Source of the DNA: [Empedobacter] haloabium
GTDB lineage: Bacteria; Pseudomonadota; Gammaproteobacteria; Burkholderiales; Burkholderiaceae_D
Assembly: GCA_008011715.2 (NCBI GenBank)
Contig: CP136508.1
Coordinates: 3,844,001-3,908,000, forward strand
Length of the DNA: 64,000 nt
Reading direction: 5' to 3'
A program made the position numbers and the translations under genes. The notes beneath the pieces are model-generated. The model searched no databases. It was given only the letters and a program-made list of their open reading frames with translations, and was not told where the DNA came from. Below, piece after piece: positions 1 to 64,000 of the stretch. Positions within the stretch are counted from its first letter, which is position 1; every line of letters begins with the position of its first letter.

Positions 1-744
1 GACGCCACGATAGGTCCACGGTCCGGTGGCGCTGGGACCGGTGGCGTAGGCGGTGTGCTCCGGGAACTCGCGCGAGTAGCTCAGGTAGTAGGTGCCCTTG
101 TGCTTGTGCAGGTAGGCCGCTTCCGTGAAGTTGTCGATGCCCTGGGTGTGGATCGGGCCATCGAGCTCGATCATGTTCGGCTTCAGCTTGGCCCACTTCA
201 GCACGCGGTTGCCCCAGTACAGGTAGGCCTGGCCGTCGTCGTCGATGAAGACGGTCGGGTCGATGTCGTCCCAGGGAATATCCGATTCCTTCGTCATGTC
301 GTTGGTCACGAGTGCCGTGCCGCGCGCGTCCTTGAATGGGCCGGTCGGGCTGTCCGCCACCGCCACGCCGATGGCCTTGCCGGGGTTGGTGGCGTGATCG
401 ACGGTGGCATAGAAGTAGTATTTGCCGTTGCGCTTGGCGATGTCGGACGCCCACGCATCCGCGCGCGCCCAGCCGAAGGTCTTGACGGACAACGGCGCGC
501 CGTGTTCCTGCCAGTTCCTCATGTCGCACGTCGAATACACGCGCCACTCCTTCATCAGGTAGTCCTTGCCGTCCGCCGGTGCGTCGTCCTTGCCGACGTA
601 CAGGTAGACGCGGCCGTTGTCGACCAGCGCGGCCGGGTCGGCCGTGTAGATGTTCGGGAACAGCGGATTGGCTGCTTGTACGACGGCGTGCGCCGTCAGC
701 GCCGCGGCCGCCAGCGCGGCCGCGACGAGAGTCTTGCGAAACAT
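1..744 (-). CDS. Exported GH43 family glycosidase (C-terminus cut by window edge)
   Basis: The first 248 residues of a secreted family 43 glycoside hydrolase, continuing beyond base 1. The start has a clear AGGAG ribosome site 8 bases upstream. Residues 1-24 form a signal peptide (FRK then a hydrophobic Ala/Leu run). The three GH43 acidic residues are visible: Asp36 (TADP) as base, Asp162 (DDIDPTVF) as pKa modulator, Glu208 (NFTEAAY) as acid. It lies 8 bases after the last permease gene of the YtfQRT-type transporter, so it is probably the last or a late gene of that operon and acts in the periplasm or outside on arabinose-containing oligosaccharides. Substrate (arabinofuranosidase or xylosidase) cannot be decided from the sequence. 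Confidence 0.9.
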   Translation of the reverse strand, partial: MFRKTLVAAALAAAALTAHAVVQAANPLFPNIYTADPAALVDNGRVYLYVGKDDAPADGKDYLMKEWRVYSTCDMRNWQEHGAPLSVKTFGWARADAWASDIAKRNGKYYFYATVDHATNPGKAIGVAVADSPTGPFKDARGTALVTNDMTKESDIPWDDIDPTVFIDDDGQAYLYWGNRVLKWAKLKPNMIELDGPIHTQGIDNFTEAAYLHKHKGTYYLSYSREFPEHTAYATGPSATGPWTYRGV

Positions 745-752
745 GAAATCTC

Positions 753-1736
753 CTAGCTTGGAACGCGCGCCGACAGCAGGCGCTGTACGACGCAGAACAG
801 GAACAGCAGCGCGCCGATGACGATCTTGGTCCACCAGGACGACAAGGTGCCGTCGAACGCGATCAGGGTCTGGATGGTGCCCAGCACCAGCACGCCGGAC
901 AGGGCGCCGGCCACGTAGCCGTAGCCGCCGGACAGCAGGGTACCGCCGATCACGACCGCCGCGATCGCATCGAGCTCGGTGCCCTGCGCATGCTGGCCAT
1001 AGCCGGACAGCATGTAGAACGCGAACAGCACGCCGCCCAGCGACGCGCACAAGCCGCTGAACGAATACACCAGCATGCGGGTGCGGCCGACTGCCAGGCC
1101 CATCATCAGTGCCGACTGCTCGTTGCCGCCGATGGCGTAGACCGCGCGGCCGAAGGCGGTGCGGCGTGACACCCAGATGGTGGCGGCCAGCAGCGCCAGC
1201 GCCACCAGCGCGCCGACCGACAGGAAGCCGCCCAGCACGGGCACCTGCACCTGTGACACGGCCACGAACAGCGGGTCGTCGATGGTGATCGACTCGATGC
1301 TGATCAGGTAGCACAGGCCGCGCGCCAGGAACATGCCGGCCAGGGTGACGATGAAGGGCTGCAGCTGGAAGTAGTGGATGATCGCACCCTGGGCGGCACC
1401 GAACAGCGCGCCCATGGCCAGCACGGCGACGATGACGACGGCCGGCGGCCAGTGCGCCGTGTTGAGCAGCCAGGCCGCCACCATCGTGGTCAGCGCCAGC
1501 ACGGAACCGACCGACAGGTCGATCCCGCCGGACAGGATGACGAGGCCCATCCCGATCGCCAGCACCAGCAGGAAGGCGTTGTCGATCAACAGGTTCAGCA
1601 TGACCTGCCAGGACAGGAAACCGGGATAGGCGGCGCCGCCCGCCAGCAGCAGCACGGCCAGCAGCACGACGGTGACGACGGAGGTGAAGTACGGCGCGCC
1701 GGCCACGCCGCGCGCACTGTTCAAAACGGCGCTCAT
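753..1736 (-). CDS. yjfF: Sugar ABC transporter permease, YjfF type
   Basis: Inner-membrane permease (327 aa) of the RbsC/BPD_transp_2 family, with many hydrophobic segments and the family signature LSGGIDLSVGSV near residue 65. The start was placed at MSAVLN because it overlaps the stop of the preceding permease in an ATGA; the open frame further upstream is a shadow. With the adjacent permease it forms the channel of a YtfQ-YtfR-YtfT-YjfF system, which in E. coli imports galactofuranose. Here, among arabinofuranosidase genes and L-arabinose catabolic genes, L-arabinose (probably furanose) is the inferred cargo. Confidence 0.9.
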   Translation of the reverse strand: MSAVLNSARGVAGAPYFTSVVTVVLLAVLLLAGGAAYPGFLSWQVMLNLLIDNAFLLVLAIGMGLVILSGGIDLSVGSVLALTTMVAAWLLNTAHWPPAVVIVAVLAMGALFGAAQGAIIHYFQLQPFIVTLAGMFLARGLCYLISIESITIDDPLFVAVSQVQVPVLGGFLSVGALVALALLAATIWVSRRTAFGRAVYAIGGNEQSALMMGLAVGRTRMLVYSFSGLCASLGGVLFAFYMLSGYGQHAQGTELDAIAAVVIGGTLLSGGYGYVAGALSGVLVLGTIQTLIAFDGTLSSWWTKIVIGALLFLFCVVQRLLSARVPS

Positions 1737-2809
1737 GCGCGGCCCTTCCACAGATTCTTGAAGCCGGCCGACTGCGACAGGCAGACGGCGAAGACGACGA
1801 TCGACTTGACGACCATGTTCACTTCCGGCGGCACACCCAGCGAATAGATCGTGTAGGTCAGGGTCTGGATGATCAGCGCGCCGATCATGCTGCCGGCCAG
1901 GCTGAACTTGCCGCCCGCCAGCGAGGTGCCGCCGAGGGTGACGGCGAGGATGGCGTCCAGTTCCAGCAGCAGGCCGGCGTTGTTGGCGTCCGCGCTCTTG
2001 ATGTTGGACGCGATCATCAGGCCGGCCAGGCCGGCGCAGGCGGAGCAGAACACGTAGACGGCAAAAATCAGCGTGGCCGTGCGCAGGCCGGCCAGGCGCG
2101 CGGCCACGGGATTGATGCCGACCGCCTGGATGAACAGGCCAAGCGCCGTCTTCTTCAACAGCAGGCCGACCACCAGCAAGACGGCCGCGACCAGCCAGAG
2201 CGCGAATGGAATCCCCAGCAGGTAGCCGCTGCCCAGGAAGAAGAACGGCTTGTAGTAGACGGTGACGATCTGGCCGTCCGTCAGCAGCTGCGCCAGGCCG
2301 CGGCCTGCCACCATCAGGATCAAGGTGGCGACGATGGGCTGCAGCTTCAGGCCGGCCACCAGCAGGCCGTTCCAGGCGCCGCACAGGATGGCCGCGCCCA
2401 GGGCCGCGGCCAGGGCCAGCGCCATCGGCGTATTGGCCACGTACTCGGGCACGCCATCATTGACGACCATCGTGCCGCCGATCAGCATCGCGGCGACCGT
2501 GCCGGACAGCGCAACGACCGCGCCCACCGAGATGTCGATGCCGCGCGTGGCGATCACCAGGGTCATGCCCAACGCGGCCAGCATCAGCGGCGCCGCGCGG
2601 TTGACGATGTCGATCAGGGGCCCGTACAGGTGGCCGTCGCGGATCTGCAGGTGGAAGAAGCCGGGGATGAAGATCAGGTCCAGCACCAGCAGCGCGGCGA
2701 GGGCCAGCAGCGGCTTGGCCAGCGGATGCGCGAGCAGCCCCGGGCCGCGCGCGGGTGGCGTGCCGGCCGCCGGTTGCGGAGCCGGTGCTTGCAGTGGGGC
2801 GGCGCTCAT
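1733..2809 (-). CDS. ytfT: Sugar ABC transporter permease, YtfT type
   Basis: Inner-membrane permease (358 aa) of the RbsC family. It has an Ala/Pro-rich N-terminal cytoplasmic tail of about 30 residues, then multiple hydrophobic helices and the motif TRGIDISVGAV near residue 90, the usual position for this family. It overlaps the ATPase gene upstream and the second permease downstream by 4 bases each, so the transporter subunits are translationally coupled. Two different permeases rather than a homodimer is typical of YtfT/YjfF systems. Confidence 0.92.
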   Translation of the reverse strand: MSAAPLQAPAPQPAAGTPPARGPGLLAHPLAKPLLALAALLVLDLIFIPGFFHLQIRDGHLYGPLIDIVNRAAPLMLAALGMTLVIATRGIDISVGAVVALSGTVAAMLIGGTMVVNDGVPEYVANTPMALALAAALGAAILCGAWNGLLVAGLKLQPIVATLILMVAGRGLAQLLTDGQIVTVYYKPFFFLGSGYLLGIPFALWLVAAVLLVVGLLLKKTALGLFIQAVGINPVAARLAGLRTATLIFAVYVFCSACAGLAGLMIASNIKSADANNAGLLLELDAILAVTLGGTSLAGGKFSLAGSMIGALIIQTLTYTIYSLGVPPEVNMVVKSIVVFAVCLSQSAGFKNLWKGRA

Positions 2810-4335
2810 GCCTGCTCTCCCGCGATCACCGTCAGTACGGACTGTTCATCGAGCTCGCCGCGGCGGTACTCGCCGCAGGCCTTGCGGTCGCGCATGACGA
2901 CCATGCGGTCGCTGCAGCGCAGCACCTCGGGCAGCTCCGACGAGATGAACAGGATCGACAGGCCCTTGCGGCACAGCTTCGTTACGTAATCCATGATTTC
3001 CTGCTTGGCGCGCACGTCGATGCCGCGCGTCGGTTCGTCCAGGATCAGCAGGCGCGGGTCGGTGGCCAGCCAGCGCGCCAGCAGCACCTTCTGCTGGTTG
3101 CCGCCGGACAGCGTGCCGATCGGGGTTTCGATGCTGGCCGTCTTGATGCCCAGCCATTTGACGTAGTCGGTGGCCAGCTGCTGCTGGCGTTTCAGGGGGA
3201 TGGCGCGCAGCATGCCGGCCTTGGCCTGCAGCGCCAGGATCAGGTTCTCGCGCACGGACAGCGCCAGGATCGCGCCCTCGTGCTTGCGGTCTTCCGAACA
3301 GAAGCCGATGCCGGCCGCGATGGCGTCGCGCGGGGTGGTGAACGTGCGTTCGCGCCCGCCGATGGCGATCGTGCCGCCGTCGGCCTTGTCGGCGCCGAAC
3401 AGCAGGCGCGCCAGCTCGGTGCGGCCGGAGCCCAGCAGGCCGGCCAGACCGAGGACCTCGCCCTGGTGGATCGTCACGTCCACCGGGGCCAGCACGCCCT
3501 TGCGCGCCAGGTCGCGCGTGGCCAGCAGCACCTCGCCATGCGCCACGGCCTCGGCGTGCTGCATGGCCTCCGCCGGCTCCGGCGCGGCCGGTGCCCCCAC
3601 CATCTTGTTGACGAGCGCCAGGCGGCTCAATTCGCTGCAGGGGTACTCGCCTTCGCGTTCGCCGTTGCGCATCACGGTGATGCGGTCCGAGATCGCGTAG
3701 GTCTGGTCGAGGAAATGGGTGACGAACAGGATTGCCATGCCCTGCTCGCGCAGGCGGCGCAGCACGCGGAACAGCAGCTGCACTTCCGGCTCGTCCAGGC
3801 TGGACGTGGGCTCGTCCAGGATCAGCACCTTGGCCGAGATGTCGAGCGCGCGCGAGATCGCCACCATCTGCTGGATCGCCAGCGGATAGCGCGACAGCGG
3901 CGCCGTCACGTCGATGTCGACCTCCAGCTGGCGCAACAGCGCCTGCGCATTGCGCCGCATGGCGGCCCAGTCGATGCCGAACAGCGTTTTCGGATAGCGG
4001 CCGATGAAGATGTTTTCCGCGACCGACAGGTTCGGGCACAGATTGACTTCCTGGTAGACCGTGCTGATGCCCAGCTGCTGCGCCTCCAGGGTGGAACGGG
4101 GACTGACAGGGCGCCCGTCCAGCAGGATGGTGCCGGCGTCCGGCGTATAGACGCCCGTCAGCACCTTGATCAGGGTGGACTTGCCGGCGCCGTTCTGGCC
4201 CATCAGCGTGTGTACCTCGCCCGGATACAGGCGCAGGCCGGCGTCGGACAGCGCCTTCACGCCGGGAAAGGCCTTGTGGATGCCGGCCAGTTCCAGCACC
4301 GGCCGCGCCGGGCCGGCCTTTGCTTCGATGGCCAT
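2806..4335 (-). CDS. ytfR: Sugar ABC transporter ATPase with two nucleotide-binding domains, YtfR type
   Basis: Cytoplasmic ATPase of 509 aa with two fused ABC domains, as in AraG, RbsA and YtfR. The first half has Walker A GQNGAGKS (residues 46-53) and Walker B LILDEPTSSLD. The second half has a non-canonical P-loop region (LLGSGRTEL), a canonical LSGGNQQK signature and LLILDEPTRGID. This asymmetry is normal for carbohydrate CUT2 transporters. The start ATG shares one base with the stop of the binding-protein gene (TGATG), so expression is coupled to it. It powers uptake of the sugar delivered by the periplasmic protein encoded just upstream. Confidence 0.95.
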   Translation of the reverse strand: MAIEAKAGPARPVLELAGIHKAFPGVKALSDAGLRLYPGEVHTLMGQNGAGKSTLIKVLTGVYTPDAGTILLDGRPVSPRSTLEAQQLGISTVYQEVNLCPNLSVAENIFIGRYPKTLFGIDWAAMRRNAQALLRQLEVDIDVTAPLSRYPLAIQQMVAISRALDISAKVLILDEPTSSLDEPEVQLLFRVLRRLREQGMAILFVTHFLDQTYAISDRITVMRNGEREGEYPCSELSRLALVNKMVGAPAAPEPAEAMQHAEAVAHGEVLLATRDLARKGVLAPVDVTIHQGEVLGLAGLLGSGRTELARLLFGADKADGGTIAIGGRERTFTTPRDAIAAGIGFCSEDRKHEGAILALSVRENLILALQAKAGMLRAIPLKRQQQLATDYVKWLGIKTASIETPIGTLSGGNQQKVLLARWLATDPRLLILDEPTRGIDVRAKQEIMDYVTKLCRKGLSILFISSELPEVLRCSDRMVVMRDRKACGEYRRGELDEQSVLTVIAGEQA

Positions 4336-5300
4336 CAGTATTTACGGTTCGGGAATTCCTTGGCCGCCACTTCGGCCGGGAACACGCTCTCCTGGGTCAC
4401 GATGCGCTTCGGTACCGGCTTGCCGGCGACGACATCCTTCGCCACCTGCATCAGCTGAGGCCCCAGCAGCGGGCTGCATTCGACGGTCACGTTCAGCTTA
4501 CCCTGCATCATGGCCTCGAAGGCGCCCTTGACGCCGTCGATCGAGACGATGACGATGTCCTTGCCAGGCTTCATGCCGGCTTCCTCGATGGCCTGGATGG
4601 CGCCGATGGCCATGTCGTCGTTGTGCGCATACAGCACGTTGATGTTCTTGCCGTCCGCCTTGAGGAAGGCTTCCATCACCTCCTTGCCTTTGGCACGGGT
4701 GAATTCGCCCGTCTGGGTGCGGATGATCTTCAGCTGCGGATTGCCCTTGATGATCTCCTCGAAGCCGGCCTTGCGGTCGATGGCGGGCGCGGAACCCACG
4801 GTACCCTGCAGCTCGACGATGTTGAGGTTCTTGCCGGGGTTCTTCTTGGCGTAGTCCACCAGCCAGCGGGCGGCGCGGCGGCCTTCCTCGACGAAGTCGG
4901 AGCCGATCATCGTCACCACCAGCGAGCGGTCCGTTACGTTGACGTCGCGGTCGGTCAGGATCACGGGGATCTTGGCGGCTTTCGCCTCGCGCAGCACCGT
5001 GTCCCAGCCCGATTCGACGACCGGCGAAAACGCGATCACGTCCACGCGCTGGGCGATGAACGAGCGGATCGCCTTGACCTGGTTTTCCTGGCGCTGCTGG
5101 GCGTCGGCGAACTTCAGGTTGACGCCGGCCTTCTTCGCCGCATCCTTGATGGAGACGGTGTTGGCGGTGCGCCACTCGCTTTCTGCGCCGACCTGGGAGA
5201 AGCCCATGACCAGCGGTTTCGCGGCGAGCGCGTTGAAGGCGGCGGAGCTGCCGGCCAGGGCGATGGCGGCGGCGATGAGGTTCCTGCGGAAGGTATTCAT
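4335..5300 (-). CDS. ytfQ: Periplasmic sugar-binding protein of ABC transporter, YtfQ type
   Basis: 321-aa periplasmic binding protein of the Peripla_BP_4/RbsB fold. Residues 1-27 are a signal peptide (RR, hydrophobic stretch, ALA-A). The mature N-terminus (KPLVMGFSQVGAESEWR) and the SIDG motif near residue 250 are characteristic of YtfQ-like furanose binders. The start has an AGGAG site 8 bases upstream. It is the first gene of the transporter operon and is preceded by a promoter carrying the GATAT-N8-ATATC operator. In E. coli YtfQ binds galactofuranose; the surrounding arabinan genes suggest arabinofuranose/L-arabinose here, which is inference. Confidence 0.93.
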   Translation of the reverse strand: MNTFRRNLIAAAIALAGSSAAFNALAAKPLVMGFSQVGAESEWRTANTVSIKDAAKKAGVNLKFADAQQRQENQVKAIRSFIAQRVDVIAFSPVVESGWDTVLREAKAAKIPVILTDRDVNVTDRSLVVTMIGSDFVEEGRRAARWLVDYAKKNPGKNLNIVELQGTVGSAPAIDRKAGFEEIIKGNPQLKIIRTQTGEFTRAKGKEVMEAFLKADGKNINVLYAHNDDMAIGAIQAIEEAGMKPGKDIVIVSIDGVKGAFEAMMQGKLNVTVECSPLLGPQLMQVAKDVVAGKPVPKRIVTQESVFPAEVAAKEFPNRKY

Positions 5301-5332
5301 GAGGGTCTCCTGGATTGTCTTTTTATGAATCT

Positions 5333-5399
5333 ATAGTAGGAGAAACGTTCATGTCGATCCAATACATTTTTTGTCTCCCGCGATATCTTTTTTGTTATC
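5333..5399 (-). promoter_or_regulatory. Promoter and palindromic operator of the transporter operon (site 1)
   Basis: On the minus strand: an 18-bp palindrome of the GATAT-N8-ATATC type at 5382-5399 (right arm has one mismatch, TTATC), 18 bp, then ATTGG overlapping the -35 TTGGAT (5357-5362), 18-bp spacer, and -10 TACTAT (5333-5338), about 33 bp before the ytfQ start. The palindrome overlaps the stop codon of the GH127 gene. The same layout with identical spacing occurs at 19340-19406 and 26923-26989. If the start point is about 7 bases past the -10, the palindrome is centred near -64, which would suit an activator. Confidence 0.7.
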
Positions 5400-7743
5400 A
5401 CTCGCCGCGCAGCAGCTTGAGGCCGTACAGGCCCCCGGCCAGCGAACCCGGATGGGCGGCAAACTTGACGCTCAGCGATCCGTCGTGAGTCGTGCGGGCT
5501 GGCAAGTCGATCTCGACGTCGTAGAACTCGCGCTCGTTCGGGCCCAGCGTGATGGTGCGGAGCAGCTGGTCGTCGACCAGGACGTCGAAGCGGCGGCCGG
5601 CATCCGCGGCGGCAAACGTCAGCCGCAGCACCCTGCCCTCGCCGGCCTTGTCGTTCAGGCGGTAGCTGAACCATCCGCTGGCATGGCGCCAGTGCCGGCC
5701 GCCGTTGATGCCCGCGTCCGCGCCTTCGCCCTGGAAGCCATGGTCCGATTCCGGCTGCTGTTCGCCCGGTGCCACCTGGTCGATCGTGCGCCGGGCCAGC
5801 GCGATGCGCTCGGCCTCGCCCTGCGCCGTGCGCGCGCGCAGCTCGGCCGCGCCGGCCGGGGTGCTGTGCTGCCAATACAACATATAGCGCGCGTCGTGCA
5901 GGCGGAAGAACGGGATCAGGCGCAGGCCGGCCGCGTTGGGGCCCTGGATCAGGCCCGGCGCCGTGAAGGTCAACGGCTGCCCTGGCACGGGCTTGAAGCG
6001 GTGCAGGAAGTCCCTGGTGTCGCTGACGAACAACGGCGCAGCCTCCTGCGGACAGGTCGGCCCCTGGGCGATATGGCCCATGCGCGAGCCGTCCGCGAAC
6101 ACGTTCAGCGTTTCGTGCGCGAACGGTGCCGTCTTCGCCGCCAGCACGATGGGGCCATGCAGCACGGCGTAGTGGTTCGAACGGTCTGGCAGCTGTTCCA
6201 GGCGCGTCGTCATCGGCAAGGCCACGTCTACCGTGTCGCCGTCGCGCCAGGCGCGCGCGATGCGCACGTAGCCGTCTTCGCCGGCCACGGCCTTGACTGG
6301 CTTGCCGTTGACCTTGAGGCGCAGCGCGCCCGGCTTGACCCAGCCGGGGTAACGCAGCTTCAAATTCAGTGTGGCGTTGCCGCGCACCGTCAGGCGGCTG
6401 CTGGCCCGGTCGGGGAATTGCGTGCTTTGCTCGATGCGCACGCCCTTGGCGCGCCAGTCCAGCGTGGACGGGATGTACAGGTTGACGTACAGGTCGTCGC
6501 CGTCGTGGGCGTAGATGAATTCACCGTGCCTGGCGTGGCTCTCGATGCCGGAGCCCACGCAGCACCACATGCCTTCGTCCACCTGCGAATACACGCGGTA
6601 GTGATTCGGCCGCATCGGCGTGAAGTACACGAAACCGCCCGACCCGGGCCGCTGCGAGGCCAGGATATGGTTGTACAGCGCGCGTTCATAATAGTCGCCG
6701 TAGCGCCGCGACGGCCGCCGTTCGAACAGCAGGGCCGTCAGCTTCAGCATATTGTAGGTATTGCAGGTCTCGGGCCCTTCCACCTCGTCGACCATCGGCG
6801 CGAAGCTGGCGCTGTCGTGGAAGTGCTCCTTGACGCTGTTGCCGCCGATGGCGACGGAGCGCTTCTCCACCACCGTTTGCCAGAATGTGCGCGCGGCCGC
6901 ATCCCACTGCGGCTCGCCGGTGGCCTGGCCGATGCGCTCGAAGCCGATCACCTTCGGGATCTGGGTATTGGCATGCAAGCCGGTCAGGCGGTCCTCGCCG
7001 GCTGCCAGCGGTTGCAGGATGGCCTGGTGCGAGAAGCGGCGCGCCAGGTGCAGGTACTTGATGTCGCCGGTGAGCCTGGCCACGTCCGCCAGCACCTCGT
7101 TCATGCCGCCATGCTCGCTTCTGAGCATCGCTTGCATCTGCTCGTCGGACAGGCGCGCCGTCAGCGCCAGTGCCCAGTCGGACAGCTTGACCAGCATGGC
7201 GCGCGCGTCCTCGTTGCCGGCGTATTGCCACGCATCGCGCAGGCCGGCAAAGGTCTTGTGCAGGTTATACCATGGCACCCACTTGCCGTTGACGCTGAAG
7301 TTGTCCGCATGGAGCTTGCCTTGCGCGATCTCGCCCCAGGCGGCGCGCCCGCCGGGAATGCCGCCCAGGTAGCCGTCGGCCGCCTGGCATTTCTTCAGCT
7401 CCGCAACGAAGTAGTCGAGTCGTTCGCGCACGCGCGCGTCGCCGGTGGATGCGGCCATCAGCGCCAGCGCGGACAGGTAATGCCCGCCCATGTGCCCGTC
7501 CAGCCCGGACGACTCCCAGTTGCCGTAGCTGGGCTTGACCAGCGCCAGCCCCGCCTCGCGGCGAAACGGCGCCAGCAGGCGCTCGGCGTCCAGCGCCAGC
7601 AGGTAGCGCAGGTCGGTCTGCTGCGCCTGCAGGAACGGACCGTCAGTGAGGCGCACGTCGCGCAGCGGGAACAGTTCGGCGGCGGAGGCGGACAGCGCCA
7701 GCGAGAGCGCGACACCGGCGCCAAGACAGGAAAACAGCTTCAT
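5398..7743 (-). CDS. Exported beta-L-arabinofuranosidase, GH127/GH146 type
   Basis: 781-aa DUF1680-type glycosidase with a signal peptide (residues 1-22). The zinc-thiolate active site of family 127 (HypBA1) is visible: Glu325 and Cys327 in PETCNTYN, and Cys394-Cys395 in GMWCCVGSG, where one cysteine is the nucleophile. Glu306 (VKEHF) fits the acid/base position. The catalytic alpha/alpha barrel comes first; beta-sandwich domains follow from about residue 400. The family releases beta-L-arabinofuranose from glycoproteins or pectic side chains. Family 146 is closely similar and cannot be excluded. It is the last gene of the large GH cluster; an intergenic repeat separates it from the endo-arabinanase gene. 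Confidence 0.9.
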   Translation of the reverse strand: MKLFSCLGAGVALSLALSASAAELFPLRDVRLTDGPFLQAQQTDLRYLLALDAERLLAPFRREAGLALVKPSYGNWESSGLDGHMGGHYLSALALMAASTGDARVRERLDYFVAELKKCQAADGYLGGIPGGRAAWGEIAQGKLHADNFSVNGKWVPWYNLHKTFAGLRDAWQYAGNEDARAMLVKLSDWALALTARLSDEQMQAMLRSEHGGMNEVLADVARLTGDIKYLHLARRFSHQAILQPLAAGEDRLTGLHANTQIPKVIGFERIGQATGEPQWDAAARTFWQTVVEKRSVAIGGNSVKEHFHDSASFAPMVDEVEGPETCNTYNMLKLTALLFERRPSRRYGDYYERALYNHILASQRPGSGGFVYFTPMRPNHYRVYSQVDEGMWCCVGSGIESHARHGEFIYAHDGDDLYVNLYIPSTLDWRAKGVRIEQSTQFPDRASSRLTVRGNATLNLKLRYPGWVKPGALRLKVNGKPVKAVAGEDGYVRIARAWRDGDTVDVALPMTTRLEQLPDRSNHYAVLHGPIVLAAKTAPFAHETLNVFADGSRMGHIAQGPTCPQEAAPLFVSDTRDFLHRFKPVPGQPLTFTAPGLIQGPNAAGLRLIPFFRLHDARYMLYWQHSTPAGAAELRARTAQGEAERIALARRTIDQVAPGEQQPESDHGFQGEGADAGINGGRHWRHASGWFSYRLNDKAGEGRVLRLTFAAADAGRRFDVLVDDQLLRTITLGPNEREFYDVEIDLPARTTHDGSLSVKFAAHPGSLAGGLYGLKLLRGE

Positions 7744-7762
7744 GGATCATCCTGGATAACTG

Positions 7763-7953
7763 CCGGGCCCGTGTCCCACCTCGGTGTCAGTCACCGAAAC
7801 GGGACACGAGCCCGGCCGTTGCATTGGTTTAGTTCGTGCCCCACCTTGGGGCCCCACTCGGGGCCAGTCCCAAGCGAGACACGACCTCGACCATCTGTAT
7901 GGCTCAGCCCGTGTCCCAGTCTGGTGACTGACCCCGTGGTGGGACACAAGCTC
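7763..7953 (-). repeat. Extragenic palindromes (REP/BIME type, GTGTCCC class)
   Basis: The 214-bp gap between the GH127 and GH43 genes is filled by three related units. The first (7763-7815) has arms CGTGTCCCACC and GGGACACG. The middle one is degenerate (about 7830-7890). The third (7906-7953) has the core GGTGACTGACCCC, which is the reverse complement of the GGGGTCAGTCACC type core of the first. Outer units are therefore in opposite orientation, as in a BIME. The same paired arrangement recurs at 53604-53727. Confidence 0.7.
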
Positions 7954-7957
7954 GGCA

Positions 7958-8989
7958 CTAGCGCGCCGGCAGCAGCCGGCTCTGGTAGCTGTCCAGCTGC
8001 GCCGGGTCCACCGTCGGCCAGCCGGCGCTGTCCCATCCGATATCGAGGACTTTCAGCTTCTGCTGGTAGCGGTCGGCCGTTTCGTAGGCGTGCAGCACCA
8101 GCACGTCACGGCCGTCGAACGTGTAGGCACTGTTGTGGCCCACGCCGATCCAGTTGCGGTTGCCCTTCACGACCAGCGTGCCGCCACCCTTCGCCATGTC
8201 CTTGCCATCCTTGTCCAGGTACGGCCCGGTGACGTCGCGCGCTCGGCCCACGACGACGTGGTAGGTGCTCTTCTCCTTCTGGCAGCACAGGCCCCAGGAG
8301 GCGAACAGGTAGTACCAGTCGCCCTTCTTGAAGATGAACGGCGCCTCGACCTCCTGCGGTGCCGCCTCGCCGGCCGGCGTGAGCGTCGGCGCGCGCGTGG
8401 CGATCGTGTGCCACTGCTGCGGTTCGGCCGGCCGGGTCCAGCTGGCATCGAGCCTGACCAGCTTCAGCCCGCCCCAGAACGAGCCGAACGCCATCCAGCC
8501 GTTGCCCGCCTTGTCGGCGATGACGGCCGGGTCGATCGCGTTCCATTCGTCCCGGTTCGGCAGCGACCGCAGCACCATCCCCTGGTCCTCCCACCTGTAG
8601 TCGGGCGAACGGGGATCGAGCGTCTTGTTGACCGTGACGCCGATACCGGAGGTGTTCTTGCCGAAGCTCGATACCGAGTAGTACAGCAAGAACTTGCCGT
8701 CATGGCGCACCACGTCCGGCGCCCACACGTGGCCGTCGAACTGCGGCGCCACGCGTTTCGCCCACGCGGGCTCGCCCGCGAACACACGCCCTTCCGGCAC
8801 CCAGTCCTTCATGTCGGCCGAGCTGTAGAACGTGATGCCCGGCCCCGTGCTGAAGACGTAATAGCGGGCGCCGTCCTGCGCCATCACGGGGTCATGCACC
8901 TCCACCTGGGCCGCCTGCGCGGCGCAGGTGAATGTAATCCCGCCCGCCAGGCAGGCGGCAAGAAGGGCCATTGCCTTGGTACTGTTCAT
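7958..8989 (-). CDS. Exported endo-alpha-1,5-L-arabinanase, GH43 (subfamily 5 type)
   Basis: About 343 aa, secreted (signal peptide to about residue 28). GH43 catalytic residues are Asp33 (EVHDPV), Asp153 (NAIDPAV) and Glu215 (EVEAPFI). The segment LCCQKEKSTYHVVVGR is typical of arabinan endo-1,5-alpha-L-arabinosidases, which cut the backbone of debranched arabinan. Two start codons are 6 bases apart: 8995 has the Shine-Dalgarno GAAGG directly against it, so the second ATG at 8989 with better spacing was chosen. It follows the lipoprotein GH43 gene by 12 bases in the same operon. Confidence 0.9.
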   Translation of the reverse strand: MNSTKAMALLAACLAGGITFTCAAQAAQVEVHDPVMAQDGARYYVFSTGPGITFYSSADMKDWVPEGRVFAGEPAWAKRVAPQFDGHVWAPDVVRHDGKFLLYYSVSSFGKNTSGIGVTVNKTLDPRSPDYRWEDQGMVLRSLPNRDEWNAIDPAVIADKAGNGWMAFGSFWGGLKLVRLDASWTRPAEPQQWHTIATRAPTLTPAGEAAPQEVEAPFIFKKGDWYYLFASWGLCCQKEKSTYHVVVGRARDVTGPYLDKDGKDMAKGGGTLVVKGNRNWIGVGHNSAYTFDGRDVLVLHAYETADRYQQKLKVLDIGWDSAGWPTVDPAQLDSYQSRLLPAR

Positions 8990-9001
8990 TCTCATCCTTC
9001 T

Positions 9002-10537
9002 TCAATTGCCGGTACGGACGCCCCACAGCGAGACGCCTTCGGCATTCTGCACCGAGAACGTCACCGTGAACGCATTCGCGTTGCTGTTCCACTGGCGCGA
9101 CAGCACGCCGCGATACTGCCTGGTCGAGCCGTCCAGGGTCAGCGCGACGTTGTTCTCGCCCCGGTGCGCCCACGTGCCCTTGACGGCACCCGTCACCTTG
9201 CCGTCCTTGCCCAGCCTGACGACCTGCGACGGCACCACATGGGCCGTGATCTCCTTGTTGTGGTTGACGAACTTGTAGGTGCCCGCCGCCGCCGTCGCGC
9301 TGACCGAGACCGGCACCTCCTTGCCCTTGCTGAGCGGGACGTAGCGCAGCGGCGCCACCACCGGCCAGCCATCCTCGTTGATGAACATCTGGTGTACGCG
9401 CAGCTCGTGCATCTCGCCCATGTTCGGGAAGCGCGTGTGGAACACGAGGAAGTGCTGCTTGGTCGCGGCGTCGTAGAACGCGCTGTTGTGGCCCGCCGAC
9501 ACGTAGCCCAGCGGCGTGCCGGTCTCGCCGGAAGCCAGCGCGAACTGGTGGTTGCCGAACAGCTTCTGTCCATGCGGCGCGATGCTGGCGTCGTCGAACA
9601 GCGGCTTGCTCGGGTCGGACTTGACGGTCGCCATGTCGGTGCCCTTGCCGTCCAAGTACGGACCGTCCGGATTGCGCGAGCGCGCCACGCGCATATTGTA
9701 GGCGCCGAAGGAATCGAGACCGCCGAACGACGTGAACATGTAGTAGTACTTCGACTGCGGGCTGTACAGCACGTAGGCGCCTTCGATGCGCGAGTGGTTG
9801 CCGCCCAGGAGGTGCTTGCCGTAGCCCTGGCCCGGCAGCGGCATGCCGTTGGCCGGGTCCAGCTGCAGGATGAAGATGCCGCCCGAATAGGAGCCGTAGA
9901 TCATCCACAGCTTGCCCTTCTGGTCGCGGAACACGTTCGGATCGACCGTGTTCGGGTGCTTCGTCGCGTCGTAGATCGTGCCGTCATGGCTGGCCTGGCC
10001 CCACATGCCGGACTTCAGGATGATGCCCTTGTCGACGTACGGACCCTCGATATGGTCGGCCACCGCGATCCCCAGCGCCGAACGGGGCGAGTCGCCCTTG
10101 CAGGCGTTGTAGTACATATAGTATTTGCCGTCGTCCAGGCGGATCACGTCCGGCGCCCACAGCGTGGACGTTTGCGCCCAGGCGAACGTCTCGGCCAGCT
10201 GGCCCGCCACGTTCGGGATCAGCGGATTGGCCGCGTTGACACCGTCGGCGATCTTGGTCCAGTTCATCAGGTCCGGTGTCTTCGCCGCCGCCAGGTGCGA
10301 GCCGAACACGTAATACTGGTTATTGGCGCGTATCACCGAAGGATCGTGCACGCCCGCTTCGGTGAACCCCACCGACAGGCGCTGCGCGGTGGTGGACAAG
10401 CCACCGCTCTTGGTGCCGGAAGTCGTGACCGACGCCGCGGTCGTCGCGCCGGCCGGTTCGTCACCGCCGCCGCCGCATGCCGCCAGCGAAACCGCGCCTG
10501 CCACTGCCAGGGCCTTGAAGAGGATAGAGGTCTGCAT
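9002..10537 (-). CDS. GH43 arabinanase lipoprotein with C-terminal beta-sandwich domain
   Basis: 511 aa. The signal peptide ends in a lipobox (SLAAC, Cys21), so the enzyme is a lipoprotein, followed by a Thr/Ser-rich linker to about residue 55. The GH43 five-bladed domain spans about 60-400 with Asp65 (GVHDPSV), Asp199 (NTVDPNV) and Glu252 (RIEGAYV). A C-terminal domain (about 405-511) resembles the extra domain of large arabinanases such as Bacillus AbnB/Abn2. Probably cell-surface or periplasmic cleavage of arabinan or arabino-oligosaccharides. GGAG lies 8 bases before the start and only 3 bases separate it from the GH51 stop, so the two are co-translated. Confidence 0.9.
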   Translation of the reverse strand: MQTSILFKALAVAGAVSLAACGGGGDEPAGATTAASVTTSGTKSGGLSTTAQRLSVGFTEAGVHDPSVIRANNQYYVFGSHLAAAKTPDLMNWTKIADGVNAANPLIPNVAGQLAETFAWAQTSTLWAPDVIRLDDGKYYMYYNACKGDSPRSALGIAVADHIEGPYVDKGIILKSGMWGQASHDGTIYDATKHPNTVDPNVFRDQKGKLWMIYGSYSGGIFILQLDPANGMPLPGQGYGKHLLGGNHSRIEGAYVLYSPQSKYYYMFTSFGGLDSFGAYNMRVARSRNPDGPYLDGKGTDMATVKSDPSKPLFDDASIAPHGQKLFGNHQFALASGETGTPLGYVSAGHNSAFYDAATKQHFLVFHTRFPNMGEMHELRVHQMFINEDGWPVVAPLRYVPLSKGKEVPVSVSATAAAGTYKFVNHNKEITAHVVPSQVVRLGKDGKVTGAVKGTWAHRGENNVALTLDGSTRQYRGVLSRQWNSNANAFTVTFSVQNAEGVSLWGVRTGN

Positions 10538-10540
10538 GGC

Positions 10541-12076
10541 TTACTCCACGGACGTGACGACGACGGATTTCGCCGGCAGCTGGACGGTCAGCTTGCCCCC
10601 GCTGGCCTGGGCCGCGAACGGCGCCGGTTTTACCGCATCGGGCGTGGCGAACGTGTTGTGCGCATCCATCGCGGCCGCCGTCAGCACCTGGCCGACGGCC
10701 TTGCCCGCGCCGGCACCCGCGACGTTGACGGTGACATCCACCGCCTTGTTCGGGTTGGTGTTGACGAGCGCCAGGTAGACCTTGCCGTCCTTGCCGCGCG
10801 CGGCCGAGGCGCTGACCTGCGGCACCGCCACGTTGCCCACGCTGTACTTGCCGTTGTTCTTGATCGCCACCGGCAGCGCGGTCGCGTCCTGGAACGGCAC
10901 GTACATGCGGAACGCGTGATAGGTCGGCGTCAGCACCATGCGGTTCTTGTCGGTCAGGATCATCGCCTGCAGCACGTTGACCATCTGCGCGATGTTCGTC
11001 ATCCGCACGCGATCGGCATGGGCATGGAAGATGTTGAAGTTCAGCGCGGCGACGACGGCGTCGCGCAGGCTGTTCTGCTGGTACAGGAAGCCGGCGTTGG
11101 TGCCCGGCTCCACGTCGTACCAGGTGCCCCATTCGTCGACGTACAGGCCGATCTTCTTCTGCGGGTCGTTCTTGTCCATCAGGGCCGTGTTCTGGCGTAT
11201 CAGCTTGTCCATCGCCAGCGTGTTCTTCATCGTGCTGGCCCACTGGTCTTCCTTGAAGCCGGTGGCGGCGCCTTTCACTTCCCACTTGCCGGTCGGGATC
11301 GTGTAGTAGTGGAAGCTGATGCCGTCGATATTGTGCTTGATCTGCTTGGACAGCACGTCGGTCCAGCGCATGTCGTTGTCATGGCCGCCGCTGGCGACGA
11401 ACTTCGGTTTGGCGTTCGGTGGCGTGCGCACGAAGGCGGCCGCGTTCTTGTACAGGTTGGCGTAGTGTTCCGGCGTCATGTTGCCGCCGCAGCCCCAGGC
11501 CTCGTTACCGATCGCGAAGTAGTCCAGCTTCCAGGGCTTGTCGCGGCCATTCTTGCGACGCAGCTCCGCCAGGGTGGACTTCGAATCGGAGGTCATGTAC
11601 TCGACCCATTCCGACATCTCCTGGTTGCTGCCCGTGCCCAGGTTGCCGTTGACGTAGACCTCGGCGCCCAGCAACTCGGCCAGGTCGAAGAACTCGTGCG
11701 TGCCGACGGCGTTGTTCTCTTCCACGCCGCCCCAGTTGGTATTGACCTTGACGGGGCGCTTGTCGCGCGGGCCGATGCCGTCCTTCCAGTGGTACTCGTC
11801 GGCGAAGCAGCCGCCGGGCCAGCGCACCAGCGGCACGTGCAGCTCCTTCAGCGCGCCGACCACGTCGTTGCGCCAGCCCTTGGTATTCGGGATGCTCGAT
11901 TCCGGACCGACCCACATGCCCTCGTAGATGCCGGTGCCCAGGTGTTCGGCGAACTGGCCGTAGATGTTCTTGTTGATGACGGGACCCGGCTTGGCCGTGT
12001 CGATCGTCACCGCTACCTGCGCGAACGCGCTGCCGCAGGCGGCGAGGCTCAGGGCCAGGATGGTACGCTTGATCAT
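10541..12076 (-). CDS. Exported alpha-L-arabinofuranosidase, GH51
   Basis: 511 aa with a signal peptide (residues 1-19, AFA-Q), unlike most GH51 enzymes of Bacillus, which are cytoplasmic. The TIM-barrel signature residues are Glu192 in AIGNEAWGCGG (acid/base) and Glu315 in YVDEWGTW (nucleophile). The N-terminal segment with GQFAEHLG and WPGGCFADEY is conserved in the family. A C-terminal beta-sandwich begins near residue 400. It removes terminal alpha-L-arabinofuranosyl groups from arabinan or arabinoxylan. It lies between GH97 and the GH43 lipoprotein genes in one run of minus-strand genes. Confidence 0.95.
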   Translation of the reverse strand: MIKRTILALSLAACGSAFAQVAVTIDTAKPGPVINKNIYGQFAEHLGTGIYEGMWVGPESSIPNTKGWRNDVVGALKELHVPLVRWPGGCFADEYHWKDGIGPRDKRPVKVNTNWGGVEENNAVGTHEFFDLAELLGAEVYVNGNLGTGSNQEMSEWVEYMTSDSKSTLAELRRKNGRDKPWKLDYFAIGNEAWGCGGNMTPEHYANLYKNAAAFVRTPPNAKPKFVASGGHDNDMRWTDVLSKQIKHNIDGISFHYYTIPTGKWEVKGAATGFKEDQWASTMKNTLAMDKLIRQNTALMDKNDPQKKIGLYVDEWGTWYDVEPGTNAGFLYQQNSLRDAVVAALNFNIFHAHADRVRMTNIAQMVNVLQAMILTDKNRMVLTPTYHAFRMYVPFQDATALPVAIKNNGKYSVGNVAVPQVSASAARGKDGKVYLALVNTNPNKAVDVTVNVAGAGAGKAVGQVLTAAAMDAHNTFATPDAVKPAPFAAQASGGKLTVQLPAKSVVVTSVE

Positions 12077-12109
12077 GTCTTCTTGTCTCCGTGGTTGTAG
12101 GTCTTGTGC

Positions 12110-14020
12110 TTATTTGAAGATGGCGACGAAGCCGCCTTTGGGCTTGATGCTGGTGCGCCGGCCGGCGCGCAGGTCGGCCTGCCTGAACTCGCGCTCGCCG
12201 GCACCGTCGCTGACGATGCGGCCCGTGCCTTTGGCGAACGACAGGTCCAGGGCGAGCGCCAGCTCCTTGTCGCCGGCATTGATGCCGGCGACGTACCATG
12301 CGTCACCCGCCCGGCGGGCGATGACGACGTACTTGCCCGGTTCGCCGGCCACGAAGCGGCTGTCGTCCCAGCCGCGCGGCAGCTCGCGCAGCAGCGCCTT
12401 GACGTACTCCGGCGCGGTTGCCATGCCCTGCGGGATCTCGGCGAAGTGCTGGATGCCGGACGTGAACAGCACCGCTTCGGCCAGCTCGAAGCCGTTGCGG
12501 GTGCTGCGCCGGATCTTCGGGATGTCGCCGAAGGCCAGCGGCGTGAAGTCCATCGGGTCGAACAGGTTGCGCGTGAACGGCAGCATGGCCGCGTGCGGTG
12601 CAACGGCGTCCTGGTCTTCCTGCGTGAAGGTGGTGAACTCGAAGCCGCGCACCGCCTCGGCCGTCAGCAGGTTGGGCCAGGTGCGCGACCAGCCGCGCGG
12701 CAAGGTCGCGCCGTGGAAGTTGACCAGCAGGCCAGCGTCGTACGCGTCCTTCAGGATCTCGGTGTAGTAACGGATCATCGACTGGCCGTCGCCACCGAAG
12801 AAGTCGACCTTGACGCCTTTTACGCCCAGCGCGCGCAGCCGGGCGAATTCGGCGACGCGGCTTTCATGCGTCAGCATGCGCTCGCGCGGCGTCATGTCGG
12901 TGTCGTTCCAGGCGCCCGCCGAGTTGTACCAGGCCAACAGGCCAATGCCCTTGCCGTTGGCGTAGGCCGCCAGTTCGGCCAGCTTGTCGTAGCCGATCTT
13001 CTGGTCCCAGAACGCGTCCACCAGGGTGTAGTCCCAGCGCATGTCGGCCGCATAGTCGATGAACTGCTTCTGCGTGTCGAAGTTGGTGTAGTCGTCCTTC
13101 AGGATGGCCCAGCTCCACGAAGCGTGGCCGGGCTTGACCCAGTCCGGGATCGGGCCGGGCGCCGGGGCCGCCAGGTCCGTGCCGAGCGTGGACTCCACGA
13201 CCGTGGCCAGCGAACCGATCGCCAGCACGCGCCACGGCGTCGTCAGCGAGCCTTGCGCGGTCGGCAGCAGCGCGCCGCCCGTAAAGGTCTCTTCCTTGGC
13301 GGGGCCGCCGATGCGGTACACGCCGCCAGTCGAATCGGTCTGCAGGCGCGAAGCGTGGAAACTGCCGTCCATGCCCGCCTCGGTGATGGCGATCCAGGTT
13401 CCACCGGCGCGGAACAGCGCCGGGAACACCCAGCCGGCGCCCAGCGGCGCGGGCGTGCCCACCGGGATGTCCATGCGGTAGTGCTCTTCGTACGAGGGAT
13501 TGGTGCGCTGGTAGCCGGTCTTCGCCACCGACATCGGCTGCAGCCAGGCGCGTGCCGACGGCGGCAGCGCGAAGCTGGTCGTCTCGGAGCGGAACGCCAG
13601 CTGGTCGCCGCTGGCCTGGTAGCGGAACGCCACGCCGTCGTTCGACACGCGGAACGTGATGGCCAGCGCCTGCTGGCGCGGATTGGTATAGCGCCAGGTG
13701 CGCTCGTTGGCCGCGTAGCTGGCGTGGCGGCGCTTGCCGGCGGCCAGCTCGTAGCGGTCGGTGATGCGTTGCGGTACGGTCGCGCCGGCTGGCTTCAGCC
13801 CGGAAGCCAGGTCGGCATCGTCGAACTCCAGGCCCAAAGGTGAAGCCAGCAGCACCGGCTTGCCGGCGCGGCTGACGCGGTAGGTGACGGTGCCGTTGGC
13901 GCCCGTCGCCAGCGTGACAAGCAGCTTGCCGTCCGGGCTGGCGACGGTGTCCAAGGACTGGGCACAGGCGAAGGGGGCGCAGGCGCAAGCGGCCACGCCG
14001 ATCAGACGAGTCAGGGTCAT
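12110..14020 (-). CDS. Exported GH97 glycosidase, retaining alpha-galactosidase / beta-L-arabinopyranosidase type
   Basis: 636 aa counted from MTLTRL; an ATG nine codons earlier (14047) is also possible and neither has a good ribosome site. The chosen start gives a compact signal peptide ending ACAQ. The N-terminal beta-sandwich runs to about residue 260, then a TIM barrel (SWSW, LVDAFWD) and a C-terminal domain. Asp406 in VKGVKVDFF occupies the nucleophile position of retaining GH97 enzymes, which hydrolyse alpha-galactosides; inverting SusB-type members lack it. A glutamate in LLTAEAVRG (Glu455) is a candidate acid/base. In an arabinan locus it may remove galactose or L-arabinopyranose caps. 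Confidence 0.9.
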   Translation of the reverse strand: MTLTRLIGVAACACAPFACAQSLDTVASPDGKLLVTLATGANGTVTYRVSRAGKPVLLASPLGLEFDDADLASGLKPAGATVPQRITDRYELAAGKRRHASYAANERTWRYTNPRQQALAITFRVSNDGVAFRYQASGDQLAFRSETTSFALPPSARAWLQPMSVAKTGYQRTNPSYEEHYRMDIPVGTPAPLGAGWVFPALFRAGGTWIAITEAGMDGSFHASRLQTDSTGGVYRIGGPAKEETFTGGALLPTAQGSLTTPWRVLAIGSLATVVESTLGTDLAAPAPGPIPDWVKPGHASWSWAILKDDYTNFDTQKQFIDYAADMRWDYTLVDAFWDQKIGYDKLAELAAYANGKGIGLLAWYNSAGAWNDTDMTPRERMLTHESRVAEFARLRALGVKGVKVDFFGGDGQSMIRYYTEILKDAYDAGLLVNFHGATLPRGWSRTWPNLLTAEAVRGFEFTTFTQEDQDAVAPHAAMLPFTRNLFDPMDFTPLAFGDIPKIRRSTRNGFELAEAVLFTSGIQHFAEIPQGMATAPEYVKALLRELPRGWDDSRFVAGEPGKYVVIARRAGDAWYVAGINAGDKELALALDLSFAKGTGRIVSDGAGEREFRQADLRAGRRTSIKPKGGFVAIFK

Positions 14021-14078
14021 AGTCGTAACGGTGAAAGCGCAGCCCATGGCGGGCCGCGTGCAGCGAACGGAAACTACT

Positions 14079-14105
14079 GGGGTCGAACCCGGCGGGTCCG
14101 ACCCC
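14079..14105. repeat. Small extragenic palindrome (GGGGTCG...CGACCCC)
   Basis: A near-perfect 27-bp inverted repeat between the SDR and GH97 genes, related to the other GGGGTC-type palindromes of the window. It could form an RNA hairpin that lowers read-through or stabilises the upstream message. Confidence 0.5.
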
Positions 14106-14120
14106 GGCCCTCCAGCGACC

Positions 14121-14888
14121 TCAGACCCAGCCGGCGTCCACGATGAATTCCTGGCCCGTGCACATGGCGCTGTCGTCCGCGCCCAGGAACAGGATCATCG
14201 AGGCCACGTGCTCCGGCATCAGCTTGCCCGGCAGGCATTGCGCCTTCTTGATCTCGATTTCCGCCGCGTCGTCCACCCACAGGTCGATCTGGCGCTGCGT
14301 CATGACCCAGCCCGGCGTCACGGTGTTGACACGGATGCCGTACGGGCCGAAATCGCGCGCCAGGCAGCGCGTCAGGCCGATCACGGCCGCCTTGGTGGTG
14401 CCGTAGACGGGATAGCCGCCGTTCTTGGCATGCCACGACATCGAGCTGATATTGATGATCGAACCGCCGCCCTTCTTCTTCATGCCCGCCAGGACGGACT
14501 GGCAGGTGAAAAACATGGGACGCTGGTTGATCGCGATGCGGTCGTTCCAGTATTCCAGCGTGACCTCCTCCGGCTTGTGGCGCTGGTCGTTGGCGGCGTT
14601 GTTGACGAGGATGTCGAAGTCGCCCATCTCCGCCGCCAGGTCGGCGATGGTCTTTTGCAGCGCCGGGATGTCGGTGATGTCGCAGTAGCGGTAGCGCGGC
14701 GCCGGATGGCCGGCCGCCTTGATGCGCTCGACCAGACCCAGGCTGGCTTCCTGCGCAATGTCGACGAACGCGACGTGCGCGCCCTGCTGCGCATAGCTTT
14801 CCACGATGGACTCACCGATGCCGGTGCCGCCGCCCGTGACGAATACGCGCTTGCCGCGCAGGCTGCCGAACTTGGCCAACTCTGTCAT
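14121..14888 (-). CDS. SDR oxidoreductase, probable L-arabinose 1-dehydrogenase
   Basis: 255-aa classical short-chain dehydrogenase, cytoplasmic. The cofactor motif TGGGTGIG is at residues 18-25, NNAA at 96-99, and the catalytic set is Ser149, Tyr162, Lys166 (YGTTK). An Asp after the second strand (FVDI, residues 41-44) usually indicates NAD(H) preference. It lies 31 bases behind the semialdehyde dehydrogenase of an oxidative pentose pathway that otherwise lacks a sugar dehydrogenase, so oxidation of L-arabinose to the lactone is the best guess. Another pentose, fucose or galactose dehydrogenase role is possible. Confidence 0.85.
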   Translation of the reverse strand: MTELAKFGSLRGKRVFVTGGGTGIGESIVESYAQQGAHVAFVDIAQEASLGLVERIKAAGHPAPRYRYCDITDIPALQKTIADLAAEMGDFDILVNNAANDQRHKPEEVTLEYWNDRIAINQRPMFFTCQSVLAGMKKKGGGSIINISSMSWHAKNGGYPVYGTTKAAVIGLTRCLARDFGPYGIRVNTVTPGWVMTQRQIDLWVDDAAEIEIKKAQCLPGKLMPEHVASMILFLGADDSAMCTGQEFIVDAGWV

Positions 14889-14919
14889 AACTGTCTCCCT
14901 ATCGTTGTTATTGTACCGT

Positions 14920-16494
14920 TCAATCCTTGCCCAGCACGCCGTCGCGGCGGCGCCAGATGCCCTGCGGATTGCCGTCGCGCAGTGCCTCCGGCAGCAGGCG
15001 CTGCGGCAGGTTCTGGTAGCACACCGGGCGCAGGAAGCGGTGGATCGCCGCCGTGCCGACCGAGGTGCTGCGTCCGTCCGCCGTGGCCGGGAACGGGCCG
15101 CCGTGCACCATCGCCGTCGAGACTTCCACGCCGGTCGGGAAGCCGTTGGCCAGGATGCGGCCGACCTTGCGCTCCAGCGCCGGCAGCAGTTGCTGGGCCG
15201 CTTCGATGTCGCTGTCCTCCAGCTGCAGGGTGGCGGTCAACTGGCCTTCCAGGTGCTCGATCACGGCGCGCATTTCCGCCACGTCCTGGCAGGCCACCAG
15301 CAGCGAGGCCGGGCCGAACACTTCACCGTGCAGCGCGCGCTCGGTCAGGAAGGACTGCGCCGTGGTGACGAACAGCGCCGGGGCGCCGCGGCCTTCCTCC
15401 TGCGCGGCCAGGGTCAGCGTCTTGACGCAGCCTTGCGCGGCCAGCGTCTGCACGCCGTCCTGGTAGCTGCCAGCGATGTCAAGCGTCAGCATCGGCGCGG
15501 CCGGCACGCTTTCCAGCGCGGCGGCGGCTGTCTTGGCAAACGCATCGAAGTCGGGACCGGCGATGCCCAGCACCAGGCCGGGGTTGGTGCAGAACTGGCC
15601 CACGCCCATCGTCAGCGACTGGGCGAAGCCTTGCGCGATCTGCTCGCCGCGCGCGGCCAGCGCGCCCGGCAGCAGGAACACGGGATTGATGCTGCTCATT
15701 TCGGCGTACACGGGAATCGGCTGCGGGCGGTTGGCCGCGACGGCCATCAGCGCCGTGCCGCCGCCGCGCGAACCGGTGAAACCGACGGCCTGGATGGCCG
15801 GATGGGCGACCAGGCCCTGGCCGATGTGGCGGCCGGTGCCCGTCAGCAGCGCGAACACGCCGGCCGGCCGGCCGCACAGCTCGACCGCCTTGACGACGGC
15901 GCGTGCCACCAGTTCCGAGGTGCCCGGATGGGCCGAATGCGCCTTCAGCACGACCGGGCAGCCGGCCGCGAAGGCCGATGCCGTGTCGCCGCCGGCGACG
16001 GAGAATGCCAGCGGGAAGTTCGATGCCGCGAACACGGCGACCGGCCCCAGGCCGATCATGCGCAGCCGCAGGTCCGGCCGCGGCGGCGTGCGCTCGGGCA
16101 GCGCGCTGTCGATGCGGGCGTCGGCCCACGAGCCTTCGCGCAGCAGTTCCGCGAACAGGCGCAGCTGGTTGACGGTGCGAGCGCGCTCGCCTTCCAGGCG
16201 CACGCGCGGCAGGCCCGATTCGGCCATCGCGCGATTGACCAGGTCGTCGCCCAGCGCCATGATCTGCTCGCCCACGGTTTCCAGGAAGCGCGCGCGCTCC
16301 TCGTTCGAGGTGGCGCGGAAGGTGTCGAAGGCGGCAGCGGCCAGCTGGCAGGCTGCGTCGATCTGTTCTTCGTCGACGGCATGGAACGCCGGTTCCATCT
16401 GCTCGCGCTTGGTCGGATCGAACGCCTTGAAGTGGTTGCCCGTGCCTTTGACGGCGACGCCGCCGATCAGTGCTTCACCGGTAAGGATGGTCAT
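14920..16494 (-). CDS. Alpha-ketoglutaric semialdehyde dehydrogenase (NADP-type ALDH)
   Basis: 524-aa aldehyde dehydrogenase of the KGSADH type III group, cytoplasmic. Catalytic Cys302 lies in VGQFCTNPG, general base Glu265 in YAEMSSINP, Asn159 in ASNFPLAFS and cofactor Lys184 in VLKAHSAHPG; these segments are typical of 2,5-dioxovalerate dehydrogenases. It oxidises alpha-ketoglutaric semialdehyde to 2-oxoglutarate, the last step of the non-phosphorylative L-arabinose (Weimberg-type) route. The start overlaps the stop of the FAH-family gene upstream (ATGA), coupling two consecutive steps. Confidence 0.93.
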   Translation of the reverse strand: MTILTGEALIGGVAVKGTGNHFKAFDPTKREQMEPAFHAVDEEQIDAACQLAAAAFDTFRATSNEERARFLETVGEQIMALGDDLVNRAMAESGLPRVRLEGERARTVNQLRLFAELLREGSWADARIDSALPERTPPRPDLRLRMIGLGPVAVFAASNFPLAFSVAGGDTASAFAAGCPVVLKAHSAHPGTSELVARAVVKAVELCGRPAGVFALLTGTGRHIGQGLVAHPAIQAVGFTGSRGGGTALMAVAANRPQPIPVYAEMSSINPVFLLPGALAARGEQIAQGFAQSLTMGVGQFCTNPGLVLGIAGPDFDAFAKTAAAALESVPAAPMLTLDIAGSYQDGVQTLAAQGCVKTLTLAAQEEGRGAPALFVTTAQSFLTERALHGEVFGPASLLVACQDVAEMRAVIEHLEGQLTATLQLEDSDIEAAQQLLPALERKVGRILANGFPTGVEVSTAMVHGGPFPATADGRSTSVGTAAIHRFLRPVCYQNLPQRLLPEALRDGNPQGIWRRRDGVLGKD

Positions 16495-17468
16495 AATGCG
16501 GTCACCTTTGCGACTTGGGTTTCAATGACGGCCAGCTGGTTGCGCAGCGCCGGGCCGAACGCAGGCGCTTCGATCTCGAAGGTCTCGCCCGGCGCCACCT
16601 GCACGTTGTCGGCGAAGCTCAGGGTGGCGGTGCCGAAGAAGTGCACGTGCACGTCGCCGGGGCGCTTGAACAGCTGGTATTTAAAATGGTGGTGTTCCAG
16701 GTTGGCGATGGTGTGCGACATGTTCTTCTCGCCGCTGACGAATGCCTTCTCCCAGCGCACCTGGCCATCGATGCCGCGGATGCGCGAGACGCCGTCGATA
16801 TGCTCGGGCAGTTCGCCCACCAGCAGGGCCGGGCCGACGCCGCAGGCGCGCAGCTTCGAGTGCGCCAGGTACAGGTAGTTCTGGCGCTCCGTCACGTGGT
16901 CGGAAAACTCGTTGCCGATGGCGTAGCCGACACGATACGGCTGGCCGTCGTCGCCGATCAGGTACAGGCCGGCGATCTCCGGTTCCTCGCCGCCGTCCAG
17001 CGCGAAGTCGGGCATGGCCAGCGCTTCGCCGCTGGCGGCCACGATCGAGCCGTCGCCCTTGTAGAACCATTCGGGCTGGGCACCGGCGGTGCCCGCGGCC
17101 GGCTTGCCGCCCTCGACGCCGAGGCGGAACATCTTCATGGAGTCGGACAGCGTCTCGACGTCACCGCCGATCTTCTTGTGCATCGCGTCGCGCGCATCGG
17201 CGCTGCCCAGGTGGGTCAGTCCGGTGCCCGTGACGTAGCAGTGGGCCGGGTCTTCATGGTCCAATGGCGGCAGCACGGTGACGTCGGCGAAGGCCACGGT
17301 CTTGTCGCCGGCGGCGCTCTGCGCCAGCTCGGCCAGCTTGTGTTTGCCGCGAATGGCGGCCTGCGCCAGCGCGTAGGTGCTGGTGTAGCCGTCGATGATG
17401 CGGATGGTGTCCTGCTCCAGGATGCCGACGTGGCGGCCGTCACCGGACTTGAATTGTACGAGCAGCAT
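16491..17468 (-). CDS. GguC/AraD1-type FAH-fold protein, probable 2-keto-3-deoxy-L-arabonate dehydratase
   Basis: 325 aa of the fumarylacetoacetate hydrolase superfamily, GguC (AraD1) branch, cytoplasmic. The start is at MLLVQF, which has AAGGAGA 8 bases upstream; the open frame extending further is not coding. Acidic residues of a metal site are visible in DGGEEPEIAG, and GYAIGNEFSDH is typical of the branch. It is sandwiched between L-arabonate dehydratase and KGSADH and no DapA-family dehydratase is present, so it most likely converts 2-keto-3-deoxy-L-arabonate to alpha-ketoglutaric semialdehyde. Aldolase or hydrolase activity is the alternative. Confidence 0.85.
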   Translation of the reverse strand: MLLVQFKSGDGRHVGILEQDTIRIIDGYTSTYALAQAAIRGKHKLAELAQSAAGDKTVAFADVTVLPPLDHEDPAHCYVTGTGLTHLGSADARDAMHKKIGGDVETLSDSMKMFRLGVEGGKPAAGTAGAQPEWFYKGDGSIVAASGEALAMPDFALDGGEEPEIAGLYLIGDDGQPYRVGYAIGNEFSDHVTERQNYLYLAHSKLRACGVGPALLVGELPEHIDGVSRIRGIDGQVRWEKAFVSGEKNMSHTIANLEHHHFKYQLFKRPGDVHVHFFGTATLSFADNVQVAPGETFEIEAPAFGPALRNQLAVIETQVAKVTAL

Positions 17469-17532
17469 GAGGTCTCCTTGTGCGCGGCGGCACGGCCGGG
17501 AACGCGTCCCGGCCGTGCCGCCTGCTTTTTGA

Positions 17533-19275
<1,743 letters not shown>

Positions 19276-19339
19276 GCATTCCTCCGTGTTGTTCCAGGCC
19301 CGGCGCCATGGCTGTCCACGACGGGCTGCGATGGAAAGC

Positions 19340-19406
19340 ATGTTAGTTAAAGCAACGATATCTTTCCAATGAATAAAAAATTGGTTGTGATATAAAAAAG
19401 GATATC
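19340..19406 (-). promoter_or_regulatory. Promoter and palindromic operator of the arabonate-degradation operon (site 2)
   Basis: Minus-strand promoter: perfect palindrome GATAT-N8-ATATC at 19389-19406, 18 bp, ATTGG with -35 TTGGAA (19364-19369), 18-bp spacer, -10 TAACAT (19340-19345), some 65 bp before the dehydratase start. All spacings equal those of sites 1 and 3. The A6GG centre is in the opposite orientation to the CT6G centre of the other two, as expected if only the symmetric arms are recognised. Confidence 0.72.
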
Positions 19407-19467
19407 GGAGCTGGCAAGCTGCCGGGAATTGGCGACTCTCCCCGAGGTCAGGCAACGATCGGTAGGA

Positions 19468-19592
19468 AATTTCCGGGACAGTCCCCGGAAATTGGGAAAG
19501 GACGACGGGACGAAACAGTCTGGCTCAGCCGGCTATGGCCTCAGAGTTGCCTAGCCGGGGCGTCGGAATAGTCCGGGACAGTCCCGGAATTC
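19468..19592. repeat. Extragenic palindromes between GH43 and dehydratase promoter
   Basis: Two related inverted repeats lie in this 125-bp stretch: one at about 19468-19492 built on TTTCCGGGACAGTCCCCGGAAA-like arms, and one at about 19571-19592 (TCCGGGACAGTCCCGGA core) that touches the end of the GH43 gene at 19591. The rest of the 315-bp gap 19276-19590 holds the promoter described separately and nothing else recognisable. Confidence 0.6.
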
Positions 19593-20586
19593 AGTCGGGG
19601 CTCGTGACGAAGTCAGGCGTGCCATCGGCGCGCCAGCCGATCGATCTGGCCCGGGTATGCCGGTTGGGATCATTCAGCTCATTGCCTGGGATGTCACGGT
19701 AATCGCGCGCGTGATAGACGATGATGTCCTGCTTTCCATCGGGCGTGGTGGTGAAGCAATTATGTCCCGGGCCATACAAGCCGCCGCCGCTGGCCAGCAC
19801 GGGCATTGGCGACTTGGTCCAGGCCGCCTTGTCCAGCAAATTGGCCCCCTCCCCGGCCGTCAGCATGCCCAGCGCGTAGTTGGCGTCCGTCGCGCTGGCG
19901 GAGTACGTCAGGAATACCTTGCCGTTGCGTACCAGCACGGCTGGCGCCTCATTGACGTCGAACTTCACTTTTTCCCAGGCATACTCGGGCAAGGTGAGCA
20001 AGGTAGCGGGACCGTCCAGCGCCAGCGGCGAGCGCATCTTCGCCAGATAGATACCGGTGACGTGTTTGTCGGCGGCCGGCGGGCGCTGGGTCCAGGCCAG
20101 GTAGCGTTGGCCGCGCACGGCGAACGTCGTCGCGTCCAGCGAGAACGATTCCCAGCCGGTGTCGATGCGACCCCGTTCCGTCCACGTCCCTTCCAGCGGA
20201 TTGGCGGACGGGTTCTCCAGCACGTACAGGCGGATGTCCAGCGGCGCGTCGGCGCGGCCCGCCGTGAAGTACAGGTACCATTTTCCGTCGATGCGGTGCA
20301 GTTCCGGCGCCCAGATATTGGCGCTCATCGGCCCCGATGCATGCCGGCGCCAGACTACCTTGGTGGACGCCGCGCCCAACCCGTCCAGCGTCTTCGCGCG
20401 ACGCAGCTCGATGCGGTCGTACTCCGGCACCGTGGCCGTGAAATAGTACCAGCCGTCGGTGTGCAGGGTGACGTGCGGGTCGGCGCGCTGCCGCACCAGG
20501 GGATCGTGCGGGGAGAACGCGCCGGCGTCGGCGCACAGCAAGGCGAGGGCTGCCAGCACGGCGCCCGTGGTCAGGGAAGTCGTCAT
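19591..20586 (-). CDS. Exported GH43 glycosidase
   Basis: 331 aa with a signal peptide (residues 1-23, ADAGA). The GH43 triad is Asp36 (RADPHV), Asp151 (SLDATTF) and Glu213 (VNEAPAV). It is a paralogue of the cytoplasmic GH43 at 21821-22774: the segment DRIELRRAKT and the SYSASATDANYALGM / SYSASATDHNYAMGL pair are shared, but this copy has an export signal. Likely alpha-L-arabinofuranosidase. A GC-rich hairpin lies 16 bases before the start and no good ribosome site is visible, so translation may be weak or controlled. Confidence 0.88.
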   Translation of the reverse strand: MTTSLTTGAVLAALALLCADAGAFSPHDPLVRQRADPHVTLHTDGWYYFTATVPEYDRIELRRAKTLDGLGAASTKVVWRRHASGPMSANIWAPELHRIDGKWYLYFTAGRADAPLDIRLYVLENPSANPLEGTWTERGRIDTGWESFSLDATTFAVRGQRYLAWTQRPPAADKHVTGIYLAKMRSPLALDGPATLLTLPEYAWEKVKFDVNEAPAVLVRNGKVFLTYSASATDANYALGMLTAGEGANLLDKAAWTKSPMPVLASGGGLYGPGHNCFTTTPDGKQDIIVYHARDYRDIPGNELNDPNRHTRARSIGWRADGTPDFVTSPD

Positions 20587-20601
20587 TGTGCGGGGAAATT
20601 G

Positions 20602-20634
20602 CCTGGAAAATGGGGTCTGTCCCCGTTTTCCAGG
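20602..20634 (-). repeat. Extragenic hairpin before GH43 start (GGGGTCTGTCCCC core)
   Basis: Inverted repeat with 14-bp arms (CCTGGAAAAtGGGG and its complement, one mismatch) around the loop TCTGT, between the epimerase stop and the GH43 start. A second GGGGTCTGTCCC core without a full partner arm follows at about 20653-20664. In the message it would fold just upstream of the GH43 start region, so it may attenuate or terminate transcription. Confidence 0.6.
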
Positions 20635-20671
20635 AAAGATTGCTTCAAAACAGGGGTCTGTCCCGGGTTTT

Positions 20672-21733
20672 TCAGGCTTGCGTCGTGAAGCGGTACAGCG
20701 AACGCGTCGAATAGGTTTCGCCCGGGCGCAGGATCGTGCTGGGGAACTCGGGCCGGTTCGGCGAGTCCGGGAAATGCTGCGGTTCCAGGCAGATGGCCGA
20801 GCGGTGCTCATAGGTCCAGCCCTTGCCCGCCAGGCTGCCGTCGAGGAAATTGCCACTGTAGAACTGCAGCCCCGGCTCCTGCGTGTACAGCTCCAGCACG
20901 CGGCCCGAGCCGGGGTCGCGCAGCACGGCGGCCAGGCCCAGCACGTTCGATTCGCCCTTGTTCAGCACGAAGTTGTGGTCGTAACCCAGACCGTTCTTCA
21001 GCTGCGCGTCGTCGGCCTCGATGGCCTGGCCGATGCGGCGCGGCTTGCGGAAGTCGAACGGGGTGTACTCGACCGGCGCCAGTGGGCCCAGCGGGATCGA
21101 GTTCTCGTCGATCGGCGTGTAGCGGTCGGCGTTGATCTGCAGCTCGTGGTCCAGCACCGTACCCTTGCCTGCCAAATTGAAGTAGGCGTGCTGTGTCAGG
21201 TTGACCGGCGTGGCCTGGTCGGTGGTGGCGTGGTATTTGACCAGCAGCTCGTTGGCGTCGTTCAGCTCATACGTGACCGTTACCTCCAGGTTGCCCGGGT
21301 AGCCCTGTTCGCCGTCCGGACTGGTGTAGGTCAGTTTCAGGCCGATCGACAGGTCCGCCACCATCGGCACCGCGTGCCAGACCACCTTGTCGAAGCCCTT
21401 GCTGCCGCCATGCAGGTGGTTCGGGCCGTTGTTGACGTCCAGTTGCACCGTGCGGCCATCGAGCTGGAAGCGGCCGCCGGCGATGCGGTTGCCGTAGCGG
21501 CCGATCAGCGCGCCGAAGTAAGGCGAATCGCCGAAGTACGGCTCCGGCGTGTCGAAGCCGAACGTGACGTCGGCCAGGTTGCCCTGGCGGTCCGGCACGT
21601 GCAGTTCCGTGATGATGCCGCCCAGGTTGGTGATCTTGACGATCATGCCGCTGCGGTTGCGCAGCGTGTAGAGGCTCAGCGGGGTGCCGTCCGGCGCCTG
21701 GCCGAACGGTTCCTGTTCTATCGAGAGTTCCAT
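20672..21733 (-). CDS. galM: Aldose 1-epimerase (mutarotase)
   Basis: 353 aa, no signal peptide, so cytoplasmic. Conserved mutarotase elements: NHLHGG with His106/His108, NLTQHAYFNL with His182 (acid) and CLEPQHFPD with Glu317 (base). It interconverts alpha and beta anomers of aldoses; the neighbours suggest L-arabinose released inside the cell by the cytoplasmic GH43. In an oxidative pathway it supplies the anomer used by the sugar dehydrogenase. The spacing of 87 bases from the upstream GH43 gene contains a tandem repeat. Confidence 0.92.
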   Translation of the reverse strand: MELSIEQEPFGQAPDGTPLSLYTLRNRSGMIVKITNLGGIITELHVPDRQGNLADVTFGFDTPEPYFGDSPYFGALIGRYGNRIAGGRFQLDGRTVQLDVNNGPNHLHGGSKGFDKVVWHAVPMVADLSIGLKLTYTSPDGEQGYPGNLEVTVTYELNDANELLVKYHATTDQATPVNLTQHAYFNLAGKGTVLDHELQINADRYTPIDENSIPLGPLAPVEYTPFDFRKPRRIGQAIEADDAQLKNGLGYDHNFVLNKGESNVLGLAAVLRDPGSGRVLELYTQEPGLQFYSGNFLDGSLAGKGWTYEHRSAICLEPQHFPDSPNRPEFPSTILRPGETYSTRSLYRFTTQA

Positions 21734-21767
21734 GCGTTGTTCGCTTCTTGTTATCAGCGCCGGGACA

Positions 21768-21803
21768 GGCCGATGACCCGGCCGATGACCCGGCCGATGA
21801 CCC
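21768..21803. repeat. Three perfect tandem copies of a 12-bp unit
   Basis: The unit GGCCGATGACCC is repeated three times without change in the 87-bp gap between the GH43 and epimerase genes. No protein is encoded there. A length-variable repeat at this place could change the spacing between co-transcribed genes or the leader of galM. Confidence 0.75.
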
Positions 21804-21820
21804 GGGCCGGCGCCGCCGGC

Positions 21821-22774
21821 TCAGGCAATCGAAGGCCGGCCGAAATCCGGCATGCCGTCGGCATCCCAGCGCAAGGGTTTGACGAAGGTATGGCGGTCCG
21901 GATTCCACAGCGGATCGCCGACGATTTCAGTATAAGTCCTCGCATGATAGACCAGGAGCACGGTTGAACCGTCTTCCGCCACCGTGAAGCTGTTGTGGCC
22001 CGGGCCGTAGATCTTGTGCTCGAAGCAAGTCTGCAGCACGGGCTGGTCGGCCTTGTGCCAGGACGCCGGGTCGAGCAGATCGGCATTCTCGTCCGCCCAC
22101 AACAGGCCCATGGCGTAGTTGTGGTCCGTCGCGCTGGCCGAGTAGCTGATGAAGATCTTGCCGTTCTTCTTCAGTACCGACGGGCCCTCGTTGACGAGGA
22201 AGCCGCGGCATTCCCACTCGTGTTCCGGTTTGCTCAGCATGACCGGCGCGCCCGCGATCTGCCATGGCGTTTTCATCGGCGCAATGTACAGGTTGGAGTT
22301 GCCCTCGATGTCCTCATGCTTCTGCGCCCACAGGTAGTACAGCTGGCCCTGGTGGGTGAACGTGGTGGCATCCAGGCAGAAGCTGTCGATGCCCGTGTCG
22401 ACCTGGCCCATGAACTCCCACTGCCCTTCCAGCGGATTGGCGTTCTCGTTGCGGATCGCGTACATGCGGTGCTGGAACAGCTTGTTCTTGATCTCGCGGC
22501 TCGGCGCGGCCGCGAAGTAGACATACCAGGCGCCCTGGTTGAAGTGGATCTCCGGCGCCCAGATCAGTTCCGAGTATGGACCCGTGTCCGGCTTCCTCCA
22601 GACGTCGCGCGTTTGCGCGCTGGCCAGGCCTTCGATGGTCTTGGCGCGGCGAAGTTCGATGCGGTCGTACTGGGGCACCGACGCCGTAAAATAATAATAG
22701 CCATCCGTGTGACGATAGATGTAGGGATCGGCGCGTTGCTCGATCAGGGGTTTCAGCAATTGAGTCAAGTTCAT
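21821..22774 (-). CDS. Cytoplasmic GH43 glycosidase, probable exo-alpha-L-arabinofuranosidase
   Basis: 317 aa without signal peptide or lipobox; the catalytic Asp16 (QRADPYI) comes immediately after the start, so no export segment is missing. Other active-site residues are Asp135 (FCLDATTF) and Glu196 (VNEGPSV). It follows the GPH symporter gene by 15 bases, which points to hydrolysis of imported arabino-oligosaccharides inside the cell. It is a paralogue of the exported enzyme at 19591-20586. Confidence 0.9.
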   Translation of the reverse strand: MNLTQLLKPLIEQRADPYIYRHTDGYYYFTASVPQYDRIELRRAKTIEGLASAQTRDVWRKPDTGPYSELIWAPEIHFNQGAWYVYFAAAPSREIKNKLFQHRMYAIRNENANPLEGQWEFMGQVDTGIDSFCLDATTFTHQGQLYYLWAQKHEDIEGNSNLYIAPMKTPWQIAGAPVMLSKPEHEWECRGFLVNEGPSVLKKNGKIFISYSASATDHNYAMGLLWADENADLLDPASWHKADQPVLQTCFEHKIYGPGHNSFTVAEDGSTVLLVYHARTYTEIVGDPLWNPDRHTFVKPLRWDADGMPDFGRPSIA

Positions 22775-22789
22775 TCTCCGTAGGGTCGG

Positions 22790-24145
22790 TCAGGCGGCGT
22801 AGCCGTGCGTGAGCATCTTGGCTTTCACGGTGCCGTAGTATTCGTCGCTGATGCGGTAGCGGAACATCAACAGCCCCATCACCAGGTGGAAGAAGCCCGG
22901 GATCACCGTCAGCATCAGCGCGATGCCGGTCAGCGCCAGCGGCGACTGCGCCACGTTGGGCTGGTACTGGAAGTGCGTCAGCAGCAGGCCGACCAGCGCG
23001 CCGGCGATGCCCATGCCGGCCTTCTGGCACACCGAGATGCCGCCGAAGGCGAAGCCGGAAACGCGCGTGCCGGTCTTCACCTGGCCGTAGTCGATCGTCT
23101 CGGCGATGGCCGACCAGAACACGGGCGCATGCAGGTCGACGATGAACGACAGCAGGAAGTACAGGACAAAGGCCAGCACCATGTCGCCCGGCTTGACGAA
23201 CAGGTAGATGGCAAGGCTGATCAGCGCGACGACGACCTGCGAGTTGCGGAACAGCTTGACCTTGCAGTAGCTCTTGGTGATCCAGGTCGAGGCGACCATC
23301 GACAGGATGGCGGCTGCCACGCCGGTGGACAGGAAGGCCGACACGATGGCCTCGTCGCCGCCCAGGTAGTACTTGGCGTAGTACATGGCGACCGAGCCGC
23401 GCACCACATAGCCGATGGTGCCGGTGACGCAGGCGCCGCACAGGATCAGCCACTGGTCGTTCTTCAGCAGCACCTTCAACTGGTCCAGCAGCGGCTGGCG
23501 CTCGACCACGTGGTGCACGCGCTCCTCGGTTGAAAAGAAGCAGAACAGGAACAGCACGACGCCCATCAGCGACATGAGCGCCATCGCGGCCTGGTAGCCG
23601 GCGGCCGGATTGCCGCCGCCCCACTCCTTGGCCAGCAGCGGTACGATGATCGTCACCATGAAGGCGCCGATCTTGGCGAAGAACAGCCGGTAGCCATTGG
23701 CCGACAGGCGGTCCTGCGGGTCGCTCGTCAGGCCGCTGATCAGCGAGATGTAGGGGATGCCCACGCCGGCCGTCATCAACGTCATCAGGATGTAGGTCGA
23801 ATAGGCCCAGACCATCTTGGCGTCATAGCCCCAGTCGGGCGTGGAGAACACGAAGAACACCGAGACGCCATACGGCACCGCCAGGAACAGCAGCCATGGC
23901 CGGTAACGGCCGAAGCGGTTGGTGAACCGGTCCGTGATCTGGCCCATCACCAGGTCGGCAACGGCGCCGATCACCTTCACGGCCAGGAACAGCAGCGCGA
24001 GGTCCTCCGTGTGCAGGCCGTAGATGTCGGTATAGAAGAACGTGATGATCAGCATCATCGATGAGATCACCACGTTCAGGGCCATGTCGCCCGCGCCGAA
24101 CCCTACTTTTTCCACCGTCGATAATTTTTGCATCTTCATTCCCAT
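22790..24145 (-). CDS. GPH-family sugar:cation symporter (MelB/XynB/XylP type)
   Basis: 451-aa inner-membrane protein with about 12 hydrophobic segments. Family hallmarks are the N-terminal GFGAGDMALN and the loop after helix 2 (GQITDRFTNRFGRYRPW), which matches the glycoside-pentoside-hexuronide group. Three start codons occur within 13 bases (24145, 24139, 24133); the later ones have a GGGA element better placed, so the first four residues are uncertain. It lies between the TonB receptor and the cytoplasmic GH43, consistent with cytoplasmic uptake of arabino-oligosaccharides. Confidence 0.9.
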   Translation of the reverse strand: MGMKMQKLSTVEKVGFGAGDMALNVVISSMMLIITFFYTDIYGLHTEDLALLFLAVKVIGAVADLVMGQITDRFTNRFGRYRPWLLFLAVPYGVSVFFVFSTPDWGYDAKMVWAYSTYILMTLMTAGVGIPYISLISGLTSDPQDRLSANGYRLFFAKIGAFMVTIIVPLLAKEWGGGNPAAGYQAAMALMSLMGVVLFLFCFFSTEERVHHVVERQPLLDQLKVLLKNDQWLILCGACVTGTIGYVVRGSVAMYYAKYYLGGDEAIVSAFLSTGVAAAILSMVASTWITKSYCKVKLFRNSQVVVALISLAIYLFVKPGDMVLAFVLYFLLSFIVDLHAPVFWSAIAETIDYGQVKTGTRVSGFAFGGISVCQKAGMGIAGALVGLLLTHFQYQPNVAQSPLALTGIALMLTVIPGFFHLVMGLLMFRYRISDEYYGTVKAKMLTHGYAA

Positions 24146-24214
24146 CAGAAGGACCGCGGGGCCCTGGCCGTTTGCCGGTCAGCGCCCCATTCCATGACTG
24201 CCCGCGTTAGCCGC

Positions 24215-26863
24215 TCAGTTCTTCCAGCGCAGCGCCACGCCGATGGTGCGGTCGTAGCGGCGGATGTCGCGCGCCAGTTCCGGCACCGAGTGGTAATCCT
24301 TGTACTTGAAGTCGGTCAGGTTGGTGCCGTCCACCGTCAGGCTGAGGTTCTTCGTCAGCTTGTAGGTGATGGACGCGTCCAGCGCCTTCATCGGATCGAC
24401 CACCAGGTCGTACTGGGTGGCGCGGTAGGCGTACTCCGAGACGAAGCGCGAACGCCAGCTGTACGCCACGCGGGCCGACCAGTCGCCCCGCTCGTACAGG
24501 CCGATCAGGTTGTAGGCCCACTTCGACATGCCGGCGAAGCTGTTCACCTTGCCGTCCGGTTCCGTCAGGCCGCCGTGCATGTAGGTGCCGTTCGCCTCCA
24601 GGCCGAAGCCGCCCAGCCAGCCAGGCAACCAGTCGTAGAACTGCTTGTACGCGATTTCCACGCCCTCCAGCTTGCCGTCGCTGGTGTTGTACGGGCGGCT
24701 GACGTCATAGGTGATGCCGTCGTACGTCTCGGGCGCGGACTTGCGGCGGATGTAGTTCTTGAACTCGTGCGAAAACACGGTGCCGGTGACGGAGCCGGTC
24801 GGTGCAAAATACCACTCCAGCGCCGCGTCCAGGTTCTTGCTCTCGATCGGCTTCAGGTTCGGATTGCCCGAGGTGCCGGTCGCCAGCGTCGTGTTGCCGG
24901 CCGCGTGCAGCACCAGACCCGGATTGAAGTCGGCGAAGGCCGGCCGCTGCGTCGCCTTGACCCAGTTGAAGCGCGCCTGCAGGTCCTCGCGCAGCTTGGC
25001 GCGCAGCGCCACGTTCGGCAGGTAGTCCGTGTCGGTCGTCTTGGTGCTGGCGCCGACGACGACGTTGTTGATCAGCGAGTTGCCGCGCAGGTCCTGCTCG
25101 GTGCGCACGGCACGCACGCCGAGCGTGCCTTCCACCGGTACCGACCAGGCGTCGAACGCGATGTCGGCCTTGCCGTACAGGGCCTGGGTCTTCTCGATGT
25201 CGGCGTAGAACGACAGCGGGTCCTCCGGGTTCGGGGTGGTCGTCCCGGTGAACATCTGGCGCAGGTCAGCGGTGTTGTTCAGCAGGTAGCTGGCGCACGG
25301 CATCGGGAATTGCGAGATGCCGTAGTTGCCCGCCGTCGGCCGCGACACGCAGGTGAAGCCGGGGATCGAGTTGATCATGACCTGCCTGGCCGAATAGGCG
25401 CCCGGGTGATTGACGGAGCCTTCGATGCCGTGGATCGACGCGGCGCGGCGCTTGGCGATGCGCACTCCGCCTGCGAATTCGCGGAAGAAGCCCTTGGCGG
25501 CCGGCTCGTAGATGGCGTCGGCGCGCCAGTCGGTGGAGCTGCCTTCGTCGTGGCTGTGCTGGTCGAAGAATTTCTCGAGGAAGAAGTTGGAGCCCGTCGT
25601 GATGTCCGAACCCGGGTAGGTGATCGAGCCGATGCCGTTGTCGATGCGGCCGGACACGTTCGGCATGTAGCCGACGATGTCGACGATCGGATTCTGGTTG
25701 CGGAACTTGCTGACGGTGCGGGCCAGTTCCGTCTTCAGGCGCAGCTGGTCGTTGACGTCCCAGGTAGCGCCGGTGGCGGCCTGCGTGGTGCGCGAGTAGT
25801 GGCGGCGGCCCTGGGTGGACGTCAGGGTCCACTGGTCGGCGCCTTCCTTGCTGATCGACTGCAGGTAGTTCGTGCCGGGCACCGTGGTGATGGTGGCGCC
25901 CTTGTTCAGGGGCAGCTGGCCCAGGAAGAAATTGGTCTGGGCATCGTGCTCGATGCGGGTATTGATCACTTCCGCAAACACTTCGACGTCCTTGTTCGGG
26001 CGCCACTGCAGCACGCCGTTGCCGGCCCAGCGCTTGCGGTCGCCGCCCGTCATCACGCGGCCGATCGTATCCGGGCCCGTCAGGCCGTTCTCGATCGACA
26101 GCGGCACGCCGACCCAGGCGCCTTCGTCCTGGTAGCGCCCGCGCTGGTAGGAATAACCCAGCAGCGCGCCGAACTCGCCGTACGCCGTCTTCCAGCGGTT
26201 CGACACCATGCCGGACAGCTGCGGATCGGTGGCTTTTGCCTTGTCGCGATTCTCGGCGCGGGCCACCGCGCTGGCGGTGGCGCCCTTGAAGTCGAACGGC
26301 CGGTTGGTGCGCACGTCGATGACGCCGGCCGTGCCGCCTTCGACCATGTCGACGCCCTGCGACTTGTAGACGTCCAGGCGCGACAGCATCGTGGTCGGGA
26401 TATCGGCCAGGAACAGGCTGCGGCTGACGGCCGAGAACATCTCGCGGCCGTTCAGCAGGGTGACGGCACCCGGCAGGCCGCGGATGACGACGTTGCTGGC
26501 CTCGCCGGCCTCGCGGATGATCTGCACACCGGTGATGCGGCCCAGGATCTCGGCCACGTTCTTGTCCGGAAACTTGCCGATGTCGTCGGCGACGATGGAG
26601 TCCACCACCTGCTCGTTGTTCTGCTTGAAGGCCTGGGCGCTGCGCGCGGCGTTGCGGATGCCCGTGACCGTGACGACATTGGCGGAGCTGTCCGTGGTGC
26701 CGGCCGCGCTGGCGCCGGCGCTGTCGGCCACGCTGTCGGCACCTTGCTGCGCCCACACGGAAGCGCTGCTCAGCGCTCCGGCGGCAGCCAGTGCCGCCAC
26801 TGTGACTTTCAAGGTGAAAGGATTGCGAGCGGGCGCGACACGGCCCGAAGGGACAGTCTTCAT
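24215..26863 (-). CDS. TonB-dependent outer-membrane receptor, Xanthomonas/Caulobacter carbohydrate type
   Basis: 882 aa with a signal peptide ending VWA-Q (about residue 38). The plug domain (about 60-220) carries GKFPDKNVAEILGRITGV and MVEGGTAGVIDVRT, characteristic of the TonB_Xanth_Caul group that takes up plant-derived oligosaccharides. The barrel follows and ends in GVALRWKN with the usual aromatic/hydrophobic terminus. GGAGACC lies before the start. As first gene of an operon with a symporter, two GH43 genes and a mutarotase, it probably imports arabinan fragments across the outer membrane. Confidence 0.93.
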   Translation of the reverse strand: MKTVPSGRVAPARNPFTLKVTVAALAAAGALSSASVWAQQGADSVADSAGASAAGTTDSSANVVTVTGIRNAARSAQAFKQNNEQVVDSIVADDIGKFPDKNVAEILGRITGVQIIREAGEASNVVIRGLPGAVTLLNGREMFSAVSRSLFLADIPTTMLSRLDVYKSQGVDMVEGGTAGVIDVRTNRPFDFKGATASAVARAENRDKAKATDPQLSGMVSNRWKTAYGEFGALLGYSYQRGRYQDEGAWVGVPLSIENGLTGPDTIGRVMTGGDRKRWAGNGVLQWRPNKDVEVFAEVINTRIEHDAQTNFFLGQLPLNKGATITTVPGTNYLQSISKEGADQWTLTSTQGRRHYSRTTQAATGATWDVNDQLRLKTELARTVSKFRNQNPIVDIVGYMPNVSGRIDNGIGSITYPGSDITTGSNFFLEKFFDQHSHDEGSSTDWRADAIYEPAAKGFFREFAGGVRIAKRRAASIHGIEGSVNHPGAYSARQVMINSIPGFTCVSRPTAGNYGISQFPMPCASYLLNNTADLRQMFTGTTTPNPEDPLSFYADIEKTQALYGKADIAFDAWSVPVEGTLGVRAVRTEQDLRGNSLINNVVVGASTKTTDTDYLPNVALRAKLREDLQARFNWVKATQRPAFADFNPGLVLHAAGNTTLATGTSGNPNLKPIESKNLDAALEWYFAPTGSVTGTVFSHEFKNYIRRKSAPETYDGITYDVSRPYNTSDGKLEGVEIAYKQFYDWLPGWLGGFGLEANGTYMHGGLTEPDGKVNSFAGMSKWAYNLIGLYERGDWSARVAYSWRSRFVSEYAYRATQYDLVVDPMKALDASITYKLTKNLSLTVDGTNLTDFKYKDYHSVPELARDIRRYDRTIGVALRWKN

Positions 26864-26922
26864 AGGTCTCCAATGTCTTGTAATTATTTAGTGCAGTTTT
26901 GAAACTGCTTGCCTGCGGAGCA

Positions 26923-26989
26923 TCTTAAGGGGGACAAATGAATTCGATCCAATCAATTTTTCCGCTCTTGCAATATCTTTTTTGATATC
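26923..26989 (-). promoter_or_regulatory. Promoter and palindromic operator of the TonB receptor operon (site 3)
   Basis: Minus strand: palindrome at 26972-26989 (arms AATAT and ATATC, centre CTTTTTTG identical to site 1), 18 bp, ATTGG with -35 TTGGAT (26947-26952), then a weaker -10 (TTAAGA at 18 bp or TAAGAT at 19 bp spacing, 26922-26928). The first bases after the -35 (CGA) and the sequence TCGATCCAAT are also shared with site 1. It is 60 bp upstream of the receptor start and begins 10 bp beyond the stop of the regulator gene. Confidence 0.7.
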
Positions 26990-26998
26990 GCTCCCAGC

Positions 26999-28279
26999 CT
27001 AATCCATTAGGTTTGCACGTATATTGTAGCTGCTTGGCAATTTGCTCAGCAATATAGCAATACTCCAGGCCAGGCTGTAGCGCGCGGGGACCTCGGCGGT
27101 ATCGGCCAGCAGCAGCGAGTGTGCCGCCAGCGTGGACAGCGTCTCGACGGCGTCCGCGCTGCCTGAATCGTCCAGCCGGGCGGCGGCCTGCGCCAGCGTG
27201 AACCCGGCAGGGAGTTGCGCCAGCGCGGCAAGCGCCTGCCTGGCGGACGGGGGCAGCAGTGCCTCGCCCCAGGCAGCGGCCGCACGCAGGTCGCGGTGCC
27301 GGGCGACCTGGCTGGCTGGATCGGCCAGCGTGGCCCCATCGAGCCGTGCCAGCGCGGCCAGGCGTTGGCCTGCCGGGACGCGCCGCAGCGAGGCCCCGGC
27401 CAGCGCCAGTGCCAGCGGTACGCCGCCCAGCCGGCAGCATGCGTCCCGCGCAGCCGCGAGCACGGCGGGGGCCAGCGGCCAGGTGCCGCCATACGCCCGG
27501 GCCAACAGGAGCCGGACGGCGTCGTCGGAGGCCAAGGGTGGTATGCGCACGACCGCCTCGCCGTCGGCGCGCAGGGCCTGCCGGCTGGTGGCCAGGATGC
27601 GCAGCGCGGGCCGGCGCCGGGTCAGCGCCTCGGCCAGGCGGCTGACCGCGTCCAGCTGGTAGTCGCAGTTGTCCAGTACCAGCAGCAGGGGCGCATGCGG
27701 CAGCAAGGCCGCCAGGCCGGGCAAAGACGCCGCTCCCGGCAAGCCCAGCGCCCTGGCGAGCGCCGCGACCAGTGTGGCCTCGTCGGCGGCATGCAATTCG
27801 TCCACCGCGACGCGGCGGTTGTGTGCGAGGCCCTGGGCCAGCGCCGACTTGCCGACCCCGGCAGGGCCGGTCAAGGTAACGATGGGCGCGACGGCGAGCC
27901 GGGCGGCGACGACATCCAGCAAGGCGGCGCGGCCGACCAGCGCCGGCGGCGCGGCGCATGCCAGGCTGCCCTTGAAGACGTAGCCGCCGCCGTTGACGGT
28001 ACCGATCAGGTCGCGGTCGCCCGCCAGCGCGCGCCGCAGCGCGGCGATCTGCACACGCACATTGCTGGCATGGATGGCACGGCCGGGCCAGGCGCGTTCG
28101 GTCAGCTGGGCCGCCGTCAGCACCTGGCCGGCGGCGCCGATCAGCGCCTGCAGCACGCGCGCGGCACAGGCGCCCAGCGCCACCGGACGGGCGCCGGCCG
28201 TGCGCAGCTCGCCGCGCCAGGGGTCGAAAGCATGCCGGCCGAATGCGATCGGGCCGGCAGCGGAAGGGGAAAAGTCCAT
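26999..28279 (-). CDS. Winged-helix regulator fused to AAA/NB-ARC-type ATPase, apparently C-terminally shortened
   Basis: 426 aa from the ATG (a GTG two codons earlier is possible). Residues about 12-105 form an OmpR-like winged-helix DNA-binding domain ending in the typical TVNGGGYVF. It is followed by an ATPase domain with Walker A GPAGVGKS (138-145) and Walker B LLLVLDN. Related regulators usually continue after R-Y-R/S-L with a helical/TPR sensor region; here the frame ends about 22 residues after ARYSL in noticeably more AT-rich DNA. No receiver domain. The target is unknown. It is on the same strand as the TonB receptor operon and 10 bp from its operator. Confidence 0.75.
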   Translation of the reverse strand: MDFSPSAAGPIAFGRHAFDPWRGELRTAGARPVALGACAARVLQALIGAAGQVLTAAQLTERAWPGRAIHASNVRVQIAALRRALAGDRDLIGTVNGGGYVFKGSLACAAPPALVGRAALLDVVAARLAVAPIVTLTGPAGVGKSALAQGLAHNRRVAVDELHAADEATLVAALARALGLPGAASLPGLAALLPHAPLLLVLDNCDYQLDAVSRLAEALTRRRPALRILATSRQALRADGEAVVRIPPLASDDAVRLLLARAYGGTWPLAPAVLAAARDACCRLGGVPLALALAGASLRRVPAGQRLAALARLDGATLADPASQVARHRDLRAAAAWGEALLPPSARQALAALAQLPAGFTLAQAAARLDDSGSADAVETLSTLAAHSLLLADTAEVPARYSLAWSIAILLSKLPSSYNIRANLMD

Positions 28280-28462
28280 CCGCACAGGCTACCGGCCAGC
28301 AAAGCGGCGGCACAGACCACATCGGGTCCGCGCGCGCCGCCCCGATGCGTGCACGCGGGCCTCCCCCGAAAGGGGCAAGCGGCCCGCCGGCGGCTGCCGT
28401 CCAGGAGAGCCGGGTGTAAGATGCCGCCATTACGAACCTTGTGCCGCCTGCGCGGTCCCGAC

Positions 28463-29107
28463 ATGAACGAACTGGTCAATATGGAACCCGCGCGCGTGCG
28501 CGTCATGGTGGTCGACGACCATCCCCTGATGCGCGAGGGGATCGCGGCGGTACTGGGCATCGGCGGGCGCCACGAGCTGGTGGCCGAGGCGGCGGACGGG
28601 CGCGAGGCGGTCGAGCAGTTCGTGCGGCACCAGCCGGACGTCACGCTGATGGACCTGCAGATGCCCGTGATGGGCGGGCTGGACGCGATCGCCGCGATCC
28701 GTGCGCTGGCGCCGCAAGCCCGCATCATCGTGCTGACCACTTACAAAGGCGACGTGCAGGTGCTGCGCGCCCTGAAGTCCGGCGCGATGGGCTACCTGCT
28801 GAAAAGCGTACTGCGCACGGAACTGGGCGACGCCATCGACAAAGTCTACGCCGGCCAGCGCCACATCCCTCCCGAGATCGCCGTGGAACTGGCGGCGCAC
28901 ATCGACGCGGACACGCTGTCGGCGCGCGAATCGGAAGTGCTGCGCTTCGTCGCCCACGGCAACTCGAACAAGCGGGTGGCGCTGGCGCTCGGCATCGCCG
29001 AGGAGACGGTCAAGGCGCACATGAGTACCGTGCTGGCCAAGCTGGGGGCACGCGACCGCACCCATGCGGTGACGATCGCGATCCGGCGCGGCATACTGGA
29101 GCCGTGA
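28463..29107 (+). CDS. NarL/FixJ-family response regulator
   Basis: 214 aa. The receiver domain (about 10-130) has the acidic pair VDDH (18-19) and phospho-acceptor Asp64 in LMDLQMP; the HTH_LuxR domain (about 150-205) reads LSARESEVLRFVAHGNSNK. The start is uncertain: ATG at 28463 or 28481, neither with a strong ribosome site. It is divergent from the winged-helix regulator (183-bp gap without a clear promoter) and has no histidine kinase beside it, so it is an orphan in this window. Confidence 0.88.
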   Translation: MNELVNMEPARVRVMVVDDHPLMREGIAAVLGIGGRHELVAEAADGREAVEQFVRHQPDVTLMDLQMPVMGGLDAIAAIRALAPQARIIVLTTYKGDVQVLRALKSGAMGYLLKSVLRTELGDAIDKVYAGQRHIPPEIAVELAAHIDADTLSARESEVLRFVAHGNSNKRVALALGIAEETVKAHMSTVLAKLGARDRTHAVTIAIRRGILEP

Positions 29108-29138
29108 CACCTGGGGTCTGTCCCTGCCAAGGGACTCA

Positions 29139-29310
29139 CCCTAATGCCGCTAAGTTAAGGAAATTTATCAGCCAGCCGCAGACGTCTTTCCACCCAAAAG
29201 CGGAGAGCTGGGGTCAGCCCCGGCGGGTCTGACCCTGGTTTTGGGCCTGGGGTTGAGGGATACGCCTGCGGCCCAGTGAGTCTTACATCCTTAACTTAGC
29301 GGCATTAGGG
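29139..29310. mobile_element. MITE-like element with 23-bp perfect terminal inverted repeats
   Basis: The sequence CCCTAATGCCGCTAAGTTA (first part of the 23-bp arm at 29139-29161) reappears exactly inverted at 29288-29310. The 172-bp unit has no coding frame of its own. Inside is a GGGGTCAGCCCC...GGGTCTGACCC palindrome of the local REP type, and GGGACTGACCCC-like sequence flanks it outside. Perfect long arms around a short non-coding core suggest a non-autonomous transposable element. No flanking target duplication was confirmed. Confidence 0.6.
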
Positions 29311-29359
29311 ACTGACCCCGAAGTGGGCTGCGTCGCGCCGGCATCGTTGAACTTCAGGG

Positions 29360-29387
29360 TCAGTCCCCGTGCGGGGACAGACCCCAG
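29360..29387. terminator. Hairpin between convergent genes (GTCCCC-GTGC-GGGGAC)
   Basis: A GC-rich inverted repeat with a 6-bp perfect inner stem and near-symmetric flanks (GGGTCAG / CAGACCC) lies between the response-regulator gene and the AMP nucleosidase gene, which converge. It belongs to the GGGGTCTGTCCC extragenic class and could serve as terminator for both; no U-run follows. Confidence 0.4.
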
Positions 29388-29400
29388 GCTTGCTCCAGCA

Positions 29401-30900
29401 TTACTGGAACGCCACCTCGGCAAAGCTGCGCAGCTTGCGGCTGTGCAGCCGGTCCGTGCCCAGCGCGCGCAGCATTTCCATCGCGCGGATGCCGATGCGC
29501 AGGTGCTGGTCGACGCGGTCGCGGTAGAACTGGTTGGCCATGCCCGGCAGCTTGATCTCGCCGTGCAGCGGCTTGTCGGACACGCACAGCAGGGTCCCGT
29601 ACGGCACCCGGAAACGGAAGCCATTCGCCGCGATCGTCGCACTTTCCATGTCCAGCGCCACCGCCCGGCTCTGCGAGAAGCGCCGCTCCGGCGTGCGCTG
29701 CGGCAGCAGCTCCCAGTTGCGGTTGTCCGTGCTGGCCACCGTGCCGGTGCGCAGCACGCGCTTCAGGTCGTGGCCCGTCAGCTGCGTCACCTCGGCCACG
29801 GCGGCCTCGATCGCCACCTGCACCTCCGCCAGCGCGGGGATCGGCACCCACAGCGGCAGGTCCTCGTCCAGCACATGGTCCTCGCGCACGTAGCCGTGCG
29901 CCAGCACGTAGTCGCCCAGCTGCTGCGTGTTGCGCAGGCCGGCGCAGTGGCCCAGCATCAGCCATGCGTGCGGGCGCAGTACCGCGATGTGATCCGTGAT
30001 GGTTTTCGCGTTGGCGGGGCCGACGCCGATATTGACCATGCTGATGCCGGCGCCGTCGGCCCGGATCAGGTGGTAGCCCGGCATCTGCGGCAGCCGTGGC
30101 AGCGGCGCGCCCATGCCGTCGCCCGGCTGTTCCTCCTGGCCGGCGCGGCGCGTGACGATATTGCCCGGTTCGACGAAAGCGATGTAGCCGTCGTCGTCGC
30201 TGGACGGCTCGCGGCTCATGATGGCATGGCCCAGGCGCACGAATTCGTCGATATAGAACTGGTAGTTCGTGAACAGCACGAATTTCTGGAAGTGCTCGGG
30301 CGACGTGCCCGTGTAGTGGCGCAGGCGTTGCAAGGAATAGTCGACGCGCGGCGCCGTGAACAGCGACAGCGGCTGGGCCTCGCCCGGCGGCGGATCGAAC
30401 GTGCCGTTGGCGATGCCGTCGTCCATCGCCGCCAGGTTGGGCAGGTCGAACACGTCGCGCATCAGCTGGCGCCGCTCGTGGCTCATGCTGCCCTCGATGT
30501 GATCGTGTTCCGCGAACGAGAAGTGCACAGGGATCGGCTGGGCCGACAGCCCCACCTCCAGCTGCATGCGCTGGCCGGCGTGATTCTTCAGCAGCAGACG
30601 GAACTGCTCCTGGTAGTAACGGGCGAACAGGTCCGGCCGCGTCAAGGTCGTCTCGAAGGTGCCGGGACCGGCAACGAAGCCGTAGGCCAGGCGCGAGTCG
30701 GCCCGCGCGAACGTCTCGCTCTGCACCCGCACGAACGGATAGCAGGCGCGCACGTGCTGGGTCGGCGTTTCGCCTTCGACAAAGCGCTGCAGCGACTCGC
30801 GCAGGTGGGCGATGCTGCCGTCGTAGATGGCCTGGACCTGGGCCAGCGCGGCGGCGGGGTCGTCGAAACGTTCGGGCTGGACGAATGGGCGGGTGGACAC
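29401..30900 (-). CDS. amn: AMP nucleosidase
   Basis: 499 aa, cytoplasmic. The N-terminal AMP-nucleosidase-specific domain comes first, and the C-terminal phosphorylase-like domain contains MVNIGVGPANAKTITDH, GHCAGLRNTQQLGDY and ALDMESATIAANGFRF, all characteristic of Amn. It hydrolyses AMP to adenine and ribose 5-phosphate and helps set adenylate levels. The chosen start is GTG at 30900, which has AGAGGAG with normal spacing; a TTG at 30906 directly abuts this Shine-Dalgarno. It stands alone, between a repeat-filled gap and the MATE gene. Confidence 0.95.
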   Translation of the reverse strand: MSTRPFVQPERFDDPAAALAQVQAIYDGSIAHLRESLQRFVEGETPTQHVRACYPFVRVQSETFARADSRLAYGFVAGPGTFETTLTRPDLFARYYQEQFRLLLKNHAGQRMQLEVGLSAQPIPVHFSFAEHDHIEGSMSHERRQLMRDVFDLPNLAAMDDGIANGTFDPPPGEAQPLSLFTAPRVDYSLQRLRHYTGTSPEHFQKFVLFTNYQFYIDEFVRLGHAIMSREPSSDDDGYIAFVEPGNIVTRRAGQEEQPGDGMGAPLPRLPQMPGYHLIRADGAGISMVNIGVGPANAKTITDHIAVLRPHAWLMLGHCAGLRNTQQLGDYVLAHGYVREDHVLDEDLPLWVPIPALAEVQVAIEAAVAEVTQLTGHDLKRVLRTGTVASTDNRNWELLPQRTPERRFSQSRAVALDMESATIAANGFRFRVPYGTLLCVSDKPLHGEIKLPGMANQFYRDRVDQHLRIGIRAMEMLRALGTDRLHSRKLRSFAEVAFQ

Positions 30901-30972
30901 GGTCAACTCCTCTGGTTTTTGTTGGTCTTGGTTGGCACCATCGTACCACCGCCCCGCCGGGCCTGCAGGACG

Positions 30973-32331
30973 TCAGCGGCGCAGCTTGCGCCGGGCCGCC
31001 CGCGCATGCGGCACCCAGGCGTGCACCGACCAGCGCCGCCACATGATCAGGCCGCGGATCCACTCGTCCGCCGCGAACGCGATGTACAGCCCTTTCAGGC
31101 CCAGGCCGAAGTGGATGGCCAGCAGCCAGCTGCCGCCGGCCAGCACCAGCAGCATCGAGGCGGCGCCCGCCACCACGGGAAAACGCACGTCGCCGGTGGC
31201 GCGCAGCGCATTGATGACGACCAGGTTGAAGGTGCGGCCCAGCTCCACCAGCACGCCCAGCCACAGCAGCAGGGCCCCCTCCGCCACGATGGAGGCGTCG
31301 CTGGTAAACAGGCGCAACAGCAGCGGCCCGGCCAGCGCGACAACGCCGGACACGATGCCGCTGATGACGAGGCCCCGGTACAGCGAAGTACGCACCAACC
31401 GGTGCGCCGCGCCCAGCTCCCCTGCCCCGACCATGTGGCCGACCATGATCTCGACGGCAAACGCGGTCGCCAGGCTGAACACGATGATCATGCTGCCGAT
31501 CTGCTGCACGTACGCATGGGTCGCCAGCGCATGCGCGCCCAGCGTGCCGGCGGCCGCCATCGCGGCCATGAACGACAGGCGCCAGGCGATGTTCTCGGCC
31601 GCCGCCGGCACGCCGATGTGCAGCACCTCGGCCAGTTCGCGGCGCGGCAGGTGCCACCAGTCGGCCCGGCGCGGCGCCAGGTCGAGATGGCGGCGCCACA
31701 GCAGCAGGTGCAGCGCCAGTCCGAGGGCGCGGCTCAGGGCCAGCGCCAGCGCGTAACCGGGCAGGCCCAGCGCCGGCAGCGGTCCCCAGCCGTGCATCAG
31801 CGGCAGCGCCAGCAGCAGGTGCGACAGGTGCATCGCCACCAGCACCAGCAGGGTGTCGCGGGTGCGCAGGTGTGCGCGCATGACGGCCGCCATCGACGCA
31901 TTCCATGCGTCGAACAGCATCGCGGGCGCCAGCGCCATCAGGAACGGCGCGGCCAGCGGCAGCACGTCGGCCGGCGTCTGCAACAGCGCCAGGAGGCCAT
32001 CCGCGCCGGCCAGCGCCACCAGCGCGGTGACGGCGCCGATCCAGCTACTGGCCCCCACCGACGCCAGGGCGACCCGGTTGGCACGCTCGCGCTGGCCGCC
32101 GCCCAGGCTTTGCGTGATCACCACGCCGACACCGGAGCCGACGATGCGAAACAGCAGGAACAGGGTGACGGAAATCTGGTTGGCGATGGCGAAGGCGGCG
32201 CCGGCGATGTCGGAGATGTGCGCGGCCAGGGTGGTACCCACCACGCCGATGGCGACGGACAGCACCAGTTCGACCAGCAGGGGCCAGGCCAGGGTGAACA
32301 GACGGGGACGGGACGACGGCGTGGCGGGCAT
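30973..32331 (-). CDS. MATE-family efflux transporter
   Basis: 452 aa, about 12 hydrophobic helices in two similar halves. MATE features include the N-terminal LAWPLLVELVLS, GVVITQSLGGGQ in helix 2 and IGVPAAAENIAWRLSF at the start of the second half. The C-terminus is basic (ARRKLRR), cytoplasmic. The start at 32331 excludes an upstream frame that runs into an extragenic palindrome. Substrate (drug, dye or organic cation) unknown. Confidence 0.9.
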   Translation of the reverse strand: MPATPSSRPRLFTLAWPLLVELVLSVAIGVVGTTLAAHISDIAGAAFAIANQISVTLFLLFRIVGSGVGVVITQSLGGGQRERANRVALASVGASSWIGAVTALVALAGADGLLALLQTPADVLPLAAPFLMALAPAMLFDAWNASMAAVMRAHLRTRDTLLVLVAMHLSHLLLALPLMHGWGPLPALGLPGYALALALSRALGLALHLLLWRRHLDLAPRRADWWHLPRRELAEVLHIGVPAAAENIAWRLSFMAAMAAAGTLGAHALATHAYVQQIGSMIIVFSLATAFAVEIMVGHMVGAGELGAAHRLVRTSLYRGLVISGIVSGVVALAGPLLLRLFTSDASIVAEGALLLWLGVLVELGRTFNLVVINALRATGDVRFPVVAGAASMLLVLAGGSWLLAIHFGLGLKGLYIAFAADEWIRGLIMWRRWSVHAWVPHARAARRKLRR

Positions 32332-32383
32332 GAGGCGGTTCGGATACTGGGCGGACCGCCATTGTAACGAGTAGCGGGCAAGA

Positions 32384-32406
32384 CCCCAGGTGACGGGCAC
32401 CTGGGG
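32384..32406 (-). terminator. Hairpin CCCCAGGTG-N5-CACCTGGGG downstream of TonB receptor
   Basis: Perfect 9-bp stem with a 5-base loop, 17 bases after the stop of the TonB receptor gene (minus strand) and before the MATE gene. Related to the GGTGACAGGCACC class. Possible terminator; no clear U-run. Confidence 0.5.
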
Positions 32407-32422
32407 TTGCCGCCGTGGCCGA

Positions 32423-34672
32423 TTACAACTTGCCGGACAACGTGAAGAACACCTGCCGCGGCGCCCCCGACATCAAGGTCATCGACGTGCCCTGCGGGTC
32501 CGTGGCCGAGAAGCCGTTCGAGCCGATCGTGCCGAAGTAGCTCCTGTCAAACAGGTTCGTCACGTTGACCTGCGCCGTCAGCTCCTTGAGCATCGCCACG
32601 TTGCCCAGCTTGTAGCCGGCCGACAGATTGGCCACCGTGAAGGACGGCACCGAACGGTCGTTGGTGTAGGTGTAGTAGCGCTTGTCGGTGTACTTCGCGC
32701 CCAGGCGGGCGAACAGGCCGTTGACCTCGTAGGCCAGCTCAGTGTTGAACATCTTCTTCGGCGCGTCCGCCACCTGCTTGCCGCTGACGGCGACCAGCTT
32801 GCCGTTGTCCGCATAGTCGGACTTGTATTGCGAGTCGTTGTAGGTGAACGTATTGAACCAGCTGAAGCCGCGGTCGATCTTCCACACGGCCAGCGCCTCC
32901 AGGCCGCGCGTCTCGACCTTGCCGACGTTGACGATGGTGCCGGCGCAGCCGACGATGCCGGCGCAGGTGGCGATGCCCAGCTGGCGGTCCTTGAAGTCGG
33001 TGTAGTAGACCGCGATCGAGCCCTGGATGGCGTCGCGCTTGAAACGCATGCCGAGGTCGAAGGTATTGGACGTCTCCGGCTTCAGGCTGGCGATCGACAG
33101 CGCATAGCCGGCGCGGGTCTGCGAGAACGGGCCGTTGACGCCCGGCTGGTACGAGCGCATGTTCTTCGCGGCGGAGGCGAACAGCTCGTCATTGCGCGAC
33201 AGCTGGTACGTCATACCGGCTTGCGGCAGGAAGGTCTTCTTCGCCGTGATCGAGCCGTCGGCGCGGTCGCCGCTGAACGTGCGTGCGTCGATCTCCACCT
33301 TGGGGCTCTTGAAGCCGGCATTGATCTTCAGGCGGCCGTCCAGCAGCGCCACCGTGTCCTGCAGGTAGAACTGGCGGGTGTCCGTCACGAAGGCCTGGCG
33401 GAAGCCCGTGCTCATGGGGTCGCGCAGGAAGTCGTCGATGTAGCGGCCATCGGTCACGGCGTAGAAGTTGCGGGTCAGGACGTGCTTGTTGCGCTCGGCC
33501 CAGAAGCCCGCGTTCAGCGTGTGCATGCCCGTTTCCCACGTCACGTCGGCCAGCATGCCGTTGCGGCTGATCGTGTATTCGGTGGTGCGGATCGAGATCG
33601 GCACGGCGGCCGATGTCGGCGTATACGGCGTGTACCAGTGGCCCTGGCCTTCGTTGCCATGGTGGTAGCCGGTGACCTTGGCCGTCAGGTTCGGCGCCAG
33701 GTTCAGCTCCAGCGCCACGCCGGCCAGCTTGTCCTTGCGCAGGCCCTGGCCCAGGTAGTAGGCGTCGTCCAGGTTGTTCACGGCGCCGCTGTAGACGCCC
33801 TTCGCCGCGTTCACGGCGCGCTGCCAGTCGGGATAATAATTGTCCCAGTCCATGCCCAGGCGCGCCGCGCTTTCCAGCGACAGGTCCTGGTAATCGACCT
33901 CGCGCCGGTCCGAGTAATTGAAGAAGGCCGACAGCGTGTGCTCGCCCAGCTGCTGTTCGACCCGGCTGTTGAACTGGTCCTGGTCCTGCGGGCCGGCGCC
34001 CTTCCACTTCTCGGCGCGCATGCGCGTGCCGGACAGGTAGAACTTGGTGCCGCTGTCCAAAAGGCCGCTGTCGACGCGCACGAAGGTGCGCGCCGTGTCG
34101 TCGCTGCCTAGGGTCTGCGCCGCCGTCACGCCGCGTTCGTTGGCCGGGCCCAGCGTAACGAACTGCACGGTGCCGCCCAGGTTGCTGGTGGACGCGGTGC
34201 CCAGCGCGCCGGCGCCCTGCGAGACGACGACGCGACCGATGTTCTCGGACGAGATGGCGCGCGAGATGTGCAGGCCGTTGTTGTTCCCGTAGCTCATGTC
34301 GCCCAGCGGGATGTCGTCCAGGGTGAAACCCAGCTGGTTCTGGTTGAAGCCGCGGATCGAGAAGCGCGTCGACCATTCGTAGCTGCCGAACGGGTCGGCC
34401 GACTGGAAGCTCACGCCGGGCAGCTTCTCCAGCGTCTTCAGCGGGCTAGTGCCTGGCGTGGCCTGCTGCAGGTCGGCGCGCGACACGTTCTGCACCTGGC
34501 GCGACTGGCCGCTGCCCGTCACCTCCACCACCGCGATCGGCGCGCCGGCCGGGTCCAGCGGCGCGGCGGCACTGTCGGCGGGCGCCGCGTTGGCGGCGCA
34601 GGCCAGCGCCTGCAGCACGCACAGGCACAAGGGTTTCAAACTGATATGGACAGGGTGGCGGTTCACGAACAT
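32423..34672 (-). CDS. TonB-dependent receptor
   Basis: 749 aa with signal peptide (LACAANA-A, about residue 30). A TonB-box-like region (VVEVTGSG) and plug (about 50-170) with STRFSIRGFNQNQLGFTLDDIPLGD are visible; the barrel ends in QVFFTLSGKL. It lacks the KFPDKN motif of the sugar-type receptors in this window and is closer to the general OMR family (siderophore, vitamin or unknown ligand). The start was set at MFVNRH; the frame extends 180 codons further upstream but would run through the divergent receptor promoter. It faces away from the receptor at 34965. Confidence 0.87.
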   Translation of the reverse strand: MFVNRHPVHISLKPLCLCVLQALACAANAAPADSAAAPLDPAGAPIAVVEVTGSGQSRQVQNVSRADLQQATPGTSPLKTLEKLPGVSFQSADPFGSYEWSTRFSIRGFNQNQLGFTLDDIPLGDMSYGNNNGLHISRAISSENIGRVVVSQGAGALGTASTSNLGGTVQFVTLGPANERGVTAAQTLGSDDTARTFVRVDSGLLDSGTKFYLSGTRMRAEKWKGAGPQDQDQFNSRVEQQLGEHTLSAFFNYSDRREVDYQDLSLESAARLGMDWDNYYPDWQRAVNAAKGVYSGAVNNLDDAYYLGQGLRKDKLAGVALELNLAPNLTAKVTGYHHGNEGQGHWYTPYTPTSAAVPISIRTTEYTISRNGMLADVTWETGMHTLNAGFWAERNKHVLTRNFYAVTDGRYIDDFLRDPMSTGFRQAFVTDTRQFYLQDTVALLDGRLKINAGFKSPKVEIDARTFSGDRADGSITAKKTFLPQAGMTYQLSRNDELFASAAKNMRSYQPGVNGPFSQTRAGYALSIASLKPETSNTFDLGMRFKRDAIQGSIAVYYTDFKDRQLGIATCAGIVGCAGTIVNVGKVETRGLEALAVWKIDRGFSWFNTFTYNDSQYKSDYADNGKLVAVSGKQVADAPKKMFNTELAYEVNGLFARLGAKYTDKRYYTYTNDRSVPSFTVANLSAGYKLGNVAMLKELTAQVNVTNLFDRSYFGTIGSNGFSATDPQGTSMTLMSGAPRQVFFTLSGKL

Positions 34673-34964
34673 CGAAGTCTTTCTGAGAAAAGATGAAAAT
34701 CGGGCATATCGAAAACTCAACTGCGGCGCATGGTAAAGACCAGTTGTGACGCGCCAATGACATCGCCGCGCGCCGCGACAGTGGCCTGCGCACGACAAAC
34801 CCCTGGTGGATTTGACAAAAGTGACGTACGGATACTGTCTACCGGTTACACGAACTGTTAGACTGCCAGCCTGCATCGATGCCGCCGCAACAATTCCAAT
34901 AACCTCGATACGGCCTGGCGGCTGCCCGACCGGGTGCTGCCGTATTTGCTCAGAGAAAGTCCAT
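34673..34964. other. Divergent regulatory region between two TonB receptor genes
   Basis: This 292-bp gap must hold both promoters. A TTGACA at 34812-34817 is followed by TACTGT only 15 bases later, so it is a weak candidate for the plus-strand gene. The region is less GC-rich than the genes. No Fur-box-like or other clear palindrome was recognised. Confidence 0.4.
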
Positions 34965-37196
34965 ATGATCGATCGTCGGGTTCGGCCGAACCGCCACCTG
35001 CTCGCCGCGTGCATCGCGGCCCTCTGTTCCGACCTGGCCATGGCCCAGGCCAACGCCGAGCTGCCGGAAGTCGTCGTCACGGCGCAGCGCACCAGCTCGG
35101 TGGAATCGAAGACGCCTGTCGCCATGTCCGTCGTCTCCGGCGAACGGCTCACCACGACGGGCCTGGACAGCCCCGCCCTGCTGGGCGAACGGCTGCCGAA
35201 CGTGAGGCTCGACAACAGCTACGACGGCCTGCGCATCACGATGCGCGGCGTGACCAGCGCCGACACCACCGACAAGGGCGATCCGTCGGCCGCCTTCATG
35301 ATGGACGGGATCTACATCGCCCGGCCGCAGAACCAGAACCTGGCGTTTTACGACATCGACCGCGTCGAAGTGCTGCGCGGCCCGCAAGGCACCCTGTACG
35401 GCCGCAACACGACGGCCGGCGCCGTCAACGTCATCACCAACGCGCCCACGCAGCAGCTGGAAGGCATGGTGGCGCTCGAAGGCGGCAATCACCACACCCG
35501 CAAGGGCAGCGCGATGGTCAACGTGCCCGTCAGCCCGGCGCTGGCGATCCGCGCGGCGGCGGCGTTCAACCGCCACGACAGCTTCCTGACCAATGCCCAG
35601 GGCACGCCGCACACGCTGGGCCAGGACCGCGACGACTGGTCGGCGCGGCTGTCGGCGCGCCTCGCCTTCAGCAACACGGCTGCGCTGCTGCTGCGGCTGG
35701 ACCACAGCACGGTGCGCGACAATGTCGACGTGTTCGTCCCCGATACCAATTTCTATCGCGGCATCGAGACCGGCACGCCGGTCTGGCGCGGCGCCGGCCG
35801 CAACAGGCAGCTGACCAATGCCTTCGTGCCGCCCAACACGGTGCCGGAGCAGGGCCATGGCCGCAAGCGCACGTCGGGCGTCGGTGCCGAGCTGACCTGG
35901 GACCTGGGCCCGGTCAGCCTGCACTGGCTGGGATCGCACCGGCAGTTCGCCAACGACTTCCTGACCAATTACTACTACCGCGCCGTGCCCACCTTCGCGA
36001 TCGGCGTGCACCAGGGCTTCGACGGCGACTACCGCCAGGACTCGCACGAGCTGCGCGTCGCTACCAAAGCCGGCGGTCCGCTGACCGCGCAGGCCGGCCT
36101 GTACTGGTTCCGCGAGCGTTCCAACACGCTGTACACCTTCCGCGACCTGGAGCCGCTGGGACTGCCGCCCTACTACGTGTTCCCGACCGGCCCGACCGAG
36201 GCGCACAGCAAGGCCGTGTTCGGCCAGGCCACGTATGCCGTGCTGCCGTGGCTGCGCGCGACCCTGGGCGCACGCTGGACGGAAGACGACAAGACCCGCG
36301 TCGGCTCGACCAACTTCCAGCAGGGCCCCGTGTTCAACCCGGCCACGGACCTGAAGCTGCTGAACGCGGCCGCGCTGACCACGCACAAGACCACCTGGCG
36401 CGCCGGCATCGACGCCGACGTGGCGCCGAACACGATGGCCTACCTGACCGTCTCGACCGGCTACAAGGCGGGCGGCTTCAACGACGGCTGCCTGGCCGGC
36501 AGCCGCCAACTCGGCATCGAATGCCCGGCGCCGGTCGCCGTGTCGGCGCAGACGCTGTTCTACCAGCCGGAGACGCTGAAATCCGTCGAGGCAGGCGTCA
36601 AGACACGCTTCTGGGACAAGCGCGCCAGCCTGAACCTGGCCGTGTTCGACTACGACTACAAGAACCTGCAGCTGTCCGGCGTGGCGATGGTGATGGGCGC
36701 GCCGCGCTACGTGACGCGCAACGCCGGCAAGGCCAGCGTGCGCGGCCTGGAGGCCGACGGCGCCGTCAACGTGGTGCCGGGCGGCCGCCTGACGTATGCG
36801 CTGACGCTGCTGGACGCGCACTACGACGAGTACGTGCCGGACGGCGTGCACTCGTGGGCCGGCCGCAAGCTGGACCGTGCGCCGTCGCACACGGTCACGC
36901 TGGGCTACGAGCACCGCTTCGGGCTGGGCCAGGCCGAGCTGACGGCAGGCGCCAACGTGCGCCGCAGCGCCAGCTACGTGATCGGCGTGCCGACCCAGCA
37001 GCTGGAATACCGGGTGCCGTCGTACACGACCAGCGACGCGCACGTGCGCTACCAGCGCGACGGCGCGCCGTGGAGCGTGCTGGCGCGCGTGCGCAACATC
37101 GAGAACAAGGTGCGCCCGCTGACGGTGGACAGCTTCGGCATGAGCGTGCCGAGCGAGCCGCGCGTGTTCGAGGTGCGGGGCGAGTACCGGTTCTGA
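34965..37196 (+). CDS. TonB-dependent receptor
   Basis: 743 aa; signal peptide to about residue 27 (AMAQA). The TonB box/plug (ELPEVVVTAQR at about 32-42, RVEVLRGPQGTLYGRNTTAGAVNVIT) is of the FecA/Oar-like receptor class; the barrel ends VRGEYRF. The start follows AGAGAAAG; the frame is open about 50 codons further upstream without sense. It precedes, by 143 bases containing a hairpin, the carotenoid/oxygenase/signalling operon and is on the same strand, so a functional link is possible but not shown. Ligand unknown. Confidence 0.9.
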   Translation: MIDRRVRPNRHLLAACIAALCSDLAMAQANAELPEVVVTAQRTSSVESKTPVAMSVVSGERLTTTGLDSPALLGERLPNVRLDNSYDGLRITMRGVTSADTTDKGDPSAAFMMDGIYIARPQNQNLAFYDIDRVEVLRGPQGTLYGRNTTAGAVNVITNAPTQQLEGMVALEGGNHHTRKGSAMVNVPVSPALAIRAAAAFNRHDSFLTNAQGTPHTLGQDRDDWSARLSARLAFSNTAALLLRLDHSTVRDNVDVFVPDTNFYRGIETGTPVWRGAGRNRQLTNAFVPPNTVPEQGHGRKRTSGVGAELTWDLGPVSLHWLGSHRQFANDFLTNYYYRAVPTFAIGVHQGFDGDYRQDSHELRVATKAGGPLTAQAGLYWFRERSNTLYTFRDLEPLGLPPYYVFPTGPTEAHSKAVFGQATYAVLPWLRATLGARWTEDDKTRVGSTNFQQGPVFNPATDLKLLNAAALTTHKTTWRAGIDADVAPNTMAYLTVSTGYKAGGFNDGCLAGSRQLGIECPAPVAVSAQTLFYQPETLKSVEAGVKTRFWDKRASLNLAVFDYDYKNLQLSGVAMVMGAPRYVTRNAGKASVRGLEADGAVNVVPGGRLTYALTLLDAHYDEYVPDGVHSWAGRKLDRAPSHTVTLGYEHRFGLGQAELTAGANVRRSASYVIGVPTQQLEYRVPSYTTSDAHVRYQRDGAPWSVLARVRNIENKVRPLTVDSFGMSVPSEPRVFEVRGEYRF

Positions 37197-37202
37197 TCGT
37201 TG

Positions 37203-37229
37203 GGGTCTGTCCCGCATGGGGACAGACCC
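37203..37229 (+). terminator. GGGTCTGTCCC hairpin after TonB receptor
   Basis: Perfect 11-bp inverted repeat GGGTCTGTCCC / GGGACAGACCC around a 5-base loop, 7 bases after the receptor stop codon. Same sequence class as the extragenic palindromes at 20602 and 29112. It may terminate the receptor transcript and so separate it from the next operon. Confidence 0.55.
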
Positions 37230-37339
37230 TACCCTCAGCATCAAAATGTAGCAAAGCCGTACAAAGTCATACAAAAAGCCGCCACGATCTGGCCGACAAT
37301 GTGGGCCGCGGCGCAATACTATCGATACAGGGATCCGGG

Positions 37340-38158
37340 ATGAACCGACTGCTGACCAAACTGCCACTTCTCAACTACGCGCTGGCGCTCGTGCTGGCCG
37401 CCGTGCTGCTCACGCGCGGCCAGTCCGATACCACCGCGCTCTTGATCGTCAGCTCGATCGTCATGTTCGCCGTCTGCTGGAGCAGCGCGATCCACCTCTT
37501 GGGCGGGCGCGCCGCGCTGCACTTCGTGCTGATCGCCGTCGTCATCGGCTGGGGCGCCGAGCAGCTGGGCTCCTCGTACGGCTGGTTCTTCGGCAGCTAC
37601 ACCTATACCGACGTGCTGGGCCCGACCGTCGGCGACGTCCCCGTCGTCATCCCGCTGATGTGGTTCGCGCTGACCTACATCGCCTATGTGATCTCCAACC
37701 TGATCGTCTGGCAGGCGCCCAGCGACGGCATCGCGCCGCTGGCGCAGGACATCACGATGTCGCTGCTGGCGGCGATGATCGTCACCGCCTACGACCTGGG
37801 CGCCGACCCGTACATGGTGTTCGTGCTGGAGGCCTGGATCATGGAGATGAAGGACGGCTGGTGGTTCGGCGAGACGGTGCAGGGCTTCGTCGGCTGGATG
37901 CTGGTCTCGTTCGTCATCGTGTTCCTGTTCCGCCTGTCGCTGCGCCGGCACCCGCCGGCCGCCGCGCTGCCGGTCAGCCGCCGCCACGTGCTGGTGCCGC
38001 TGTTCATCTACGGCGCCAACATGGCGTTCCAGATGGCCGCCGGCCATCCGGTCGAGACCCGCACCATCGCCTTCTTCGCGATGGGCATCCCGCTGCTGTC
38101 CGCGCTGTGCGGCTACGCGCGCTGGCAGCGCCCGCTGACCGCGCGGGGAGAGCTGTGA
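37340..38158 (+). CDS. Carotenoid-biosynthesis-type membrane protein (DUF422)
   Basis: 272 aa, seven to eight predicted membrane segments. The segment EQLGSSYGWFFGSYTYTD and the acidic LGADPYMVFVLEAWIMEMKDGWWFG are characteristic of the Caroten_synth/DUF422 family, which includes CruF-type carotenoid 1,2-hydratases. No other carotenoid gene (crtB, crtI, crtE) is in the window. The stop overlaps the start of the oxygenase gene (TGATG). A role in modifying an isoprenoid is inferred; the actual substrate is not known. Confidence 0.82.
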   Translation: MNRLLTKLPLLNYALALVLAAVLLTRGQSDTTALLIVSSIVMFAVCWSSAIHLLGGRAALHFVLIAVVIGWGAEQLGSSYGWFFGSYTYTDVLGPTVGDVPVVIPLMWFALTYIAYVISNLIVWQAPSDGIAPLAQDITMSLLAAMIVTAYDLGADPYMVFVLEAWIMEMKDGWWFGETVQGFVGWMLVSFVIVFLFRLSLRRHPPAAALPVSRRHVLVPLFIYGANMAFQMAAGHPVETRTIAFFAMGIPLLSALCGYARWQRPLTARGEL

Positions 38159-39518
38159 TGGGTGCGGCACCGCTGCAGGCACTGGCCACGTCGCCCGAGC
38201 TGCGTGCCGACCCGCTGGCCGACGATACCGTCGCCCGTGTCATCGACGCCTGCGACTCGCCGTCCGGCCCCTGGACCGCGATCGGCATCGTCAACCGCGA
38301 ACTGGCGCGCTGGCAGACCAACGCCGACCTGGTGGACTGGCGCGCCAGTCCGGGCACGCCAGCCGCCATCGCCGCCGCGCTGGAAGCCTACGTGCGCGCC
38401 GGCAGCGCCCTGCCCGACTGGGCCGACATCGGCAAGATCGGCCGCGCCGAAGAGCTGTTCATGGAAATGAGCATGGTCTCGTGCGCGCTGCTGTTCTGCG
38501 CCAGCCTGCCCGAATGCTACGTATTGCCGGACCTGGCCGGCGTGCTGCACACGGCGGGCCAGCTGGAACAGCATACCGACTACCGCGTGCGCAGCACGGC
38601 CGCGATGATCTTCCCCGTGATGATGCGCGGCGGCCTGACGACGCCGGAAGGCGCCGGTGTCGCCCAGGTGCTGAAGGTGCGCCTGATCCATGCCACCATC
38701 CGCCACCTGATCCTGCGCACCAACCCGGCGCGCGTCGTGGCCGGCAACGAGCGCCCCGTGATCGCGGCCCGGCGCATGCACGGCCAGGGCCTGTACGACA
38801 CGCTGTACGCCAACGGCTGGGACACGGCCCGGCACGGCCTGCCCTGCAACCAGCAGGAGCTGGCCTACACGCTGCTGACCTTCCACTACGTGTTCCTGCG
38901 CGGCCTGCACGGCCTGGGCATCCCGTTCCGCCCCGAGGACGAGGAGGCCTACCTGCACGCCTGGAACGTGATGGGCCACGTGCTGGGCATCGAGCGGGCC
39001 CTGATGCCCGCCTCGATGGCCGAAGCCAAGCAGCTGTTCCACCAGCTGCAGCAGCGCGGCCGCACGCAGTCCTGGCTGCCCGACCCGCGCCCCGGCCTGG
39101 GTGGCGCGCTGATGAACATGATGGCCAACGAGATCCCGCTGCCCTCCTTCAAGGCCTTCCCCGTGCTGCTGACGCGCCACCTGTGCGGCGGCGCCACCTC
39201 GAAAGACCTGGGACTGAACCGCTGCGTGGGCCTGCCCACCTGGGTGGCCTTCCTGGTGACGATGGGGGTCACGCGCGCCGTCGACTGGACCGTGCGCCGC
39301 TTCGTGCCGCAGTTCTCGCTGTGCCGCATGGTGACGCGCGCCGTCGGTTACCGCTTCACGGTCCGCATGCTGATGAGCGAGACCCGGCCGCTGAAGCTGC
39401 CGTCGACCCTGCTCAACCAGGTCAACACGGCCGTGCACTCGTGGGAACGCGATCCCAAGGCACCGCGCTGGGTCAACCGGCTGGAGGCGAAGCTGGCGGG
39501 CCGGCGTCAGGAAGCCGC

Positions 39519-39522
<4 letters not shown>
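38158..39522 (+). CDS. MpaB/Lcp-like oxygenase (DUF2236), putative haem protein
   Basis: 454 aa of the DUF2236 family, which contains latex-clearing protein Lcp and fungal MpaB, haem-b oxygenases that cleave isoprenoid double bonds. The Lcp residues Arg164, Thr168 and haem ligand His198 have plausible counterparts Arg143, Thr147 and His178 (DYRVRSTAAM ... RLIHATIRH). No signal peptide is seen; hydrophobic stretches around residues 105-125 and 360-380 may associate with the membrane. Start and stop overlap both neighbours (TGATG, ATGA), so its product is made in step with the carotenoid-type protein and the kinase. Confidence 0.8.
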
Positions 39523-42988
<3,466 letters not shown>

Positions 42989-42992
<4 letters not shown>

Positions 42993-43894
42993 ATGGTGTG
43001 GAAACACAGAAGGTGCTGATCGCGGACGACGATCCGATCAACCGGCAGGTGCTGGCGGAGCTGCTGAAACCGGAATACACGGTCCTGCTGGCGAAGAACG
43101 GCGAGCAGGCGCTGGAGCGCGCGGCGCGCCACACGCCCGACCTGATCCTGCTGGACGTGATGATGCCGGACCTGGACGGCTTCGAAGTGCTGCGCCGGCT
43201 GCGTGCCGATCCCGTCACGGCGGCCATCGCGATCATCTTCATTTCCGGCCTGGATCGCCCCGAGGACGAGGCCAACGGCCTCAAGATGGGCGCGGCCGAC
43301 TACATCGCCAAGCCGTTCAACGCCACCGTCGTGATGGCGCGCGTGGCACTGCACCTGCAGGTGGTACGCCAGCAGCGCCTGCTGGAACACCTGGCCCACG
43401 TGGACGCGCTGACCGGCCTGGCCAACCGCCGTCGCTTCGACGAGGCCCTGGCGGCCGAGTGGCAGCGCGCGCGCGACAGCGGCTCGCCGCTGTCGCTGGC
43501 ACTGGTCGACGTCGACAGTTTCAAACAATACAACGACCACTACGGCCACCCGGCCGGCGACCGCGCGCTGCGCGCCGTGGCGCGCGTGGCCGCCGCCGCC
43601 GCCCATCGCCCCGGCCACCTGGCGGCCCGCTACGGTGGCGAGGAGCTGGTGCTCCTGATGCCGGACACGGACGCGGCGCTGGCCCGGCAGGTGGTGCGCG
43701 AACTGGCGGACGCCCTGGCCGAGCTGGCGATCCCGCACGCCGCCGCAGCGGCCGCACCCGTGCTGACGATCAGCGCGGGCGGCGCCACCCTGCTGCCCGG
43801 CGAAACGGCCGGCGACCTGTTCGCCGCAGCCGACGCGCATCTGTATCGCGCCAAGCAGACGGGGCGCAACCGGACGGCGTGGCGCGAGATTTGA
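42989..43894 (+). CDS. Response regulator with GGDEF diguanylate cyclase domain
   Basis: 301 aa. The receiver (1-125) has acidic IADDD, phospho-acceptor Asp56 (LLDVMMPD) and Lys108. The GGDEF domain (about 135-300) has DALTGLANRR and the active-site motif RYGGEEL (216-220), so it should make cyclic-di-GMP. The usual inhibitory RxxD five residues before GGEEL is absent (RPGH occurs there), so product inhibition through that site is unlikely. The start overlaps the hybrid kinase stop (ATGA), indicating that the HPt of the kinase phosphorylates this protein. Confidence 0.93.
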
Positions 43895-43899
43895 CCCCT

Positions 43900-43952
43900 G
43901 GTGACAGGCACCGATCCTCGAGTCGAAGACTGGCAGATCGGTGCCTGTCACC
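43900..43952. repeat. Extragenic palindrome, GGTGACAGGCACC class
   Basis: Perfect 16-bp inverted repeat (GGTGACAGGCACCGAT) around a 21-base loop, directly after the diguanylate cyclase gene. It can act as the operon terminator. The GTG in its right arm opens the polymerase reading frame but is unlikely to be the start. Confidence 0.65.
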
Positions 43953-43994
43953 AATGTCTTACACTACGGGGTTTTGAGACCCCGAGAGCAGCGC

Positions 43995-46352
43995 TTGACC
44001 ACCCCACCCCAGGGCTTTCTCCTGACGCGCCACTGGCGCGACACCGAGGCCGGCACGGAAGTCGACTTCTGGCTGGCCACCGATGACGGCCCGCGCCACC
44101 TCCGGCTGCCGCCGCAGCCGTCGGTCGCCTTCGTGCCCGCCGAGCAGGAAGCGATGGCGCAGGCAGTGCTGCGCGGCCAGCCGGGTTGGGAACTGCGCCC
44201 GCTGGCGCTGCGCGATTTCCGCCACCGTCCGGTGCTGGGCCTGTACTGCCAGCAGTACCGCCACCTGCTGAAGCTGGAGAAACGCCTGCGCGAGCATGGC
44301 GTGGACGTGTACGAGGCCGACGTGCGCCCGCACGAGCGTTACCTGATGGAGCGCTTCATCACCGCTCCTGTCACGTTTGCCGGCACGCCGCAAGGCGAGC
44401 TGCTGGTGGACGCGCACCTGAAACCGGCCAGCGGCTACCGGCCGCGCCTGCGCCTGTGCTCCCTCGACATCGAAACGACGGCGCACGGCGAGCTGTATTC
44501 GATCGCGCTGCAAGGCTGCGGCCGGCGTGACGTCTACATGCTGGGCGAGCCGCCCGCCAATGCGCCGGCAGTCGACTTCACGCTGGAATACTGTGCCACC
44601 CGGCCGCTGCTGCTGGAACGCCTGAACGAGTGGATCGCGCGCCACGACCCGGACGCGATCATCGGCTGGAACGTGGTGCAGTTCGACCTGCGCGTGCTGC
44701 GCCAGCACGCCGAACAATACGGCATCCCGCTGCGCCTGGGGCGCGACGGCAGCGCGCTGGAATGGCGCGAACACCCGCGCCAGCAGCACTATTTCGCGGC
44801 CGCCGCCGGCCGCCTGATCGTCGACGGCATCGAGGCGCTGCGCTCGGCCACCTGGAGCTTCCCCTCGTTCAGCCTGGAGCACGTGGCGCAAGCGCTGCTG
44901 GGCGAAGGCAAGGCGATCGACAACCCGTACGACCGGATGGCCGAGATCGACCGCATGTTCGCCGAGGACAAGCCGGCGCTGGCGCGCTACAACCTGCAGG
45001 ACTGCGAGCTGGTCACCCGCATCTTCGCGCACACGCAACTGCTCGAATTCCTGCTCGAGCGCGCCAGCGTGACGGGCCTGCCTGCCGACCGCAGCGGCGG
45101 CTCGGTCGCCGCGTTCGAGCACCTGTACATGCCGCTGATGCACCGGCGCGGCTTCGTGGCGCCCAACCTGGGCGACGTGCCGAACGAAGACAGCCCGGGC
45201 GGCTTCGTGATGGACTCGCGCTCCGGCCTGTACGACTCCGTGCTGGTGCTGGACTATAAAAGCCTGTACCCGTCCATCATCCGCACCTTCCTGATCGACC
45301 CGGTTGGACTCATCGAGGGCCTGCGCGCGCCCGAGCAGGAGACGGTGCCGGGGTTTCGCGGTGCCCGCTTCGCCCGCGCGGGCCACTGCCTGCCCGCCAT
45401 CGTCGGCCAGATCTGGCAGGGCCGCGAGGCCGCCAAGCGCGAACGCAACGCGCCGCTGTCGCAGGCGCTGAAGATCATCATGAATGCCTTCTACGGCGTG
45501 CTGGGATCGTCCGGCTGCCGCTTCTTCGACCCGCGCCTGGCGTCGTCGATCACGATGCGCGGCCACGAGATCATGCACCGCACGCGCGAGCTGATCGAGG
45601 CGCAAGGCTATCCCGTCATCTATGGCGATACCGACTCCACCTTCGTCTGGCTCAAGCGCGGCCACGGCGCGGACGAGGCGGACGCCATCGGCCGCGCCCT
45701 GGTCGCCCACGTCAACGAGTTCTGGCGCACGCACCTGCAGGCCACGTTCGGGCTGGCCAGCGCGCTCGAGCTGCAGTACGAAACCCACTACCGCCGCTTC
45801 CTGATGCCCACCGTGCGCGACTCCGAAGAGGGCAGCAAGAAGCGCTACGCCGGCCTGGTGCTGCGCCCGGACGGCAGCGAGCACGTGGTTTACAAGGGCC
45901 TGGAGACGGTGCGTACCGACTGGACGCCGCTGGCACAGCAGTTCCAGCAGGCCCTCTACCTGCGCATCTTCAAGGGGGAGCCATACCGCGATTACGTGCG
46001 CGATTATGCCGAGCGCATGCTGCGCGGGGAGCTGGACGAGCTGCTGGTCTACCGCAAGCGGCTGCGCCGCCCGCTCGACGAGTACGAGCGCAACGTGCCG
46101 CCACACGTGCGCGCCGCTCGCGTGGCTGACGACTACAACGCCGCGCAGGGCCGCCCGCTGCAGTACCAGAACCGCGGCTGGATCCGCTACGTGATGACGA
46201 CGGCCGGCCCGGAACCGCTGGAGACGCGGCGATCGGCGATCGACTACGCGCATTACCTGGAGCGCCAGTTGCAACCGGTGGCCGATGCCATCCTGCCCTT
46301 CCTGGGCGACAGTTTTACCTTGCTGACGAGCCGGCAGCGCACCTTGTTCTAG
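43995..46352 (+). CDS. polB: DNA polymerase II (family B, with 3'-5' exonuclease)
   Basis: 785 aa from TTG at 43995, close to the 783 aa of E. coli Pol II. A GTG 18 codons earlier lies inside an extragenic palindrome and adds residues not expected in the family. The exonuclease motif [11 protein letters not shown] is near residue 160; polymerase motif [11 protein letters not shown] is near 420, motif [16 protein letters not shown] near 490 and motif C YGDTDSTF near 542. All metal-binding aspartates are present. Role: translesion and restart synthesis, SOS-induced in E. coli; no LexA box was recognised upstream here. Confidence 0.95.
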
Positions 46353-46378
46353 GTCCAGGCGGATCAGCCAAGACCCAC

Positions 46379-46431
46379 GGTGACAGGCACCCATCTCAGG
46401 GTCGCAGACCCTGAGATGGGTGCCTGTCACC
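46379..46431. terminator. Perfect 25-bp hairpin between convergent polB and HAD genes
   Basis: Both arms (beginning GGTGACAGGCACCCATCTCA) match over 25 bp with only a 3-base loop (GCA). It lies 26 bp after the polB stop and 15 bp from the HAD stop, which converge on it, so it can stop transcription from both sides. Outer flanks ACCCAC / GTGGGT extend the symmetry. Member of the GGTGACAGGCACC extragenic class. Confidence 0.75.
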
Positions 46432-46446
46432 AGGGGTTTCGTGGGT

Positions 46447-47118
46447 TTAACGCCAACTTGCCTGCAACGCCCGCCACGCATCCTCGTCGGCCGGATCGAA
46501 GCCCTGCCCGGCCAGCGCATGCAGGGCCGGATCGGCACTGAGCGCAATGACGGCCATGCCGGCGGCGCGCGCCGCGCGGATGCCATTGGCACTGTCCTCG
46601 AAAGCGACGCAGGCGGCCGGTGCGCGGCCGTGCAGCGCCGCCGCGCGCAGGTAGACGTCCGGCGCCGGCTTCGGGTGCGCCACCTCGTCGCCGCTGCACA
46701 GGTGCGTGAAACGGTGGCGCAGGTCGAGCTGCTCCAGGGCGGCGGCGATGATGCGCGGGTGCGAGTTCGAGACCAGCGTCTGCGCCACGCCCCGGCTGCC
46801 CAGCCAGCGGCAGAAGCGCACGGCCGATGCCGCAGGCTGCGCACTCGCCAGATGTGCCAGCACGTAATCGACGGTCGCATCGTACCAGGCGGCATACCGC
46901 GCCGGCAGGCCATCGTCGCCGGCGCCACCGAACAGGGCGCGGTACACTTCCGGACCGCTGGCACCGGCGGGCAGCGGCGGCAATGCCGCCAGCGCCAGCC
47001 CTTGCGACGCGCAGGCGTGCAGGATCGACGCGTCGTGCACGGGATCGCTGTGGATCAGCGTTCCATCCAGATCCCAGAATACCGGCGCCGCCCCGGGCAG
47101 CCTGCCGCCATCGACCAT
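46447..47118 (-). CDS. HAD-superfamily phosphatase (phosphoglucomutase/phosphatase-like subfamily IA)
   Basis: 223 aa. Motif I FWDLDGTL (nucleophile Asp16, Asp18), motif II VSNSHPR, motif III lysine in AHPKPAPDVYL and motif IV FEDSANGI are all present; a helical cap (about 25-100) makes it type IA. Substrate unknown; sugar phosphates are common. The start at 47118 has AGGGGG at good distance; earlier ATGs (47133 and upstream) lack one. It follows the GH35 gene by 82 bases on the same strand and may be co-transcribed with it. Confidence 0.88.
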   Translation of the reverse strand: MVDGGRLPGAAPVFWDLDGTLIHSDPVHDASILHACASQGLALAALPPLPAGASGPEVYRALFGGAGDDGLPARYAAWYDATVDYVLAHLASAQPAASAVRFCRWLGSRGVAQTLVSNSHPRIIAAALEQLDLRHRFTHLCSGDEVAHPKPAPDVYLRAAALHGRAPAACVAFEDSANGIRAARAAGMAVIALSADPALHALAGQGFDPADEDAWRALQASWR

Positions 47119-47200
47119 CTTCGTCCCCCTCATGTTCGGCGATGCAAAACGCCACATTAAAAGCCAGGAGGGCGCGCTGTCAACCTGCATCGAAGTGGTA

Positions 47201-48841
47201 TCAACGGAACTTGTAGAGCCGGACCTTCTGTACGGTAAACGCATCACCCGGCAGCCGGATATGCCGTCCCTGGTGCGTCTCGTCGCCGTTCAGCCAGCGC
47301 CCCGGTTGCCAGCGCCCGGCGACGAAGCCGCCTTCCGTGGCCTGCAGGATGCCGACGCCCTCGGCCGGTGTGGCCGGGCTCCTGAACGTGACGGTGATGC
47401 CGCGCCCCGCCACCAGGAACTCGTCGGCCGAGGTCTGGATGACCAGGCCGCCGCGCGTGTCGTAGTCCGCGCTTTCGGTCTTGCCCCACTGATTGGCGAA
47501 GCTGACGTCCAGCAGGTAGCCGCCCAGCGCCGCCTGCGCATTGCCGGTGTCGACCACGCCGTCGTACGATACGTCGGGACGAAAGCCGCGCATGCGCCCC
47601 TGCCCTTGCGCCGCCAGGATGTGCGGCGCCAGTTGCCGCAGCAGTGCGTAGGCGCCCGGCAGCACGTCCGCCCCGGCGTCGCGGATGTTCTCGATGGCGA
47701 ACGGGGAAAAGCCGATCGCATCGAGCTCGCCGATGGCCCAGAACGCGTTGGCACCCAGGTCGGCGCGGCCGGCGCGGTTGGCCTCCGGCACGAACAGCGG
47801 ATTGTCCGGCCGCTTGAACTGGCGCGCCCAATGCGTGAAGTTGGCGAAGTAGGTGTCGATGGCGAGAATGTCGATGGCCGGCCCGGCCGCCTTCCACACG
47901 TCGAACAGGTGCGGCAGCGGTCCCGCGCTGGGATACTCGCCAGGCTTCTTGCCGGGCCGGTTCAGCGCCACGTTGACGAACATCGGCAGCGGATACTCGG
48001 CCTTGCCGGCGGCCGCCAGCGCATTGGCGAAGCTGGCGTAGTGCCAGGCCTGGAATACCTCCTCGGCCTCGATGGAGGTGCCGAACACCTCGCGCCAGGT
48101 GCCGCCCTGGCGCGCGCCCTGCCCTTCCCACAGGCCGCGCACGTGGGGATGGAGCGTGGCGCGATGGGCCTGCAGGTAGCGCAGCAACGCCGTCGGCACC
48201 GCTGCGCGCAGCGCGGCATCGGCCAGCACGCCATGGTCGCGCGCGTCCGGCAGCATGCCGATCTCGTTCTCGACCTGTACCATCAGCACGGTGCGCTGCG
48301 TATCGACCTGGCGCAGGTGGCGCAGCAGCGCGGCGAATGCCGCCCGGTCGGCCGCCAGGGTGGCGGTGCCGAACGGTGTCAGGATGTCTTGCGGTGCGCC
48401 GGTCTTGCTGCGTGCGCGGGGAAAGCGCGCGTTGTCCTGCTTGACCCAGGGCGGCACATAGGTGGACATCGAGTTCTTCCAGGCGCCGAACCACAGCAAC
48501 ACCACGCGGATGTCGTGGGCGCGCGCTTGCTTGAGCATGCCGTCCAGCACCGTGAAGTCGAACGTTCCCTCGACCGGCTCGATCTGGTCCCACTCGACTG
48601 GCGCCAGCAGCGTGTTCAGGCCGACGGCTTTCAGCTGGGGCCAAAGCTTCTGCAGGTAGGGCAGGCTGCTGGCGGACGAGTTGTACAGCTCGCCGCCCAG
48701 GATGAGGTAAGGCTGGCCCTCCACGATCAGTTGCTGCGTGGGGCGCTCGGTTCCCGTTGTCCGCAGCGCGGGAATCGGCGTCTCGGCCGCTGCGGCGATC
48801 GCGCACGCCAGCAGCAGCGCGGTGGCGAGGCAGCGCCGCAT
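47201..48841 (-). CDS. Exported GH35-type beta-galactosidase with C-terminal DUF5597 domain
   Basis: 546 aa with signal peptide (1-19). A TIM barrel with VENEIG (Glu193, acid/base) and FVPEANRAG (Glu353, nucleophile) is followed by a DUF5597-like beta domain (about 430-546). This architecture matches Cellvibrio Bgl35A, which removes galactose from xyloglucan. The start ATG shares a base with the TonB receptor stop (TGATG), so receptor and enzyme are coupled. A second protein with this C-terminal domain is at the right window edge. Substrate could be xyloglucan, galactan or arabinogalactan. Confidence 0.85.
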   Translation of the reverse strand: MRRCLATALLLACAIAAAAETPIPALRTTGTERPTQQLIVEGQPYLILGGELYNSSASSLPYLQKLWPQLKAVGLNTLLAPVEWDQIEPVEGTFDFTVLDGMLKQARAHDIRVVLLWFGAWKNSMSTYVPPWVKQDNARFPRARSKTGAPQDILTPFGTATLAADRAAFAALLRHLRQVDTQRTVLMVQVENEIGMLPDARDHGVLADAALRAAVPTALLRYLQAHRATLHPHVRGLWEGQGARQGGTWREVFGTSIEAEEVFQAWHYASFANALAAAGKAEYPLPMFVNVALNRPGKKPGEYPSAGPLPHLFDVWKAAGPAIDILAIDTYFANFTHWARQFKRPDNPLFVPEANRAGRADLGANAFWAIGELDAIGFSPFAIENIRDAGADVLPGAYALLRQLAPHILAAQGQGRMRGFRPDVSYDGVVDTGNAQAALGGYLLDVSFANQWGKTESADYDTRGGLVIQTSADEFLVAGRGITVTFRSPATPAEGVGILQATEGGFVAGRWQPGRWLNGDETHQGRHIRLPGDAFTVQKVRLYKFR

Positions 48842-51800
48842 CAGAACTTCATCCGCAAGCCCAGCGCAAAGGTGCGGCCCGGGTCGTACTGCGACATCGT
48901 CGCGTTGGCGAACTGGAAGTAGCCACGCCGCTTGGCCCGGTTCAGGTTGACGATGTCGAACGTCAGCACGGGCAGGCCGTCGCGGTCGAAGATCTGGTCC
49001 AGTTCGAAGCTGGACGAGAAGTCGAGCTGCTTGTAGTCGTCGCCGTACAACGCGGCGGCCGTGATGCCGCTCTGGTTTGCGCTCGCCACCTGACTGCCCT
49101 GCGAATAGGTGTGCATGAAACGCAGCATGTAACCGTGATTTTCGTAGTAGATGCCGAAGTTGTTGGTCTTCTTCGGCACGCCCAGCGCGATGAAGCCGCT
49201 GCTGCCCTCGCCGCTGGCGCGCTGGTTGATCAGGGTGAGCGTCTCGTTGAAGCCGAAGCCGCGCCACGGCAGCCATTTATCGAGCGGCTGTACCCAGCCC
49301 AGCTCCAGGCCGCGGATGCGCAGGATACCGTCCGCGTTGCGCGGCCGCGTCATGACGACAGTGGCGTTGTCCGGGCCGCCGCGTGAGTCGATCGCCAGCT
49401 GCTGCGTGGGAATCAGGGTGTTGTAGTTGATGCCGTACGGCGCCAAGGCGGAGAACGGCATCGTGATGTTCTCGTTGACCGTGAAGCCGTTGATGCGCTT
49501 CTGGAACAAGGTCAGCGAGACGTAGCCTTCCCGTCCCGTGTACCAGTCCAGGCCCAGGTCGATATTGTCGGACAGGTAGGGCTGCAGCTCGGGGTTGCCC
49601 ATCGTGCCGACGTCGGCCGACACGGACGAGAAATTGATGCCGGGGCGCAGCGCGTTCGGATCCACCCGCGTCATGCTGCGCGAGGCGGCGGCGCGCAGCA
49701 CCACGTCCTTGCGCAGGTCCGCGGCCAGCGTCGCCGAGGGCAGCGTGTTGCTGTAGTCGGATGCGCGGTACACCCATTGGTTGATGTTCGGGTACTTGCT
49801 GCCGTTGAGGGGCAGGTTGGCGTTGCGCGGGTCGGGCTGCGAGTTCAGCGACCCCACCTGCTGGTTGGTGCGGATGTAGCGCACGCCGGCGTCCCAGCGC
49901 AGCGCGTAGCCCGCCAGCGTGGACTCGCCGCTGGCTTCCAGGTAGAGCGCTTTCGACTTCTCGCGGATGTAGCCGGCGCTGGCCCCGGTGGACGAGGCGC
50001 CCGCGTCGGGCGCGCTGCCGTTGTAGTAGTCGAAGTTCGAATCCTGGCGGAAGCGGCCCCAGTCCAGCGCCAGCCGGCCGTACGGACCCGGCACCAGGTA
50101 GCCCGGCAGCGCCGCCGTGGGGATCAGCGAGCCCTGATAACTGAGCGGCGCATTCTGGCCGGCCGTGTAGCCGGTGCCGTAGCCGGGATACAGCGCGGCT
50201 GCGCTGGCGCCCGGGGTGCTGGCGCCGTTGCACGGCGGCGCCCCGTTCGGGCCCTGCAGGAACACGCTGGGGTTGTTGCCGCAGACGGCGGCCTGCCAGG
50301 CGGCCGAGTTGTCCTGCGCGCGGATGGTGCGGTCGATGTCGTCCCAGGCGAAGCCGCCCTTGATCGTCAGCGCCTTGTCGCCCCAGGCCAGGTTGGCGCG
50401 GATGCCCTTGGTCTGGGTTTCGCGCAGCTCGTTCTGGATGTTGACCCGCCCGCCCGTCCATTGGTAGCTGGCCGGATCGTTCAGGTCGAGGCTGGAGACG
50501 ATGGCCGGCACGCCGCCGTCGTTGGTGTAGCTGATCGTGTTGCCGCTGTTCGGCGCCGTGATCGGCATCACGGTGGGCGCCATGTGCGTGAAGCGGCTGC
50601 GGTTCCAGTTGGCCTGCGCATCCAGCGCCAGCTTCGGCGCGATCTGCCATTCCATGCCGGGATTGATGCCGAGCAGGTCCACCTTGTCGCGGCGCGGGCC
50701 GAATTCGATGAAGTTGAGCGCATTGGCGTACGTGCCGGACGTGACCACGCAGCCGTTGGCGCAGTCGCCGCGGTCCACCTGCATTTCGAGCGGGATCGAG
50801 GCGTTGTTGCGCACGGCCCAGGTGTAGGCATTGCGCTGCATGTCGTCGTCCTTCTTGCTGTACATGGTGTCCAGGTAGAAGCGCAGGTTCTCGCCAGGGC
50901 GGTACTCGGCCGCGAACACCGTCGAGATCTTGTCGCGCGTGCCGTAGTACTCCATCGCGCGACCCAGGCGCGGCACGATGGCGTGGTCGATCTGGTCGAT
51001 CGTCAGGCCAGGGTTATGCGACAGCAGGAAGGCCTGGTCGATCACGCTGCCTGCGACCAGGCCATTGCCGGCGTTGACCGGCACGGTGGCGGGGATCGTC
51101 CAGTTGCCGCCGCCCGTGGCGTTGCGGGCCGGCGAATTGCTTTGCGCCGCCGTCAGGTTCGGGTTGGTCCAGCCCACGGTCTCGAAGCCACGCGTGCGCG
51201 CCTGCTGGCGCGAGAACGACACGCCGCCCAGGATGCCGAATTTGCCGTCCCACGTCTGGCTGGCCAGCAGCGAGCCGCGCAGGCCGGCCTTGTCGGCGAT
51301 CTGCTGCTTGGTGCCGGTCAGGCTGGCCGAGAGCTGGCGTCCTTCCTTGTCGAACGGGCGCGCGCTGCGCAGGTTGACGACGCCGGCCGCGCCGCCCTCG
51401 ATCATGCCGGCCGTCGGGCTCTTGCTGACGGTGAGCTTGGTGAACAGGTCGGTCGGCAGCAGGTCCAGGTCCACTTCGCGGTTGGTGTTGGCCCCGTCGA
51501 TGGGGCCGGACGAGGCGACGGCCACCGGCGCATTGTTCAACAGGATCTTGGTAAAGCTGGAACCGAGGCCGCGGATCTGGATCGTCATGCCCTCGCCCGT
51601 CACGTCCCGGCCGACCTGCACGCCCGGCACGCGGCTGAGCGATTCGGCGATGTTCTTGTCGGGGAACTTGCCGAAGTCCTCGGCATTGATGGAGTCCTGG
51701 AAGCCGACGGCCTCCTTCTTGTCCTTGGCCGACGACAGCAGGCTGTTGCGGTAGCCGGTGACCTGGACCGTCTGCAGCGCATTGGTAGCGTTATCTTCAG

Positions 51801-51939
51801 CCCCCGCGGAAGAGCCGGAGGTGGTCGTTTCCTGGCCATGGGCCTGGGTGATCAGGCCGGCCATCACGGTCAGGCCGAATACGACGCGCGCGCGCCGGCG
51901 GCGGGCGCGCGGGCCGCCCTCTCGATGGTTCTGCAACAT
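48841..51939 (-). CDS. TonB-dependent receptor, Xanthomonas/Caulobacter carbohydrate type
   Basis: 1032 aa. The arginine-rich N-terminus precedes a signal peptide ending AHG-Q (about residue 35). The plug has NAEDFGKFPDKNIAESLSR, GEGMTIQIRGLG and MIEGGAAGVVNLRS; the barrel ends LGLRMKF. AGGAGACA precedes the start. Co-transcribed with the GH35 gene, which suggests import of galactose-containing plant oligosaccharides across the outer membrane. It has its own promoter at 52010-52059 that lacks the GATAT operator. Confidence 0.93.
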   Translation of the reverse strand: MLQNHREGGPRARRRRARVVFGLTVMAGLITQAHGQETTTSGSSAGAEDNATNALQTVQVTGYRNSLLSSAKDKKEAVGFQDSINAEDFGKFPDKNIAESLSRVPGVQVGRDVTGEGMTIQIRGLGSSFTKILLNNAPVAVASSGPIDGANTNREVDLDLLPTDLFTKLTVSKSPTAGMIEGGAAGVVNLRSARPFDKEGRQLSASLTGTKQQIADKAGLRGSLLASQTWDGKFGILGGVSFSRQQARTRGFETVGWTNPNLTAAQSNSPARNATGGGNWTIPATVPVNAGNGLVAGSVIDQAFLLSHNPGLTIDQIDHAIVPRLGRAMEYYGTRDKISTVFAAEYRPGENLRFYLDTMYSKKDDDMQRNAYTWAVRNNASIPLEMQVDRGDCANGCVVTSGTYANALNFIEFGPRRDKVDLLGINPGMEWQIAPKLALDAQANWNRSRFTHMAPTVMPITAPNSGNTISYTNDGGVPAIVSSLDLNDPASYQWTGGRVNIQNELRETQTKGIRANLAWGDKALTIKGGFAWDDIDRTIRAQDNSAAWQAAVCGNNPSVFLQGPNGAPPCNGASTPGASAAALYPGYGTGYTAGQNAPLSYQGSLIPTAALPGYLVPGPYGRLALDWGRFRQDSNFDYYNGSAPDAGASSTGASAGYIREKSKALYLEASGESTLAGYALRWDAGVRYIRTNQQVGSLNSQPDPRNANLPLNGSKYPNINQWVYRASDYSNTLPSATLAADLRKDVVLRAAASRSMTRVDPNALRPGINFSSVSADVGTMGNPELQPYLSDNIDLGLDWYTGREGYVSLTLFQKRINGFTVNENITMPFSALAPYGINYNTLIPTQQLAIDSRGGPDNATVVMTRPRNADGILRIRGLELGWVQPLDKWLPWRGFGFNETLTLINQRASGEGSSGFIALGVPKKTNNFGIYYENHGYMLRFMHTYSQGSQVASANQSGITAAALYGDDYKQLDFSSSFELDQIFDRDGLPVLTFDIVNLNRAKRRGYFQFANATMSQYDPGRTFALGLRMKF

Positions 51940-52009
51940 GGTTTGTCTCCTGTTTTTTTATCGATGGCGGCGCTCCTCCCGTGTCGGCCGGCGGTAACGC
52001 AGCGATTCG

Positions 52010-52059
52010 AGTGTAGGAGCGCAAAAATGCAAAGTCAACATCTTTTACCATCAAATGTT
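52010..52059 (-). promoter_or_regulatory. Promoter and palindrome of the TonB receptor-GH35 unit
   Basis: Minus strand: -35 TTGACT (52033-52038), 17-bp spacer, -10 TACACT (52010-52015), a good sigma-70 match. An inverted repeat AACAT-N13-ATGTT (52037-52059) overlaps the upstream edge of the -35, centred near -45 from the expected start point, as an operator or activator site would. It is unrelated to the GATAT palindromes of the arabinan units. Confidence 0.65.
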
Positions 52060-52191
52060 ATACGCAACCATTACCAAGCGGCAGAGGCTGGGATGGGGAC
52101 ATGGCACGGCAGAGGGGGAAGAGAAAGTGCCCGGAGGCGGTGGGAGACACCACGGCGACGGGCGCCGCCGTGGCAAAAAACTTACAGCGGA

Positions 52192-52578
52192 TCAGTGGCC
52201 GTGCTGCGCTTCGTACTCGTCCGCCTCGGCCTTGGTCAGGTGGATCGCGCCGTCCGGATGCTCGGGCGGCGTGTACAGGGTGTACAGGTGCAGCAGCTCG
52301 TCCTGCGAGGTGTTGATGACGTTGTGGGTGGTGCCGGCCGGGATGACGACGGCGACGCCGTCCTCCAGCTTGTGCTCCTCGCCATCCAGGATCGCCACCC
52401 CGTGGCCGGATTCCACGCGGATGAACTGGTCGTGGCCTTCGTGCCGCTCCTCGCCGATTTCGTCGCCCGGCTGCAGCGCCATGACGACCAGCTGGCTGCG
52501 CTCGGTGGTGTAGAGGACGTTGCGGAACGCCGTATTGGCCAAGGTTTTTTGTTCGAGATTGATGCTGAAACCGGACAT
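52192..52578 (-). CDS. Small cupin-domain protein
   Basis: 128 aa, a single cupin_2 barrel. The metal-site pattern [15 protein letters not shown] and later [10 protein letters not shown] provide the two cupin motifs with His and Glu ligands. The start at MSGFSIN has GGGAGA 7 bases upstream; the longer frame reads across the divergent promoter. Close relatives are annotated as cupins of unknown substrate. The C-terminus is acidic with a final histidine-rich QHGH. Divergent from the alpha/beta hydrolase gene. Confidence 0.88.
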
Positions 52579-52751
52579 GGGATCTCCCTGCTGAAAAAAA
52601 CGATACCGCCTTTGTACCACACCGGCGCCTTCGGCGTCGCGTACCCACCCATCCGGGGGAGGCGCGCGCCGGCCTTCGGTGCCGTAGACGGCGGGCGGGC
52701 CGGTTGCCGACAATGGCAAGGTCACTCCCCCTGTCACCGAAAGGACATCCC

Positions 52752-53591
52752 ATGACGACCACCCGCACCATCAATACCGTCACCGCGCGCGACGGCACGC
52801 TGATCCGCTACACCGACTGGGGCGACGGCCCCGCCGTCGTCTTCAGCCACGGCTGGCCGCTGCAGGGCGACGCCTGGGAAGACCAGATGATGTTCCTGGC
52901 CGAGCACGGCTACCGCGTGATCGCGCACGACCGCCGCGGCCACGGCCTGTCGAGCAAACCCTGGCACGGCAACGACATGAACACCTACGCCGACGACCTG
53001 GCCACCCTGCTGGACGCGCTGGACATCAGGAGCGCGATGCTGGTGGGTCACTCCACGGGCGGCGGCGAGGTCGCGCGCTACATCGGCCGCCACGGCACCG
53101 GGCGCGTCACGCGTGCCGTGCTGGTGGGCGCCGTCACGCCGCGCATGCTGAAGGGCCCGGACAATCCGGAAGGCGTGCCGATGGAAGTCTTCGACGCCAT
53201 CCGCGCCGGCGTGCAGGCCGACCGCGCCCAGTACTTCAAGGACCTGACGGTACCGTTCTACGGTTATAACCGCGCCGGCGCCAAGGAATCGGCCGGCGTG
53301 CGCGAGACCTTCTGGCTGCAGGGCATGCAATGCAGCATCCGCAGCGCCTACGCCTGCATCAAGCAGTTCTCGGAAACGGATTTTTCTGAAGACCTGCAGA
53401 AGATGACGATCCCGACCCTGGTCGTGCACGGCGACGACGACCAGATCGTGCCGCTGGCCGCCACCGGCCGCCGCGCGGTCGAGCTGCTGCCGCAGGGCCG
53501 CCTGGTCGTCTACGAAGGCGCCCCGCACGGCCTGCCGACCACCCACAAGGACAAACTGAACGCCGAGCTGCTGGCCTTCCTGAAGTCCTGA
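52752..53591 (+). CDS. Alpha/beta hydrolase, cofactor-free chloroperoxidase type
   Basis: 279 aa, no signal peptide. The catalytic triad is Ser101 (VGHSTGGGE), Asp230 (HGDDDQIVP) and His259 ([10 protein letters not shown]). The GHSTGGGEV nucleophile elbow, [12 protein letters not shown] and AHDRRGHG place it with the non-haem chloroperoxidase/arylesterase group. Natural function is probably esterase or perhydrolase. AAAGGAC precedes the start. It is divergent from the cupin gene across 173 bp. Confidence 0.92.
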
Positions 53592-53603
53592 CCCGCCCTA
53601 CTG

Positions 53604-53727
53604 CCGAGCCCGTGTCCCACCCCGGGGTCAGTCACCCAAGCGGGACACGGACTCGGCAATATCGCCGCGGCGCCACAGCCGTGCTCGTGTCCCGGTCCGG
53701 TGACTGACCCCGCGGTGGGACACGAGC
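53604..53727. repeat. Pair of opposed extragenic palindromes (BIME type, GTGTCCC class)
   Basis: Unit 1 (53604-53656) has arms CCGAGCCCGTGTCCC / GGGACACGGACTCGG and the core GGGGTCAGTCACC. Unit 2 (53683-53727) has arms GCTCGTGTCCC / GGGACACGAGC and the inverted core GGTGACTGACCCC. The pair fills the gap between hydrolase and DUF1275 genes and copies the organisation at 7763-7953, 46 kb away. Confidence 0.75.
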
Positions 53728-53757
53728 TTATCCGTTTCTCACCTCCTGGAGTTTCCC

Positions 53758-54471
53758 ATGATCGCTCGGCCCAGCGACCTCTTCCTCGCCATCAGCCTGG
53801 CCACCCTGGCCGGCTACGTGGACACCGCCGGCTTTGTCGGCCTGTTCGGCCTGTTTACCGCCCACGTCACGGGCAACTTCGTCCTGATCGGCACGGAGCT
53901 GGGCCATCCCGGCGAAGGCGTGCTGCTGCTCAAATTCCTCGCGTTTCCAGCATTCGCGGCGGGCGTGATCGGCGCCCGGCTGCTGGCCAACGCCTGCGAA
54001 CGGCGCGGCGTCAGCGCGATCCGGCCGCTCCTCGCGTCCCAGCTGCTGCTGCTGGCCGCGTTCACGGCGGCCGCCATCGTCGGCAGCCCGCCCCTCGACC
54101 CCGGCGCGCCCGTCGTGCTGGCCGCCGGCATGCTGGGCGCCGCCGCGATGGGCATCCACAACGCGGCCGGCAAGCTGGTGTTCGGCCGCATCGCACCGAC
54201 CACGGTCATGACGGGCAACGTGACGGAGCTGTTGATCAACCTGACCGACTGCCTGACGGGCCACGGCACCGCGGCCGTGCGCGACAAGCTGGCGCGCTTC
54301 GGCTGGCCCATGCTGGCGTTCGCGCTGGGCTGCATCCTGGGGGGCTACGGCTTCCGCCTGGCCGGCTTCTGGTGCCTCTTACTGCCGCTTGCGACGCTGG
54401 CGGTGCTGATGGTGCTGTCCTGGCCGGCCCCCGCGGCCGCCGTGCCGGCGACGCCGACGCGCGCCGGCTGA
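53758..54471 (+). CDS. DUF1275 (YoaK-like) membrane protein
   Basis: 237 aa with six hydrophobic segments. Family features are the N-terminal AGYVDTAGFVGLFGLFTAHVTGN and MGIHNAAGKLVFG around residue 131. A GGAG site lies 8 bases before the start. Function of the family is not established. Converges with the TMEM175-like gene with a 6-base gap. Confidence 0.9.
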   Translation: MIARPSDLFLAISLATLAGYVDTAGFVGLFGLFTAHVTGNFVLIGTELGHPGEGVLLLKFLAFPAFAAGVIGARLLANACERRGVSAIRPLLASQLLLLAAFTAAAIVGSPPLDPGAPVVLAAGMLGAAAMGIHNAAGKLVFGRIAPTTVMTGNVTELLINLTDCLTGHGTAAVRDKLARFGWPMLAFALGCILGGYGFRLAGFWCLLLPLATLAVLMVLSWPAPAAAVPATPTRAG

Positions 54472-54477
54472 TCGGGC

Positions 54478-55050
54478 TCAGGCCAGGCGCTTCTCGATGC
54501 GCCGGTCCGGAATGAACCACAGCAGCGCGACGCCGATGTACACCGCGAAGCCCAGCCACGGATGCACGAAGGCCAGCGCGATGCCGGCCGCGTACAGCAC
54601 GGTGGACAGCCGACCCTTGCCGTCCGAGCCGATCGCCTCGGCCAAGGCACGGTTCTCGCGCTGGTGACGCGTCAGGAAGCGCACCAGCAGCATGTAGGCG
54701 ATGGAGCACATGAACAGGATCAAGCCGTAGGCCGCGACCGGCAAGGTGGCGAAGTGGTTCTCGCCCATCCAGCCCGTGACGAAGGGGATCAGCGACAGCC
54801 AGAACAGCAGGTGCAGGTTGGCCCACAGCACGCCGCCGCCGACGCCCTGCACCGCGTGCAGCAGATGGTGATGGTTGTTCCAGTAGATGCCGACGTAGAC
54901 GAAGCTCAGCACATAGCTGAGCAGCACGGGCCCCAGCGGCAGCAGCGCATCCACAGTGACGCCGTGCGGCACCTTCAGCTCCAATACCATGATCGTGATG
55001 ATGATGGCGATGACGCCGTCGCTGAATGCTTCCAGTCTGCTTTTGCCCAC
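54478..55050 (-). CDS. TMEM175-family potassium channel-like protein (DUF1211)
   Basis: 190 aa. The family signature RxxxFSD is at residues 5-11 (RLEAFSD) at the start of the first membrane helix, followed by IYWNNHHHLLH in helix 3 and six helices in total, as in bacterial TMEM175 homologues that form tetrameric potassium channels. The start is GTG at 55050 with GAGGAA upstream. Confidence 0.88.
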   Translation of the reverse strand: MGKSRLEAFSDGVIAIIITIMVLELKVPHGVTVDALLPLGPVLLSYVLSFVYVGIYWNNHHHLLHAVQGVGGGVLWANLHLLFWLSLIPFVTGWMGENHFATLPVAAYGLILFMCSIAYMLLVRFLTRHQRENRALAEAIGSDGKGRLSTVLYAAGIALAFVHPWLGFAVYIGVALLWFIPDRRIEKRLA

Positions 55051-55157
55051 GGGGTTCCTCTTGCATGGTGCGGCGCCCCGCCCCGGCGGCGGGACGATCC
55101 GGTGGCGCCGATGTTAGCGCCGCCGTGGCGGCCGCGCCATACCCCTTTCGTGGCGGT

Positions 55158-56255
55158 TCAGTTGTACTGCCGCGTATCGTGCGCGCGCCGCACCCGGTGC
55201 GCCAGCGCGCACGCCAGCGCCGCGCTGGCGCCGTAGCAGTGGCGGATATCCACCTCGGTCTCGCGGTCCAGCACCGCATGGAACGACGCCATCTCGGGCC
55301 GCGGCCCCACCGGCAGCAGCACGCGCAGGTCCGCCAGCGTGGCCGGGATCGTGCAGGCGCAAGCGTCGAAGCGGGATGTGGCGATGAACAGCACCGTGAC
55401 CCCATGGCGGTGCAGCGCCACCGCCAGCCCCTGGTCGTCCACCCCCTCGGGCAGGATCGCAAGGCTGCCACCCGCCAGCAGCGGCCCCCACAGCTCCAGT
55501 CCCGCCACGTCCGCCGGGCTGCCGCCGGCAAAGGCGACGCAGTCGGCCGCGCCGAAATCGGCATAGCCGTTGCGTGCTGCCAACCGCGCCAGGGTGGCAT
55601 GCGGCAGGCCGTGACCCAGCAACTTGCCGCTGTTCGCAGCCGGATACAGCAGGCATGCCGGCGTGCCGACGGGTGCCTCGACCCGCAGGTTGCCATCGGC
55701 ATCGGTGCGGCGCGCGCCATTGATCGCCAGCGCGACCGGACCGGCCGCCAGGCCGGGCAGCCGGATGGCGTCGGCCAGCACGGCGCTGGCGCCGCTGTCG
55801 GCCAGCACGTGCGCCTGCCAGGACAGCGGTGCGGCCGGGTCGAGCGGCACGTGGGTGGCGCCGCACTTCACGATGGCCAGCGCGGCGGCCACCAGCCGCG
55901 CCGAGCGCTCCAGCACCGTCGCCACCGTATCGCCGGGGCGCACGCCATGCCGGCGCAGCCGCCGCGCCAGCGCGTTGGCCGCCGCGTTCAGCCGGCCATA
56001 GGTCCAGTTGCCGTCGTCGGTGCGGATCGCGATCGCGGCCGGATTGTGCGCCGCATGCGCCTCGAACAGCCGGTGCACGCCGCATGGCGGAACCGTCGCC
56101 GGCCCGTGAGCCCGAGCGGCGCGGCAGCCATTGCCCAGCAACGCCAGCGGCACGGGCCGGGCCCGTACCCAGCGCGTCGCGGCGGCGCGCGGGCGCGGCA
56201 CCGTCGGGGCGATGGCGACAATGGCAATGGCGGGAAGGTGGGCGAGCTGGTTCAT
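55158..56255 (-). CDS. Degenerate, truncated AMP-binding (adenylation-like) protein
   Basis: 365 aa. After a leader of about 60 residues, residues about 60-355 resemble the N-terminal half of an NRPS-type adenylation domain: LFEAHAAHNPAAIAI, TYGRLNAAANALARRL and VPLDP correspond to motifs A1-A2. The P-loop motif A3 (normally YTSGSTGxPKG) is replaced by LLYPAANSGKLLGHG. The protein ends shortly after the A5 region (HCYGASAA), so motifs A6-A10, including the catalytic lysine subdomain, are missing. It probably cannot adenylate. AGGAG precedes MNQLAHL. No carrier-protein or condensation gene is nearby. Confidence 0.75.
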   Translation of the reverse strand: MNQLAHLPAIAIVAIAPTVPRPRAAATRWVRARPVPLALLGNGCRAARAHGPATVPPCGVHRLFEAHAAHNPAAIAIRTDDGNWTYGRLNAAANALARRLRRHGVRPGDTVATVLERSARLVAAALAIVKCGATHVPLDPAAPLSWQAHVLADSGASAVLADAIRLPGLAAGPVALAINGARRTDADGNLRVEAPVGTPACLLYPAANSGKLLGHGLPHATLARLAARNGYADFGAADCVAFAGGSPADVAGLELWGPLLAGGSLAILPEGVDDQGLAVALHRHGVTVLFIATSRFDACACTIPATLADLRVLLPVGPRPEMASFHAVLDRETEVDIRHCYGASAALACALAHRVRRAHDTRQYN

Positions 56256-56390
56256 GGCGCTACTCCTATGCTGGCGGCGCAACCGGTGCGAATGCGGCCG
56301 GCGACAACTGCATTCTGCGCCAGCCCCGCATGAAAATCGCCAGCGGGGACAAAAAGGCCGTAACGAATTACACGGGTGGGCACACTCATT

Positions 56391-56428
56391 ACACTTTGAC
56401 GACATTCTGGCCGCCCGTTACAAAGTGT
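56391..56428 (+). promoter_or_regulatory. Promoter with flanking inverted repeat, upstream of the Sel1-repeat gene
   Basis: -35 TTGACG (56396-56401), 17-bp spacer, -10 TACAAA (56419-56424), about 42 bp before the start codon. The 8-bp arms ACACTTTG (56391-56398) and CAAAGTGT (56421-56428) form a perfect inverted repeat that overlaps both promoter elements, so a dimeric repressor could cover them. ATTACAC also occurs twice just upstream. Confidence 0.55.
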
Positions 56429-56465
56429 GTGTTTTTCATGAGTGCTTATCGGTTATCCTGGCGCA

Positions 56466-57740
56466 ATGAAAAACATCCTCTTCCTGGCTGGCGCACTGCT
56501 GGCAACCTCGGCGGGCGCCACCGGCACGGACGCGGCCGGCCACGCCATGACGCGCGACCTGAACGTCTGCGGCCTGCCCGCCTGGCCCCCTGCCGCGCTG
56601 GCACGTGGCGCCGAAGGCAAGACGACGGTGGCAGTGCAGGTCGACAGCGGCGGGCGCGTCACCGCCAGCCGCGTCGACGTCTCCAGCGGCCACGAGGACC
56701 TGGACCAGGCCGCGCTGGCCGGCATCGCGCGCTGCCGCTTCCATGGACTCGCCGCCGCGGCCGCCACGCCGACGCAGTGGCGCCCCATGCAGTACGTGTG
56801 GTACCTGCCGGAGCGGCCGGCGGCACCGAACGCCGAGCTGATTGCCGCCGTGCGCGCGGCCGCCGAGACGGGCGCCGCCGCCGCGCAGATGGAACTGGGG
56901 TGGTGGTACCAGGCCGGCAAGCTGGGCAACGTGGACCTGGCGCAGGCGGAAGAATGGTATCGCCGCGCCGCCGAGACGGGGGATGCCGCGGCCCAGGTGC
57001 GCCTGGCCGGGTTCTACCTGCAAACGGTGCAGCCGCCCCGGCCGGACGATGCCCGCCACTGGCTGCGCCAGGCCGCGCAGGCCGGCAGCGCCGAGGCGCA
57101 GACGTGGCTGGCCTGGATGGCCGACACGGGTGTGGGCGGCACGCGCGACGACGAGGAAGCGCTGTACTGGATGACGCAGGCTGCCGCCAGCGGCAAGGCG
57201 GAGTTCCAGGCGCGGCTCGGCAACCGGCTGCTGCAGCGTGCCGACAACGACGCGGACCGCGTCCGCGCCATCGAATTGCTGGAACGGGCGGCGCAGCAGG
57301 ACCATGCGATGGCCAGCTTCTTCCTGGCGCGCAGCCACGAACAGGGCATCGGCATGCCGCGCGACGAGGCGCGGGCCGCCACGCTGTACCGCGCGGCGCT
57401 GGGCCGCAGCAACGGCCGCGCCGAATACCAGCTTGCGGCGATGCTGGAGGAAGGCCGCGGCGGACCGGCCTATCCGGCTGCCGCCGCGCCCTTGTACCGG
57501 CAGGCGATGCAGGCATCCTTTCCGCCGGCGTTCGGGCGCTATGCGCGGCTGCTGGAGGCGGGCAGCGGCGTCGCTCGCGACGAGACCCGGGCCGTCGAGA
57601 TCTACCTGCAGGCGGCCGACATGGGCGACTGCGAGGCGATGCGCGCGCTGGGCCGGCTGTACCAGCAGCGTGGTGCCAAGGATGCCTACGAATGGATCGG
57701 CCGCGCGCTCTTCTGCGCGAGCCGTGAAGGTGGCAGGTGA
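56466..57740 (+). CDS. Exported TonB-domain / Sel1-repeat protein
   Basis: 424 aa. Signal peptide (1-18, AGA). Residues about 30-110 resemble a TonB C-terminal domain (WPPAALARGAEGKTTVAVQVDSGGRV, then a conserved ARCRF), without a membrane anchor or proline-rich spacer. Residues about 118-415 consist of about eight Sel1-like repeats (AEEWYRRAAETGDAAAQVRLA, AATLYRAAL, AVEIYLQAADMGDCEAM). Probably a periplasmic scaffold protein. The start is the ATG at 56466; one eight codons earlier lacks a signal. Divergent from the adenylation-like gene. Confidence 0.85.
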   Translation: MKNILFLAGALLATSAGATGTDAAGHAMTRDLNVCGLPAWPPAALARGAEGKTTVAVQVDSGGRVTASRVDVSSGHEDLDQAALAGIARCRFHGLAAAAATPTQWRPMQYVWYLPERPAAPNAELIAAVRAAAETGAAAAQMELGWWYQAGKLGNVDLAQAEEWYRRAAETGDAAAQVRLAGFYLQTVQPPRPDDARHWLRQAAQAGSAEAQTWLAWMADTGVGGTRDDEEALYWMTQAAASGKAEFQARLGNRLLQRADNDADRVRAIELLERAAQQDHAMASFFLARSHEQGIGMPRDEARAATLYRAALGRSNGRAEYQLAAMLEEGRGGPAYPAAAAPLYRQAMQASFPPAFGRYARLLEAGSGVARDETRAVEIYLQAADMGDCEAMRALGRLYQQRGAKDAYEWIGRALFCASREGGR

Positions 57741-57788
57741 AGCACCGGGGACAGGCTGAGCTATCTCAGCGTCGGAGATCCTGGGATG

Positions 57789-58430
57789 TCATTCGCGCAG
57801 CGGCACCCGCTTGAAGCGCCGCTGCCACTTGCCGTTGACCAGCCGGCGCGTGCTCGTCTCGATCCACTTGCCATCGGCCGACAACGACTCGTTTAGTTCC
57901 TCGACCAAGGTCAGCTTGCCCTTGATGTAGCGATATTTGGCGCCGGAATGCTGGCAGCAGCCACCGCGCGCGGCGGATGTGATGGTGCCGTCGGGATCGA
58001 CGGACGGTTGCGACAGCTCGGACAGCAGCGCGTCCAGCGCGAACTGGCCGCGGCGTGGATCGAACAGGTAGTACTGGTTGACGAAGTTCGGCCCGGCGCC
58101 GCCGTCGTTGTACGGCAGCGCGATGTCGGGCCGGCCATCGAAGTTGGCGTCCACCACCTGCACCAGTTCCGCCAGCGCGCGCCGGGTCGGCAACGCGTCG
58201 TTGACCTGGATCTCCTGCACGGTTGCGCCGGTCTTGCGGTCGACGATGCGGATACCGTGAATCGTCGACAGCTCTTCGTCTTCCAGCGTGGCGTAGGCGG
58301 CAAACGCGAAATCGGCCGTCAGCACGCGCTGCTCGACCCAGGCCGGCTGCGGCGGCGCTTCTTCGGCACGGGCAGCAGCGCCCGCGCCCAGGCACGCCAG
58401 CAGCGCGCCAACCGGAATCAATGTCTTCAT
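57789..58430 (-). CDS. Small exported protein of unknown function (XAC2610-like)
   Basis: 213 aa with signal peptide (1-22, ARA). A calcium-loop-like segment DANFDGRPDIAL (about 93-104) is followed by NQYYLFDPRRGQF and a GGCCQHSG turn with paired cysteines. This pattern resembles the XAC2610 group of Xanthomonas, of which one member is a periplasmic immunity protein against a peptidoglycan hydrolase; the assignment is tentative. No partner effector gene is adjacent. Converges with the Sel1 gene. Confidence 0.75.
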   Translation of the reverse strand: MKTLIPVGALLACLGAGAAARAEEAPPQPAWVEQRVLTADFAFAAYATLEDEELSTIHGIRIVDRKTGATVQEIQVNDALPTRRALAELVQVVDANFDGRPDIALPYNDGGAGPNFVNQYYLFDPRRGQFALDALLSELSQPSVDPDGTITSAARGGCCQHSGAKYRYIKGKLTLVEELNESLSADGKWIETSTRRLVNGKWQRRFKRVPLRE

Positions 58431-58473
58431 ATGGCCGCGACCTTAGCACAAGCCGGCCGGCGCGGCCAGGACC

Positions 58474-60678
58474 TCAGCGCGCCGGCTGCAGCGTCACCGG
58501 GATCGTCGCCGCGCCCAGCCGCACGCTGGCCTGCCCCACCGGCGCATCGGACGCCGTGGCCAAGGTGAACGTGTACTGGCCCGGCGCGACTTTCCATGCC
58601 CCCGCCTTGGTCGAATACACGGCCAGCATGCGCGCCGGCACCGTCACGCTGACCTGCCGGCGTTCGCCCGGCTGCAGCAGCAGCTTGTCCCAGCCGGCCA
58701 GGCGGCGCGGGGCCTCCCAGCCCGCTGCCTTGCCGGCCGCCGCGTACACCTGCGGTACCGCCCAGCCCGCGCGCGTACCCGTGTTCTTCACCGCGAAGTC
58801 CACCTTGACCTGGCCGCCGGCGGCCGGCCGCGCCACCAGGCCGTCGAACGCGAACGTGGTGTAGGACAAGCCGTGCCCGAACGCGAACAGCGGCTTGCGC
58901 CCGGTCTTCTCGAACCACTTGTACCCGACGGCCGCGCCCTCGATGTCGTAGTCGGTCTTGAAGCGGCCGGTCTTGCTGCTGGGGTCACCATCGACTTTCG
59001 GGCGCGGCAGCTGCGACTCGTCGCGGGCGAACGTGGCCGGCAGGCGGCCGGCGGCATCCACCTCGCCCGTCAGCACGCGCGCGATGGCCTCGCCGCCGGC
59101 CGTGCCGGGATACCAGGCCGCCAGCACGGCGGCCGCCTTGTCCACCCATGGCATCGTCACCGGGCCGCCCGTCTCGAGGACGACGACGGTGCGGCGGTTG
59201 GCGCTGGCCACCGCGTCCACCAGCGTGTCCTGGTTGTCCGGCAACGCCAGCGACGGCACGTCGAAGCTCTCCGCCGTCCACTGCGTGCCGAATACGATGG
59301 CCACGTCGCTCTGCGCGGCCAGCCGGGCCGCGGCCGCCACGTCCTTGCCGTCGTGGTAGGTCAGCTCGGCCCGCGTGCGTGCCGCCAGCGCCTTCAACGG
59401 CGAGGACGGATACCAGACGATCGGGCCGGGGAAGCTCTGCGGACCCTCGCCCTTGACGGCGCTGCCGCCGACCGGATGCACCTGCGCGGCGCCGCCGCCC
59501 GACAGCACGCCCACGTCGGCATGGCCGCCGATGACCGCGATCTTGCGGACCTGCGATGCCAGCGGCAACACGCCGCCGGCGTTCTTCAGCAGTACGATGC
59601 CCTCCTCCGCACCGCGCCGGGTGACCTGCGCGTGCGCGGCGAAGTCGATCTTGTCCGGCTCCACCACCGGTACCGGCTGGTCCATCAGGCCATTGGCGTA
59701 CATCGCCCACAGGATGCGGGTGACCATATCGTCCAGTCGCGCCTGCGGCACGTGGCCGTTGTCCACCGCCTCGCGCAGCGCCGGGCCGAAATAGGGCGAG
59801 GCGTCGAACGGCCAGCCGGACTGCTGGTCCAGCCCCGCCAGCGCCGCCGGGATGGTCGAATGCACGGCGCCCCAGTCGGACATCACATACCCTCGATAGC
59901 CCCAGTCGCGCTTGAGCACCCGGTTCAGCAGGTAGTCGCTCTCGCAGGCGTAGACCCCGTTGACCAGGTTGTAGGAGCACATCACCGAGCCAGGATCGCC
60001 AACCTCGATGGCGATCTGCAGCGCCAGCAGGTCGGACATGCGGCCGGCCGCGTCGCCCACCTTGACGTCGATCGTCGTGCGGTTGGTTTCCTGGTCGTTG
60101 AAGGCGAAATGCTTCAAGGTCGAGACGATGCCGTTCGACTGGATGCCGCGAATCTGCTCGCCCGTCATGGTGCCGGCCAGCAGCGGGTCCTCGCCGCCGT
60201 ACTCGAAATTGCGGCCATTGCGGGGTTCGCGCATCAGGTTGACGGAACCGGCCAGCAACACGTTGTGGCCGGACAGCCTGGCCTCCTTGCCGATCATCGC
60301 GCCGGCCTGGTAGGCCAGCTGGCGGTTCCACGTGGCGGCCGTGGCCAGGCCGGAAGGCAGCGCAGTGCGGCCGCGCGGCTCGGGCGACGGCTGGGTGGCC
60401 ACGCCGATGCCGGCGTCGGTCTGGTGCTGCGGTGGAATCTTCAGTCGCTCCACGCCGTGAATGAAGCCGGCCGTGTAGTTGATGCCCTCCTTGGGCCGGG
60501 CCACGCCGTTGAAGTCCGTCGAAAAGTAGCCGAACACCAGTTTCAGCTTCTCCTCCTGGGTCATCTGCGCCACGGTCGCCCTGGCGCGTTGCGCCGGGTC
60601 GGCCGGCTGGGCCTCGACCTGACCTTGTGCGCCGGCGGCGCACAGCGCCGCCAGCACGCATACGATACGTTTCCTCAT
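58474..60678 (-). CDS. Exported GH3 beta-glycosidase
   Basis: 734 aa. Signal peptide (about 1-20). The (alpha/beta)8 domain has KHFAFND, the nucleophile Asp268 in YVMSDWGAVHS, then the alpha/beta sandwich (LLKNAGGVLPL) and a C-terminal fibronectin-III-like domain (FGHGLSYTTFAF onward). The ATG at 60678 has GAGGA at proper distance; a GTG at 60693 overlaps the GH31 stop. Behind a GH31 alpha-xylosidase and a GH35-type enzyme it is expected to remove glucose from the xyloglucan backbone after side-chain removal; beta-xylosidase activity is an alternative. Confidence 0.93.
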   Translation of the reverse strand: MRKRIVCVLAALCAAGAQGQVEAQPADPAQRARATVAQMTQEEKLKLVFGYFSTDFNGVARPKEGINYTAGFIHGVERLKIPPQHQTDAGIGVATQPSPEPRGRTALPSGLATAATWNRQLAYQAGAMIGKEARLSGHNVLLAGSVNLMREPRNGRNFEYGGEDPLLAGTMTGEQIRGIQSNGIVSTLKHFAFNDQETNRTTIDVKVGDAAGRMSDLLALQIAIEVGDPGSVMCSYNLVNGVYACESDYLLNRVLKRDWGYRGYVMSDWGAVHSTIPAALAGLDQQSGWPFDASPYFGPALREAVDNGHVPQARLDDMVTRILWAMYANGLMDQPVPVVEPDKIDFAAHAQVTRRGAEEGIVLLKNAGGVLPLASQVRKIAVIGGHADVGVLSGGGAAQVHPVGGSAVKGEGPQSFPGPIVWYPSSPLKALAARTRAELTYHDGKDVAAAARLAAQSDVAIVFGTQWTAESFDVPSLALPDNQDTLVDAVASANRRTVVVLETGGPVTMPWVDKAAAVLAAWYPGTAGGEAIARVLTGEVDAAGRLPATFARDESQLPRPKVDGDPSSKTGRFKTDYDIEGAAVGYKWFEKTGRKPLFAFGHGLSYTTFAFDGLVARPAAGGQVKVDFAVKNTGTRAGWAVPQVYAAAGKAAGWEAPRRLAGWDKLLLQPGERRQVSVTVPARMLAVYSTKAGAWKVAPGQYTFTLATASDAPVGQASVRLGAATIPVTLQPAR

Positions 60679-60689
60679 CCGTGCTGTCC

Positions 60690-63560
60690 TCACAGTTTCA
60701 CACTGACGGCCTGGCCGTCGTAGTTGATTTCCTTGTCGGCCGCGTCCAGCGTGGCGCTGGACGACACGCCCGGCTTGACGAAGTGGACGCGGAACGTGCG
60801 CCGCGCCACCATGCCCGGGTACTGGCCCTCGCGCGCGCCGATCGACAGCGTGCGGCTGCGTTCATCCCAGCGCAGCGCGATGCGCGAGAACTCGCCGCGC
60901 CGGTAGCCTTCCGATACGCCATCGTCCTCGTACAGGCTGAATTGCCCGTCCGCGCCCGTGTAGACCTTCAGGGTCAGCGGCGCATCCGGTTTCTCGTCCA
61001 CGTACTGGGTCACGGGCCCCATGGGCACGATGGCGCCGGCCCTGACCAGCAGCGGCATGCGCGTTTCCGGCGCGGCCACGGTGATGGTGCGGCCCCCCTC
61101 ATGGCGCGCGCCGGTGAACCAGTCGTACCAGGCGGCGCCCTTGGGCAGGTAGACGCTGCGCTGGCGTGCGCCATAGGAATAGACGGGCGCCACCAGCATG
61201 GAACGGCCGAACAGGTACTGGTCGCGGATGTCCTTGACCTTGTCGTCGTGCGCGAAGTCCATCACCAGGCCGCGCATGATGGAGCCGTAGTTGAAGTGCG
61301 TGTCCGACGCCGTCGCGTAGATATACGGCATCAGCCGATAGCGCAGCTTCAGGTAGTCCACCATCGATTCGCGCGTGGCCGAGCCTTCCGGCGCCAGGTT
61401 GTAGATCTCGCGCTTGACCACTTCGCCGTGCGAGCGGAACAGCGGCGAGAACGCGCCGAACTGGAACCAGCGCAGGTTCATCTCCTGCCACTCGCGCACG
61501 TCCTCGGGCTTGGCCTGGCTGCCATCGATGCGGCGGTTTTCCTGGGCGGAGCCCAGCTCGCCCGTCTGGAAGCGGGTCTCCTGCGCATAGCCGCCGATAT
61601 CGTGCGTCCACATCGGCAGGCCGGACAGCGAGGCTTGCACGCCGGCCGAGATCTGGTCGTACAGGTTGTTCCAGCGCCCCACCGTGTCGCCGCTCCAGAT
61701 GGCGACAGCGTTGCGCTGCACACCGGCGAAACCGGAACGCGACAGGATGAACTGGCGCTTGTCCGGCTGATCGCGCTTCAGGTGTTCGTAAAAGCCCTGC
61801 GTGTGCGCCAGGCTGTACGTATTGAACGTGACCTCGCCGGGGCCGTACACGGTCGGGCCGATCAGCTGCTTGAAATCCTCCAGGCGCGAGTTCGACAGCA
61901 CGTCCGGCTCGGTGTTGTCCATCCACCAGGCGTCGATGCCCAGTTCCACCAGCTTGGTTTTCATCTGGCGGTAGTAGATGTCGCGCGCCTTTTGCGTGTA
62001 TGGATCGTAGTGGCTGTTCTTGTAGCCCGGGCCGACCCAATCGAGGTCGCCGTTCTCGACGTTTTTCGTCCACATGCCGCCGGCCGCCTGCAGCTCCTTG
62101 TAGTTGTCCGTATCGGCGTAGAACTTGCCCCAGATCGAGAACATGATGTGGGCATTCTGGCGGTGCACTTCGTCCACCATGCCTTTCGGGTCCGGGAAGC
62201 GCGCCTTGTCGAAGTCGTGCGAGCCCCAGCCGTTTTCCGGCCAGTAGAACCAGTCCTGCACGATGTTATCCAGCGGCCAGCCGCGCTGGCGGTACTGTTT
62301 CACCGTGTCCAGCAGCTGCTGCTGCGTTTCGTAGCGCTGGCGCGACTGCCAGAAGCCGAACGCCCATTTCGGCATCATCGGCTGCTCGCCCGTCAGCTGG
62401 CGGTAGCCGCCGATCACGCCGTCCATGCTGGTGGCGCGGATCACGTAGTAGTTGATGGCCTCGGCCACCTCGGAAGACAAGGTCAGCGAATGGCGCTCCG
62501 GCGCCGGCAGCGGATCGTTGTGCGTGACGGCGATCATGCCGTTCTCCGGCTTCCAGTCCAGGTGGAACTTGACCGGCTTGTCGGACGCGAAGTCCACCTC
62601 GAAGTTGTGATACCACGGGTTCCAGCCCTGGCGCCAGACGTCCAGCACCTGCTTGCCGTCGATGCTCAAGGTAGCGTAGTCGGACGAATACAGCTGCATC
62701 TTGTGGCGGCCGGGCTTGGACGAGGCCAGCGTGCCTTCCCATACCACGCGCACGTTCTTCAGCGACTTCAGCGGACCCAGCTCCTTCGGCCAGAACTCGG
62801 CCACGTCCTTCAGGTACTGGTAGCGCAGGTCATCCTCGCGCCGCGTCAGCGCCAGCTTGCCGTCCACGTAGTAGCGTGCCGTCAGCGCGCCCGGCTTGCC
62901 GTCCGCGTCCGCCAGCCGCAGGTCGCGCTTCATCGGCCCGTAGGGTCGCGCGTCGCCGAAGCGCGAGATGCCGTTGTTGTCCCACAGGACGCCGTAGTTC
63001 TTGTCCGAGACGACAAACGGCACGGCGATGTCCATATTATGCTGCTGCAGCAGCACGTCCTCGCCGTTCAGGTTCATCTGGCCGTTCTGGTGCTGGCCGG
63101 TGCCGTAGAAGGCATCCTTCGTGCCGTGGTTGAAGCCCTGCTTCACCGTGACGAAGGGCTTGCCGCCCAGGGTGACGGGTGCGATGCTTTCACTGGCCTG
63201 GCGCAGGAACACGCCGCCCTTCGGATCGGCGAAGCGCACCTGCCCATCCGCCAGCGAGACCGTGGCAACGACGCTCTTGGCCGCCAGCACCACGTCATTG
63301 CCCGCCTTCTTTACCGTGAACGCGCAGGCGCACGGCTGCGCCACCGTCATCATGGACGGTGTCAGCTGCTTGCCGGCCTGGTCCACCTTGACGACGTGGA
63401 CGATATGGTCGGCCATGAGTTCCAGCCGGATTTCCTTCGCCGCGCCGCCATCCGGCAGCACCGTCACGCCGCTGGCCGTCTGCTGGAAGGTGCCGGCCCA
63501 GGCCGGGCCGCAGGCCAGCGCGAGCGTCGCGCAGGCCAGGCTGATCGTCTTCATCTGCAT
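60690..63560 (-). CDS. Exported GH31 alpha-xylosidase with PA14 insert
   Basis: 956 aa with signal peptide (1-22, AWA). An N-terminal beta domain is interrupted by a PA14-like insert (about 225-345: YYVDGKLALTR, GRHKMQLYSSDYATLSIDGKQV). The barrel carries nucleophile Asp548 (WWMDNTEPD) and acid/base Asp625 (IWSGDTVGRW), followed by two C-terminal beta domains. The PA14 insertion and QDWFYWPENGWGSHDF region match Cellvibrio Xyl31A and Bacteroides GH31 alpha-xylosidases acting on xyloglucan oligosaccharides. It is 18 bases from the GH35/DUF5597 gene and 11 bases from the GH3 start. Confidence 0.93.
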   Translation of the reverse strand: MQMKTISLACATLALACGPAWAGTFQQTASGVTVLPDGGAAKEIRLELMADHIVHVVKVDQAGKQLTPSMMTVAQPCACAFTVKKAGNDVVLAAKSVVATVSLADGQVRFADPKGGVFLRQASESIAPVTLGGKPFVTVKQGFNHGTKDAFYGTGQHQNGQMNLNGEDVLLQQHNMDIAVPFVVSDKNYGVLWDNNGISRFGDARPYGPMKRDLRLADADGKPGALTARYYVDGKLALTRREDDLRYQYLKDVAEFWPKELGPLKSLKNVRVVWEGTLASSKPGRHKMQLYSSDYATLSIDGKQVLDVWRQGWNPWYHNFEVDFASDKPVKFHLDWKPENGMIAVTHNDPLPAPERHSLTLSSEVAEAINYYVIRATSMDGVIGGYRQLTGEQPMMPKWAFGFWQSRQRYETQQQLLDTVKQYRQRGWPLDNIVQDWFYWPENGWGSHDFDKARFPDPKGMVDEVHRQNAHIMFSIWGKFYADTDNYKELQAAGGMWTKNVENGDLDWVGPGYKNSHYDPYTQKARDIYYRQMKTKLVELGIDAWWMDNTEPDVLSNSRLEDFKQLIGPTVYGPGEVTFNTYSLAHTQGFYEHLKRDQPDKRQFILSRSGFAGVQRNAVAIWSGDTVGRWNNLYDQISAGVQASLSGLPMWTHDIGGYAQETRFQTGELGSAQENRRIDGSQAKPEDVREWQEMNLRWFQFGAFSPLFRSHGEVVKREIYNLAPEGSATRESMVDYLKLRYRLMPYIYATASDTHFNYGSIMRGLVMDFAHDDKVKDIRDQYLFGRSMLVAPVYSYGARQRSVYLPKGAAWYDWFTGARHEGGRTITVAAPETRMPLLVRAGAIVPMGPVTQYVDEKPDAPLTLKVYTGADGQFSLYEDDGVSEGYRRGEFSRIALRWDERSRTLSIGAREGQYPGMVARRTFRVHFVKPGVSSSATLDAADKEINYDGQAVSVKL

Positions 63561-63578
63561 TGTCTGTTGTCCCCTGTT

Positions 63579-64000
63579 TTAATAAGTGCCCAGTTTCACG
63601 CGCAGCACCGCCGGGCGTGCCATGAAATTGAGGCCGTAGTCGGTCTGGTCGCCATTCCAGTTGCGCTCCATGACCCAGCGGCCCTGGCTGTCGAACTGGC
63701 CCTCCTCCACGCGCGCATACATCGACGGCTTGCCGGCATTGGCGCCGGCGCCCTCGAACTTGATACGGGCGTGCTGGCCGACGACGATGAATTCGTTGTC
63801 GCCGACCTGGGCGACGGCCACGCCGCCGTTCGGCGCCTCGGTGCCGGCCGGCTTGTCCTGGATGTGCTTGAAATACTGGGCCTCGCCGAACTGCCACTCG
63901 CGGAACGACACCGTGGCCTTCCAGCCGCGCAGCGCGATGGTTTGCGGGGCGCGATCGTCGCCCTCGGCCACGCCGCGCGTGCGTCCCTCGAACGCCCACT
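63579..64000 (-). CDS. GH35-type enzyme, C-terminal DUF5597 part only (N-terminus beyond window)
   Basis: The last 140 residues of a protein entering from the right edge. The sequence WAFEGRTRG, then GDNEFIVVGQHARIKF and WNGDQTDYGLNF are typical of the DUF5597 domain that follows the barrel in Bgl35A-like beta-galactosidases. A relative with the same C-terminal fold is encoded at 47201-48841. Only 18 bases precede the GH31 start, so it heads or is part of the GH35-GH31-GH3 operon. The catalytic domain is not visible. Confidence 0.85.
   Translation of the reverse strand, partial: WAFEGRTRGVAEGDDRAPQTIALRGWKATVSFREWQFGEAQYFKHIQDKPAGTEAPNGGVAVAQVGDNEFIVVGQHARIKFEGAGANAGKPSMYARVEEGQFDSQGRWVMERNWNGDQTDYGLNFMARPAVLRVKLGTY

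Follow-up and report, generated by a model that had tools for sequence, protein, structure and literature searches.

A conserved 67-bp promoter element at arabinan and arabinose genes of [Empedobacter] haloabium and its most likely regulator, a GbpR-like LysR-type protein

How are the genes for uptake and breakdown of plant arabinan held under common control in [Empedobacter] haloabium, and which protein exerts this control? The question is raised by a stretch of 64,000 nucleotides of contig CP136508.1 (hereafter the window), in which a 67-base control element is read directly at three promoters for these functions, all on the minus strand. The three sites share a single layout: GATAT-N8-ATATC, 18 bp, ATTGG, 18 bp and a -10 box. 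In the numbering used below, the first base of the dyad is position 1, so that the dyad occupies positions 1–18, ATTGG 37–41 and the -10 box 62–67 (rather 63–68 at site 3). A sequence-only reading of this DNA had placed three such elements on the minus strand, with palindrome arms matching fully at one site and with one mismatch at the other two. Direct reading bears out both the coordinates and the arms (1, 0 and 1 mismatches at sites 1, 2 and 3 respectively).

At site 1, the upstream dyad GATAAC-N6-GATATC (5382–5399), a predicted recognition site of the regulator (RBS) centred at about -64, is followed by an A-tract, a T and ATTGGAT (5357–5371), which form the -35 region and the predicted lower contact region, and by the -10 box TACTAT (5333–5338) with a predicted start at about 5326. 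Site 2 consists of the dyad GATATC-N6-TATATC (19389–19406), a T-tract, T and ATTGGAA (-35 region, 19364–19378) and the -10 box TAACAT (19340–19345; predicted start about 19333). It also carries a third half-site GATATC (19357–19362), 32 bp below the second half of the dyad and complete at this site only, sites 1 and 3 matching it at 4 of 6 bases. Similarly, site 3 shows the dyad GATATC-N6-GATATT (26972–26989), an A-tract, T and ATTGGAT (-35 region, 26947–26961) and a -10 box best read as TAAGAT (26922–26927; predicted start about 26915). The dyads were found by reading and by a scan of the window, the -35 regions by reading and a sequence logo, and the -10 boxes of sites 1 and 2 by reading and alignment. 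The -35 hexamers are TTGGAT/TTGGAA, and an 18-bp spacer leading to TACTAT, TAACAT and TTAAGA had been noted. The 18 bp to ATTGG and the first two boxes stand, and the third is better taken as TAAGAT with a 19-bp spacer, since site 3 has one extra base there compared with related promoters, which carry TAAGAT after an 18-bp spacer when aligned by eye (e.g. L029 and L032).

Behind site 1 lie, all on the minus strand, the genes of a periplasmic sugar-binding protein (4335–5300), a sugar ABC transporter ATPase (2806–4335) and its permease (1733–2809), then a second permease gene ending at 753, a GH43 gene running across the window edge and a LysR gene outside the window. The first gene behind site 2 encodes an arabonate dehydratase-like IlvD/Edd protein (17533–19275, minus), whose product scores 843 bits against the L-arabinonate dehydratase equivalog (cut-off 882), and the first behind site 3 a TonB-dependent receptor (TIGR01782; 24215–26863, minus). 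These first genes agree with the transporter, arabonate dehydratase and TonB receptor assigned to the three sites beforehand.

With up to one mismatch, the palindrome alone was found 3 times in the window against 0.17 expected, a number reached in none of 100 shuffles. A later scan of the window with the profile described below, forward and reversed, brought up nothing else with a score of at least 5, in line with the earlier statement that no further pair of such half-sites had been noticed. In the 6.48-Mb genome the palindrome alone matched 72 places at up to one mismatch (reversed control, 11), and it was therefore dropped as a search key. Repeated GATATCCGYAAGGATATG copies occur among these matches, and those tested were 23S rRNA. 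The palindrome followed by N18 and ATTGG matched 4 places at up to one mismatch, and 7 at up to two mismatches versus 1 control match. The fourth place precedes another TonB receptor gene 2.3 Mb away (G000:C1:6214475, locus L052). As for the three places with two mismatches, one has a profile score of 36.8 and precedes a gene for an MFS-family permease, another (L021) shows nothing at a profile score of 5 or more, and the third is a coding-type match, GATATGTTC.

We then considered relatives. The pattern of the sequence-only reading was matched in 66 of 74 genomes of the genus, with 3 stray control matches in total. Some of the 66 genomes match through coding-type sequences beginning GATATGTTC or GATATGCTC (for example the only match of genome G038), and such matches were left out of the logo. 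In the logo of the remaining 54 unique sites, conservation extended to parts outside the selection: the A/T tract at 29–33, T35, AT at 42–43 and the -10 box at 62–67. Among 392 genomes of the family, this looser pattern at up to one mismatch was present in 260, but with control matches in about 25 rows and with many matches outside the core genera that lack the A-tract. It thus overstates the spread, and the counts below use a tightened pattern, present in 183 of the 392 genomes with a control of 0 in every row. Two outcomes had been named as speaking against the element, many occurrences at unrelated genes and a lack of conservation at orthologous loci; the genome and family scans showed neither. 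The spacing was examined in 80 loci for whose retrieval the regulator protein described below, and not the motif, had served as query: among 62 cases of a dyad (up to one mismatch) with ATTGG at a spacing of 5–39, 52 had a spacing of 18, and the reversed control gave 1 case. We take the element to be a real, conserved regulon promoter.

Its anatomy was analyzed on 99 non-redundant sites. T3, A16, T17 and G41 are 100% conserved, T35 91% and A48 72%, and positions 8–11 are A/T-rich. The half-site GATATC (at least 5 of 6 bases) occurs at offset 1 in 81, at offset 13 in 84 and at offset 45 in 25 of the 99 sites, and at any other offset never in more than 10. Positions 45–50 and the -10 box do not enter the profile score, and both the third half-site and the -10 box are conserved despite this. 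Reckoning the predicted start 7 bases below the -10 box, the centre of the dyad falls at about -64.5 and the T35/A48 pair at about -32.5. A dyad near -65 is what LysR-type target promoters show, and in the accessible part of PMC8407307 the RBS of LTTR promoters is described around -65 and the activation sites (ABS) at -35 and -10. The T-N11-A signature of LysR-type promoters is absent, T3 and A16 enclosing 12 bases (T-N12-A). At -35 the A-tract, T35 and ATTGG are conserved and, in the 25 sites mentioned, so is the third half-site; together they make up a predicted lower contact region that includes -35.

A candidate for the protein reading this element lies just beyond the window. The sequence-only reading had seen no cognate regulator, which holds within the window, but a LysR-type gene (G000:C1:3842753–3843691, minus; L102:6753–7691) ends 310 bp past its left edge, following the site 1 ABC genes and the GH43 gene. 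Its product of 313 amino acids matches PF00126 (HTH_1, 71.6 bits) and PF03466 (substrate-binding, 120.7 bits), both above cut-off, and so has the two domains and the length of about 300 amino acids of LysR-type proteins. The best NCBIfam match was PcaQ (TIGR02424) with 182.4 bits; this identity was rejected, the score being far below the cut-off of 303.8. The LysR-type gene recurs in loci around sites of relatives (L055, L068 and L071), the homologue of our genome being 74% identical to the L055 query, and in the loci read the STAND gene discussed below was the only other regulator gene seen repeatedly next to the sites. Since the gene stands behind the site 1 genes, the regulator may raise its own level. 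A T-run terminator was looked for before the LysR gene and none was found, though a highly stable hairpin (-50.5 kcal/mol, z -3.64) there renders co-transcription with the site 1 row uncertain.

Presence of the element and of the gene was compared in the 392 family genomes. Close homologues of the LysR protein (E ≤ 1e-85) are present in 189, and element and gene agree in 374 genomes: 177 have both, 197 neither, 6 the motif only and 12 the LysR gene only. Given as both/motif only/LysR only/neither, the counts by genus are 35/1/0/19 for g19 and 7/0/0/36 for g33, where motif and gene thus come and go together within the genus, and 23/1/2/8 for g27 and 10/2/1/4 for g12. Of the 44 genera, 12 have the motif and 12 the LysR gene, with 11 in common; g20 has the motif only and g24 the LysR gene only, in one contaminated genome. 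Fisher values from such tables are not true probabilities because the genomes are related, and part of the co-occurrence may come from joint inheritance of the arabinose genes. Three of the six genomes with the motif and without a close LysR homologue are less than 90% complete, the other three are not. Among the 12 of 189 with the gene and without the tight motif, a looser profile recovers a site in two (L177, P. lurida, and L186, M. eburnea); in L201 and L204, both Massilia/Pseudoduganella loci, it gave no site within the stretch examined. In L111, a copy of L204, the LysR gene lies among genes unlike sugar genes.

We examined the 80 loci retrieved solely with the LysR protein. Within the stretches covered, a site scoring 25 or more is contained in 65 of them, while the best score in the reversed control (1.57 Mb) was 12.6. 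In 56 loci the site lies 4.6–5.9 kb upstream of the LysR gene on the same strand and, in those inspected, heads a gene row of the kind found in the window. In five inspected loci (L240, L241, L243, L214 and L227) the LysR gene is on one side of the site and a divergent row on the other; these represent about three lineages, L240 and L241 being from one genus and L243 and L227 much alike. The LysR gene is thus linked with its presumed targets or divergent to them, in our genome as in these 56 and five loci, as is usual in LysR-type regulation. The 15 loci without a site in the stretch covered comprise nine from Roseateles, Pelomonas, Paucibacter and a MAG close to these, four short contigs, and L201 and L204. 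The Roseateles/Mitsuaria/Pelomonas/Paucibacter kind comprises 13 loci in all (LysR 74–79% identical), nine without a site and four with weaker ones (29–36). Both the motif and the LysR protein served to select the loci examined throughout, and such shares are therefore not unbiased.

More distant homologues were also analyzed. Loci of 17 kb from Comamonadaceae, Paraburkholderia and Caballeronia (LysR 58, 54 and 51% identical) each contain a single profile match (18.5, 25.9 and 17.4 respectively), located in the gap that precedes the divergent operon. Azospirillum lipoferum 4B, whose LysR homologue (40.5%) adjoins chvE-mmsA-mmsB, shows three matches (21.1, 16.9 and 19.5), which precede ytfQ, a lactonase gene and chvE, and Azospirillum thermophilum (44.6%) gave no site in its locus by profile. 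These scores are well below those of the core set, and no match in the reversed loci reached 8.

Co-occurrence of this kind would also be expected if some other, unlinked regulator, co-inherited with the arabinose genes, bound the element and the LysR gene merely travelled along. The LysR gene is mostly in the same gene row, where linkage alone would yield much co-occurrence, and in L241 and L245 the ChvE sites are immediately preceded by a different LysR-type gene. We nevertheless hold this unlikely in view of the divergent arrangement in five loci, of sites far from the LysR gene within the same genome, of weak but well-placed sites beside homologues only 40–58% identical, of the position typical of LTTRs and of the STAND gene being the only other recurrent regulator in the loci inspected. 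That STAND gene (26999–28285), encoding a winged-helix/STAND ATPase protein with Trans_reg_C and AAA matches, could itself specify the cognate regulator: its stop codon is 9 bp before site 3, relatives (E ≤ 1e-20) exist in 30 of 74 genus genomes, at least 12 of these 30 have one no more than about 11 kb from a listed site (within 190 bp in four), and the neighbourhood recurs in part of the genus. Yet it adjoins site 3 and not sites 1 and 2, and while the LysR gene is present in each of the 48 genus genomes of the family sample that bear the motif, 32 of them are without a STAND relative at this threshold. We thus regard it as a quite improbable cognate regulator, and the protein may serve some members of the genus as an additional regulator. 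Finally, the element could be nothing more than a strong A-tract/UP-element promoter, preserved by descent and served by no DNA-binding regulator of its own. This fits the conserved A-tract just above -35 and the conserved -10 box but is hardly credible for the dyad further up, which is symmetric, among the best-conserved parts and placed before different sugar genes in many genera.

The LysR-type protein hence stays the most likely partner of the element, and we turned to the genes that it would control. In the loci examined, 170 unique sites score 28 or more. By BLAST to eight reference proteins, the first gene resembles that of the window's sugar-binding protein at 62 of them, that of its TonB receptor at 27 and that of its dehydratase at 22; it encodes a ChvE-like protein at 16, DgoK at 5 and a LamB porin at 2, and is unlabelled at 36. 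The unlabelled ones include a group of 8 porin-like genes as well as GH43, GH97, GH3 and lactonase genes, and 9 sites where no open frame was found downstream. Gene calls in the relatives' loci and choices of first genes were made with home-made code that misplaces some genes. For each of DgoK, LamB, Gram-negative porin, GH97, GH3 and lactonase, a single example is supported by Pfam; 'ChvE-like' is a label given in this analysis, and one example carries the Peripla_BP_4 domain.

GbpR, a LysR-type protein of Agrobacterium, has arabinose, galactose or fucose as inducers. GguR was also considered as a candidate and dropped, as a published account assigns it to the GntR family. One close homologue of our LysR protein bears a source name beginning 'Galactose-binding prot'. 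According to the accessible part of PMC4086400, GbpR (galactose-binding protein regulator) controls chvE in the presence of sugars. The likeness lies in the LysR type, in the 16 ChvE-like first genes and in the A. lipoferum 4B homologue beside chvE-mmsA-mmsB; the present regulon differs by its TonB receptors, arabonate dehydratase and hydrolases. We call the regulator GbpR-like and not GbpR, the Agrobacterium protein being compared by its description in that source and not by sequence. Similarly compared by description, the AraR of Halomonas is a LysR-family protein predicted for arabinose genes, including an ABC transporter and pathway genes (PMC5507952, accessible part). LysR control of sugar uptake is thus already known from GbpR/chvE and, as a prediction, from Halomonas AraR (PMC4086400 and PMC5507952, as far as accessible).

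In geometry, the element resembles LysR-type promoters such as those of BenM/CatM at benA and catB by its upstream dyad near -65 and its predicted contacts over -35 (accessible part of PMC8407307). Its half-sites ATAY/RTAT are like the ATAC/GTAT of their Site 1 (ATAC-N7-GTAT), and the benA model has an UP-element flanked by the dimers (both from the accessible part of PMC6628147). The LysR promoters in the accessible part of PMC8407307 have T-N11-A, T-N10-A or T-N9-A, whereas the half-sites here are 8 bp apart (T-N12-A); and a further difference is that several operons of a single genome share the entire 67-bp layout. No published description of the element was met in literature searches covering sources other than subscription journals and regulon databases.

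Taken together, these data make it probable (about 0.84) that a GbpR-like LysR-type regulator controls an arabinose/galactose regulon through the element. A dimer of the regulator would sit on the dyad GATAY-N8-RTATC (the RBS), centred at about -64.5, and the partner dimer of the tetramer would touch the lower region, that is the A-tract, T35, ATTGG and the third half-site at 45–50, including -35. Arabinose, or a related sugar or intermediate, would make the tetramer alter its lower contacts, and the altered contacts would recruit or free RNA polymerase at the TTGGAT/TAnnAT promoter. What the analysis shows is the element, its conservation, spacing and target genes, and its co-occurrence and adjacency with the LysR gene; binding, effector, tetramer contacts and co-transcription of the LysR gene are what we infer. 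The activator at about -64 proposed earlier is upheld as a shared regulator at that place by conservation, spacing, targets and LysR co-occurrence, while its acting by activation and not repression is presumed. The regulon would join outer-membrane uptake through TonB receptors, ABC uptake, oxidative breakdown of arabinose and arabinan hydrolases.

The interest of the element lies mainly in its rigid geometry and the breadth of its targets. More tentatively, and at less than even odds, one LysR regulator could run a multi-operon regulon from polysaccharide to central metabolism via an almost rigid 67-bp module, whose T-N12-A dyad is centred at -64.5 and to which some of the sites add a third half-site beside -35, lower by exactly 32 bp (three helical turns); the weakened forms in Paraburkholderia and Azospirillum would then suggest an old, portable class of sugar-sensing promoters with a fixed two-dimer geometry. 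Further targets are predicted for each genome, such as the distant TonB receptor and the MFS permease in the present one. The comparative set of 170 unique promoters, 99 of them non-redundant, offers material on the reading of fixed-geometry promoters by LysR tetramers, and the analysis provides a probable regulator and a predicted binding site for arabinan and arabinose use in a large bacterial group.

Further matches were found in the own genome of the window. A fifth, weaker element precedes an MFS-family permease gene on the minus strand (L022, G000:C1:3330803-3330843), and GATATCCGYAAGGATATG, repeated in the same genome (loci L006, L008 and L014), is located inside 23S rRNA genes.

Just left of the window (L102:7690-7790, minus strand), the stretch that separates the GH43 gene from the gene of the LysR-type candidate regulator of the element contains a very stable hairpin, which lacks a T-run. 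Within the window, domain matches assigned a winged helix (Trans_reg_C) and a STAND-type ATPase to the gene at 26999-28285 (minus strand). The open frames of the eight best relatives of its product ranged from 441 to 788 aa, all longer than the window gene. In some members of the genus, too, a winged-helix/STAND gene is repeatedly found close to the TonB gene for arabinan. The arabinan region also carries genes for a LuxR-type response regulator (about 28500-29107) and a 7TMR-DISM hybrid kinase (38481-42992), both on the plus strand.

At locus L112 (G022:C21), elements flank a paralogous LysR gene on both sides, ahead of GH97 and lactonase (SGL) genes; this member of the paralogous clade is 63% identical. 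Weak forms of the element precede ytfQ (2556-2622, minus strand), a lactonase gene (7865-7931, minus strand) and chvE (8952-9018, plus strand) in Azospirillum lipoferum 4B (L264). Finally, two closely spaced sites precede ChvE-like genes at each of three loci: they face opposite operons at L214 (16527-16810), and are arranged in tandem at L241 (17942-18145) and L245 (9694-9927), where a different LysR-type gene adjoins the pair.
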